Shown: one piece after another, positions 1 through 40,508 of the stretch | How the letters are laid out: the number at the start of each line of letters is the position of its first letter | How positions within the stretch are numbered: position 1 is the stretch's first letter | Source of the DNA: Bradyrhizobium sp. | Lineage (GTDB): Bacteria > Pseudomonadota > Alphaproteobacteria > Rhizobiales > Xanthobacteraceae | Assembly: GCF_019244115.1 (NCBI RefSeq) | Contig: NZ_JAFATE010000581.1 | Location: forward strand, 1-40,508 | Direction of reading: 5' to 3' | Length of the DNA stretch: 40,508 nt | Program-made: the position numbers and the translations under genes | The notes under the pieces: generated by a model | Databases searched by the model: none | Seen by the model: the letters and a program-made list of their open reading frames with translations, nothing else | Told to the model about the DNA's origin: nothing

Positions 1-17
1 CGCCCTTGCGATGAGTT

Positions 18-278
18 TCATTGCGCCTTCAATGCTTTGATGAGCCAGACCGCGACGCCGGCGGCGCCGAGCACGACGGTCGCGCTCGCGAGCAACACCG
101 ACCCCGGGCCGGCGCCGGGGCCGGTCAGACCGAGCAAGGGGCTTGCCACGCTGAGCGCGAGATCGAGGTAGGCGAAGTAGGCGCCGACCGCGAGTCCGCG
201 GTTATTCGGCGGAGCGCGGCGTATCGCTTCGACGCCGAAGCCGGGATACACCAGCGCGTAAGCGAAGCCGAGCCGCCG
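18..278 (-). pseudogene. C-terminal remnant of an MFS transporter
   Basis: This fragment reads as the last 80 or so residues of a major facilitator superfamily permease of the YhhS/YfcJ type. Visible are the segment VYPGFGVEAIRR, a following RGLAVGAYFAYLDLALS helix, and a final hydrophobic helix ending in WLIKALKAQ. An in-frame TGA at 279-281 lies directly upstream of the homologous segment, and a whole transporter would need about 300 more residues that are absent. The neighbouring gene on the same strand begins its 3' end at 372. I infer a truncated, non-functional copy. The family assignment is from recalled motifs only. Confidence 0.6.
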
Positions 279-371
279 TCAGCCCTCGCCGGCATTCTCG
301 CTGCTCGTCGATGCGCTGCGCTACCGGCGCAGATGACTGCCGGAGACGGGACGCGCGACCCTTCTGCCAGC

Positions 372-1250
372 CTAGTGGGACAGTTGTTCTGCAAGGAAAT
401 CTCGCATTGCCCGGACCGAACGCGTGGCGGCGTCTTCGTCGTATTTGAGCCAGTGCCCGAACATGATCCTGCCCTCGACGAGAGTCGGGACATTGAAGTC
501 GTGGTACGCCCCGGGATAGATGATCAGGTCAACCGGCGCTCCCCGGCCGGCCCGCCGTTTCATGAAACGCTCGCAGTCACTCGCCGACGACCAGTCGTCA
601 AGTTCGCCGATCATGATCAGCGTCGGAAGGCTGAGCTCATCGGTCGCGACGTTGCACTTGGGGTAGTAGGCCACGGCGGCCTTGAAGTTTAGATCTTCCG
701 GGATGTCGTACACTCCCGCCCGAGGGATCGAATTTGTCGAGCCCAGCTGCAGCGCCACGAAGCCGCCCTGCGATGCTCCAACTACTGCGATACGTCTTGC
801 GTCGACGAAGGGAAGCTTGGAAAGATAGGATAATGCTCCCAGGGCGTCGGCCTCACGATCAGGCATCTGCGGCGTACAGGCGTCTTTGATGCCGCGGGTC
901 GAGAAGCTATCGGCGGCAAGTGACACGTAACCCCATCCGGTCAGGAGGTCAGCCATACGTGTTCGAGCCCCTCTGGACAGCCCACCGCAACCGTGCAGAT
1001 ACACGATCGCCGGGAATGGACCGTCTCCTTCCGGCTTCGACAGGTAACCCTCGATCGACACCGGCGCTTTTGGCGTTTCGCCGCGCTCCCGTGCCAAACG
1101 CTCCTGGATATGGCCGAGGCGATAGGGCGCGCTATTGAACGTAACCAATTCTTCCGCCGAGGCATCGCTCGGATAAAGCGCTCCGATGATCGCCGCCAGT
1201 GCGAGCCATCCAAGCTTGCTGAACGTCACCGTTAGCGGATCCGCCGTCAT
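372..1250 (-). CDS. Secreted alpha/beta hydrolase, dienelactone-hydrolase family
   Basis: A 292-residue protein with a probable signal peptide (hydrophobic residues 13-25, likely cleavage after ASA near residue 32), so it should act in the periplasm. The alpha/beta-hydrolase fold is shown by the oxyanion-hole strand YLHGCGG (84-90), the nucleophile elbow GASQGG with Ser160, a GELDDW segment supplying the likely acid Asp218, and His250 in AYHDFN. This order and spacing match dienelactone hydrolase-like enzymes, which cleave ester or lactone bonds; the substrate cannot be told. I chose ATG 1250 because it places the signal sequence at the N-terminus. An in-frame ATG at 1316 would add 22 residues, and neither start has a strong Shine-Dalgarno. 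It lies 122 bp downstream of glmU on the same strand. Confidence 0.82.
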   Translation of the reverse strand: MTADPLTVTFSKLGWLALAAIIGALYPSDASAEELVTFNSAPYRLGHIQERLARERGETPKAPVSIEGYLSKPEGDGPFPAIVYLHGCGGLSRGARTRMADLLTGWGYVSLAADSFSTRGIKDACTPQMPDREADALGALSYLSKLPFVDARRIAVVGASQGGFVALQLGSTNSIPRAGVYDIPEDLNFKAAVAYYPKCNVATDELSLPTLIMIGELDDWSSASDCERFMKRRAGRGAPVDLIIYPGAYHDFNVPTLVEGRIMFGHWLKYDEDAATRSVRAMRDFLAEQLSH

Positions 1251-1372
1251 CGCCTGAGCCTCGCCACAAAAGAACGACACCAGCGCTTGCCAAATCTGGT
1301 TGCAGCGAGAGTACATCAAAATCGAAACGCGACAATCCAGACGTGCGCCACAATTTGCGCGCCGTCCGAGCC

Positions 1373-2728
1373 TCAGCCGTCCTTCTTCTTCCCGCGCGTC
1401 TTCAGCTCGCGATAGCGTGTGGCGCCGCCCTCGCGATTGTTCTGCGTGCTGCGCTCCACGGCCATCGCGTCCGCAGGCACGTCGCGCGTGATGACGGAGC
1501 CCGAGCCGATATAGGCGCCGTCGCCGATCTTGATCGGCGCGACCAGCGAGGAATTGGTGCCGACGAAGACGCCCTTGCCGATCGTGGTCTTGTGCTTGCC
1601 AAAGCCGTCGTAGTTGCAGGTGATGGTGCCAGCGCCGACATTGGTGTTCGGCCCGATCTCGGTGTCGCCGATATAGGAGAGATGGTTGACCTTGACGCCG
1701 GCTCCGAGCGTCGACGCTTTGGCCTCGACGAAATTGCCGATCTTGGCGCCATCGCCGAGCGAAGTCCCCGGCCTGATCCGCGCATAGGGGCCGACCTGGG
1801 CATTCCGGCCGATCGAACATTGCACAATATGGCAGAAGGAGTGGATGACGGCACCGTCGGCGATCGACACGCCGGGGCCGAACACCACGAACGGTTCGAT
1901 CGTCACGTCCTGGCCGAATGTCGTATCGGCCGCGAGATAGACGGTGTCCGGCGCAATCAACGTCACGCCGGCATCGAGCGCGGCACGGCGCAGCCGCGCC
2001 TGCATGACGCTCTCGGCCTCAGCGAGCTGCGCCTTGGTGTTGATGCCGCGCACTTCGTCCTCGCCGGTCTCGATCACCACGGCCTCTCCTCCCTGCTGCC
2101 TGACAATGCCGACGGCATCGACCAGATAATATTCGCTCTTCGCATTGGCATTGCCGATGCGGTCCAGAATCTCGAGCGCCTTGCGGCCATCGAACGCCAT
2201 CACGCCGGCATTGCACAGCGTGACCTTGCGCTCTTCCGCCGACGCGTCGGCATGTTCGCGGATCGACGTGAGCTGCCCGCCTTCGATCAGCAGGCGGCCG
2301 TAGCCGGTGGGATCCGCGGCGCGGAAACCAAGCACGGCCAGCGCCGCGCCGCCCTGCAAAGCTGCACGCATGCGGGCAAACGTCTCGGCGGAGATCAGCG
2401 GGGTGTCGCCGAACGCAACCACGAGTTCGTCGGCCCCTGCGGCGATGGCCTCGCGCGCCGCCAGTACGGCATGAGCGGTGCCGAGCCGCTCGCTCTGCGC
2501 GAAGATCTTTGCGTCTGGGCGCAGCCGCTTGATCTCGCCAACGACAGCCTCGTGGTGGGGCCCGATGACGACGGCCAGGTCCGCGCCCTCGCCTTGCGGC
2601 GCGGCGCTGAGTACATGCGCCAGCATCGACTGGCCGGCGATCTCATGCAGCACCTTCGGCCGGTTCGAGCGCATGCGTGTGCCCTCGCCGGCCGCGAGTA
2701 CCACAGTCAGGCTGGAACGCGCGCTCAT
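1373..2728 (-). CDS. glmU: Bifunctional UDP-N-acetylglucosamine pyrophosphorylase / glucosamine-1-phosphate N-acetyltransferase
   Basis: GlmU acetylates glucosamine-1-phosphate and then joins it to UTP, giving UDP-GlcNAc for peptidoglycan, lipopolysaccharide and Nod factor synthesis in the cytoplasm. The 451 residues match the family's usual length of about 450. The N-terminal uridyltransferase domain shows the nucleotide-binding signature LAAGEGTRM (11-19) followed by Lys25 in RPKVLHEI. The C-terminal half carries the hexapeptide repeats of a left-handed beta helix (for example VNHLSYIGD and [13 protein letters not shown]). The start at 2728 is supported by a GAGGAG Shine-Dalgarno five bases upstream; an in-frame start at 2749 would lose that spacing. 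The short basic tail RGKKKDG is normal. It is monocistronic or leads into the hydrolase downstream. Confidence 0.97.
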
Positions 2729-2858
2729 CTGCTCCTCACGACTCCACATCCGGCGCCGTCATAAAGCGTTTTCCGCGCCTGACAACCCACCCCGGATTCC
2801 AGTTCCGTACTCTTTTCCTGTTAAACTTCTCCAATGATTCGGAGGGGTTGGGGCTCGC

Positions 2859-4214
2859 ATGGCTAGGGAAGCCGACCATTTGGCCGGGACCGTCGGCAAG
2901 AATAAAGCCGGCGGCATGCTGTCCCGCCTTCTGGCCGACGAAAACGAGTTCGACCGGCGGGCCTTGTGGCGGCTCGGATCATGGGCGACGGCCGCCGTCG
3001 GCACTGTAATTGTGGCGATGCTGGCGAACCAGTCCTCGATCGGGCTGCGGCGCGAGCAGACGGCCGCGGCCGATCTGGCGCGCGAGGCCCGCGAACTGCA
3101 GTCGCTGACCCGCGAAAGCCAGGGCGAGACGCGCCGGCTTGCCTCCGCCGTAGACACGCTGAATTCCGACCGCGACCGGCTGTATTCGCGGGTTACCGTG
3201 CTGGAGCAGGGGTTGGAGACCGTCACCGGCGCGCTGGCACGGCAGAACGCGGCCAATACCCCGGTCGCACCGCCAGTTGCCGCGCCGAAGGGCACGGCCG
3301 CATCGGTGAACGCGCCGGTCGATCCGCCTGCTGCGACCGCGACGCCGCTGGCGCAAGCCGCCGCCTCCCCACCGCCGACTGTCGCGCCGGTCGCAACAAC
3401 CGCGGCCGCCCTGACGGAACGGCCAAAGCCCGAGAAGTCGGAGAAATCCGAGACGCCTGCACCGATGTCGGCGCAAGCCTCCGTTGCCACGCCGCACCAA
3501 GACCAGGCTTTCACGCCGGCTGCATCGTCAGTGCCGAAAATCGCCTCCACCGCGCCGGCACCGAGCGCGCCTGCGGCTGCTCCCGTCAGTTCGCTCTTGC
3601 CGCCAAAATCGCTGATGGCGCCGCCCGATCCGGCAGCCTCCAAGCTGGAACCGGCCAAGGACACCGCGAAGCCGCCCGCCAACGCACCGCCCCCGGCATC
3701 GCCCGAGACGGCCGCCGCGCAGCCCTCAACCGGCGACAAGGATGCCGCGCCGGACAGCGTCTCCACCAAGGTGGAGCGAACGGAATTTGCGGTCGATCTC
3801 GGCAGCGCCAACTCTGTCGGTGGATTGCGGGCGCTCTGGCGCGGGCTCGTCAAGTCGAATACGGATCTCGCTGCACTCAAGCCGATCATCGTCGTCAAGG
3901 AGCGCAGCAACGGCCTCGGCATGCAGCTTCGGCTCGCCGCGGGGCCGCTGACGGATGCCGCGGCCGCAGCAAAAATCTGCGCGGCGCTCTCAGAAGGCGA
4001 GCGGGCCTGCGAGACCACCCTGTTCGACGGTCAGCGGCTTGCGCTTGGGAACGAGGACACGGACAAGTCGCCCGTCTTGGCGCCGGCCCAGAAAGCAGTG
4101 CCCGCCTCGCGCGGCAGGCACAGCGTGCAGAAACATTCGCGGCACGACGATCCGCCGCCGCCACCGCCCACGCCGGAGCCGTCGACGCTGTCCTCCTTCT
4201 TCGGCCGGAAGTGA
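2859..4214 (+). CDS. Membrane-anchored coiled-coil protein with SPOR-like C-terminal domain
   Basis: A 451-residue protein I know only as a conserved hypothetical of Bradyrhizobium-type genomes. In order: a short cytoplasmic N-terminus, one transmembrane helix (about 39-57), a charged coiled coil (about 65-125), a long Pro/Ala/Thr-rich stalk (about 130-305), then a folded domain (about 306-395) containing FAVDLGSANSVGGLRALW and LRLAAGPLTDAAAAAKIC. That C-terminal pattern resembles SPOR peptidoglycan-binding domains, with the typical alternation of a strand, a helix and an LxxGPf-like motif. The tail is rich in His and Pro. A single-pass protein reaching the peptidoglycan from the inner membrane would fit. 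ATG 2859 follows GGAGGGG. It is divergent from glmU across 130 bp. Confidence 0.78.
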   Translation: MAREADHLAGTVGKNKAGGMLSRLLADENEFDRRALWRLGSWATAAVGTVIVAMLANQSSIGLRREQTAAADLAREARELQSLTRESQGETRRLASAVDTLNSDRDRLYSRVTVLEQGLETVTGALARQNAANTPVAPPVAAPKGTAASVNAPVDPPAATATPLAQAAASPPPTVAPVATTAAALTERPKPEKSEKSETPAPMSAQASVATPHQDQAFTPAASSVPKIASTAPAPSAPAAAPVSSLLPPKSLMAPPDPAASKLEPAKDTAKPPANAPPPASPETAAAQPSTGDKDAAPDSVSTKVERTEFAVDLGSANSVGGLRALWRGLVKSNTDLAALKPIIVVKERSNGLGMQLRLAAGPLTDAAAAAKICAALSEGERACETTLFDGQRLALGNEDTDKSPVLAPAQKAVPASRGRHSVQKHSRHDDPPPPPPTPEPSTLSSFFGRK

Positions 4215-4333
4215 CCCGAAAAGCGACGCTTTGACAAGGTGTTGGATCGGACTCCTGAGATCCGTTCCAGCGTGAGGTCGAACGCGGCGCTTTGCGGTTG
4301 TCTCTGCCCCCGTTCCCGATCATAGTCGAACGC

Positions 4334-4714
4334 ATGAAGAAAATTCCGTTCCGCCTCACGCCCTACCAGGTGCAATGGCTCCTGGTGGTCGGCTTCATAA
4401 CCGTCGGCTACGCGCTCTATCTGCGTTACTTCGCCATCGAGTTCTCCACCACCGCGCTGGCCTGCGACGCCGGCCTGCAGACGTTGATCTGCAAGGCGAG
4501 GACGGTTGCCACAGCCCTATTCAAGAATTCTGTGTTCGGCATCACCGCGCTCGTGATCGCGACCCTGCATGTCATCAGGCCCTCGATCGTGCTCCTGACG
4601 GGCGGGCTGATCGCGGCCGGGCTCGGGATCGTGCTCTACAACATCGTGCTGTCGGGGCTGGCGATCGGGCTGCTCATTTTGGGATTTGCTCGGCCCGCGC
4701 CCGCCACAGCGTGA
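4334..4714 (+). CDS. Small multi-pass membrane protein, unknown function
   Basis: A 126-residue very hydrophobic protein with about four membrane helices: VQWLLVVGFITVGYALYL near the N-terminus, a helix around residues 60-78, one around 82-100 and one at the C-terminus. Two cysteines flank a short loop (ACDAGLQTLICKA). I do not recognise the family. I took ATG 4334 (MKKIPFR) because it gives a normal short cytoplasmic leader before the first helix; an in-frame start at 4292 would add 14 poorly conserved-looking residues. Its 3' end overlaps the 3' end of the convergent ndvC-like gene by 41 bases, so the two messages share antisense sequence. Confidence 0.72.
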   Translation: MKKIPFRLTPYQVQWLLVVGFITVGYALYLRYFAIEFSTTALACDAGLQTLICKARTVATALFKNSVFGITALVIATLHVIRPSIVLLTGGLIAAGLGIVLYNIVLSGLAIGLLILGFARPAPATA

Positions 4715-6296
4715 CGGCAAACAGCGCGTAGACAGCACAGGTCCACAGCGACTGCCAGTTCTGCGGTCCCTCGTTGAGGCCGATATAGAGCGCGGACAGC
4801 GCCAGAAGCCCGGCGAAGGCGATCTCCGCAATCGGGCGAATGCCCTTTTGCGGGCGGTTGAGTAGCAAGGTGGCGAACGGCACCACCGCCATGGTCAGCG
4901 ACGCATAGGGAAAATCACGATAGCGCGGATCGAACACGAAGCCGAGCGCGGTCTCCGCGCCGATCAGCGTGGTCACCAAGAGCGAAGCGCCCAGGAAATA
5001 GGCAAGCGCCGACTTGCTCCTGCCATCGCGCGGACCGAGCAACTCCAGGAACGTCGGCAAGCTGCGCCCCGCCATCAGCGCGTTGGCGCTAAGAATCGGC
5101 GCCGCAAGTCCCGCCGCCAGCAACGCTCCCCATTGCAGCCACCCGCCGATACCGTAGCTCTCATAGAACATCTTGTCGGCGGCGACGCCGAACAGGATTC
5201 CCGATGTCGCAGCCGAGATCGCGACCGCGATCCATGCCGATGGCCGCGGCGTCCAGGGCCTGCGGCGCAGGGTCAAAAACGCCGCGAGGAAAGGAAGCGT
5301 GCTCAAGATCATGCCGCCGCCCATCTGCCATTTCCACAGCGGAAAGTTGCTGATGGGCTCGCCCGGCGGGTATTTGAGCGCGCGGTGTGCGGCGTCGATG
5401 AATCCCCAATAGCCGCCGACGGTGCCCTCGAGCTGGCGCTTCCAGGGCTGGTCATAGGCCTCGATCAGGTTGACGCGAAATCCTTCCTGCTTTGCCATGC
5501 TGAGGATTTCCGACACCACGCGGGCCTGGTTGGTGCGGGACGGCAATGCGCCGTCGCGCATCCGCCCTTCGCTCGGCCAGCCGGTTTCGCCGATCAGGAT
5601 TTCCTTGCCTGGAAAAGCCACGGCCATGCGCTGGCGAATTGCGTTGACGTGGGTGGCGGCGAATTTTGCCCGGATCGGAAAATCCTCCCAGTAGGGAAGA
5701 ATGTGAATCGTGACGAAATCGACCGCGTCGTAGATCTCCCGGTTCCTCAGCCAGTATTCCCAGACATCCGCATAGGTCACCGGCACGCTCACCTGCGATT
5801 TCACGGAGCGGATGATCGCGGCGAGGTCCGATGTCGTCATCTCGCCGCGAAGCAGGACTTCGTTGCCGACCACGAGCGCGGTGACGACGCCGGGAAACTC
5901 CTTGGCGAGGCGGACGGCGATCGCGACCTGCGCGAGGTTCTTCAAGCGGTTGCTGCCGAGCCAGATGCCCTGAATGACCTTGAGCCCGACCTTTGCGGCA
6001 ACCGCCGGCACCTGGTCCAGCCCGTTCTCGATCGAATAGGTCCGCACGCAGTCGGTGATCTTGGCAAGCTGGGTCAGGTCCTCCTCGATCTGGCTGGCCG
6101 GAATGTGCGTGGTGGGATCGAGCGGGCTTTGGGAGCCGCGGAACGGCGCATAGGAGACACACTGCAATTTGGCATCGGGATCGATCGGCGCGCGCGCAAG
6201 CACGATCGGCGTGGCCAGCCACCACCACACGGCAGCAATCACACCCAACGATATGACCAGCAGCGCCAGTGGTGTGCGAAGCGAAATCAGTTTCAT
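4674..6296 (-). CDS. ndvC: GH17-like membrane glucanosyltransferase of cyclic beta-glucan synthesis
   Basis: A 540-residue protein with an N-terminal membrane anchor (about 9-29), an outward-facing glycoside hydrolase family 17-like domain (about 43-330) and roughly seven membrane helices after it. The GH17 acid/base is seen in VVGNEV (Glu146) and the nucleophile in ILIGETGWPS (Glu237), the latter matching the family signature. In Bradyrhizobium japonicum NdvC, of about 60 kDa and similar to fungal beta-1,3-glucan transferases, is needed for the beta-1,6 linkages of cyclic beta-(1,3),(1,6)-glucan, which supports osmotic adaptation and nodulation. Length, layout and the adjacent ndvD-like and ndvB genes all fit. 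The start codon follows GTGGAGG directly. It is divergent from the ndvD-like gene across 258 bp. Confidence 0.88.
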   Translation of the reverse strand: MKLISLRTPLALLVISLGVIAAVWWWLATPIVLARAPIDPDAKLQCVSYAPFRGSQSPLDPTTHIPASQIEEDLTQLAKITDCVRTYSIENGLDQVPAVAAKVGLKVIQGIWLGSNRLKNLAQVAIAVRLAKEFPGVVTALVVGNEVLLRGEMTTSDLAAIIRSVKSQVSVPVTYADVWEYWLRNREIYDAVDFVTIHILPYWEDFPIRAKFAATHVNAIRQRMAVAFPGKEILIGETGWPSEGRMRDGALPSRTNQARVVSEILSMAKQEGFRVNLIEAYDQPWKRQLEGTVGGYWGFIDAAHRALKYPPGEPISNFPLWKWQMGGGMILSTLPFLAAFLTLRRRPWTPRPSAWIAVAISAATSGILFGVAADKMFYESYGIGGWLQWGALLAAGLAAPILSANALMAGRSLPTFLELLGPRDGRSKSALAYFLGASLLVTTLIGAETALGFVFDPRYRDFPYASLTMAVVPFATLLLNRPQKGIRPIAEIAFAGLLALSALYIGLNEGPQNWQSLWTCAVYALFAVTLWRARAEQIPK

Positions 6297-6554
6297 CCTC
6301 CACGCGGGGCTCGTCGATTACCCGGTCGGCGCGCATCTGCCAAGGGCGGCCTGACCGGTTCTCCGCGTTGATCGGCCGCAGGCTTACCTCTGCGGCGATA
6401 AAGTTGTGACTTTGCTGGACAAAATATGAAATTCCGGTCATGGGATTGCGGGGCTTTGAAGCCGGCCGCTCGGCCGCATTGGAGACCCATTCTATCGGCA
6501 TCACCAAACCGTTCATGGCTGGGCGGCGGTTAAAGCAATACAATCGGGGAATTC

Positions 6555-7133
6555 ATGCGTCGGGTGCTTCAACGAGAGATCACGGTTTTGCGCCATCTCG
6601 CCGTCCCCGCATTGCTCCTGTTGCTTGCCACGAGCAGCGCGTTTGCCCAGAGCGGTAACCAGGACCAGGGCAAGCCGCCAGCCAACAATGCGGCCGATGC
6701 CGCCAAGGAGAATCAGCGCAAGACCGACCAGTTCGCCGAGGCGGCCCAGGCCATCAATGGGCCAGCCGGCAATCCCGAATGCGTCTGGCTCGGGCGGCGC
6801 GTGGTGCAGCTGATCTGGGTGGATGACCTCGACACCGCGTTTCGCCATGTCGATCTCTATGATCGCTTCGGCTGCCCGGGTGGGCACATCCAGGCCGCCT
6901 TCCGCTGCCTGACCCGTTTCGGCGCACAGATCGACGACAAGGTGCCGAACAGCCTGCGGGACCACGTCCACATGTGCTGGATCAACCCGGCGGCCCAGCC
7001 TCCCCAACCATCCCCGACACCGGCTGCAGCCGCCGCCTCGCCGACGCCGGCAGCCGCGCCAGCATCGCCGGCGCCGTCGCCCAGCGCGACGCCGCAAGGC
7101 ACCGCCCCTCCCTCACCGGCTCCAGCCAAGTAG
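6555..7133 (+). CDS. Periplasmic protein of the cyclic beta-glucan locus (NdvD-like)
   Basis: A 192-residue exported protein. The signal peptide is clear: a basic start, a Leu-rich core (about 16-27) and a cleavage site after AFA (31). The mature part has a compact Cys-containing domain (PECVWLGRRVVQLIWVDD through DHVHMCW, about residues 74-145; four cysteines at conserved-looking spacing) followed by a Pro/Ala/Ser tail from about 148 to the end. It sits between ndvC and ndvB, where B. japonicum has ndvD, a third gene needed for beta-1,3/1,6-glucan synthesis. NdvD was described as larger and membrane-associated, so equivalence is an inference from position. ATG 6555 follows GGGGA. Likely co-transcribed with ndvB only if read-through crosses 355 bp. 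Confidence 0.68.
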   Translation: MRRVLQREITVLRHLAVPALLLLLATSSAFAQSGNQDQGKPPANNAADAAKENQRKTDQFAEAAQAINGPAGNPECVWLGRRVVQLIWVDDLDTAFRHVDLYDRFGCPGGHIQAAFRCLTRFGAQIDDKVPNSLRDHVHMCWINPAAQPPQPSPTPAAAAASPTPAAAPASPAPSPSATPQGTAPPSPAPAK

Positions 7134-7488
7134 AGGTTTTCGGAGGCCTCGCCATTCTGATCCGACTGGGTCGCAGTTACGGCGAGGTGACGCAACGCTC
7201 GCAGAATTTTCGCGCGTTGCATGAGGTGTGCCGCCAAAACGCCACGTCGCCAGTTGTGAAATGGTGCAGCAGGATTATCCTTAAGGTGACGTTCAGGTTG
7301 GCGGCCTTAAACGTTGCGCGCAACTCGTTCCGATATCGTGCGTTCAATCTGAAAGCCGCACGAAATCATAGGCTTACCGGCGCCCTCGACTTTCCGAAGT
7401 TGGTCAGAAGGGTGGCTTGCCAGAACGTTGGGACTTCGGAAGGCGAACGCTTGGGGACAGGTTCGCTTTCTCAAAATCCAGGCCCCGA
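7134..7488. other. Intergenic stretch between the ndvD-like gene and ndvB
   Basis: About 355 bases without a convincing gene. Short open frames here have no domain pattern. A TTG at 7417 is in frame with ndvB and would lengthen it by 24 residues (PERWDFGRR...), but that stretch lacks a signal-anchor character and a good Shine-Dalgarno, so I left it non-coding. The stretch is long enough to hold a separate ndvB promoter. I see no clear terminator hairpin. Confidence 0.5.
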
Positions 7489-10191
7489 ATGGTCTTTATT
7501 TCGATGCGCGCTATCGTCGCCGTCATCCTGCTTGTGAGCGCCACCCACGCCGCGATCTGGGGTCTTTTGCAGGACAAGCAGCAGGCCCCCGATTTCAACG
7601 GCACGCTCCCGAGCGTGTCCTACACGCCGTTCGAGCCCGGTCATGTCGTCGACAAGACGGTCGATCCCGACAAGATTCGCGCCGACCTGAAAAAACTCTC
7701 GACCATCACCCGGGCGATCCGCGGCTACTCCGCGATGGAAGGCAACGAGTTGGTGCCGCCGATTGCGGCCGAGTTCGGACTCAAGGTGACGGTGGGCGCC
7801 TGGATCGACAAGGATGAAGAGCGCAATCAGCGGGAGATCGACGCAGCCATCAACCTCGCCCGGCACAACAGCAATGTGACTGGCATCGTGGTCGGCAACG
7901 AAACGATTTTGACTGGCCTTCAACGACCCGACGAGCTGATTGACAAGATCAAGAAGGTCAAGAAATCCGTCAACGTTCCCGTGACGACGGGCGACGTGTG
8001 GAACACCTGGCGGGACAATCCCGAGCTCGCCTCCAATGTCGACTTCATCGCAGCTCACATCCTGCCCTACTGGGAGAACTACTCCGACAAGCAGGCCGTC
8101 GACCAGGCGATGTATCTGTACGGCCTGCTTCGCGAAAAATTTCCCGGCAAGCGCATCGTAATCGCCGAGTTCGGCTGGCCGAGTGCCGGCTACAACAAGC
8201 TCAACGCCAATCCCGGCCGGTTCGAGCAGGCCACCGTGCTGCGGAACTTCGTGACCCGGGCGGAAGCCATCGGCGCCGAATACAACATCGTTGAAGGCAT
8301 CGATCGGCCCTGGAAGACGTTTGAAGGCGGCGTCGGCCCGTATTGGGGCATCCTCAACAATGCCGGCAAAGCAAAGTTTTCGTGGGCCGGCCCGGTCGTC
8401 GACCCGAACTACTGGAAGCTTGCGACCATCGCGCTGCTGGTCGGCATATTACTGTCGCTACCGATCCTGCGGCTGTTCGAGCCGACCGTGATGCAGGCGC
8501 TGCTGCTGTCGGCCACGGCCAATGCCGTCGGGGCCTGGGCCGCCACGGTGTTCGCCTATTGGGACGGCCACTACTTCGTGTTTGGCTCGGCCTTTGCGCT
8601 GACGCTCGGCCTGATCCTCCTGGTTCCCCTGGTCCTCATCGCGATGGCACGGGTCGAAGAAATTGCCGCAGTCGCCTTCGGCCGTGCGCCGCGCCGCCTG
8701 CTGACCAAGGCCACGGCGGCGGCCAATGCGCCCTGCCCCAAAGTCTCGATCCACATCCCGGCCTATTTCGAACCGCCGGACATGCTGAAGCAGACGCTGG
8801 ACGCACTGGCGCGCCTCGACTACCCGAATTACGAATGCGTCGTCATCATCAACAACACGCCCGATCCGGCGTTCTGGCAGCCGATCCAGGATCACTGCCG
8901 CATGCTTGGCGAGCGCTTCAAGTTCATCAATGCCGAGAAGGTGAAGGGTTTTAAGGCCGGCGCGCTGAAAATCGCGATGGATCGCACGGCCGCCGATGCC
9001 GAGATCATCGGCATCATCGACGCCGACTATGTCGTCGACCCCGACTGGCTGAAGGATCTGGTGCCGGCATTCGCCGATCCGCGCGTCGGCCTGGTGCAGG
9101 CACCGCAGGACCATCGCGACGAGAACCGCTCGCTGATGCACTACATCATGAACGGCGAATATGCCGGGTTCTTCGATATCGGCATGGTCCAGCGCAACGA
9201 GGAGAATGCCATCATCGTGCACGGCACGATGTGCCTGATCCGGCGTGCGGCAATGGAGATGGCGGGCGGCTGGGCCGGCGACACCATCTGCGAGGACACC
9301 GATCTCGGCCTTGCCATCATCGAGCAGGGCTGGCTCACGCATTACACCAATCACCGCTACGGCAAGGGCCTGTTGCCCGACACCTATGAGGCGTTCAAGA
9401 AGCAGCGCCATCGCTGGGCCTATGGCGGCTTCCAGATCGTCAAGAAACACTGGCGGCGGTTCTTGCCCGGCGCGAGCCGGCTCACGCCCGATCAGAAGCG
9501 CGAGTTCTCGCTGGGCTGGCTGAACTGGCTTGGCGCCGAAAGTCTCGGCGTCGTGGTGGCCCTGCTCAATCTGGTCTGGGTTCCCATCGTCGCCTTTGCC
9601 GGCATCGCCATCCCCGACAAGATCCTGACACTGCCGATCATCGCGGCGTTTCTGGTCTCACTCGGGCATTTTCTGATCATGTACCGGCTGCGGGTGCCGG
9701 TGAAGACCGGCCAGATGCTGGGGGCGATGATCGCGGCGATGTCGGTGCAGTGGACGGTGTCGCGCGCCGTCGCCCAAGGCCTGATCACCGAACATCTCCC
9801 CTTCGCGCGCACCTCCAAGGGCGGCCTGTCCCGGATGTCGATCGAGTTCCAGGCCTTCTGGGAGGCCGTCATCGGCGTGCTGCTGCTGGTCGGGGCGGGC
9901 GTGCTGGTTGCGACCAACGCGACGGTGCAGGTTCGGGAAGTCTATATTTTTGCGGGCGTGCTGGTGCTCGAAAGCCTGCCCTTCCTGGCGGCGGTCGCGA
10001 TCGCGATCCTGGAGAGCTCGCGGATCAACGCCTTCGAGTTCTGGAAGAACAGCGCCGTGCGCACCGCCGAACTGATCGGCTTGCGGCCGGTGAGCCTGCC
10101 CGGCATGACCGCCCCCTCGCAGCTCAGCATACCAGGGGTGACGGCGCCGCCCCAGCCGGTGGCGAGCGAGGTCCATCGCGAACCGAGCTGA
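7489..10191 (+). CDS. ndvB: Cyclic beta-(1,3),(1,6)-glucan synthase: GH17-like domain fused to GT2 glycosyltransferase
   Basis: A 900-residue inner-membrane enzyme expected to polymerise UDP-glucose into beta-1,3-glucan. After an N-terminal anchor (about 7-25) comes a GH17-like domain (about 40-310) with the putative acid/base in VGNET (Glu138) and nucleophile in AEFGWPS (Glu227). Four or so helices follow, then a cytoplasmic GT2 domain from about residue 415: first acidic pair in IIDADY (Asp511, Asp513), EDTD (602-605) and QRHRW (639-643), the full D,D,D,QxxRW set of processive synthases. More helices and a Pro-rich tail end the protein. The size matches B. japonicum NdvB of about 102 kDa. 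ATG 7489 was chosen over ATG 7504 and TTG 7417. Confidence 0.9.
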   Translation: MVFISMRAIVAVILLVSATHAAIWGLLQDKQQAPDFNGTLPSVSYTPFEPGHVVDKTVDPDKIRADLKKLSTITRAIRGYSAMEGNELVPPIAAEFGLKVTVGAWIDKDEERNQREIDAAINLARHNSNVTGIVVGNETILTGLQRPDELIDKIKKVKKSVNVPVTTGDVWNTWRDNPELASNVDFIAAHILPYWENYSDKQAVDQAMYLYGLLREKFPGKRIVIAEFGWPSAGYNKLNANPGRFEQATVLRNFVTRAEAIGAEYNIVEGIDRPWKTFEGGVGPYWGILNNAGKAKFSWAGPVVDPNYWKLATIALLVGILLSLPILRLFEPTVMQALLLSATANAVGAWAATVFAYWDGHYFVFGSAFALTLGLILLVPLVLIAMARVEEIAAVAFGRAPRRLLTKATAAANAPCPKVSIHIPAYFEPPDMLKQTLDALARLDYPNYECVVIINNTPDPAFWQPIQDHCRMLGERFKFINAEKVKGFKAGALKIAMDRTAADAEIIGIIDADYVVDPDWLKDLVPAFADPRVGLVQAPQDHRDENRSLMHYIMNGEYAGFFDIGMVQRNEENAIIVHGTMCLIRRAAMEMAGGWAGDTICEDTDLGLAIIEQGWLTHYTNHRYGKGLLPDTYEAFKKQRHRWAYGGFQIVKKHWRRFLPGASRLTPDQKREFSLGWLNWLGAESLGVVVALLNLVWVPIVAFAGIAIPDKILTLPIIAAFLVSLGHFLIMYRLRVPVKTGQMLGAMIAAMSVQWTVSRAVAQGLITEHLPFARTSKGGLSRMSIEFQAFWEAVIGVLLLVGAGVLVATNATVQVREVYIFAGVLVLESLPFLAAVAIAILESSRINAFEFWKNSAVRTAELIGLRPVSLPGMTAPSQLSIPGVTAPPQPVASEVHREPS

Positions 10192-10374
10192 CGAGGGCGC
10201 GGTCGCGAATGGCCCCAGCCCGCCAATAGCCGGCCAATGGGCCATTTTGAGCGGAATTGTGGGGGGCGCCCAAAACTGCGCCGCCTCACCTATTGACCGG
10301 AAAAGGCCGGCCCCCTACACAGCGCGGGCCGGAGACCGCGAGGTCCGAAAAGGCCCCCTGTCTGTCGTTCAAGG

Positions 10375-10450
10375 GAGCGCGTAGCTCAGCCGGTAGAGCA
10401 CATGACTTTTAATCATGGGGTCGAGGGTTCGAGCCCCTCCGCGCTCACCA
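10375..10450 (+). tRNA. tRNA-Lys (anticodon UUU)
   Basis: A complete 76-base cloverleaf can be folded by eye. The acceptor stem GAGCGCG (10375-10381) pairs with CGCGCTC (10440-10446), with discriminator A and an encoded CCA. The anticodon stem CATGA (10401-10405) pairs with TCATG (10413-10417) and closes a seven-base loop holding TTT at 10408-10410, which reads Lys AAA/AAG. The T-arm contains GGTTCGAGCC. No integrase or duplicated 3' end is visible nearby, so I see no island attached to it in this window. Confidence 0.98.
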
Positions 10451-10622
10451 CATCCCAACCAATGCTCAATCCGAGAAGGCGAAGTGTCAGCCTTCAAGAT
10501 CAACGTGAAATCGCAATCACCCGAGATGCCTCGCTGGCGTTGTGATCGGAGCGCGCCTCCACTACTCTCGACTGCACCGCGTGATCCGTGCAGGTGCCGG
10601 GTCGATGCAAGGGAGCAGGAGG

Positions 10623-11027
10623 ATGTCGATCAGCGAAGCCTATGTTCGAGACCTGTTCAAACACCTCGAAGACGGCGATGGAGCCGCATTCTTCGACCGC
10701 GTCGACGACAACGTCGATTGGACCGTCGAAGGCTCCCACCCGCTGGCCGGCCATTATCGTTCCAAAGCGGATTTCATTGCAGGCACGTTCGCCAAGCTCG
10801 CCAAGGTGCTGCCACGGGGCGCGCAGCTCGTGGTGCAGAACCTCCTGGTCAAGGACGACTGGGCGGTGGTCGAGCTGCGTTCGCTCGCGACCGCGAGGAA
10901 CGGATTTCGCTTCGACAATCACTATTGCTGGCTCGTGCACTTCAACGGCGAGTTCATTGACCGCGTCCGCGCCTATCTGGACTCGGCCATGGTGGTACGG
11001 CTGTTTGCCGAGAATCCGATCGACTGA
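10623..11027 (+). CDS. NTF2-like (SnoaL-type) small protein
   Basis: A 134-residue cytoplasmic protein with the alpha-plus-beta cone pattern of the NTF2/SnoaL superfamily: an N-terminal helix (YVRDLFKHLEDGDGAAFFDRV), the typical VDWTVEGSHPLAGHYRSK strand-turn, and late strands with WAVVELRS and HYCWLVHFNGEFIDRVRAYLD. Members bind or turn over small molecules, or serve as accessory domains; the substrate cannot be told here. The start ATG 10623 is preceded by AAGGGAGCAGGAGG. An in-frame upstream start at 10542 would add 27 residues with no domain character. It stands alone after the tRNA-Lys gene. Confidence 0.8.
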   Translation: MSISEAYVRDLFKHLEDGDGAAFFDRVDDNVDWTVEGSHPLAGHYRSKADFIAGTFAKLAKVLPRGAQLVVQNLLVKDDWAVVELRSLATARNGFRFDNHYCWLVHFNGEFIDRVRAYLDSAMVVRLFAENPID

Positions 11028-11071
11028 TGCCGATCACGCTTGGGATGGCGCAGTGGCCGGACGACAGCGCC

Positions 11072-11332
11072 TCAGGCGGTTCCGGCCTTCGTCAGATGCT
11101 CCAGCATGCTGTTACACGCCGTCTCGGCATCGGCGAATTTATCGAAGGGCGAGCCGGCGATCCTGATCGCGCTCCTGTTCTGATAGAGCGGACGCCATGA
11201 CGCGATGAAGCCGGGGCGCCCGTGCAGACCCGGACCGGCGCGGCTCGCATGGCTGATCACGAAGGAAAAGCCGTCGCTGCTGGCGCTCCAGATCTCCATC
11301 TCTTCCAGGGCGTGGTGAAATTGCAGAGGCAT
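11072..11332 (-). CDS. Conserved-looking hypothetical protein, 86 residues
   Basis: I do not recognise this family. The protein begins MPLQFHHALEEMEIWSASSD and has a mixed composition with plausible strands (FSFVISH, AIRIAGSPF) and a C-terminal helix (FADAETACNSMLEHL). The sequence looks like a small globular alpha/beta protein and its codon use has the GC3 bias of true genes in the window. It is convergent with the NTF2-like gene, 44 bases away, and no operon partner is seen. No signal peptide or membrane helix is present. Confidence 0.6.
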   Translation of the reverse strand: MPLQFHHALEEMEIWSASSDGFSFVISHASRAGPGLHGRPGFIASWRPLYQNRSAIRIAGSPFDKFADAETACNSMLEHLTKAGTA

Positions 11333-11615
11333 CCGGCAATCCTATACTGTTCGAGACGTGTGCGCTTGCCCTCGCTGCGATAATGTTACGCAAATAGCTT
11401 AAAACGCAGCATCTGTCGCTAACTTGCGCAAATATGCAGCGCTCCTTGTCCCATCTTGAGCGATGGAGTCCGCCTCCGATGCGATCGCGGCCGTAGCGTC
11501 GGAGATGGTAAACGCCAGCTCGCCGAAATCGCTCGAATGCCGGGTTCGACCTTGAGCCTTGCTTACGCGTTGCCTGCGCTACTGGCGGCTGAAAAATCTA
11601 GTCTGCGAGCATCCC

Positions 11616-12029
11616 ATGAGCACCATCTCGGCGATTGCGCTGTCCGGCATGAACGCGGCGGTCCGGCGCCTCGAAGTCTCCGCCAGTAATGTGGCGAATG
11701 CCGAGAGCACCGGCGCGCTGCCTTCGGCCAACGGCACGGTGCCGGCTGACGTGCCGCAGGCCTATGCGCCGCTCCGGCTCATCGCGGCCGAGAGCCCTGG
11801 CGGCCCTGGCGTTCAGACCAGCGTCTCGACTGTCGCGCCGCCCACTGTCGCGATCTCCGATCCGCAGGCTCCCTTCGCCAATCCGGATGGCGAGGTCGCC
11901 GCGCCCAATGTCGATATCTCCCGGGAGATGATCGAGCAGGTGATCGCGAGCTACAGTTTTGCCGCGAACGCCGCCGTCATGAAGGCCGACGACGGCATGG
12001 CCAAGACGCTGATCGACACAATGGCGTGA
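11616..12029 (+). CDS. Orphan flagellar rod (FlgC-like) protein
   Basis: A 137-residue protein with both ends of the flagellar basal-body rod family. The N-terminal helix ends in ASNVANAEST, the classic rod signature. The C-terminal part reads VDISREMIEQVIASYSFAANAAVMKADDGMAKTLID, the self-assembly helix of FlgC-type proteins. The size matches FlgC (about 135-140). The middle is shorter in motif content and rich in Pro, Ala and Val. No other flagellar gene is present on either side, so this is likely a solitary paralogue rather than part of a flgBC-fliE operon. I chose ATG 11616 since upstream in-frame sequence lacks the family pattern; the Shine-Dalgarno is weak. Confidence 0.78.
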   Translation: MSTISAIALSGMNAAVRRLEVSASNVANAESTGALPSANGTVPADVPQAYAPLRLIAAESPGGPGVQTSVSTVAPPTVAISDPQAPFANPDGEVAAPNVDISREMIEQVIASYSFAANAAVMKADDGMAKTLIDTMA

Positions 12030-12118
12030 ATCGGCAGGCGACCGTTCGGCATGGTCTCAGGCGCGGGTGGCATCGGCGCGAACAAGGCCATGGCGCGCCG
12101 GCGGATCAAAGCCGATCC

Positions 12119-12295
12119 TCAATCCTCCCAGATGATCTCGCCGCATTTGCATTGAAACAGCCGCACCGTCCGCCCCTTGCTTGTGTCGAGGATGGAGACG
12201 ACGAGACCCGGTGCGGACGCACATGATGGACAGAAAATGATGCCCTCTTTCTGGACTCTGCGATCTGAATGGCGTTCGGAATCGGCGCGATCCAT
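12119..12295 (-). CDS. 58-residue zinc-ribbon protein
   Basis: A short gene found by reading the minus strand. It encodes 58 residues starting MDRADSERHS. Two Cys pairs, FCPSC (Cys22, Cys25) and CKCG (Cys49, Cys51), bracket a strand-rich core GLVVSILDTSKG and RTVRLFQ; the protein ends GEIIWED. A CxxC followed by CxC is a plausible zinc-binding knuckle pair. I recall close look-alikes as very common small proteins in Bradyrhizobium genomes, of unknown role. The start has only a weak GGGG stretch upstream. It overlaps longer open frames in other phases that show no domain pattern. Confidence 0.72.
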   Translation of the reverse strand: MDRADSERHSDRRVQKEGIIFCPSCASAPGLVVSILDTSKGRTVRLFQCKCGEIIWED

Positions 12296-12665
12296 CGGTC
12301 ACCCCACACACTCACCCTAACGTCTAAGTTACAAAGTGGACACTTGTTCCCCCAATTACCTAAGTTAAGGCCGATCGTGATCCGGAGCGGCATCCTCAGT
12401 AAATCCGCGAGAAGATCAACTGCACGGTTGATCTGGAGGTGACTGCGATTGCATGAAGCCGAATGGGGATCTTGAAAGAATGGGAGCCCGGCTGATTCGC
12501 TGTCGGTTCGTGCAGGCGATTTGCGAATCAGGTCACCTGGCCGGCGCATTCATTGACGGATCTCTGCCGGAGGGCACGAGCAAAGATTCCCGCGTGGCCT
12601 ATGTCCGGTTCGCTTTAGAGGAGTCGGGGACCATTTTGACACGAATGTCAGGAACGCCGCGCCGG
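12296..12665. other. Intergenic stretch, no gene seen
   Basis: About 370 bases between the zinc-ribbon gene and the GrlR-like gene. Long open frames cross it on both strands, but none shows a domain, a plausible start with Shine-Dalgarno, or typical codon use. Part must hold the promoter of the zinc-ribbon gene, since that gene starts at 12295 and reads leftward. Confidence 0.4.
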
Positions 12666-13079
12666 TCAGCGCGCTCGAAGGCGCTGCGGGGGTCTCGGCA
12701 GTTTAGTTTTTGCGTGTCTCTTCGCCCTCGGCGACGCCGCAGGCGGCGGCAGCTCTTCGCTGAGAATCAGTGTCGCCTCGAACGCCATTCCCGGCGCAGC
12801 GTCGGTCGTTCCCGAGCAACTGGCGATCTTGCCGTTGGACGTGCCCGCGAGCTTCAGTTCCATCTCGTCGATGCCGGGTCCGAAGACCGTGGCATGACCT
12901 GCCGAGTGCCGCCTGGTCGTGACCGTTGCGGTCCATCTGTCGCCGTCGACTTCGTAACACCCGCTATAGCTGATGATGCTGTCGCCGCCCCAGAGCCTGC
13001 CATTGGCGAAGTGGACGATGCCGGCGCCCTCGCGGAGCGACGTCTTGAAACACGCGGCATATGTCCCATCCCTGAGCAT
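12666..13079 (-). CDS. GrlR-like small regulatory-fold protein
   Basis: A 137-residue protein whose first 105 residues match the pattern of the GrlR-type beta-barrel family: LRDGTYAACFKT, GAGIVHFANGRLWGGDSIISYSG, and YEVDGDRWTATV in strand-turn order. In enterobacteria GrlR represses the type III secretion activator GrlA. In rhizobia many stand-alone copies exist and their role is unknown. The last 30 residues are basic and Pro/Ala-rich (ending RPPQRLRAR), probably disordered. The start at 13079 gives the family's normal N-terminus; the open frame continues upstream without family similarity. No type III secretion gene is nearby, so a virulence-regulator role should not be assumed. Confidence 0.7.
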   Translation of the reverse strand: MLRDGTYAACFKTSLREGAGIVHFANGRLWGGDSIISYSGCYEVDGDRWTATVTTRRHSAGHATVFGPGIDEMELKLAGTSNGKIASCSGTTDAAPGMAFEATLILSEELPPPAASPRAKRHAKTKLPRPPQRLRAR

Positions 13080-13218
13080 GGAAAATTGTAGACGCGGTAA
13101 GGCTAAGACTCGGTAAAAAACGGAACGGCCCGTGATGCTACGGCACGGCTGCGTATGAAACGAGCGGCGCTGCCGACAAGCTGATTCGTGCGCCGGCTGA
13201 TCACACGCGATAGGCCGC

Positions 13219-14052
13219 TCAGGCCGGATGGGCGGCGATCGCCCGTTCGACCGCGCGCACGACGAGTTCCTCGATTCCCGCCATGCTGCCGACCACACCG
13301 GCATAGGCAACGGCGCTTCGCGCAAGTTCCGCGATCAGTCTTGGCGCATCGCGCGCGCCGTGCAGTCCCTCGCCGGAGAACAGCCCGACCACGACGATCG
13401 GCCCTACAACGCCGTTCGCAGCTTCAGGAAGAAAGGGATGCTCCTCGAGCAGTGCGATCCGCACATCCCCGAAGGTGCTCCGGCTTTGGATCCCATGCGC
13501 GACCCATTCGGCGGCCTCGCGCGAGGCCGCATTTCGGCGGGAGCCGTGGGCCAGCAGGATGATCGTGCTGGCGTCGGGCGCAAAGCCATGATCGCGGCAG
13601 GCCTCGCCTGCCCTGGCCATGACGAAGTCCGGCATGCCCTGATCGAGGCCGAGCGGCGTCAGCAGTGCGAGCTCACGGTTTTGCCTGTTGCCCTCGTCGA
13701 GCAATTGCACCAGCCGATCCCGCGAAAAATACCCGCTCGAGGCGAACAGAGGATAGACGATGATCCGCCGAGATGTCAGGGCGCGAAGCGCCTCGGCGAT
13801 CGAAGGGGTTCCGCTGATGAAGCCGACGCCGACCTCGGCCGCGAGTCCGCGATCGGACAGCGCCCGCGCGACCCGCCGCGCGTTCTCGTTCTCCGCGCCC
13901 GGCGTCCGCTCGCCATGGGCCGCAACCAATACCGCCACCTGCGCCGGTCGCTTGCGCGCGTTCAATGCCTGGTCCCGCCAATGAAGATCCGATGCGGCCC
14001 ATGGTAGACGGTGCGCAGCCGCGGCGCCAGCAGTCCGCTCCAGCCATCTCAC
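13219..14052 (-). CDS. CbiX/SirB-type chelatase-like protein, two half-domains
   Basis: A 277-residue protein with two repeats of the sirohydrochlorin chelatase half-domain. The first is marked by VLVAAHGERTPGAEN and GFISGTPSIAEAL, the second by IILLAHGSRRNAASREAAEW and a LLEEHPFLPEA strand. Each AHG histidine corresponds to the metal-binding His of CbiX/SirB, which insert Co or Fe into sirohydrochlorin. Whether this protein is a real chelatase is unknown, as no cobalamin gene surrounds it. The most likely start is GTG at 14052, which overlaps the stop of the truncated GH3 gene in an ATGTGA arrangement and suggests former translational coupling. The first 45 residues lack family similarity, so a later start is possible. 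Confidence 0.72.
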   Translation of the reverse strand: MRWLERTAGAAAAHRLPWAASDLHWRDQALNARKRPAQVAVLVAAHGERTPGAENENARRVARALSDRGLAAEVGVGFISGTPSIAEALRALTSRRIIVYPLFASSGYFSRDRLVQLLDEGNRQNRELALLTPLGLDQGMPDFVMARAGEACRDHGFAPDASTIILLAHGSRRNAASREAAEWVAHGIQSRSTFGDVRIALLEEHPFLPEAANGVVGPIVVVGLFSGEGLHGARDAPRLIAELARSAVAYAGVVGSMAGIEELVVRAVERAIAAHPA

Positions 14053-14399
14053 ATCGAAGCTGCAGGCACCTCGCCGGCCGCCAGCATCAGCCACTCTTCG
14101 CTCGCCCTGAGCATCTTGAGATCGAGCCTCCCGCGGCGATAAGCGTCCAGCGCACAGTCGAAGACGCGATAGAACTGCGCGCGGTCATAGGCGACCAGCA
14201 ACAGATCGGCGCCGGCATTCAGGGCCTCGACGACCGCGGCGCAGACATTCCCGCCATAGATCGCGCCCATCACCAGATCGTCGGTAATGACCACGCCCTG
14301 AAAACTCCATTTGCCGCGGATGAGGCCATCGCTCGCCAGAAGGACGCCGTTTCCAGATCCGCGCAATGCGACCAGATAGGGCGCGATCCAGCCGTCGGA
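14049..14399 (-). pseudogene. C-terminal remnant of a GH3 beta-N-acetylhexosaminidase
   Basis: The frame contains FQGVVITDDLVMGAIYGG, EALNAGADLLLVAYD and LRASEEWLML, which match the C-terminal side of glycoside hydrolase family 3 (NagZ-like) barrels, including the ITDDL motif holding the catalytic Asp region. The N-terminal two thirds, about 230 residues or more, are missing. Similarity stops near 14400, exactly where histidine kinase sequence starts on the other strand. The open frame runs on to 14462 only as antisense of that kinase. I call it a truncated gene; its tail still overlaps the CbiX-like start. Confidence 0.72.
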
Positions 14400-14717
14400 A
14401 TGTCCGCGGAGAAGACCCTGATCGTGTTCTCGAAGCTCGCCGACAACGCGCTCCACCATCATGCGAAGACGTTGCGGCTGTCGGTCGTCCGCGAGAACGC
14501 GGGCGTGCTCATCGAGGTCAGCAACGATGGCGACCCGATCTCCGAGCAGAACCGGGACCGGATCTTCGATGCGTTCTTCACCACCCGCCGCGACAGCGGA
14601 GGCACCGGCATGGGCCTTGCGATCGCGCGCTCCGTCATGACGAGCCGCGGCGGCTTCATCGCGCTGCGGCCCGCTATGGATCGAGTTACCTTCGAACTCG
14701 GATTACCACCCGGCTGA
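14400..14717 (+). pseudogene. C-terminal remnant of a sensor histidine kinase (ATPase domain)
   Basis: The frame reads as the catalytic ATP-binding end of a HisKA/HATPase_c sensor: N box in LADNALHHHAKT, G1 in VSNDGDPI, F box in RIFDAFFTTRR, G2 in GGTGMGLAIARSV, ending FELGLPPG. The sensor, dimerisation and phospho-acceptor His parts are absent. An ATG at 14400 could start a 105-residue ATPase fragment, but no Shine-Dalgarno is seen and the sequence immediately upstream belongs to the opposite-strand GH3 remnant. I infer a gene broken by the same rearrangement. Confidence 0.72.
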
Positions 14718-14807
14718 TGTCGCTCTCGGGCGGCCTCGTCGGCCTTGCTCGGAAAAGTCGCGAATCACGGGCCATCCGGCTACACTGGCGAGCTTCGGGA
14801 GAGCGAG

Positions 14808-15101
14808 ATGGTTGCTGACAGTGACAGCAGAATCGCCTGGCATCGCGCGCAGGTCAGACGGCACCGCGAAACCTTGCGGCGCATCGAGACCGCCAAGTTT
14901 ACCGTCAGCGAAAACTCGGATTCGCGCGCGGTCGCGCAAGCACAAAAGACCGTTGCCGAATTGAAGGACAAGATCAGGCAATCCGAACAGGTCATCGCCG
15001 TTCACGACCGCCAGGCCCGACGTCCACTCGCGACCGACCTGCGAAGCCTCTCCAACATCCATTGGAGCGACTGGAATTCACAGGGCACAGGACCGCGCTG
15101 A
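14808..15101 (+). CDS. Small coiled-coil hypothetical protein
   Basis: A 97-residue, highly charged, mostly helical protein (WHRAQVRRHRETLRRIETAK, then KTVAELKDKIRQSEQVIAVHDRQ). The heptad-like spacing suggests a helical hairpin or coiled coil; the C-terminus with two Trp (NIHWSDWNSQ) is less ordered. I do not recognise the family. ATG 14808 has a good Shine-Dalgarno, GGGAGAG, seven bases upstream; the 21 extra residues of an earlier in-frame start belong to the rearranged region. No membrane segment or signal peptide. It is convergent with the next gene. Confidence 0.68.
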   Translation: MVADSDSRIAWHRAQVRRHRETLRRIETAKFTVSENSDSRAVAQAQKTVAELKDKIRQSEQVIAVHDRQARRPLATDLRSLSNIHWSDWNSQGTGPR

Positions 15102-15115
15102 CTTGCGCCGGCGCT

Positions 15116-15634
15116 CTATTTGAGCGCGTTCAGAGCGCGCGTAATGGCCGAGACGGATTGCGGCTGAGACGGCGGAGCAGATCGCGGTGGCGCACCGGAC
15201 TGTGGCGGTGGGGCGATCTGACGTTTCTTGTCCACGGGAGCTACGGCGGCAAGCGTCCGCTTCGGACGAACACGTGGCGCTGCGCGCACGACTGTCGCGG
15301 TCGTATCCTGGACAGGCGATGCGGCCACGGCCATTTGGGGCTGCACCGGTGCCACCGGCGCGCTCGCTGCGGTCTGCTCCGGCTGTTGTGCGGCCGCTTT
15401 CTCGGGAACTTGATCCTTGGCGGACGGATCGGCGGATGGCGCCGGAACATTCACCGAGACCGGACCGCGCTGCATCTCGATGATCGCCCGGCAATCCCAG
15501 GGAAAGACCACCTCCCCGCTCGCCGTCAGGCCGATGGGCATGCAGCTGCCCTGGCTTTTCGCACTTGGCTCTTCGGCACGCGCATCAGACAGCGACATTG
15601 CCGAGAGCACTACAACCAAAGCCGCCAACTTCAT
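15116..15634 (-). CDS. Exported Pro/Ala-rich protein, unknown function
   Basis: A 172-residue protein with a signal peptide (MKLAALVVVLSAMSLSDARA, cleavage near residue 20), a short Cys-containing head (CMPIGLTASGEVVFPWDCRAI, two Cys that could form a disulfide), then about 100 residues of Pro/Ala/Gln/Val-rich linker, and a C-terminal SAITRALNALK helix. The head is the only likely folded part. I do not recognise a named family, although similar heads occur in rhizobial exported hypotheticals. ATG 15634 gives the clean signal peptide; a TTG four codons upstream is the alternative. No obvious operon partner. Confidence 0.65.
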   Translation of the reverse strand: MKLAALVVVLSAMSLSDARAEEPSAKSQGSCMPIGLTASGEVVFPWDCRAIIEMQRGPVSVNVPAPSADPSAKDQVPEKAAAQQPEQTAASAPVAPVQPQMAVAASPVQDTTATVVRAAPRVRPKRTLAAVAPVDKKRQIAPPPQSGAPPRSAPPSQPQSVSAITRALNALK

Positions 15635-15983
15635 CGCGATTAACAACAGCTACACGGTACCAATCGACCGTTGATCGACAACAAATCCCGACCATTCAAT
15701 TATGTCAGCGCCAAGGCTTTCATCGGCAAAACGAAAACTCTGATCAGATTTGGCGCGGCGCAGTGCTCGTCTCACGCGAGACCGAACGCGGCGATCGAAA
15801 AGCGCGAGCTGGAACGACGCGCCGCAACGATGCGACGATCGTGTCAGCGACTGGCGTCGAAAGGACTGTTGTGCGGACTTGCGTGCGTGCATCCAGACGT
15901 GCGCATCTTCGATCCGCACGGCGAATGCGGATCGAAGCGGAGCTGAATGCTTCCACTCCGATGGTGTGGACGGATCGGCCAGA
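15635..15983. other. Intergenic stretch, no convincing gene
   Basis: About 350 bases between two genes read leftward. Frames on both strands stay open for 60-90 codons but show Arg/Ser-rich compositions typical of non-coding high-GC sequence, no domain motif and no good ribosome site. The part next to 15635 should hold the promoter of the exported protein gene. Confidence 0.4.
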
Positions 15984-16265
15984 TTAGAACGCCAACCCCA
16001 TTCGCATTGCGCGTCTCCAGACCACCCGACAATGCTTCCGTGTCGTGCCGTACAGCAGTTCGAAACGGTTGGGGAGATCGAGATATTTGGTGAGCTGAAT
16101 GCAGGCGCCGCCGGGCGAGTAGTCGACAAGAATGCAGTCGATGGCAGGCGCCTTCGGACCGACGAAGATCTTGGCCGCGCCCGCAATCCTGCCTCCCGGA
16201 CGAATCCGCTCATAGAGACGCTTGTGTTGCATCGTTGAAATCTTCGTTCTCTCGATGGGCCACAT
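15984..16265 (-). CDS. PilZ-like domain protein
   Basis: A 93-residue protein with the outline of a PilZ domain: a basic N-terminus (RLYERIRPGGRIAGAAKI), a central strand pair with CILVDYSPGGACIQL that resembles the D/NxSxxG motif, and a strand RFELLYGTTRKHCRVVWRRAMRMGLAF. PilZ proteins bind cyclic di-GMP through RxxxR and D/NxSxxG; here the first motif is not clean, so binding is uncertain. Single-domain PilZ proteins of this size are numerous in Bradyrhizobium. Either ATG 16265 or ATG 16232 (MQHKRLYE) could be the start. It is divergent from the glyoxalase-like gene. Confidence 0.68.
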   Translation of the reverse strand: MWPIERTKISTMQHKRLYERIRPGGRIAGAAKIFVGPKAPAIDCILVDYSPGGACIQLTKYLDLPNRFELLYGTTRKHCRVVWRRAMRMGLAF

Positions 16266-16453
16266 TTCTGCACCCGATTTAGCTCAAAAACCCTCAAATG
16301 CTGTTTTCCGGGGTGACCGGATTTGATCGAACCGGTTTGCTCGTCTTTAACCTTTTGATGCTGATCCGCTTCCTCGCTTGCCGGTTGCGAGGAGCCGGTC
16401 GATCGCGCATAGTTGCGCCCGCAAGACGGGCTTGGGGTGAAGGAATCCGACGC

Positions 16454-17311
16454 GTGGCGCTAAATAACGTCATTGGTATCGATCATGCCGTGGTCGCGGT
16501 CGGCGATCTCGACAAGGCGGCGGCGACCTGGAAGGCCCTGGGCTTCACAGTGTCGCCGCGCGGCACCCACAGCGCTCACATGGGATCGGGCAACTACACG
16601 ATCATGCTCGACCCCGATTATCTCGAGCTGCTCGGTGTGCTCGTGCCGACCGAGCACAATGCGCCGACCCGCGACTTTCTCGACGGGCGCGGCGAAGGCA
16701 TCGAACGCATCGCATTCACGGCGATCGATTCGGGCGGGGGTGCCGACGAGATTCGTGCACGCGGCTACCCGCCGATCGGACCGATCGATTTCGAGAGGCC
16801 GGTGACGATGCCCGACGGCAGGCAGTCGGCTGCGAAGTTCGCCGTATTCCAGTGGCCGGTCGACGAGGCGCCCGGCGGCGTACGCCTCTTTGCCTGTCAG
16901 CACAAGACGCGAGAGACGGTCTGGATACCCGAGCTGATGACGCACGCGAACGGCGCAAGGCGGCTGAGGCGGGTGCTGATCGTAACGCCGGATCCGAACC
17001 ATGATGCCGCGCATCTTTGCCGGATGATCGATCGCGACGCCCACAGCGAGAGCGACGGCGCGATCGCCGTTCCCTCCGGCTCGGATCGCGCCGACTTCGT
17101 TTTCCTGAGCAAGGATCAACTCAGGCATCGTTATCCCGGCGTTTCGCTTGCGGGCCTGCCCGAGCGGGGCGGCGCTGGCCTGGTCATCGCCTCAGGCGAT
17201 CTCGACGCAACTGGACGGATTCTGGGAGCTGCCGGTACGCGCAGCGGCACCAGCTTGTGCGTGCCGCCGTCCGGAGCCAACGGCACCTTGCTCGCATTCG
17301 TCCCGATGTGA
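16454..17311 (+). CDS. Glyoxalase-like (VOC superfamily) protein
   Basis: A 285-residue protein with vicinal-oxygen-chelate architecture. The first module starts IGIDHAVVAVGDLDKAAATW and contains GNYTIMLDPDYLELLGV, the typical first His and late Glu strand of a metal-binding VOC barrel. The second half (from about residue 165) is a weaker repeat ending CVPPSGANGTLLAFVP. This matches the Glyoxalase_3-like family, whose substrates are mostly unknown. I chose GTG 16454, nine bases after GAAGGA, because the upstream open frame (from 16298) has no VOC similarity. It is convergent with the redox operon to its right, with about 47 bases between. Confidence 0.8.
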   Translation: MALNNVIGIDHAVVAVGDLDKAAATWKALGFTVSPRGTHSAHMGSGNYTIMLDPDYLELLGVLVPTEHNAPTRDFLDGRGEGIERIAFTAIDSGGGADEIRARGYPPIGPIDFERPVTMPDGRQSAAKFAVFQWPVDEAPGGVRLFACQHKTRETVWIPELMTHANGARRLRRVLIVTPDPNHDAAHLCRMIDRDAHSESDGAIAVPSGSDRADFVFLSKDQLRHRYPGVSLAGLPERGGAGLVIASGDLDATGRILGAAGTRSGTSLCVPPSGANGTLLAFVPM

Positions 17312-17358
17312 GCGAGCCAAGCCCGTCTCGCCCGCCGGCCGCCACGCCCCAATCAGCA

Positions 17359-18423
17359 TCAGAGCGACAGGCGGGACCCCGCGCCGGCCTGCGCCGGCTG
17401 CAGCATCCCGTTGCCGCGCGAGCTGTCCAGCCAGCCGGTCAGCTTCGACATCAGGCCGGCACCCGAGGAGTGGCCACCATGCGAGACAAACGGATCGGTG
17501 TAGCATCGCGCGCCAGCCGCCTTGGCGAGCTTGGCGATGGCCTCCGTCATGGCCGGGGCACCTGCGGTGTAAACCACATCGTTCGGTGTCAGCTCCGGCA
17601 TATATTCGGTCGGTCGCCCGGTGCGGATCGCCGGTGACACCGCGCCCTTCAGATCGGACACGATCGGAATGATCTTGACCCTCGGGAAGCGGGCAAGCCG
17701 GCACAGCGCCGCATGCATGTAGAACGCCTGCAGCGTCCGCGCGGTCACGATGAACACGAGCTCGCGCTGCGGCCATTCCTTGATCGCGCCGGTCACGACC
17801 GACCACATCGGCGCAAAGCCGGTGCCGCTGGCGACGACCACGATCCGCCCGCGGTGCTTCGGGCGGAAGAAGGCGCTGCCAAACGGGCCGGTCAGCTTGA
17901 CGCGGTGACCGACGCGGATCTCGCGGCCGAGCGCCGTCGAGATCAGACCGCCGGGAACCTGCCGCAGATGGTAGTGAAACAGCCGGTCCTTGGGCGCCCC
18001 CTGCAATGGATAGGTCGGGCTGTAGCAACGCTCCGGATAACCGCGGAACTGCACCTTGGTGTACTGGCCCGGCAGGTAGCGCAGCTTCTTCTGCAACTGC
18101 AGATCGACCGCAAAAATGTCCGGCGCCAGGCGACGCATATCGACCACTTCCGCGTTCACCATTACGGTTTCGGGAACCGGTTCGACCATCACCTTCATGT
18201 CCGACACGACGCGTGCCCGACAGGCATAGATCAAGCCGCTGTCGCCGTCATAGCCGCCGAACACCTTGCCGTCATCGAGACGGATGCGGCAGCTGCCGCA
18301 AACGCCGCTGCGACAGTCGTGAGGCAAATCGATCCCGTTCGCGAGCGCGGCGTCAAGGAGCAGGTCCCCGCACTTGGCGTGGAAGCTTTCCTTGTTCACC
18401 GTGACCTTGCAGGTTTTTGCCAT
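17359..18423 (-). CDS. 2Fe-2S ferredoxin / FAD / NAD(P)H oxidoreductase
   Basis: A 354-residue electron-transfer protein. The N-terminal plant-type ferredoxin domain has cysteines 37, 42, 45 and 68 (CX4CX2CX22C). A ferredoxin-reductase FAD domain follows, with a RCYSPTY motif for flavin binding, then an NAD(P)H domain with VVASGTGFAPM and a late YTAGAPAM. The order matches CDP-6-deoxyglucoseen reductase and oxygenase reductase components. The extra C-terminal 45 residues (from PFVSHGGHSS) are low complexity. Its ATG overlaps the stop of the upstream cytochrome gene (TAATG), so the two are translationally coupled, and this protein most likely feeds electrons from NAD(P)H into that partner. Confidence 0.87.
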   Translation of the reverse strand: MAKTCKVTVNKESFHAKCGDLLLDAALANGIDLPHDCRSGVCGSCRIRLDDGKVFGGYDGDSGLIYACRARVVSDMKVMVEPVPETVMVNAEVVDMRRLAPDIFAVDLQLQKKLRYLPGQYTKVQFRGYPERCYSPTYPLQGAPKDRLFHYHLRQVPGGLISTALGREIRVGHRVKLTGPFGSAFFRPKHRGRIVVVASGTGFAPMWSVVTGAIKEWPQRELVFIVTARTLQAFYMHAALCRLARFPRVKIIPIVSDLKGAVSPAIRTGRPTEYMPELTPNDVVYTAGAPAMTEAIAKLAKAAGARCYTDPFVSHGGHSSGAGLMSKLTGWLDSSRGNGMLQPAQAGAGSRLSL

Positions 18424-20447
18424 TATTCCACCTCAACGCGAATTGGTCGGACGTGCCGCGTATGTCTGACCTGAACGTGATCGAATACGGACACGCGCAT
18501 GTAGATTCCGCTCTTGAACGGAATGTCGTATTTGCTGTGCGTGTCGAGGCGACGCGCAACCTCGAGCGCCCAGTGACCGGCAGCCCAGCGGGCGGCACAG
18601 CGAACGTCGGCGCGATCACCGGTGTAGTCGCCGGCAATGATCACTCCCGGGATGACCGTGCCGATCGGAATCGCCTGGTCCGCCTCAGCCGAGTAAGGCA
18701 CCGATTCCGCTTCACTCATGAACCAGCGTGCCCCATCGCTCTCGCCGACGTTCGGATCGAGCGAGATGTCTCCCATCGCCTTGGTCATCGCGGCGACGTC
18801 CTTGGGCAGACGACGAGGCGTGACATTGCGATTGCCGTCGGTGTCGATGTCGACGACGAAATTGTCGGAGTAGTTCGCGGTTCCCGGATCGGGTTCGAAC
18901 CCGCCCTTGTAGGGAACGAGGTTGCGCGCCTGCTGTGGCGTCGGCGGCAGCGGCGGACCGAAATGGTCGTCGTCCAGCCACCCCGTCGGGCCGCCACTGG
19001 TGGCCTTCCATTGCCAGACGTCGGCATAGATGCCCGCCTCCGGCGTGTAGTGCAGTCCGCGGCCCGTCTTGGTCGTGGGAGCGTCGGAGACCGCCTCCGG
19101 ACTCGCATGAAATGTGCGGTCGCCGGCGAGCGTGACATCGAGCGTGGTGAACAACACCGAGAACTTGTCCTCGTTGTAGTCGTGCTCGTCCCCGTTCCAG
19201 TAGCCATTCTGCAGCAGGTGCCAGCCGTTGCGCTCCTTCACCATTGGCAGCTGCTTCAGAGAACGGGTCGGATCTTCCCAGGTGAACAGGAAGTAGGCCC
19301 ACTCGCCGTCATGCGCTGCTCTGATTTCGACCCGGGAATCGCCCTTGCCGTCGAGATTGCCGCCCTGATTGGTCAGAACGGAAATCGGCTCGATGTTGCG
19401 CCACACGCGGTCCGACGTGTCGCCGTCGAGTACCGGCGCATCCGCCGCGTCGATCCGGTGAATCACAAGAGTGTCGGAGCTGAGCCAGTCGCTGGCAAAC
19501 ATCAGCGACGCGCCGGTGATCGCCACGGCCGCGGCCACCACAAGCGGATTGGCCTGGAACGTCGGATTGCGTCGCTTCGCCGGTGCACGTCGCGCCTGCG
19601 GCCGAGCGCTTCCGCTCTTCCAGGGCGCCTCGTCGCCCTCGTCGTTGCGATCGCCGCCCTTCCACGGCGGGTCCTGGCGGTCGGGCAGCGGCAGCCGACC
19701 GAAAGTCGGTTCATACGCGGGAGCGACATTTGCGGCTTGCAGCGGCGCTGCGGGAGCCGGCTGCAGCGGCACCTGGATCGGCATCGCCCGCATTGGCGGG
19801 GCCGGCCTGGCGGCGGGTGGCTTGGCGGCCGGCTCAGGCTCGGAACCCAGCCGTTCCGATTGCTCGACCAGCATGGTGAGCAGCTCGACCGCATCCAGCC
19901 GCGGCGGCGGCGCTGGCAGTTTGTCCGGACGGAATACCCGCATCAGCTGCGTCGAGCCGCCGATCGCAAAGTGGTTGAGGACGTGGAGGCCGATGAAACC
20001 CACGATGGTCCAGGTCCCGTACCAGTGCACCTGCCGGATAAAGTGATTTGGAAACACACCGAGATACAACAGGCTGCCGGTCACGATCATCGCGATCATG
20101 GACAGAAAGAAAGTCCACATCAGGATCGCGCCGAACGCACCCAATCGCTGCGTGCGCTTGCCAAGAAGACCGCGCAGGCGGTTCTTGTCGAGCTGCACGC
20201 GCCGGCTGAGGCCCGAACGCGCCAGGTAGACGGTATAGGCGATCATCGCCGCAACCTGCACGACGGCAGACTGCATGTGTGGCACCCAGACGTGAGTGCT
20301 CGGGAGGAACGAATCCAGCTCATTCACCCAGAGATGGTAAGGTCCCTCGGTGGCAATCCGTAGTCCAGTGAACGTTGCGACGCCGATCGCGGCGACCAGC
20401 AGCCAGTGCAGGATAATGGTTCCATAGTCGGTCTTGCGGATCTTCAC
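18423..20447 (-). CDS. Cytochrome b561-type membrane domain fused to ethylbenzene-dehydrogenase-like haem domain
   Basis: A 674-residue fusion. Residues 1-165 form a four-helix cytochrome b561-like unit with candidate haem ligands His14, His57, His141 and His155/159 (ILHWLLV, HMQS, HWYGTW, GLHVLNHF). A Pro/Ala-rich cytoplasmic linker follows (about 178-300), then one more helix (about 302-322) and a periplasmic domain (about 335-674) of the ethylbenzene dehydrogenase gamma-subunit type, seen in APVLDGDTSDRVWRN and EWAYFLFTWEDPTRS. Such domains bind one haem b. The likely role is electron transfer across the inner membrane with the coupled reductase. The start is GTG 20447, preceded by GGGGGG. 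The substrate or final acceptor is unknown. Confidence 0.82.
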   Translation of the reverse strand: MKIRKTDYGTIILHWLLVAAIGVATFTGLRIATEGPYHLWVNELDSFLPSTHVWVPHMQSAVVQVAAMIAYTVYLARSGLSRRVQLDKNRLRGLLGKRTQRLGAFGAILMWTFFLSMIAMIVTGSLLYLGVFPNHFIRQVHWYGTWTIVGFIGLHVLNHFAIGGSTQLMRVFRPDKLPAPPPRLDAVELLTMLVEQSERLGSEPEPAAKPPAARPAPPMRAMPIQVPLQPAPAAPLQAANVAPAYEPTFGRLPLPDRQDPPWKGGDRNDEGDEAPWKSGSARPQARRAPAKRRNPTFQANPLVVAAAVAITGASLMFASDWLSSDTLVIHRIDAADAPVLDGDTSDRVWRNIEPISVLTNQGGNLDGKGDSRVEIRAAHDGEWAYFLFTWEDPTRSLKQLPMVKERNGWHLLQNGYWNGDEHDYNEDKFSVLFTTLDVTLAGDRTFHASPEAVSDAPTTKTGRGLHYTPEAGIYADVWQWKATSGGPTGWLDDDHFGPPLPPTPQQARNLVPYKGGFEPDPGTANYSDNFVVDIDTDGNRNVTPRRLPKDVAAMTKAMGDISLDPNVGESDGARWFMSEAESVPYSAEADQAIPIGTVIPGVIIAGDYTGDRADVRCAARWAAGHWALEVARRLDTHSKYDIPFKSGIYMRVSVFDHVQVRHTRHVRPIRVEVE

Positions 20448-21225
20448 CGACGGCCCCCCGAGTTCGAGAGGTCGGAACTCGAGATGTCACGCCGCAATTG
20501 CCCCCCGCGGCCGGAATGCACGACCTTCGACTGCCCCACTGACTCGCGTTGCGGAATTTTCCGCGTGATGTTGTTCTTGGTACGCAAATGACCTGATCCC
20601 CAGGATGATCCCTCGCCGACCGACGAGCGGAAGACCTCTCTTGTGAGAAAGCGGTTAGCTCCGTTGGATGCCTCACCCGGCTCGCCCATGCACGGGTTTG
20701 CAGCATCCGGCTCCCAATCCGACGCAAGCTTGATCTGCCGGCGACGAACAGTTCTTGCAGTTCTCCCCTGGAATTTAGGTCCTTGTTTGGGAAAAAGCGG
20801 GAACTGTTGCGGTGGTCATTTGGTCATCACCTCGCTGTTACGAAAAACTGATTGATCGCTTTTGGGTGCGATGCGTGAAACATTATTTAGCTTCGTGGCG
20901 TCATTCGGCCCACACCTAGGCCAACGCGGGCAGAAGCCAAGGTCATAGCCGGACAAAACTGTGACGACCGCGCCGCTTCATCGCGTGTCGCTAATATTAA
21001 GTATCGAGCACATCATCGCTATTCGCAGTCGCCAAGTTGCGCCGATACCTGCGCAAGCAACTAGTTCCGACCGGAACACAGCACCGTCGCGAGCGCCACA
21101 CATTCGCGGTTTGGATGCGTGATGCAGCGAGAAAAACCGTCGTTGTCTAAATCTCGCCGGAAAATGGTCTGCATCGGCTGTCATGCAGGTTCGGTTGGTC
21201 AACAAGTTGGGGGAGGCGCGAGGGG
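20448..21225. other. Long non-coding stretch upstream of the secretion operon
   Basis: About 780 bases separate the divergent cytochrome gene and the type I secretion genes. No frame shows a domain or a plausible start. Base composition is visibly richer in A and T from about 20750 to 21200 than in the flanking genes (for example CGAAAAACTGATTGATCGC and CTAATATTAAGTATCGAGC), as expected for a regulatory region. I could not recognise a specific operator or a match to the repeated upstream modules found farther right. It should hold promoters for both directions. Confidence 0.5.
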
Positions 21226-23103
21226 ATGAGCGTCCGTCAGGATCGTCCGCGAGAAGCGTTCTCGGTCGGGCCCGAGAGATCGCTTGATAACACACCGGAC
21301 CATGATCCCGTCGGCGACGGACTACGTCAAGCCGCGCGCAGGATGGTGGGCATCGGCGTTTTCAGCGGCGTCATCAACATCATGATGCTGTCCGGCTCGG
21401 TCTACATGATGCAGGTCTACGACCGCGTCATTCCGAGCCGCAACCTCGCGACCCTGTTCGGCCTGACGCTAATGGTGCTGCTGGCCTATCTGATTCAGGG
21501 CTATTTCGATGCGCTGCGTGCACGCATGCTCTGTCGCGTCGCCACAATCTTCGACGCCGGACTTCAACATTCGATCCACAACGCGCTCGCCACATTGCCG
21601 CTGCGCGGCGCGAAACCGATGCTGATGCAGCAGCCGCTGCGCGATCTGGACCAGCTGCGCGGCTTCATGTCGAGCATGGGACCGACTGCGTTCCTCGACA
21701 TGCCCTGGATACCGATCTTCCTGATCGGACTGTTCCTGTTCCATCCATTGATCGGCCTCACCGCACTCGCCGGCATGATCGCAATTGTGGCGGTGACCTT
21801 GGCGATCGAGCGCTTGTCACGCGGTTCGGTGAAGACCGCGACCGAGACCATGGCAATGCGTCAGGTGATTGCGGACGCCACACAGCGCAACGCCGAAGTG
21901 CTCCGCGCGCTCGGCATGATGGATCGGTTCTCCCAGCGTTGGCAGCAGGTCAATGAGCGCTATCTGCGCGAAAACCTGCGCGCCACCGATCTGACCTCCA
22001 ATCTCGGATCGGGCGCAAAGGTGCTGCGCTTCGTGCTGCAATCGGGAATGCTTGGGATGGGCGCCTATCTCGTCGTCTCGGAACAGGCGTCGGGCGGCGT
22101 GATGATGGCCTCATCTATCCTGATGGGCCGCGCGCTCGCACCCGTCGAGGTCGCGCTCTCGAGCTGGAAACAGCTTGTCGCCGCCCGTCAGGGAATCGCG
22201 CGCCTGCGCGATATCTGCAGGGCCACCGCCAAGCCGCCGGCACCGCCGATCGCGCTGCCGCGTCCCTATCGCGAGCTCTCGGTGCAAGAGCTCTCGGTCG
22301 TTGCGCCGGGGACCAACCGCCCGATCGTGTCCAACATCTCGTTCGCGCTCAAGGCCGGCACGGGGCTCGCACTGCTCGGCGCCAGTGCCTCGGGCAAGAC
22401 GTCGCTCTCGAAAGCCCTGGTGGGTATCTGGCCGGCGCAGCATGGCGTCGTGCGGCTCGATGGCGCCGCGCTCGACCAGTGGCCGAACCAGGAACTCGGA
22501 CGCCATATCGGCTATTTGCCGCAGGATGTCGCCCTGTTCGATGGCACGGTGGCCGAGAACATTGCACGCTTCGACCAGGACGCGACCTCCGACTCCATTC
22601 TGAAGGCCGCGCGCATCGCCGGCGTCCATGACCTCATTCTGCGTCTGCCCGAGGGCTATTCGACGCGCATCGGCCAGGGCGGCATGTCGCTCTCCGCGGG
22701 CCAGCGACAGCGGGTTGGCCTTGCGCGCGCGATCTTCGGCGATCCGTTCCTCGTCGTGCTCGACGAGCCCAATGCCAACCTCGATGCCGACGGCGAGAAT
22801 GCACTCAGTCAGGCGATCGCGATGATGCGCAAGAATCAGAGCATCGTCGTCGTCATCTCGCACCGGCCGAGCGCGCTCGCGGCGCTGAACATGGCAATGG
22901 TGCTCTATGACGGCAAGGCGATCGCATTCGGCACGACGCAGGAGGTGTTTGCGCGTGTTGCCGGCCAGAAACTGCAGGCCCCGCCTGCGCAACAGGCCGT
23001 CGCTGGACCTAATCCGAACAACAACGGCAATAACAACAACAGCAACAGGCCCCCGAACAACAATAGGCCGCCACGCCGCGCTGCGCTCGCAGAGAAGGTT
23101 TAA
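21226..23103 (+). CDS. Type I secretion ABC transporter (PrtD-type permease/ATPase)
   Basis: A 625-residue inner-membrane exporter. The transmembrane half (about 35-330) opens with GVFSGVINIMMLSGSVYMMQVYDRVIPSR cut by the family's VYDRV motif, as in PrtD/AprD. The ATPase half has Walker A GASASGKTS (385-393), signature LSAGQRQR (489-496) and Walker B LVVLDEP with Asp513-Glu514. It powers secretion of proteins with uncleaved C-terminal signals, together with a membrane fusion protein and TolC. No peptidase or C39 domain precedes it, so cargo is probably not processed by it. An unusual Asn/Pro tail (NPNNNGNNNNSNRPPNNN) ends the protein. GGGGAGG precedes the start. The fusion protein follows two bases after its stop. 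Confidence 0.93.
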   Translation: MSVRQDRPREAFSVGPERSLDNTPDHDPVGDGLRQAARRMVGIGVFSGVINIMMLSGSVYMMQVYDRVIPSRNLATLFGLTLMVLLAYLIQGYFDALRARMLCRVATIFDAGLQHSIHNALATLPLRGAKPMLMQQPLRDLDQLRGFMSSMGPTAFLDMPWIPIFLIGLFLFHPLIGLTALAGMIAIVAVTLAIERLSRGSVKTATETMAMRQVIADATQRNAEVLRALGMMDRFSQRWQQVNERYLRENLRATDLTSNLGSGAKVLRFVLQSGMLGMGAYLVVSEQASGGVMMASSILMGRALAPVEVALSSWKQLVAARQGIARLRDICRATAKPPAPPIALPRPYRELSVQELSVVAPGTNRPIVSNISFALKAGTGLALLGASASGKTSLSKALVGIWPAQHGVVRLDGAALDQWPNQELGRHIGYLPQDVALFDGTVAENIARFDQDATSDSILKAARIAGVHDLILRLPEGYSTRIGQGGMSLSAGQRQRVGLARAIFGDPFLVVLDEPNANLDADGENALSQAIAMMRKNQSIVVVISHRPSALAALNMAMVLYDGKAIAFGTTQEVFARVAGQKLQAPPAQQAVAGPNPNNNGNNNNSNRPPNNNRPPRRAALAEKV

Positions 23104-23105
23104 CC

Positions 23106-25028
23106 ATGGCACGGAAGAACGACAGGCGGTCAGCAAACCGGATCGAGCCGAGTTGGAGCCCCGATGCGCGCGCCGAAAGCTATGGTCCGCAAGGCAACGC
23201 GCTGATTCTGGAGCTGCAGCGGCTGCGCCAGGCCTTCGACAATGAAGGCCAGGATCCGCGATCGGGCTCGCGGCGATCCGCGCGCGACGGCGGTGGCCGG
23301 AACCGGCGTCCTCCATCGCGTAAATCGCGGCGCAAGAAAAAGGGCACGATGGAACGCGCCATCGACATGTGCCTGCGTCCGTTCGGCCTTCGGACGGCGC
23401 TGCCGGACGACACCTTCGAGGACATCGACATGTTGCGGAATCCGCCGGCGGCCCTGCCCCGTCGGCGCAGCCCATCGATCGTCTCCGGCGAGGCCGTCCC
23501 CCCCGATGTGGCAAGGCCAAGGCAGTTCCTGCCTGCACCGACCAATTTGCAGCAGGCGCCTGGCGTCAATCAGGCGCGTCCGAAGCTCCCCGTCCGCCTC
23601 GAAGCCGAAACACCTGTGGGCCGCGCCATCATCAAGGGTTCGTCGGCCCTCTCAACGGGCGTCACGTTCCTGCTCAATCCCGGCGCGAGCGAAGAGGATC
23701 TGGTTGCCGACGACACATTGTCGCAGCGGACCGGCCGCGGCTATGAGCGCGAATTGCGCACGGGCTTGCGGTTTCTCATTGTCGCGGTCGTGCTCGGCGG
23801 CGGCTGGATGACGTTGGTGCCGCTCGCCGGCGCAGTCGTCGTGCCGGGCAACCTGGTCGTGCAATCCAGCGTCAAGGCGATCCAGCATCCGACCGGTGGC
23901 GTGATCGCCGAGATCAAGGTCGACAATGGCAAGCACGTATCCGCCGGCGATCTTCTAGTGCGACTCGATCCCACGCAGACCCAGGCTTCCTTGCAGGCGA
24001 CCAGCAAGCAGCTCGATGAGCAGCGCGCAAAGATTGCCCGCCTGGTTGCCGAGCGGGACGGCCTGGAGCAACCGGCATTCCCGCCCGAACTGACGTCACG
24101 GATGAACGAGGACAGTGTTCGTGCCGTGATCGCGTCGGAAAATTCGCTGTTCAAGGCCCGCCAGAGCACGACGAAAAGCCAGAAGGACCTGCTGCAAGGC
24201 AGAATCGCTCAGTACACCGACGAAATCAACGGGATGCAGTCCCAGTCGGATTCCAAGACCAAGCAGATCGACCTCATCAACAGCGAACTGACCGGCGTTC
24301 AGGAGCTCTACGACAAGCGCCTGGTGCCGTTGACCAGGCTGACCTCGCTGCAGCGCGAGGCCGCACGGATCGACGGCGAGCGCGGACAGATGACCTCGAG
24401 CATCGCCGAGACCAAGTCGAAGATCGGCGAGGCACAGCTGCAGATCGTCAAGACCGACCAGGACTTTCGCGCCGAGGTCGTGAAGGACCTCGGGGAGACT
24501 CAGGCCAAGGAAGGCGAGCTGACCGAAAAGCTGGTCGCCGCGCGCGATCAGCTGAACCGGATCGAGATGCGCGCGCCGACCGCGGGCGTGATCCATCAGC
24601 TTCAGGTGCATACCATCGGCGGCGTCGTCAAAGCGGGCGAGACCATCATGGAAATCGTGCCGGACTCCGATGAATTGCAGGTCGAGGCGCACGTGCAGCC
24701 AAAGGACATCGACCACGTGCACATGGGCCAGGATGCGTTCGTGCGCTTTTCGGCCTTCAACCAGCGGACGACGCCGCAGCTGACCGGCCAGGTCTCGTTC
24801 GTCTCCGCGGACACGACTGTCGATCAGCACAACCCCAATGGCCAGGCTTCGGCGTTCTATACGGTACGCGTCGTCATGTCGGAGGAAGAGCGGCGCCGGC
24901 TCGGCGACGTCCAATTGATCCCGGGCATGCAGGCCGAGGTTTTCATGCAGACCGGCAAGCGCACCATGATGAGCTTCCTGATGAAGCCGATCATGGAGCA
25001 GCTCAAGCGCGCCTTCGTCGAGGAGTAA
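23106..25028 (+). CDS. Type I secretion membrane fusion protein (HlyD/PrtE type) with long N-terminal extension
   Basis: A 640-residue HlyD-family adaptor. Residues 1-210 are an extra cytoplasmic part: basic and Arg/Lys-rich up to about 80 (SRKSRRKKKG), then a short helical segment (AIDMCLRPFGLRTALPDD) and a Pro-rich stretch. The ordinary fusion protein starts at about 212: membrane helix (about 219-240), lipoyl half-motif HPTGGVIAEIKVDNGKHVSAG, a coiled-coil hairpin (about 290-480), second lipoyl half (RIEMRAPTAGVIHQLQVHT) and a beta-barrel end (DVQLIPGMQAEVFMQTGKR). Relatives such as PrtE have about 430 residues, so the extension accounts for the excess. It is co-transcribed with the ABC gene and should link it to a TolC not present here. 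Confidence 0.92.
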   Translation: MARKNDRRSANRIEPSWSPDARAESYGPQGNALILELQRLRQAFDNEGQDPRSGSRRSARDGGGRNRRPPSRKSRRKKKGTMERAIDMCLRPFGLRTALPDDTFEDIDMLRNPPAALPRRRSPSIVSGEAVPPDVARPRQFLPAPTNLQQAPGVNQARPKLPVRLEAETPVGRAIIKGSSALSTGVTFLLNPGASEEDLVADDTLSQRTGRGYERELRTGLRFLIVAVVLGGGWMTLVPLAGAVVVPGNLVVQSSVKAIQHPTGGVIAEIKVDNGKHVSAGDLLVRLDPTQTQASLQATSKQLDEQRAKIARLVAERDGLEQPAFPPELTSRMNEDSVRAVIASENSLFKARQSTTKSQKDLLQGRIAQYTDEINGMQSQSDSKTKQIDLINSELTGVQELYDKRLVPLTRLTSLQREAARIDGERGQMTSSIAETKSKIGEAQLQIVKTDQDFRAEVVKDLGETQAKEGELTEKLVAARDQLNRIEMRAPTAGVIHQLQVHTIGGVVKAGETIMEIVPDSDELQVEAHVQPKDIDHVHMGQDAFVRFSAFNQRTTPQLTGQVSFVSADTTVDQHNPNGQASAFYTVRVVMSEEERRRLGDVQLIPGMQAEVFMQTGKRTMMSFLMKPIMEQLKRAFVEE

Positions 25029-25048
25029 GCGGCGCGATCACGGGCCGC

Positions 25049-25069
25049 CTTGCGCATTGTTCGCGCAAG
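25049..25069. terminator. Hairpin between convergent secretion and sulfate-activation genes
   Basis: CTTGCGC (25049-25055) and GCGCAAG (25063-25069) form a perfect seven-pair stem with a seven-base loop. It lies between the stop of the fusion protein gene and the stop of convergent cysNC, where a bidirectional terminator is expected. There is no strong T-run, so efficiency is uncertain. Confidence 0.5.
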
Positions 25070-25090
25070 CCGCCACAAGCCTGGGGCGCG

Positions 25091-26971
25091 TTAGAGATTG
25101 CCGCGCTCGACCAGCGCCCTGATGACGACATCGGCAAGCTCATCAGGAGATGCGCCGATCGTCTGCAGATGCAGCTCTGGCGCTTCAGGCCTCTCGTATG
25201 GCGCATCGATGCCTGTAAAGTTTTTGATCTTGCCGGCCTTCGCTTTCGAATAGAGCCCTTTCGGGTCGCGCTGCACGCATTCCTCGATCGGCGTATCGAC
25301 GAAGACCTCGATGAACTCGCCCTCTCCGACCAGGCCGCGGACCATCTCCCGCTCCGCCCGGTAGGGCGAGATGAACGAGCAGATCACGATCAGGCCGGCA
25401 TCGACCATCAGCTTTGCGACTTCACCGGCACGCCTGATGTTTTCGACCCGATCGGCCTCGGTGAAGCCGAGGTCGCGGCTCAGGCCGTGCCGCAAATTGT
25501 CGCCATCCAGCAGCATGGTGTGATGCGCCATCGCAAACAGCTTCTGATCAAGGAGATTGGCGATGGTCGACTTGCCGGCGCCCGATAGTCCGGTAAACCA
25601 GACCATGCAGGGCTTCTGGTTCTTCAGTCCGGCGCGGTCCTTCCTGCCTATCGAGAGCGGCTGCCAGGCGATGTTGGCGGCTCGCCGCAAGGCAAATGCG
25701 ATCATTCCCGCGCCGACCGTACGGTTGCTGTAACGGTCGATCACGATGAACGCTCCCGTCCGCCGGTTCGCCTCGTAGGCATCGAAGCTCACCGGCACTG
25801 CGGTCGCGAGATTGCAGAAGCCGATCTCGTTAAGCGCGAGACCATGCGTCGCCAGGTGCTCCCGCGTATTGACGTCGATCTTGTACTTGATGGTCGTGAC
25901 GCTTGCCGGAACGCCCGACCGCGTTCCGATCCGCAGGAGGTAGGAGCGACCCGGCAGTAGCGCGTCCTGGTCCATCCAGATCAGATGGGCAGCAAACTGG
26001 TCGGCGACATCAGGCCGTTCGGTCGGACGGGCCAGCATGTCGCCGCGGCCTACATCGATGTCGTCGGCCAGCGTGATCGTCACGGCATCGCCGGCGACCG
26101 CCCGCACCAGGTCACCGTCAGATGTCACGATCCGTGCAACGCGCGCAAGCTGCCCCGAAGCTGCGACCACGATGTCGTCTCCGGGCGCGATGCTGCCGGA
26201 CGCAACGGTGCCGGCATAGCCGCGAAACTCGCTGTCCGGACGGTTGACCCACTGCACGGGAAAGCGGAACGGGCGGCTTGCCGTCTCCGATTGCACATCG
26301 ATGCGCTCGAGATAGTCGAGCAGGCACGGACCGTCGTACCATGGCGTGTTGGCGGAGCGCGCAATGACGTTGTCGCCGTGCCGCGCCGACAGCGGAATCG
26401 GCATGACCGAGACGAAGCCGAGAGCAGCGGAAAAGGCACGGTAATCCGCGATGATCCGCTCGAACGCGTCCTTGCCGTAGTCGACCAGATCGATCTTGTT
26501 CACCGCGAGAACGACATGTCGTATGCCGAGCAGCGCGCAGATGAAGGAGTGCCGCCTGGTCTGGACCAGCACGCCCTTGCGCGCATCGACCAGGATGATC
26601 GCGGCTTGCGCGTTCGAGGCGCCGGTTGCCATGTTGCGCGTATATTGCTCATGGCCGGGCGTATCCGCGACCATGAACGAGCGCCGCGGCGTGGTGAAGA
26701 AGCGGTAAGCAACATCGATCGTGATGCCCTGTTCGCGCTCGGCTTCGAGCCCATCGACGAGCAAGGCAAAGTCCAGCTCATCGCCCACGGTGCCGTGCCG
26801 CACGCTGTCGGCTGCGAGCGCCTGAAGCTGGTCGTCCATGATCAACCGGCTGTCATGCAGCAACCGCCCGATCAGGGTCGACTTGCCATCGTCGACCGAC
26901 CCGCAGGTTATCACGCGCAGCAGGTCCTTTGGCTCGCTTCGGCCCGCGCCGCTCCAGCTTCCGGCCTCCAT
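25091..26971 (-). CDS. cysN: Bifunctional sulfate adenylyltransferase GTPase subunit / APS kinase (CysN-CysC fusion)
   Basis: A 626-residue fusion that, with CysD, turns sulfate and ATP into APS and then PAPS, the sulfate donor for sulfotransferases. The CysN part is an EF-Tu-like GTPase: GSVDDGKST (24-32), DTPGHEQY, and NKIDLVD. The CysC part starts at about 450 with Walker [10 protein letters not shown] (461-469), [16 protein letters not shown] and the adenosine-binding [10 protein letters not shown]. The same fusion is called NodQ when tied to Nod-factor sulfation and RaxQ in Xanthomonas. Start ATG 26971 overlaps the cysD stop (TGATG), so the two are coupled. Its place between a secretion operon and a sulfotransferase gene suggests a dedicated PAPS supply. 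Confidence 0.95.
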
Positions 26972-27903
26972 CAAAAATAGCCTTCCCGCTTCTTCTTCTC
27001 CATCGACGCGGCCTCGTCGCCATCGATCAGGCGACCCTGTCGCTCCGATGCCCGCGAGCTGCGCATTTCCGCGACCAACTCTTCGATCGTGGTCGCCGCG
27101 GACTCGATCGCCCCGCTCAACGGATAGCATCCTAGGGTGCGAAAGCGGATCATCCGCATCTGCGGAGCCTCATCGGCCTCGAGCGGCAGCCGGTCGTCAT
27201 CGACCATGATGAAGGTGCCGCCCCGACGAACCACCGGACGCATCTTCGCAAAATAGAGCGGCACGACCGGGATCTTCTCCAGCATGATGTAGTCCCAGAT
27301 GTCGATCTCGGTCCAGTTCGACAGCGCGAAGACGCGCATCGTCTCGCCGCGCCTAATCCGCGTATTGTACAGGTTCCACAATTCCGGCCGCTGATTGCGC
27401 GGATCCCAGGCATGAGCCGCCGAGCGGAATGAAAAGATCCGCTCCTTGGCACGGCTTTTTTCCTCGTCGCGGCGTGCGCCGCCGAAGGCGGCGTCGAAGC
27501 CGTGTGCGTCGAGCGCCTGTTTCAGGGCTTCCGTTTTCATCACCTGGGTGTGCAGCGCCGAGCCGGACGCGACCGGATTGATGCCGCGGGCCAGGCCTTC
27601 CTGGTTGACATGCACGATCAGCTCCACGCCAAGGCGCCTCACGGTTTCGTCGCGAAATGCGATCATGTCGCGGAACTTCCAGGTGGTGTCGACGTGCAGA
27701 AGCGGAAACGGCGGTCTTGCCGGATAGAATGCCTTCAGCGCGAGGTGCAGCATCACGCTGGAGTCCTTGCCGACCGAATAGAGCATGACGGGCGAGCGGA
27801 ATTCGGCGACCACTTCGCGCATGATCTCGATCGACTCGGCCTCGAGGCGCCGCAGATGTCGAGGCAGCACCCGCGTACTTTCTCCGATCAAAGCCACTTG
27901 CAT
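26971..27903 (-). CDS. cysD: Sulfate adenylyltransferase subunit 2
   Basis: A 310-residue PP-loop ATP sulfurylase subunit. The PP-loop is seen as SVGKDS (43-48), with [29 protein letters not shown] and the C-terminal [21 protein letters not shown] segment cut across the family's usual end. Length matches CysD/NodP (about 300). ATG 27903 is preceded by GGACCAGGAC; the open frame extends 38 residues upstream to 28017 without CysD similarity. It forms an operon with cysNC. No cysG, cysH, cysI or sulfate transporter gene adjoins it, so it is more likely devoted to sulfation than to cysteine synthesis, which agrees with the neighbouring sulfotransferase. Confidence 0.95.
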
Positions 27904-28004
27904 CGATGTCCTGGTCCCCTTCCCGACAGAAGCGACATCTCCTTCGGCATCACGAGGTCGTCGCCGCCATGTCCGGTTTGCGGCCGTAACATGGAAAAAT
28001 TGGA

Positions 28005-28475
28005 CGCGGTAATTCAACGCCGATCAAAGCGCCGATGCCGCAATTCCGGTTTCAGATTTGCCGGTCAATCATGGAGAGAAGGTGGCCTTCTTTCGGCAAC
28101 CGTGTTGATAGAGAGGAAGTTCTGAGGGCCGGAACTGCCGTTGCCAATGAGCAGAAGTCGCGATCTTGCGGGCTGATTTCGCGGGTTTCTCCGCGCGAAA
28201 GGTCCCTGACGAGAGGTCGAAGGCGACACGCTCCGTCAATCGTTTCGGATGGTTACTGGAGCGCAACAGCCTCAATCTGCCCGAACATCAACATATTTGT
28301 GGACATCGCAGCACCTCTTTTGGCCCAATTATCAGGAATAATTCTCATCTGCTTGAATGGCGCATCTCAGAATCCCCATGCCGGTACGCGCGTCGGGGGG
28401 CGTCTTGTTCTAATCTTCATCGCGATCCCGTGGAGTGCGCCGGCCGGAGACGCGAGGGAATTGGGGAGATCATCA
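28005..28475 (+). promoter_or_regulatory. Upstream module of secreted-protein gene A (first of three copies)
   Basis: Two blocks here recur upstream of all three related genes. Block 1 (28005-28097) begins CGCGGTAATTCAACGC and ends GGTGGCCTTCTTTCGGC. Block 2 (28263-28326) contains CTCAATCTGCCCGAACATCA followed by ACATATTTGTGGAC and ends CTTTTGGCC. Farther right, ATGGCGCATCTCAGAATC has a counterpart before gene C. A TTTCGCG/CGCGAAA hairpin lies at 28177-28200. The module ends in the shared ribosome site TTGGGGAGA, about nine bases before the ATG. Conservation outside coding sequence suggests a promoter with operators or a structured leader; the regulator is unknown. Confidence 0.65.
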
Positions 28476-30206
28476 ATGGCGAACACGTTCACGCCAACCG
28501 CGCTGGCGAACGGCACGTCGAATCTGCTCGTACGTGCTGATGCGATCAACCAGACGACCGATCTGCTGCAGGCCGGCGTCGTCTTCAACGACGCCGCGCG
28601 CATTTCGCTCGGCCTGTTCTCGACACCACAGAACAGCGGTAACTCGAACCCGTTCCTCAGCAGTTACACCACCGACATCCATGCGGTGCAGAACGACATC
28701 GCCGCGATGCTCGCCGCGCCCGGCCACGTCACGATCAATGGCAACGGCTTCAAGCTGAACGCGACCGATACGGCGGTACTGACCAACATCCAGGGCCAGC
28801 TCGGCCAGCTGCTCGCAGCGGCCCCGCAGACCACCAATCCGGCGACGCTGGCGCAGGCCGACGCGACCATCCACGCCGTTCAGACTGAAATCCTGCAGGA
28901 GATTCAGGGCGACGCCCACCTTTCTGCGGCACTCAACAACGTCACCTTCATGGCCAATACCGGCGCGAACGACGTTGCGTTCCAGAGCCTTCCCGCCGGC
29001 AATGACAGCACGGCGAACTTGGCGGCGGCGACCGCCGGCACCAGCCTCAAGGTCGTCGGCGAGGTGTTCAATGCTGCGACAGTCGCGGCCACCGGCGGCA
29101 TCAATGCCAACAACCTCGGTCAGATCACGACCGACTTCATCGCGATCGAGCAGGGCCTGACCAAGATTCTGGGCAATGCGACCATGCTCACCCAGATCGA
29201 AAAGGGCGAGACCGCGAATGCAGCGGCGTTGACGACGATCCACCTGCAGACGGTGCTCAACCAGATCAACCTGCAGCTCAACAAATATGACGGCGCCGAG
29301 GCGAACGCCAATCCCACCGCGCTGCGCGGCACCGCCGACAATTTGCTCGACATCATCGACATCGTGCAGAACGATGCCGCGTTGAACGTGGCGGCGGGCG
29401 GCACCGGAGCGGCAGGTCACATCGGCGGCTTCGCCGAAATGCCGGGCGGCCTGACCGGTACGGTCACAAAATTCCAGGACAACCAGGCGCAGACCAACTT
29501 CTGGGCCGCGTTCCTTGCCGAGGCCAACACGATCAACGCGCAGCTCACCAAGGTCGCGAACGGCACCGGCACGGCGAGCCAGGCGCTGATCACGCAAATC
29601 CAGAACTACCAGCATTTCGGCGCTGCGTTCGACGCGGCGCAGGGTGCGGTGTTCCAGGGCCGCTTCGACAACGAGCTGAACAACGGCACGCTCGAAGCCG
29701 ACAGCGCCGCGGCGATCAAGGGCCTGATGGGCATCCTGCACGGTGATCAGGGTGCCGCCCTCGCCGCCGACAAGGCCATGCTGGTTGCGGCCGGTCAAGG
29801 CTTTGCGGCCGACGCGATGGACGTCTCCGGCAACAACATCGCGATCGGCGGCGCCACCTATGTCGGTAGCGCGACCACCGTCAGCACTGCGACGTCGGTC
29901 CATGGCCTGGCCCAAGGCACGATCCCCGTGACTGCAAATCCGAATATCGCCAATGGCACGGGCGGCACGGCGACCACACCTCCCACCAGCACGCCTCCCA
30001 CTAGTACGCCTCCCGCCAGTACTCCTCCGACGAGTACGGGCGCCTGCCATAGCTCGTGTGGAAACCACCATGGCCACGGCCATGACCATGATGATCATCA
30101 CAGCAGTCCGGCTGTTGCGGCCAACACGTCCTCACACGGCGCCGACGTCAACATGCACCAGCTGATGCATGCGGAGGCCATCGCGCATCAGATGCACTGG
30201 GCCTGA
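28476..30206 (+). CDS. Repeat-domain protein A, putative type I secreted and sulfated cargo
   Basis: A 576-residue protein of a family I do not recognise, named A here. It has no N-terminal signal peptide, very few Cys, and is rich in Ala, Asn, Thr and Gly. Residues 1-490 form one copy of the domain shared with genes B and C (opening ANTFTPTALANGTSNLLVRA, later FAEMPGGLTGTVTKFQDN and RFDNELNNGTLEAD). Then come four TSTPP repeats, a CHSSC and His-rich cluster (NHHGHGHDHDDHH), and the tail LMHAEAIAHQMHWA. Lack of a Sec signal, a conserved C-terminal tail and the adjacent type I exporter suggest secretion from the C-terminus; no RTX repeat is seen. Tyr271 lies in a conserved KYD motif, a candidate sulfation site. 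Confidence 0.8.
   Translation: MANTFTPTALANGTSNLLVRADAINQTTDLLQAGVVFNDAARISLGLFSTPQNSGNSNPFLSSYTTDIHAVQNDIAAMLAAPGHVTINGNGFKLNATDTAVLTNIQGQLGQLLAAAPQTTNPATLAQADATIHAVQTEILQEIQGDAHLSAALNNVTFMANTGANDVAFQSLPAGNDSTANLAAATAGTSLKVVGEVFNAATVAATGGINANNLGQITTDFIAIEQGLTKILGNATMLTQIEKGETANAAALTTIHLQTVLNQINLQLNKYDGAEANANPTALRGTADNLLDIIDIVQNDAALNVAAGGTGAAGHIGGFAEMPGGLTGTVTKFQDNQAQTNFWAAFLAEANTINAQLTKVANGTGTASQALITQIQNYQHFGAAFDAAQGAVFQGRFDNELNNGTLEADSAAAIKGLMGILHGDQGAALAADKAMLVAAGQGFAADAMDVSGNNIAIGGATYVGSATTVSTATSVHGLAQGTIPVTANPNIANGTGGTATTPPTSTPPTSTPPASTPPTSTGACHSSCGNHHGHGHDHDDHHSSPAVAANTSSHGADVNMHQLMHAEAIAHQMHWA
29979..30038 (+). repeat. Four 15-base tandem repeats encoding PPTST-type units
   Basis: Four in-frame units like CCTCCCACCAGCACG encode PPTST, PPTST, PPAST, PPTST within the C-terminal linker of protein A. 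They probably form a stiff, solvent-exposed stalk between the main domain and the His-rich tail. Such repeats can vary in number between strains. Genes B and C lack the repeat in the visible sequence. Confidence 0.85.
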
Positions 30207-30250
30207 CCGCCTGAGCAGGGCACAGTCGATGCAGTGAACGCAACATCTTC

Positions 30251-30278
30251 CCAGCGCGGAACTCTTGTTCTGCGCTGG
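30251..30278 (+). terminator. Strong hairpin after gene A
   Basis: CCAGCGCGGAAC (30251-30262) pairs with GTTCTGCGCTGG (30267-30278) through twelve pairs, one of them a G-T wobble, with a TCTT loop, 45 bases after the stop of gene A. The following bases TTCGGCTTTGG are only mildly T-rich. It most likely ends the gene A transcript or shields its 3' end. The rest of 30207-30506 shows no gene and should hold the promoter of the sulfotransferase gene. Confidence 0.6.
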
Positions 30279-30506
30279 TTCGGCTTTGGGGGCGATACTC
30301 ATGTTGGGGCATCTTTCGAATCCGCCCGTTCGGATTCGCTGGCACATTTTCGAATGGTCAACGTCGCTTCGGCGCCGGCCCGGCATTGCGTGGGCGCGAC
30401 CCCGCGGGGCGCCGCGATGATCGGTAGAAGTACTCCAAAAAGAGCTTCGAGCCTCCGTTTCGCTTCAATCTGAACCAAATATTCTTGAACACGCAGCATT
30501 TCGGTC

Positions 30507-33500
30507 ATGAACGAACCAGCCATCGCGATCCACCCTCGAACCGCATCGATCGTCCCCAGCGCCGGTGCGGACGCCCTCAAAGCGGCGGAACAGGCCTATC
30601 GTGGCCTGCTTGCCGATGAGCCAAAGCATCTTCGCGCGCTTTGCGGACTGGCCGCGGTGCGCAGCCAGCTCGGTGCTGAGGCCGAGGCCCGCGAACTGCT
30701 GACGCAGGCCGTCGGTGTCGCGCGTCCTTCCGCCGAGGACCAGATTGCGCTCGGCACTGCGTTTCGCAGGATCAAGGATCTGGACAACGCGCGCCGCCAT
30801 TTCGAATCGGCCGTTGCGCTCGATCAGGACCATGCCGAGCCCCGCATTCAGCTCGCCAACATCCATCTCCTTGCCGGCCGCATCGAAGACGCCATCGCGC
30901 AATATCAGGCGGCGCTCGATATCGACCTGAACAATGCCGACGTCCATCAGGCCCTGGGGCTCGCGCTGCAGCGTCTGCGGCAATTCCAGTCGGCCATTCC
31001 GCACCACGAAAAAGCGCTCGCGATCAAGCCGCGATTCGCGCTCGCCCATGTCAGCCTCGGCGATGCCCATCGTCATCTCGAGCGACACGATGAGGCGATC
31101 GCACAATACCAGCGCGCGCTCGCCATCAATCCGCAACTGACCGACGCCTACGTCAATCTCGGCGGAACCCTGCACCTGATCGGCCGTCGCGAGGAGGCGA
31201 TTGCCATCTATCAGGCCGCATTGCTCGCCAATCCCAACCTTGCCGACGCGCATTACAATCTGGGCAATCTCTACTCCGAGCTCGACAATCTGCAGGCCGC
31301 GATCTTCCACTACGGACGCGCGGTCGAGCTGCGCCCGACCTCGGCCGAATCCCATAACAATCTCGGTAACGCCCTGCAAAAGCGCGGGCGCCACCAGGAA
31401 GCGATCGCGCATTATCGCACCGCCATCCGCCTGAAGCCGAACGATGCGTCGACCCTGCGCAACATGGGCGACGCCTGGCGTTCCCTGCACCGGTTCGACA
31501 AGGCAATCGCGAGCTACCGCGCGGCGCTGACGAGCGATCCCACCGACATCACGGCGATGAACCATCTCGGCGGTGCGCTGATGATCACCGGCCAGATCGA
31601 GGATGCCGCCCGCGTCTATGAGGCCGCCCTCAAGATCCAGCCGCAGAATGTCGGGGTGCATTTCAATTACGCGACCGCCAAGCGGTTCGTCGCCGGCGAT
31701 CCGCGGCTGCCATTGCTGGAGGACCTCGCGGCGCGCGAGGCCCAGCTTCCCGACGAAGGACGGATCGCGCTGCATTTCACGCTCGGCAAGGCTTATGCCG
31801 ACCTCAGGGATGGCGAGCGCTCGTTCCAGCATCTGGACATCGCCAATCGCATCGAACGGCAACACCTGACCTATGACGAGCTCTCGACGCTGCGGCTCTT
31901 CGATCGCATCCGCGATGCGTTCACCAAGGACATCCTGCGCACGCGCTCCGGCGCGGGCCATCGCTCGGAGGCGCCGATTTTCGTCGTCGGAATGCCGCGC
32001 TCCGGCACCAGCCTGGTCGAGCAGATTCTGGCCAGCCATCCGCGCGTCTACGGCGCCGGCGAGGTCAATCACTTCTCGACGGTGACGTCGTCCTTCGCCG
32101 CTCGCTCGCGGACCCAATATCCGGAAATGTTCTTCAAGCTGTCCGACGAGGAACTGCGGGAGCTCGGCAAGACCTATCTCGCGCAGATCTCCGCACCGGC
32201 AGCGTCGGCGGCCCGCATCGTCGACAAGATGCCTGCGAACTTTCTCTCCCTCGGCCTCATTCATCTCGCTTTGCCGGAAGCCCGGATCATTCACGTCAAG
32301 CGCGACCCGATCGACACCTGCCTGTCCTGCTTCTCGCTGTTGTTTGCCGAGGGTCAGCCCTTTGCCTACGACCTTGCGGAAGTCGGACACTATTACAAGG
32401 CCTATGAGGCCCTCATGGCGCACTGGCGTTCGGTGCTGCCGCCGGGGACCATGCTGGAGGTGCAATACGAGGACCTCGTCGGCGAAATGGAGGGGCATGC
32501 CCGCCGGCTCGTTCGCTATTGCGGCCTCGACTGGGACGATCGTTGTTTGTCGTTCCACCAAACCAAGCGGCCGGTCCAGACCGCCAGCCTGGTCCAGGTC
32601 CGCGAACCGGTTCATTCCAAATCGGTCGGCCGGTGGCGTCTGTATGGAGCGCGGCTCAAGCCGCTATTGGATGCGCTTGATATCGACGCGCCGGCGCCCG
32701 AGCCCGTCAAAAGCAGCTCTCCCGTTCCAGCGGGCGCAGAGAATTTCAAGCGCGCCAAGAACCGCGCCGAGAACTGGGTCGAGCGCGCCTACCAGCTCGG
32801 CACCACGCTTCAGCAACGCGGCAAGCTCAAACAGGCCGAGCGTCTGCTGCTGGCCGTGCTGGCTGTGCGGCCGGATCATTTCGGTTCGCTGCTGGCGCTC
32901 GGTTCGCTGTACGCAAACAGCAACCGCCTGGACGAGGCCAAGAGCTATTTCCAGCAGATGATCGCGGCGCATCCGAACTTCGCCGAGGCGCATGGCAGCC
33001 TGGGGGCTTTGCGCGGGACCCGTGGCGAGCTGGATGCCGCGGTCGTGTGCTACGAGAAGGCGCTGTCGCTCGCGCCCTATCATCCCGGCATCCACTACGG
33101 ATATTCGTCCGTGCTGCAGAGCATCGGCAAGAGCGCCAAGGCGATCGAGCATCTCCGGTTTGCCCTGGCGGTCAGGCCCGATCACCTGGAGTCGCACTTC
33201 GCGCTCGGCAATCTGCTCTATGCCGCTGACCGGCTCGACGAGGCGCTCCGCTGCTATCAGCAGGTGCTGCGCTTCAATCCGCGGCACGCCGAGACCCACA
33301 ACAATATCGCCAACACCTATTTGAAGCTCGGCCAGCGAGACCGCGCGATCTCCCACTACAAGACCGCGCAGGACGCCAATCCCTCCTATGCCGATGCCTT
33401 CGGCAACCTCGGCAATGCCTATCTCGAGCTCAACCGCCTCGAGGAGTCCATCGAGCAGAACCGGCTCGCCATCGCGCGTAATCCCACGCGCTTCGGATCG

Positions 33501-34649
33501 TTCAACAATCTCGGCGTCGCCTACCAGGCGCTCGGCCAATTCGAGGAAGCGAGCTGGGCGTTCGAGCGGGCGCTCGAACTGTCCCCGGATGAAGCGTCGG
33601 TCCATCTCAATCTCGCGAACATGCAAAAGTTCGCGGCTGATGATCGTCGCCTCCCCGGCCTGCGCAGGCTGATCGAGCGCATCGATACACTCGACAACGA
33701 GCAGAAGCTCTCGGCGCATTTCGCGATGGGCAAGGCGTTGTCCGACCTGAAGCAATATGACGAGGCTTTCGCGCATCTAAAACAGGCCAACGCCCTGAAG
33801 CGGCGGACCTTCGACTACGACGAAGGCCAGCGGCTTGCAATGTTCAGGAACATCGAGGCGAAGTACACGCCGGAGCTCTTCGCGGCGAAATCCGGCAGTG
33901 GGGACACCTCATGGTCTCCGATCTTCATCGTCGGCATGCCGCGGTCGGGCACGACGTTGCTGGAGCAGGTGCTGGCCAGTCATTCCCGGGTGTTCGGCGC
34001 CGGCGAACTCGAAACATTCAAGGAAGCCATCAACGAGTGCGTCGAGAGCCAGCGCATCCTGCCGGCTTATCCGCTGCTGGTCGATTTCCTGGCGCCCGAG
34101 CACATCCTGCGGATCGGCCAGACCTACACCACGCAGGTGCGCGCGCTGGCGCCGGATGCGCCGCATGTCGTCGACAAGATGCCGCTGAACTTCATGTTCG
34201 TCGGCCTGATCCATCTCGCGCTTCCCAACGCCAGAATCATTCATATCCGTCGCGATCCGCTCGACACCTGCGTCTCGTGCTACTCGTTGCTGTTTACGGG
34301 CAGTCAGCCCTTTGCTTACGACCTGGCGGAACTCGGCCATTATTATCGCGGCTACGAACAGGTGATGGCGCATTGGCACAAGGTGCTGCCGCCTGGCGTG
34401 CTGATGGACGTGCAATACGAGGACCTCGTTGCCGACCTCGAAGGCGTGTCGCGGGGCGCGCTGGCGCATTGCGGGCTGGAATGGGAGGACGCGTGCCGCG
34501 ATTTCCACGACACCAAGCGGAGCGTGCGTACGGCGAGCACCATGCAGGTCCGCGAGCCGCTTTATAGTCGCTCGATCGGCAGCTGGCGCCGGTACGAGAA
34601 GCACCTCGGTCCGCTGTTCGAGGCGCTCGGTAGGACGCCGAAGGCCTGA
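30507..34649 (+). CDS. Tandem TPR-sulfotransferase protein (two complete units)
   Basis: A 1380-residue protein made of two similar halves. Half 1: about eleven TPR repeats (about 20-450), then a PAPS-dependent sulfotransferase domain with 5'-phosphosulfate loop FVVGMPRSGTSLVEQ (492-506), VDKMPANF, and 3'-phosphate site RIIHVKRDPIDTCLS (593-607). Half 2: more TPRs (about 765-1090), then FIVGMPRSGTTLLEQ (1140-1154), VDKMPLNF and RIIHIRRDPLDTCVS (1243-1257). Both domains keep the expected motifs, so both may be active. The Sulfotransfer_3 family includes tyrosylprotein sulfotransferases; TPRs often hold the protein substrate. No signal peptide is seen, so it should act in the cytoplasm before secretion. 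The Shine-Dalgarno is poor. Substrates are inferred to be proteins A, B and C. Confidence 0.88.
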   Translation: MNEPAIAIHPRTASIVPSAGADALKAAEQAYRGLLADEPKHLRALCGLAAVRSQLGAEAEARELLTQAVGVARPSAEDQIALGTAFRRIKDLDNARRHFESAVALDQDHAEPRIQLANIHLLAGRIEDAIAQYQAALDIDLNNADVHQALGLALQRLRQFQSAIPHHEKALAIKPRFALAHVSLGDAHRHLERHDEAIAQYQRALAINPQLTDAYVNLGGTLHLIGRREEAIAIYQAALLANPNLADAHYNLGNLYSELDNLQAAIFHYGRAVELRPTSAESHNNLGNALQKRGRHQEAIAHYRTAIRLKPNDASTLRNMGDAWRSLHRFDKAIASYRAALTSDPTDITAMNHLGGALMITGQIEDAARVYEAALKIQPQNVGVHFNYATAKRFVAGDPRLPLLEDLAAREAQLPDEGRIALHFTLGKAYADLRDGERSFQHLDIANRIERQHLTYDELSTLRLFDRIRDAFTKDILRTRSGAGHRSEAPIFVVGMPRSGTSLVEQILASHPRVYGAGEVNHFSTVTSSFAARSRTQYPEMFFKLSDEELRELGKTYLAQISAPAASAARIVDKMPANFLSLGLIHLALPEARIIHVKRDPIDTCLSCFSLLFAEGQPFAYDLAEVGHYYKAYEALMAHWRSVLPPGTMLEVQYEDLVGEMEGHARRLVRYCGLDWDDRCLSFHQTKRPVQTASLVQVREPVHSKSVGRWRLYGARLKPLLDALDIDAPAPEPVKSSSPVPAGAENFKRAKNRAENWVERAYQLGTTLQQRGKLKQAERLLLAVLAVRPDHFGSLLALGSLYANSNRLDEAKSYFQQMIAAHPNFAEAHGSLGALRGTRGELDAAVVCYEKALSLAPYHPGIHYGYSSVLQSIGKSAKAIEHLRFALAVRPDHLESHFALGNLLYAADRLDEALRCYQQVLRFNPRHAETHNNIANTYLKLGQRDRAISHYKTAQDANPSYADAFGNLGNAYLELNRLEESIEQNRLAIARNPTRFGSFNNLGVAYQALGQFEEASWAFERALELSPDEASVHLNLANMQKFAADDRRLPGLRRLIERIDTLDNEQKLSAHFAMGKALSDLKQYDEAFAHLKQANALKRRTFDYDEGQRLAMFRNIEAKYTPELFAAKSGSGDTSWSPIFIVGMPRSGTTLLEQVLASHSRVFGAGELETFKEAINECVESQRILPAYPLLVDFLAPEHILRIGQTYTTQVRALAPDAPHVVDKMPLNFMFVGLIHLALPNARIIHIRRDPLDTCVSCYSLLFTGSQPFAYDLAELGHYYRGYEQVMAHWHKVLPPGVLMDVQYEDLVADLEGVSRGALAHCGLEWEDACRDFHDTKRSVRTASTMQVREPLYSRSIGSWRRYEKHLGPLFEALGRTPKA

Positions 34650-34791
34650 GCGCCTCACGGGCGACCGGCTCATAGCCGCACCCTCTGCGGCCTGCGCGCA
34701 ATTCGAAACAGTTGGTGCCGCGGCCGGACGATCCGCCAATACTGACGCCCTATTCGCTCTCGTCTGCTGAGGATGCGGCAGGCCCCGCTCT

Positions 34792-35283
34792 CGCGGCGAT
34801 TCAACGCAGGCCGCAGCGCCGGACGGCGGGTCTGCCGCAATTCAGCTTTGAGCGATGCAATCGATCGTGGAGAGATCGTGGCCTTCTTTCGGCAGCAACA
34901 TCCCACTGCAGATTCGCGCCGGGATCGCGCGTGCCGCGACCCTGTCTCGACTGAGCGGGAACCGGAATTTCGGCTTTAGCTCCAATTGCTTTCTTGATCG
35001 GCGCAAGTGCGGGCGCGCGTTGCAGCCAGTTGCGGTTGCGCGGCTTTGAATTCGTCACCTGAATGCAACGCCTCAATTTGCCCGAACATCAACATAGTTG
35101 CGGACTGCTGAGCTCTTCTTTTGGCCGGGTTGGTGCGACCATATAGCACATGCGACAATCGGCGCGGCGCGACGAGCGAGCACAAGCAGTGCGCTCGCGC
35201 CGTGACGACGAGGGGTGCGGTTCCCGGCTGGTCCAATGCCGGGCGTCGTCGGCGAGATGAACCTTTCTTGGGGAGATGACTGA
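34792..35283 (+). promoter_or_regulatory. Upstream module of gene B (second copy)
   Basis: Block 1 (34792-34893) begins CGCGGCGATTCAACGCAGGC and ends GTGGCCTTCTTTCGGC. Block 2 (35065-35126) reads GCAACGCCTCAATTTGCCCG, then AACATCAACATAGTTGCGGA and ends CTTTTGGCC. These match the blocks before genes A and C. The stretch between the blocks and after block 2 differs more than it does between A and C. The ribosome site TTGGGGAGA precedes ATG 35284 with the same spacing class. The rest of 34650-35283 has no gene. Confidence 0.65.
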
Positions 35284-36770
35284 ATGGCGAATACCTTCAC
35301 TCCGACCGCGCTGGCGAACGGCACGTCGAATCTGCTGGTGCGCGCAGACGCGATCAACCAGACGACGGATCTGTTGCAGGCCGGCGTCGTCTTCAATGAC
35401 GCCGTGCGCCTCTCGCTCGGTCTGTTCTCGACGCCGCAGAACAGCGGCAACTCCAACCCGTTCCTGACCAGCTACACGACCGACGTCCATGCGGTGCAGA
35501 ACGACATCGCCGCGATGCTCGCCAACCCCGGCAACGTCACGATCAATGGCAACGCCTTCAAGCTGAATGCGACCGACACGGCGGTGCTGACCAACATCCA
35601 GGGCCAGCTCGGCCAGCTGCTCGCAGCCGCCCCGCAGACCACGAATGCGGCGACGGTGGCGCAGGCCGACCAGACCCTGCACGCGGTGCAGTCCGAGATC
35701 CTGCAGGAGATCCAGGGCGACGCACATCTGTCCGCGGCGCTCAACAACGTCACCTTCATGGCCAACACGGGCGCGAACGATGTCGCGTTCCAGAGTCTGC
35801 CGGCCGGCAACGACAGTGCGGCTAATCTCGCGGCTGCCACCAACGGGACCAGCCTGAAGGTCATCGGTGAAGTATTCAACGCCGCGACCGTCGCTGCAAC
35901 AGGCGGTATCAACGCCGGCAATGCCGCCGAGATCGCCGCCGACATGACCGCGATTCAGACGGGGCTGACCAAGCTTTTGGGCAATGCGACCGCGCTCGCC
36001 GCGATCGAGAAGGGCGAGACGGCAAACGCCGCGGCATTGACCACGATCCATCTGCAGACGGTGCTCAACCAGATCAACCAGCAGATGAAGTACGATGCCA
36101 CCCCGACTACGCCGACGTCACTGCGCGGCACCGCGGACAACCTGCTCGACATCATCGATATCGTGCAGAACGACGCCGCGTTGAACAAGGCGGCCGGCGG
36201 CAACGGCAACGCGGGCCATGCCGGCGGCTTCGCCGAGATGCCGGGCGGCCTGACCGGCACCGTCACCAAATTCCAGGACAACCAGGCGCAGACCAATTTC
36301 TGGGCCGCCTTCCTGGCCGAAGCAAACACTGTCACCGCGCAGCTGACAAAGGTCGTCAACGGCTCGGCGGCGGCGAGCCAGGCCCTGATCACGCAGATCC
36401 AGAACTATGACAATTTCGGCATCAATTTCGACGCGGCGCAGGGCGCGGTATTCAAGGGCCGGTTCGACAACGAGCTAAACAACGGCACCCTGCAAGCCGA
36501 CACCGCGAACGCCGTCAAGGGTCTCATGGGCATCCTGAACCACGACACCGGTGCAGCGCTCGCGGCTGACAAGGCGATGATCACCGCGGCCGGCATGGGC
36601 TTCCAGGCCGACGCCAAGGACGTCTCCGGCAACAACATCGCCATCGGTGGCGCCACGTATGTCGGCACCGCGACGACTGTCAGCACCGCGACCTCGGTCC
36701 ATGGGCTCGCACAAGGCACGATTCCCGTGACCGCGAATCCGAATATCGCGAACGGCACGGGCGGTACCGC
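35284..36770 (+). repeat. Domain repeat, copy B1
   Basis: First of two in-frame copies of a roughly 1.48-kb segment in gene B; closely similar at DNA level to gene A 28476-29960 and to gene C from 39128. Landmarks are the opening ACNTTCACNCCGACCGCGCT, the stretch encoding FQDNQAQTNFWAAFLAEAN, and the end encoding TANPNIANGTGG. Similarity to gene A is higher than to B2 in the first 300 bases by eye. Confidence 0.8.
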
Positions 36771-38541
36771 CACAACGGGCACCGGCGGTGCAGGTGGTGG
36801 TGCGGGCGGCGGCGCAGTCGCAATCAACTTCAACCCGACTGCGCTGGCGCACGGCACGTCGAACCTGCTCGTGCGCGCATCGGCCATCCAGCACTCCACC
36901 GACCTGGTCACGGCCGGCGTCGTGTTCAACGATGCTGCGCGCATTTCGCTCGGTCTGTTCTCGACGCCGGCAAACAGCGGCAACTCGACCCCGTTCCTCA
37001 CGAGCTTCACCGGCGACATCACTGCGGTGCAGACGGATATCGCCGCGATGCTCGCCAATCCCGGCGCCGTGACGCTCGGAGGTAAGGCCTTCACGTTGAA
37101 CGCGACGGACACGGCGGTGCTGACCAACATCGAGGGTCAGCTCGCGACGATCCTCAACGCGGCACCGCAGACCGCAAATGCGGCGACGCTGGCGGCTGCC
37201 GATCAGACCATCCACAACGTAGAGACCCAGATCCTGCAGGAGATCCAGGGCGACGCGCATCTTGCCGGCGCCCTCAAGGGCGTCACCTTCATGGCCAACA
37301 CCGGCGCCACCGATGTTGCTTTCCAGAGCCTGCCTGCTGGCAACGACAGCGCGGCAAACCTCGCCGCGGCAACGGCGGGCACCAGCCTGAAGACCATCGG
37401 TGAGGTGTTCAATGCGGCCACCGTTGCGGCGGCCGGCGGTATCAATGCCAACAACCTCGGCGAGATCACCAACGACTTCACCGCGATCCAGCAGGGGCTG
37501 ACCAAGATCCTGGGCAATGCGACCGCGCTCGCCGCGATCGAAAAGGGTGAGACGGCCAATGCGGCTGCATTGACGACCATCCACCTGCAGACGGTGCTGA
37601 ACCAGATCAACCTGCAGCTCAACAAGTATGACGCGGCCGAGGTGAACGCCAATCCCACCGCACTGCGCGGCACCGCCGACAACCTGCTCGACATCATCGA
37701 CATCGTGCAGAACGACGCCAACTTGAACATGGCGGCGGGCGGCAACGGCACGGCCGGACATGTCGGCGGCTTCGCCGAGATGCCGGGCGGCTTGACGGGC
37801 ACCGTCACCAAGTTCCAGGACAACCAGGCACAGACCAACTTCTGGGCGGCGTTCCTCTCGGAAGCCAACACCCTCACCGCGCAGCTGACAAAGGTCGTCA
37901 ACGGGTCGGCGGCGGCGAACCAAGCCCTGATCACGCAGATCCAGAACTATCAGCACTTCGGTGCCGCCTTCGACGCGGCGCAGGGTGCGGTGTTCCAGGG
38001 CCGGTTCGACAACGAACTCAACAACGGCACGCTCGAGGCCGACAGCGCGGCTGCGATCAAGGGCCTCATGGGCATCCTGAACCACGATACCGGTGCAGCC
38101 CTCGCCGCCGACAAGGCGATGATCACTGCGGCCGGCATGGGCTTCCAGGCCGACGCCAAGGACGTCTCCGGCAACAACATCCCAGTCAACGGCGGGACCT
38201 ATGTCGGCACCGCCACGACAGTCAGCACGGCGACGTCGATCAAGGGTACCGCACAGGGCACCATCCCGGTCACCGCCAACCCGAACATCGCAAATGGCAC
38301 GGGCGGTGCCGCGGCTGCGGGCACCTCGCAGGCTGGCATGCACGGTCACGACGCGGACGACCAGCCGGCCGCAGCCGCGGCCGGCGCCAAGACGAGCGGT
38401 GCTCCGGCCGCTGCGGCCGCCAATACCCACACGAGCCAACCTGCCGCCACGTCGCACGCGACGGGTGCCACCCACACGATGATCACGATGCACGATCTGA
38501 TGCATGCCGAGGCGGTGGCCCATCAGATGCACTGGGCCTGA
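35284..38541 (+). CDS. Repeat-domain protein B (two domain copies), putative type I secreted cargo
   Basis: A 1085-residue paralogue of protein A carrying two full copies of the domain: residues 1-495 (opening ANTFTPTALANGTSNLLVRA) and about 512-1010 (opening VAINFNPTALAHGTSNLLVR), joined by a Gly-rich linker (TGTGGAGGGAGGGA). A less ordered Ala/His/Thr-rich region follows, then the tail LMHAEAVAHQMHWA, almost identical to that of protein A. The internal copy lacks that tail, so the tail belongs to the end of the protein and not to the domain. Candidate sulfation Tyr270 (MKYDATP) and Tyr782 (NKYDAAE) sit at equal places in the two copies. There is no Sec signal and no RTX repeat. Codon differences from gene A are mainly silent, showing selection on the protein. 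Confidence 0.82.
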   Translation: MANTFTPTALANGTSNLLVRADAINQTTDLLQAGVVFNDAVRLSLGLFSTPQNSGNSNPFLTSYTTDVHAVQNDIAAMLANPGNVTINGNAFKLNATDTAVLTNIQGQLGQLLAAAPQTTNAATVAQADQTLHAVQSEILQEIQGDAHLSAALNNVTFMANTGANDVAFQSLPAGNDSAANLAAATNGTSLKVIGEVFNAATVAATGGINAGNAAEIAADMTAIQTGLTKLLGNATALAAIEKGETANAAALTTIHLQTVLNQINQQMKYDATPTTPTSLRGTADNLLDIIDIVQNDAALNKAAGGNGNAGHAGGFAEMPGGLTGTVTKFQDNQAQTNFWAAFLAEANTVTAQLTKVVNGSAAASQALITQIQNYDNFGINFDAAQGAVFKGRFDNELNNGTLQADTANAVKGLMGILNHDTGAALAADKAMITAAGMGFQADAKDVSGNNIAIGGATYVGTATTVSTATSVHGLAQGTIPVTANPNIANGTGGTATTGTGGAGGGAGGGAVAINFNPTALAHGTSNLLVRASAIQHSTDLVTAGVVFNDAARISLGLFSTPANSGNSTPFLTSFTGDITAVQTDIAAMLANPGAVTLGGKAFTLNATDTAVLTNIEGQLATILNAAPQTANAATLAAADQTIHNVETQILQEIQGDAHLAGALKGVTFMANTGATDVAFQSLPAGNDSAANLAAATAGTSLKTIGEVFNAATVAAAGGINANNLGEITNDFTAIQQGLTKILGNATALAAIEKGETANAAALTTIHLQTVLNQINLQLNKYDAAEVNANPTALRGTADNLLDIIDIVQNDANLNMAAGGNGTAGHVGGFAEMPGGLTGTVTKFQDNQAQTNFWAAFLSEANTLTAQLTKVVNGSAAANQALITQIQNYQHFGAAFDAAQGAVFQGRFDNELNNGTLEADSAAAIKGLMGILNHDTGAALAADKAMITAAGMGFQADAKDVSGNNIPVNGGTYVGTATTVSTATSIKGTAQGTIPVTANPNIANGTGGAAAAGTSQAGMHGHDADDQPAAAAAGAKTSGAPAAAAANTHTSQPAATSHATGATHTMITMHDLMHAEAVAHQMHWA
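36829..38310 (+). repeat. Domain repeat, copy B2
   Basis: Second in-frame copy in gene B. It differs from B1 mostly at third codon positions and in a few blocks: its opening encodes NFNPTALAHG, an AIQHSTDLVTAG segment replaces AINQTTDLLQAG, and the first Tyr-containing segment SYTTD is replaced by SFTGD. From about 37440 onward it matches gene A again closely (NLGEITNDF, LNKYDAAEVNANP). The mosaic suggests past exchange between copies. Confidence 0.78.
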
Positions 38542-38584
38542 TCGCAAGATCGCGCCGCGCAAGCAACGTCGTGAAGTGAAATAC

Positions 38585-38613
38585 CCCAGTGCAGATTTTT
38601 TTTCTGCACTGGG
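38585..38613 (+). terminator. Perfect hairpin with a T7 loop after gene B
   Basis: CCCAGTGCAGA (38585-38595) and TCTGCACTGGG (38603-38613) form a perfect eleven-pair stem whose loop is seven T residues, 44 bases after the stop of gene B. There is no T-run after the stem, so it is not a textbook intrinsic terminator. Its position equals that of the hairpin after gene A, and it likely ends or protects the transcript. Confidence 0.6.
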
Positions 38614-38647
38614 CCCCACCTCAGGAAGGCTCCGCGACATGGAGACC

Positions 38648-39127
38648 CGCGGCGATTTAACGCAGGCAGCGCGCGCAAAGAACGGCGCGATCTGCCACAA
38701 TTCAGGTTCCGGATTCGCAGGTCAATCGTGGACAGACGGTGGCCTTCGTTCGGCGACAGCATGAACATGTGGCTTTCATGCACAGTGACATTTGCCGCGA
38801 CTGAATAGAAACTGACAATTCGAATTGGTTTGCGATTGTTTTTGGGATGCTCGCGAGATGCCGAGCATCGACCGGTTCCGGTGTGTCACCGAACCGCAAC
38901 AACCTTCCCTGCCTGAACCTCAACACATTTGCGAACGCGCCGACACTTTTTTCGGCCCTAAACGCGCGACTAATTCGCAACTGCTTTGAGTGGCGCGTAA
39001 CAACAAGTCCCGGATGCCGGCACAACGTCGGCCGAAGGGGGGCCCTTCAGTCCTAGAGTCTACACGTCCTTGCAAACCCGGAAAGGGCGCCGATCCGGGA
39101 AACGCGAGCACATTGGGGAGACGATTA
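38648..39127 (+). promoter_or_regulatory. Upstream module of gene C (third copy)
   Basis: Block 1 (38648-38754) begins CGCGGCGATTTAACGCAGGC and ends GTGGCCTTCGTTCGGC. Block 2 (38896-38958) contains GCAACAACCTTCCCTGCCTG, then AACCTCAACACATTTGCGAA and ends TTTCGGCCC. After block 2, AACTGCTTTGAGTGGCGCGT resembles the sequence before gene A. Two hairpins stand between the blocks: GATGCTCG/CGAGCATC (38846-38869) and CGGTTC..GGTG/CACC..GAACCG (38873-38896). TTGGGGAGA precedes ATG 39128. The rest of 38542-39127 holds no gene. Confidence 0.65.
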
Positions 39128-40508
39128 ATGGCGAACACCTTCACTCCGACCGCGCTGGCGAACGGCACGTCGAATCTGCTGGTCCGCGCATCCGCGATCA
39201 ACCAGACGACGGACCTGTTGCAGGCCGGCGTTGTGTTCAACGATGCGGCGCGGCTCTCGCTCGGCCTGTTCTCGACCCCGCAAAACAGCGGCAACTCGAT
39301 CCCCTTCCTCGGCGAGTACACGACCGACATCCATGCGGTGCAGAACGACATCGCCGCGATGCTCGCCAATCCCGGCACCGTGACGATCAACGGCAACGCC
39401 TTCACGCTGAATGCGACCGACACCGCGGTGCTGACCAATGTGCAGGCGCAGCTCGGGCAGCTGCTTGCCGCGGCCCCGCAAACCACGAATGCCGCAACGC
39501 TCGCGGCCGCCGACCAGACCATCCACAACGTGCAGGCGCAGATCCTGCAGGAAATCAACGGCGACGCCCACTTGTCTGCCGCGCTCAACAACGTCACTTT
39601 CATGGCCAACACCGGCGCGAACGACGTCGCGTTCCAGAGTCTGCCCGCCGGCAACGACAGCACGGCGAACCTGGCTGCGGCGACGGCGGGGACCAGCCTG
39701 AAGGCCATTGGTGAAGTGTTCAACGCCGGCGCTGATCTTGCGATGGGCGGCATCAGCAACAACAACCTCGCTCAGGTCACGGCCGACTTCACCGCAGTTC
39801 AACAGGGCCTAACGAAGCTTCTGGGCAATGCGACCGCGCTCGCCGCGATAGAAAAAGGCGAGACGGCCAACGCTGCGCAACTGACGACGATCCACCTGCA
39901 GACGATCCTGAACCAGATCAACACGCAGCTGAACAAGTATGATCCCGCGGAGGTGAACGCCAATCCGACCGCGCTGCGCGGCACTGCCGACAATGTGCTC
40001 GACATCATCGACATCGCGCAGAACGACGCCGCCATCAACATGGCCGCTGGCGGGACCGGCGCGGCCGGACATGTCGGCGGCTTCGCCGAAATGCCGGGCG
40101 GTCTGACCGGGTCGGTGCAGAAATTCCAGGACAACCAGGCGCAGACCAATTTCTGGGCGGCGTTCCTGGCCGAAGGCAACACCATCAATGCGACGCTGGC
40201 CAAGATCGCCAACGGATCGGGAACGGCGAGCGCGGGATTGGTCACGCAGATCCAGAACTACGAGGCGTTCGGTCGCACGTTCGATGCCGCACAGGGCGCG
40301 GTGTTTCAGGGCCGGTTCGACAACGAACTCAACGGCGGCACGCTGCAGGCTGACACGATGGCCGCAGTGAAAGGCCTTCAGGGCATTTTGAATGGCGATA
40401 CCGGCGCTGCGCTCGCCGCCGACAAGGCGATGATCACCGCGGCCGGTCAGGGCTTTGCCGCCGACGCGATGGACGTCTCCGGCAACAACATCGCGATCGG
40501 CGGCGCCA
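39128..40508 (+). CDS. Repeat-domain protein C, partial (runs off the window)
   Basis: The first 460 residues of a third paralogue; no stop occurs before the right edge. It starts with the family opening ANTFTPTALANGTSNLLVRA and keeps all landmarks: LPAGNDSTANLAA, the KYD motif with Tyr271 (NKYDPAEVNANP), FAEMPGGLTGSVQKFQDN, RFDNELNGGTLQAD and DVSGNNIAIGGA. It has diverged in the block FNAGADLAMGGISNNNLAQ. Whether it has one domain or several, and whether it ends in the shared HQMHWA tail, cannot be seen. The frame is open and conserved, so it is a real gene and not a remnant. Confidence 0.82.
   Translation, partial: MANTFTPTALANGTSNLLVRASAINQTTDLLQAGVVFNDAARLSLGLFSTPQNSGNSIPFLGEYTTDIHAVQNDIAAMLANPGTVTINGNAFTLNATDTAVLTNVQAQLGQLLAAAPQTTNAATLAAADQTIHNVQAQILQEINGDAHLSAALNNVTFMANTGANDVAFQSLPAGNDSTANLAAATAGTSLKAIGEVFNAGADLAMGGISNNNLAQVTADFTAVQQGLTKLLGNATALAAIEKGETANAAQLTTIHLQTILNQINTQLNKYDPAEVNANPTALRGTADNVLDIIDIAQNDAAINMAAGGTGAAGHVGGFAEMPGGLTGSVQKFQDNQAQTNFWAAFLAEGNTINATLAKIANGSGTASAGLVTQIQNYEAFGRTFDAAQGAVFQGRFDNELNGGTLQADTMAAVKGLQGILNGDTGAALAADKAMITAAGQGFAADAMDVSGNNIAIGGA

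Follow-up and report, generated by a model that had tools for sequence, protein, structure and literature searches.

The window analysed here, a stretch of 40,508 nucleotides from contig NZ_JAFATE010000581.1 of Bradyrhizobium sp. (assembly GCF_019244115.1), holds a type I secretion ABC transporter, a membrane fusion protein (MFP), cysNC and cysD, a double TPR-sulfotransferase and three paralogous cargo genes side by side. This set of neighbors, described in a first-pass annotation of the same DNA, is borne out by profile matches and open-reading frames (ORFs). The island had been taken to begin at 21226, but the conserved unit actually starts at 17359, and a gene pair missed just upstream (17359–20447), encoding a cytochrome b561/heme-domain protein (b561-EB_dh) and a 2Fe-2S/FAD/NAD reductase, travels together with the pump and the cargo. 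The features are as follows:

17359..18423, minus strand: 2Fe-2S/FAD/NAD reductase, 354 aa (Pfam Fer2, FAD_binding_6, NAD_binding_1)
18423..20447, minus strand: b561-EB_dh protein, 674 aa (Pfam Ni_hydr_CYTB, EB_dh; hydropathy; near-invariant His)
21226..23103, plus strand: type I secretion ABC transporter, PrtD type, without C39 domain (TIGR01842; Pfam ABC_membrane, ABC_tran)
23106..25028, plus strand: type I secretion MFP (TIGR01843 across residues 215–640)
25091..27130, minus strand: cysNC, sulfate adenylyltransferase large subunit fused to APS kinase (NF004035)
26971..28017, minus strand: cysD, sulfate adenylyltransferase small subunit (NF009214, TIGR02039)
28476..30206, plus strand: cargo A, 576 aa counted from the ATG (modeled as all-helical; C-terminal tail rich in His)
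29286..29288, plus strand: codon of Tyr272, candidate sulfation site (proposed)
30186..30206, plus strand: HQMHWA-stop, the tail of cargo A and a likely component of its export signal (proposed role)
30507..34649, plus strand: double TPR-sulfotransferase (TPR-ST-TPR-ST), 1380 aa (Pfam TPR, two Sulfotransfer_3 stretches; PAPS-binding motifs)
35284..38541, plus strand: cargo B, 1085 aa, with the cargo core twice (ORF and repeat comparison)
38521..38541, plus strand: cargo B tail HQMHWA-stop (proposed role as in cargo A)
39128..40508, plus strand: cargo C from ATG 39128, interrupted by the contig end, which is also the window end (ORF)

In curated profile searches, the transporter scored 677 bits against TIGR01842 (cut-off 510) and the MFP 398 bits against TIGR01843 (cut-off 209), so that both qualify as components of PrtD-type type I secretion. 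A Pfam search of the transporter gave ABC_membrane and ABC_tran only, with no C39 peptidase domain. The locus differs from PrtD-type systems in a cargo family matched by neither Pfam nor NCBIfam, in the linked redox pair and in the modifying enzymes. The cysNC product scored 997 bits against NF004035 (cut-off 715) and that of cysD 530 bits against NF009214 (cut-off 413); because the matches begin about 65 and 50 codons inside the respective ORFs, the true starts of both genes probably lie downstream of the ORF starts. The 1380-aa ORF combines TPR arrays with the two Sulfotransfer_3 stretches and carries PAPS-binding motifs.

The b561-EB_dh protein consists of a cytochrome b561 membrane domain, a linker, an extra hydrophobic segment (residues 301–319) and an ethylbenzene-dehydrogenase-type heme domain (residues 347–667; EB_dh Pfam score, 118 bits). 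The four heme histidines of the b561 domain (H14, H57, H141 and H155) are near-invariant across 46 aligned rows and, judging from hydropathy, the heme domain would lie outside the membrane. The best PDB relatives of the reductase are oxygenase reductases (top, 5ogx; E-value = 2e-27). The joining of a b561 membrane domain to an outside heme-binding domain recalls the CYBDOM proteins, in which b561 is combined with a DOMON heme domain, and ethylbenzene dehydrogenase is itself counted among the heme-binding DOMON structures in PMC10784552. Relative to the proteins described there, however, the window protein is bacterial, has its EB_dh domain at the C-terminus and is likely fed by the 2Fe-2S/FAD/NAD reductase rather than by ascorbate.

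A block of 300 bases was found four times in the window, with copies agreeing at 77–90% identity, far beyond chance, and the number of repeats varies among cargos. Cargo A showed no match in Pfam, NCBIfam or PDB sequences, and cargo B gave a single Pfam match (DUF2884) below the curated cut-off (23.5 of 30.6 bits). A Trp stands within the last four residues of every complete cargo end examined (82 of 82), and in all 67 cargos tested the end is His-rich, with a higher His content than the rest of the protein (median, 11.7% in the last 60 residues vs 1.7% in the remainder). This tail is likely an export signal, a metal site or both. No N-terminal signal peptide was seen in the cargo proteins on inspection by eye, and the cargos are acidic (median pI = 4.57).

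Across the 265 genomes of the genus surveyed, a b561 ortholog exists in 64, and a cargo gene is present in 63 of these, in two gene orders. Every genome with a solid cargo match (52 in total) is among the 64, and in 11 of the remaining 12, which were chosen by b561 and not by cargo, a divergent cargo adjoins b561. When 85 loci were compared, b561-EB_dh was recognized in 50, of which 45 also carry the ABC transporter and the cargo; this figure is biased because most loci were picked by cargo match, and the unbiased comparison is the 11 of 12. All five genes recur in the Hyphomicrobiales MAGs L158 and L169 at 36–61% identity; in L162, the pump, cargo and reductase are present, with no b561 match among those listed. 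Measured against the refuting condition set in the first-pass annotation (family genes widespread without sulfotransferase and transporter), the tie to the transporter holds in the survey, and sulfation is an add-on of one clade; closely related lone cargos without an adjoining pump were found at six loci. No precedent for a link between a type I exporter and a transmembrane electron-transfer pair was found in the open-licence PMC papers searched.

The proposal that sulfation is tied to secretion stands only in part. The double sulfotransferase was found in exactly 14 of the 265 genomes, the same 14 that have the window-type cargo and that form one clade, but a sulfotransferase of this type is absent from 49 of the 63 cargo genomes. 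Since the enzyme is confined to the 14-genome clade, sulfation seems to have been added, in this clade only, to a secretion/redox module that is older. The cysNC and cysD genes lie between the MFP and the cargo in only two of the 14 (the window's genome and G224), and a second cysDNC copy in the window's genome likewise adjoins a type I exporter, so either copy could be housekeeping. As for the modified residue, position 272 (numbered on a 577-codon query; residue 271 counted from the ATG) is occupied by Tyr in each of the 46 distinct repeats from the sulfotransferase clade and by Phe in all four distinct nearest cargos without a sulfotransferase; in that clade, 155 of the 474 core columns do not vary in any case. 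Tyr272 and the sulfotransferase arose on a single branch and therefore count as one event, on which Tyr272 as candidate sulfation site rests. In more distant cargos, a Tyr lies one column off position 272 in 40 of 42 rows, and four of these cargos (L042, L044, L048 and L050) even have a Tyr matched to 272 when aligned pairwise.

Most genomes of the clade have a further enzyme, an autotransporter-type O-heptosyltransferase, which is present in 12 of the 14 and adjoins the cargo and the TPR-sulfotransferase in 10 of the 14 sulfotransferase loci. The enzymes of the sister islands L083 and L092 scored 631 and 636 bits against TIGR04414 (cut-off 200) and possess Pfam TibC_1st and the CX2CX15CX11C spacing of the TibC iron finger, features shared with the TibC/Aah autotransporter heptosyltransferases (PMC4358343). 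In contrast to those, the sister-island enzyme sits in a type I secretion island; the window itself lacks it, and the window's genome has partial copies only, on contigs C61 and C488, of which C61 also carries cargo and TPR-sulfotransferase sequence.

Taken together, these genes suggest a mechanism that we propose tentatively, judging it nearly as likely to be right as wrong. The PrtD-type exporter would move the cargo straight from the cytosol, with the His/Trp-containing C-terminal tail serving as export signal and metal binder. The cysDNC products would supply PAPS, the sulfate donor, and the double TPR-sulfotransferase is predicted to sulfate the cargo in the cytosol prior to export, most likely on Tyr272. 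The reductase and the b561/heme-domain protein would carry electrons from NADH over the inner membrane, with the exported protein or its bound metal as the acceptor. The older job of the module may have been cell-surface redox or metal handling, and sulfation, together with O-heptosylation in most of the clade, was probably gained a single time, on the branch from which the window's clade descends.

A Rax-type system, in which a sulfated peptide signal leaves through a RaxA/RaxB pair, supplied the logic that the first-pass annotation saw applied here to large proteins unlike RaxX, and the functional set is indeed alike in outline: as in Xanthomonas raxX-raxSTAB (PMC6637879), an exporter pair and a sulfotransferase lie beside the exported substrate, and PAPS is needed. 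The window, however, has an ABC transporter without the peptidase domain; its visible substrates, of 576 and 1085 aa, are large, seemingly unrelated proteins instead of a small leader peptide; its sulfotransferase is double and TPR-bearing where RaxST has a single domain; its PAPS genes lie in the island, whereas the same source treats them as housekeeping genes in Rax; and it has the redox pair. As most of the cargo family occurs without the sulfotransferase, and another contig of the same genome (C324) carries a closer Rax-like set with a C39 domain detected on its ABC transporter, the Rax model is highly improbable here. With its pump and His-tailed cargo, clade-limited sulfation enzymes and electron-transfer pair, the locus appears to encode a distinct secretion system and not a version of the Xanthomonas one.

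The target of the sulfotransferase might instead be a glycan, either the heptose placed on the cargo by a TibC-like enzyme or a surface polysaccharide. The heptosyltransferase of the sister islands agrees with this, as does the composition of the cargos, which are poor in Tyr (four in cargo A) and rich in Thr (12% in cargo B). Genomes G177 and G224, however, hold cargo and TPR-sulfotransferase without a heptosyltransferase match at an E-value of 1e-30 (G224 being an assembly of 980 contigs), and among PDB sequences the second sulfotransferase domain comes closest to a protein-tyrosine sulfotransferase (8w5z), though with a weak score (E-value = 4.6e-6); a glycan target thus seems somewhat unlikely. 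A different view of the cargo, as a surface-coat or adhesin protein whose b561/reductase neighbors are merely co-inherited and have an unrelated respiratory or metal-reduction job, would suit the variable repeat number and the lone cargos without the pair. It would also suit a b561-EB_dh paralog (43–45% identity) found without cargo in 23 of the 265 genomes, accompanied by a reductase at 36–37% in the four loci examined. Retention of the cargo in all but one of the b561-ortholog genomes, in either gene order, and of the five-gene set in the Hyphomicrobiales MAGs makes this view unlikely.

To our knowledge, bacterial sulfated secreted proteins are hardly known beyond RaxX. Under the preferred reading of export coupled to electron transfer, with sulfation added in one clade, the locus would represent a different sulfation architecture, marked by large proteins, one candidate residue, a double TPR-sulfotransferase and, in two genomes, PAPS genes placed within the island. 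The island is present in the closed genome of an isolate, Bradyrhizobium BTAi1, which, like other strains of the sulfotransferase clade, nodulates without Nod factors. The fullest version of the proposal is decidedly speculative and rather improbable: a hitherto undescribed secretion/redox machine whose helical, metal-carrying exported proteins, with their His-rich, Trp-ending tails, would be reduced or loaded with metal on the outer side of the inner membrane by a dedicated chain of NADH reductase, b561 and heme domain. In the clade including BTAi1, these proteins would in addition undergo tyrosine sulfation and, for the most part, O-heptosylation while still in the cytosol, and their site of action would be the plant surface. 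The tie between exporter and electron transfer, kept in 63 of 64 genomes, points to an unrecognized function of this exported family.

A redox pair and a new family of cargo proteins accompany the pump of this conserved type I secretion locus, and predicted sulfation is a clade-specific addition to it. The window is one entire contig (C783, 40508 bases) from a genome of 915 contigs that is 91.4% complete, and carries the following genes:

17359-18423, minus strand, 2Fe-2S/FAD/NAD reductase
18423-20447, minus strand, b561-EB_dh protein (cytochrome b561 plus ethylbenzene-dehydrogenase-type heme domain)
21226-23103, plus strand, type I ABC
23106-25028, plus strand, fusion protein (MFP)
25091-28017, minus strand, cysNC and cysD
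28476-30206, plus strand, cargo A
30507-34649, plus strand, double TPR-sulfotransferase
35284-38541, plus strand, cargo B
39128 to contig end, plus strand, cargo C

The pump, cysNC/cysD, the double TPR-sulfotransferase and the cargos, placed side by side in the first-pass annotation, are all present; the reductase and b561-EB_dh had been missed.

Cargo matches were found in 54 of the 265 genomes of the genus (52 after two weak ones were dropped), and a b561-EB_dh ortholog (at least 62% across the part that matched; partial in G045 and G200) in 64, among them all 52 with a solid cargo match. In the 12 remaining ortholog genomes, retrieved around b561-EB_dh, a more divergent cargo adjoined it in 11, and at the twelfth locus (L130) the contig stops there; thus, 63 of the 64 have a cargo. 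Among the 85 loci compared, 50 contain b561-EB_dh (at least 50%) and 45 of these also the ABC and a cargo. Four of the five exceptions (L041, L130, L131 and L202) lie at contig ends; the fifth, L144, is a second b561 gene in the window's genome, on a contig of 5 kb. Because most of the 85 loci were retrieved for their cargo, 11/12 is a fairer figure than 45/50. Two gene orders were recognized: in one, MFP-ABC diverges from cargo-b561-reductase and no modifying enzyme is present; in the other, reductase-b561 diverges from ABC-MFP, downstream of which lies the cargo. Outside the genus, all five genes recur in the MAGs L158 and L169, and another MAG (L162) has the pump, cargo and reductase, with no b561 match among those listed. 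Of 391 genomes in the family, 34 have the cargo, as do 4 of 47 genera. At 25 of the 85 loci, many on short contigs, a cargo is found without ABC and b561. Six of these (L086, L088, L091, L099, L101 and L103) are close lone copies, 75–77% to cargo A; they form one clade in the tree and are extra cargo genes, located apart from the island, in six sulfotransferase-clade genomes that also hold an island.

Cargo A matched nothing in Pfam or NCBIfam, and the family profile matched none of the PDB sequences; protein searches scored at least 742 homologs with cargo A and at least 955 with a distant member. An AlphaFold2 model from 91 sequences is almost wholly helical (mean pLDDT 77.8, pTM 0.74; pLDDT <50 over residues 515–577) and found no convincing match among PDB structures. 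In the window, L037–L059 and L083–L122, 74 cargo ORFs were called, of which seven run past contig ends and 67 have a stop; each of the 67 terminates in Trp followed by Gly, Ala or His. Of 15 additional cargos (L114, L127–L129, L131–L138, L158, L162 and L169), 11 end in the same way, two in WE, L158 in WHHG and L162 in WHHA, so that Trp lies within the last four residues of all 82 complete cargos. His content is higher in the last 60 residues than elsewhere in all 67 (median 11.7% versus 1.7%), with at least three His in the last 20. The coding pattern of the tail occurs four times in the window's genome, always at a cargo end, and a control pattern not at all. Shortened cargos of about 354–391 codons (L127, L128, L131–L133 and L135–L138), missed by the cargo search, occupy the same place adjoining b561-EB_dh.

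The second sulfotransferase domain (at least 71%) is found in 14 of the 265 genomes (G000, G101, G116, G157, G158, G168, G169, G170, G177, G224, G249, G269, G278 and G289), which coincide exactly with those whose best cargo match is at least 67%, the next best being 51%. They include Bradyrhizobium BTAi1, STM 3843, STM 3809, B. aeschynomenes 83002, SSBR45G, SRS-191, Tv2a-2 and one MAG. Further genomes hold more distant TPR-sulfotransferases (34–53%): a double one lies directly behind an autotransporter (PF03797) at L194 (G262:C3, 1574–8716), and a tandem pair accompanies a C39-type exporter, a fusion protein, a gene resembling APS kinase and a cadherin-like domain protein at L200 (G100:C1, 6080–16999). 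These neighbourhoods suggest that this type of enzyme serves exported surface proteins. In the window's sulfotransferase and in the uncut orthologs listed, the 5'-PAPS motif occurs twice, and the 3' PAPS pattern mostly in the second domain; alignment with 8w5z pairs Arg, Glu and Lys, which are catalytic in human TPST2. Only the window and G224 (contigs C359 and C855, in the same order) have cysNC/cysD inside the island. Seven other clade genomes were searched for cysD: in five, one or two full copies lie elsewhere or, in G170, there is only a 46% match; the second full cysD of the window's genome is on contig C324. At L039 (G000:C419, 2386–7171), a cysD fragment precedes a cargo start, and between this fragment and the contig middle are three ORFs resembling, by eye, the Cas7, Cas8 and Cas5 proteins of type I-C CRISPR.

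Cargo A has four Tyr, at 65, 272, 379 and 463 (numbered in the query, which starts one codon before the ATG). The candidate sulfation site, 272, is Tyr in all 46 distinct clade repeats, including the lone copies, while most neighbouring columns vary; it is Phe in all four distinct sulfotransferase-free cargos at 45–55% and in five at about 35%. Tyr379 is kept in the 45–55% group and thus does not discriminate. Against Tyr272, the clade shows no variation in 155 of 474 core columns, Tyr lies one column off in 40 of 42 rows of distant cargos, and pairwise alignment gives Tyr there in L042, L044, L048 and L050. Moreover, the pattern represents one event, because all clade cargos descend from a single branch (support 100/100).

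The proposed Rax-like logic would hold in part, but the locus is not a Rax member. In the Rax system (PMC6637879), a 60-residue precursor serves as substrate, a double-glycine leader is cleaved off by RaxB and the PAPS genes are housekeeping. The ABC of the window lacks a peptidase domain. Compared by gene set, L201 of the same genome (G000:C324, 5480–12824) is closer to Rax: an HlyB-type ABC with a C39-like domain, near the contig end, a fusion protein, a sulfotransferase (286-aa Sulfotransfer_3 protein), cysD and cysNC are consecutive.

Sister islands have an O-heptosyltransferase between the fusion protein and the cargo; it matches TIGR04414 at 631 and 636 bits, against a cut-off of 200, and has the cysteine spacing of the TibC iron finger (PMC4358343). 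Matches exist in 12 of the 14 clade genomes (absent from G177 and G224) and, at 61–71%, in 25 genomes outside the clade. The window's genome has two partial copies, on C488 and on C61, the latter behind another cargo and TPR-sulfotransferase.

The b561 domain has four near-invariant His (46 rows), and, because a hydrophobic segment (301–319, from hydropathy only) precedes the heme domain, the latter would lie outside the inner membrane. The adjoining gene encodes an oxygenase-type reductase, judging from its nearest solved relatives. The Arabidopsis b561-plus-DOMON protein CRR promotes iron reduction (PMC10784552). Together with this comparison and the His-rich cargo tail, the redox pair suggests that the exported protein is where redox or metal handling may take place.
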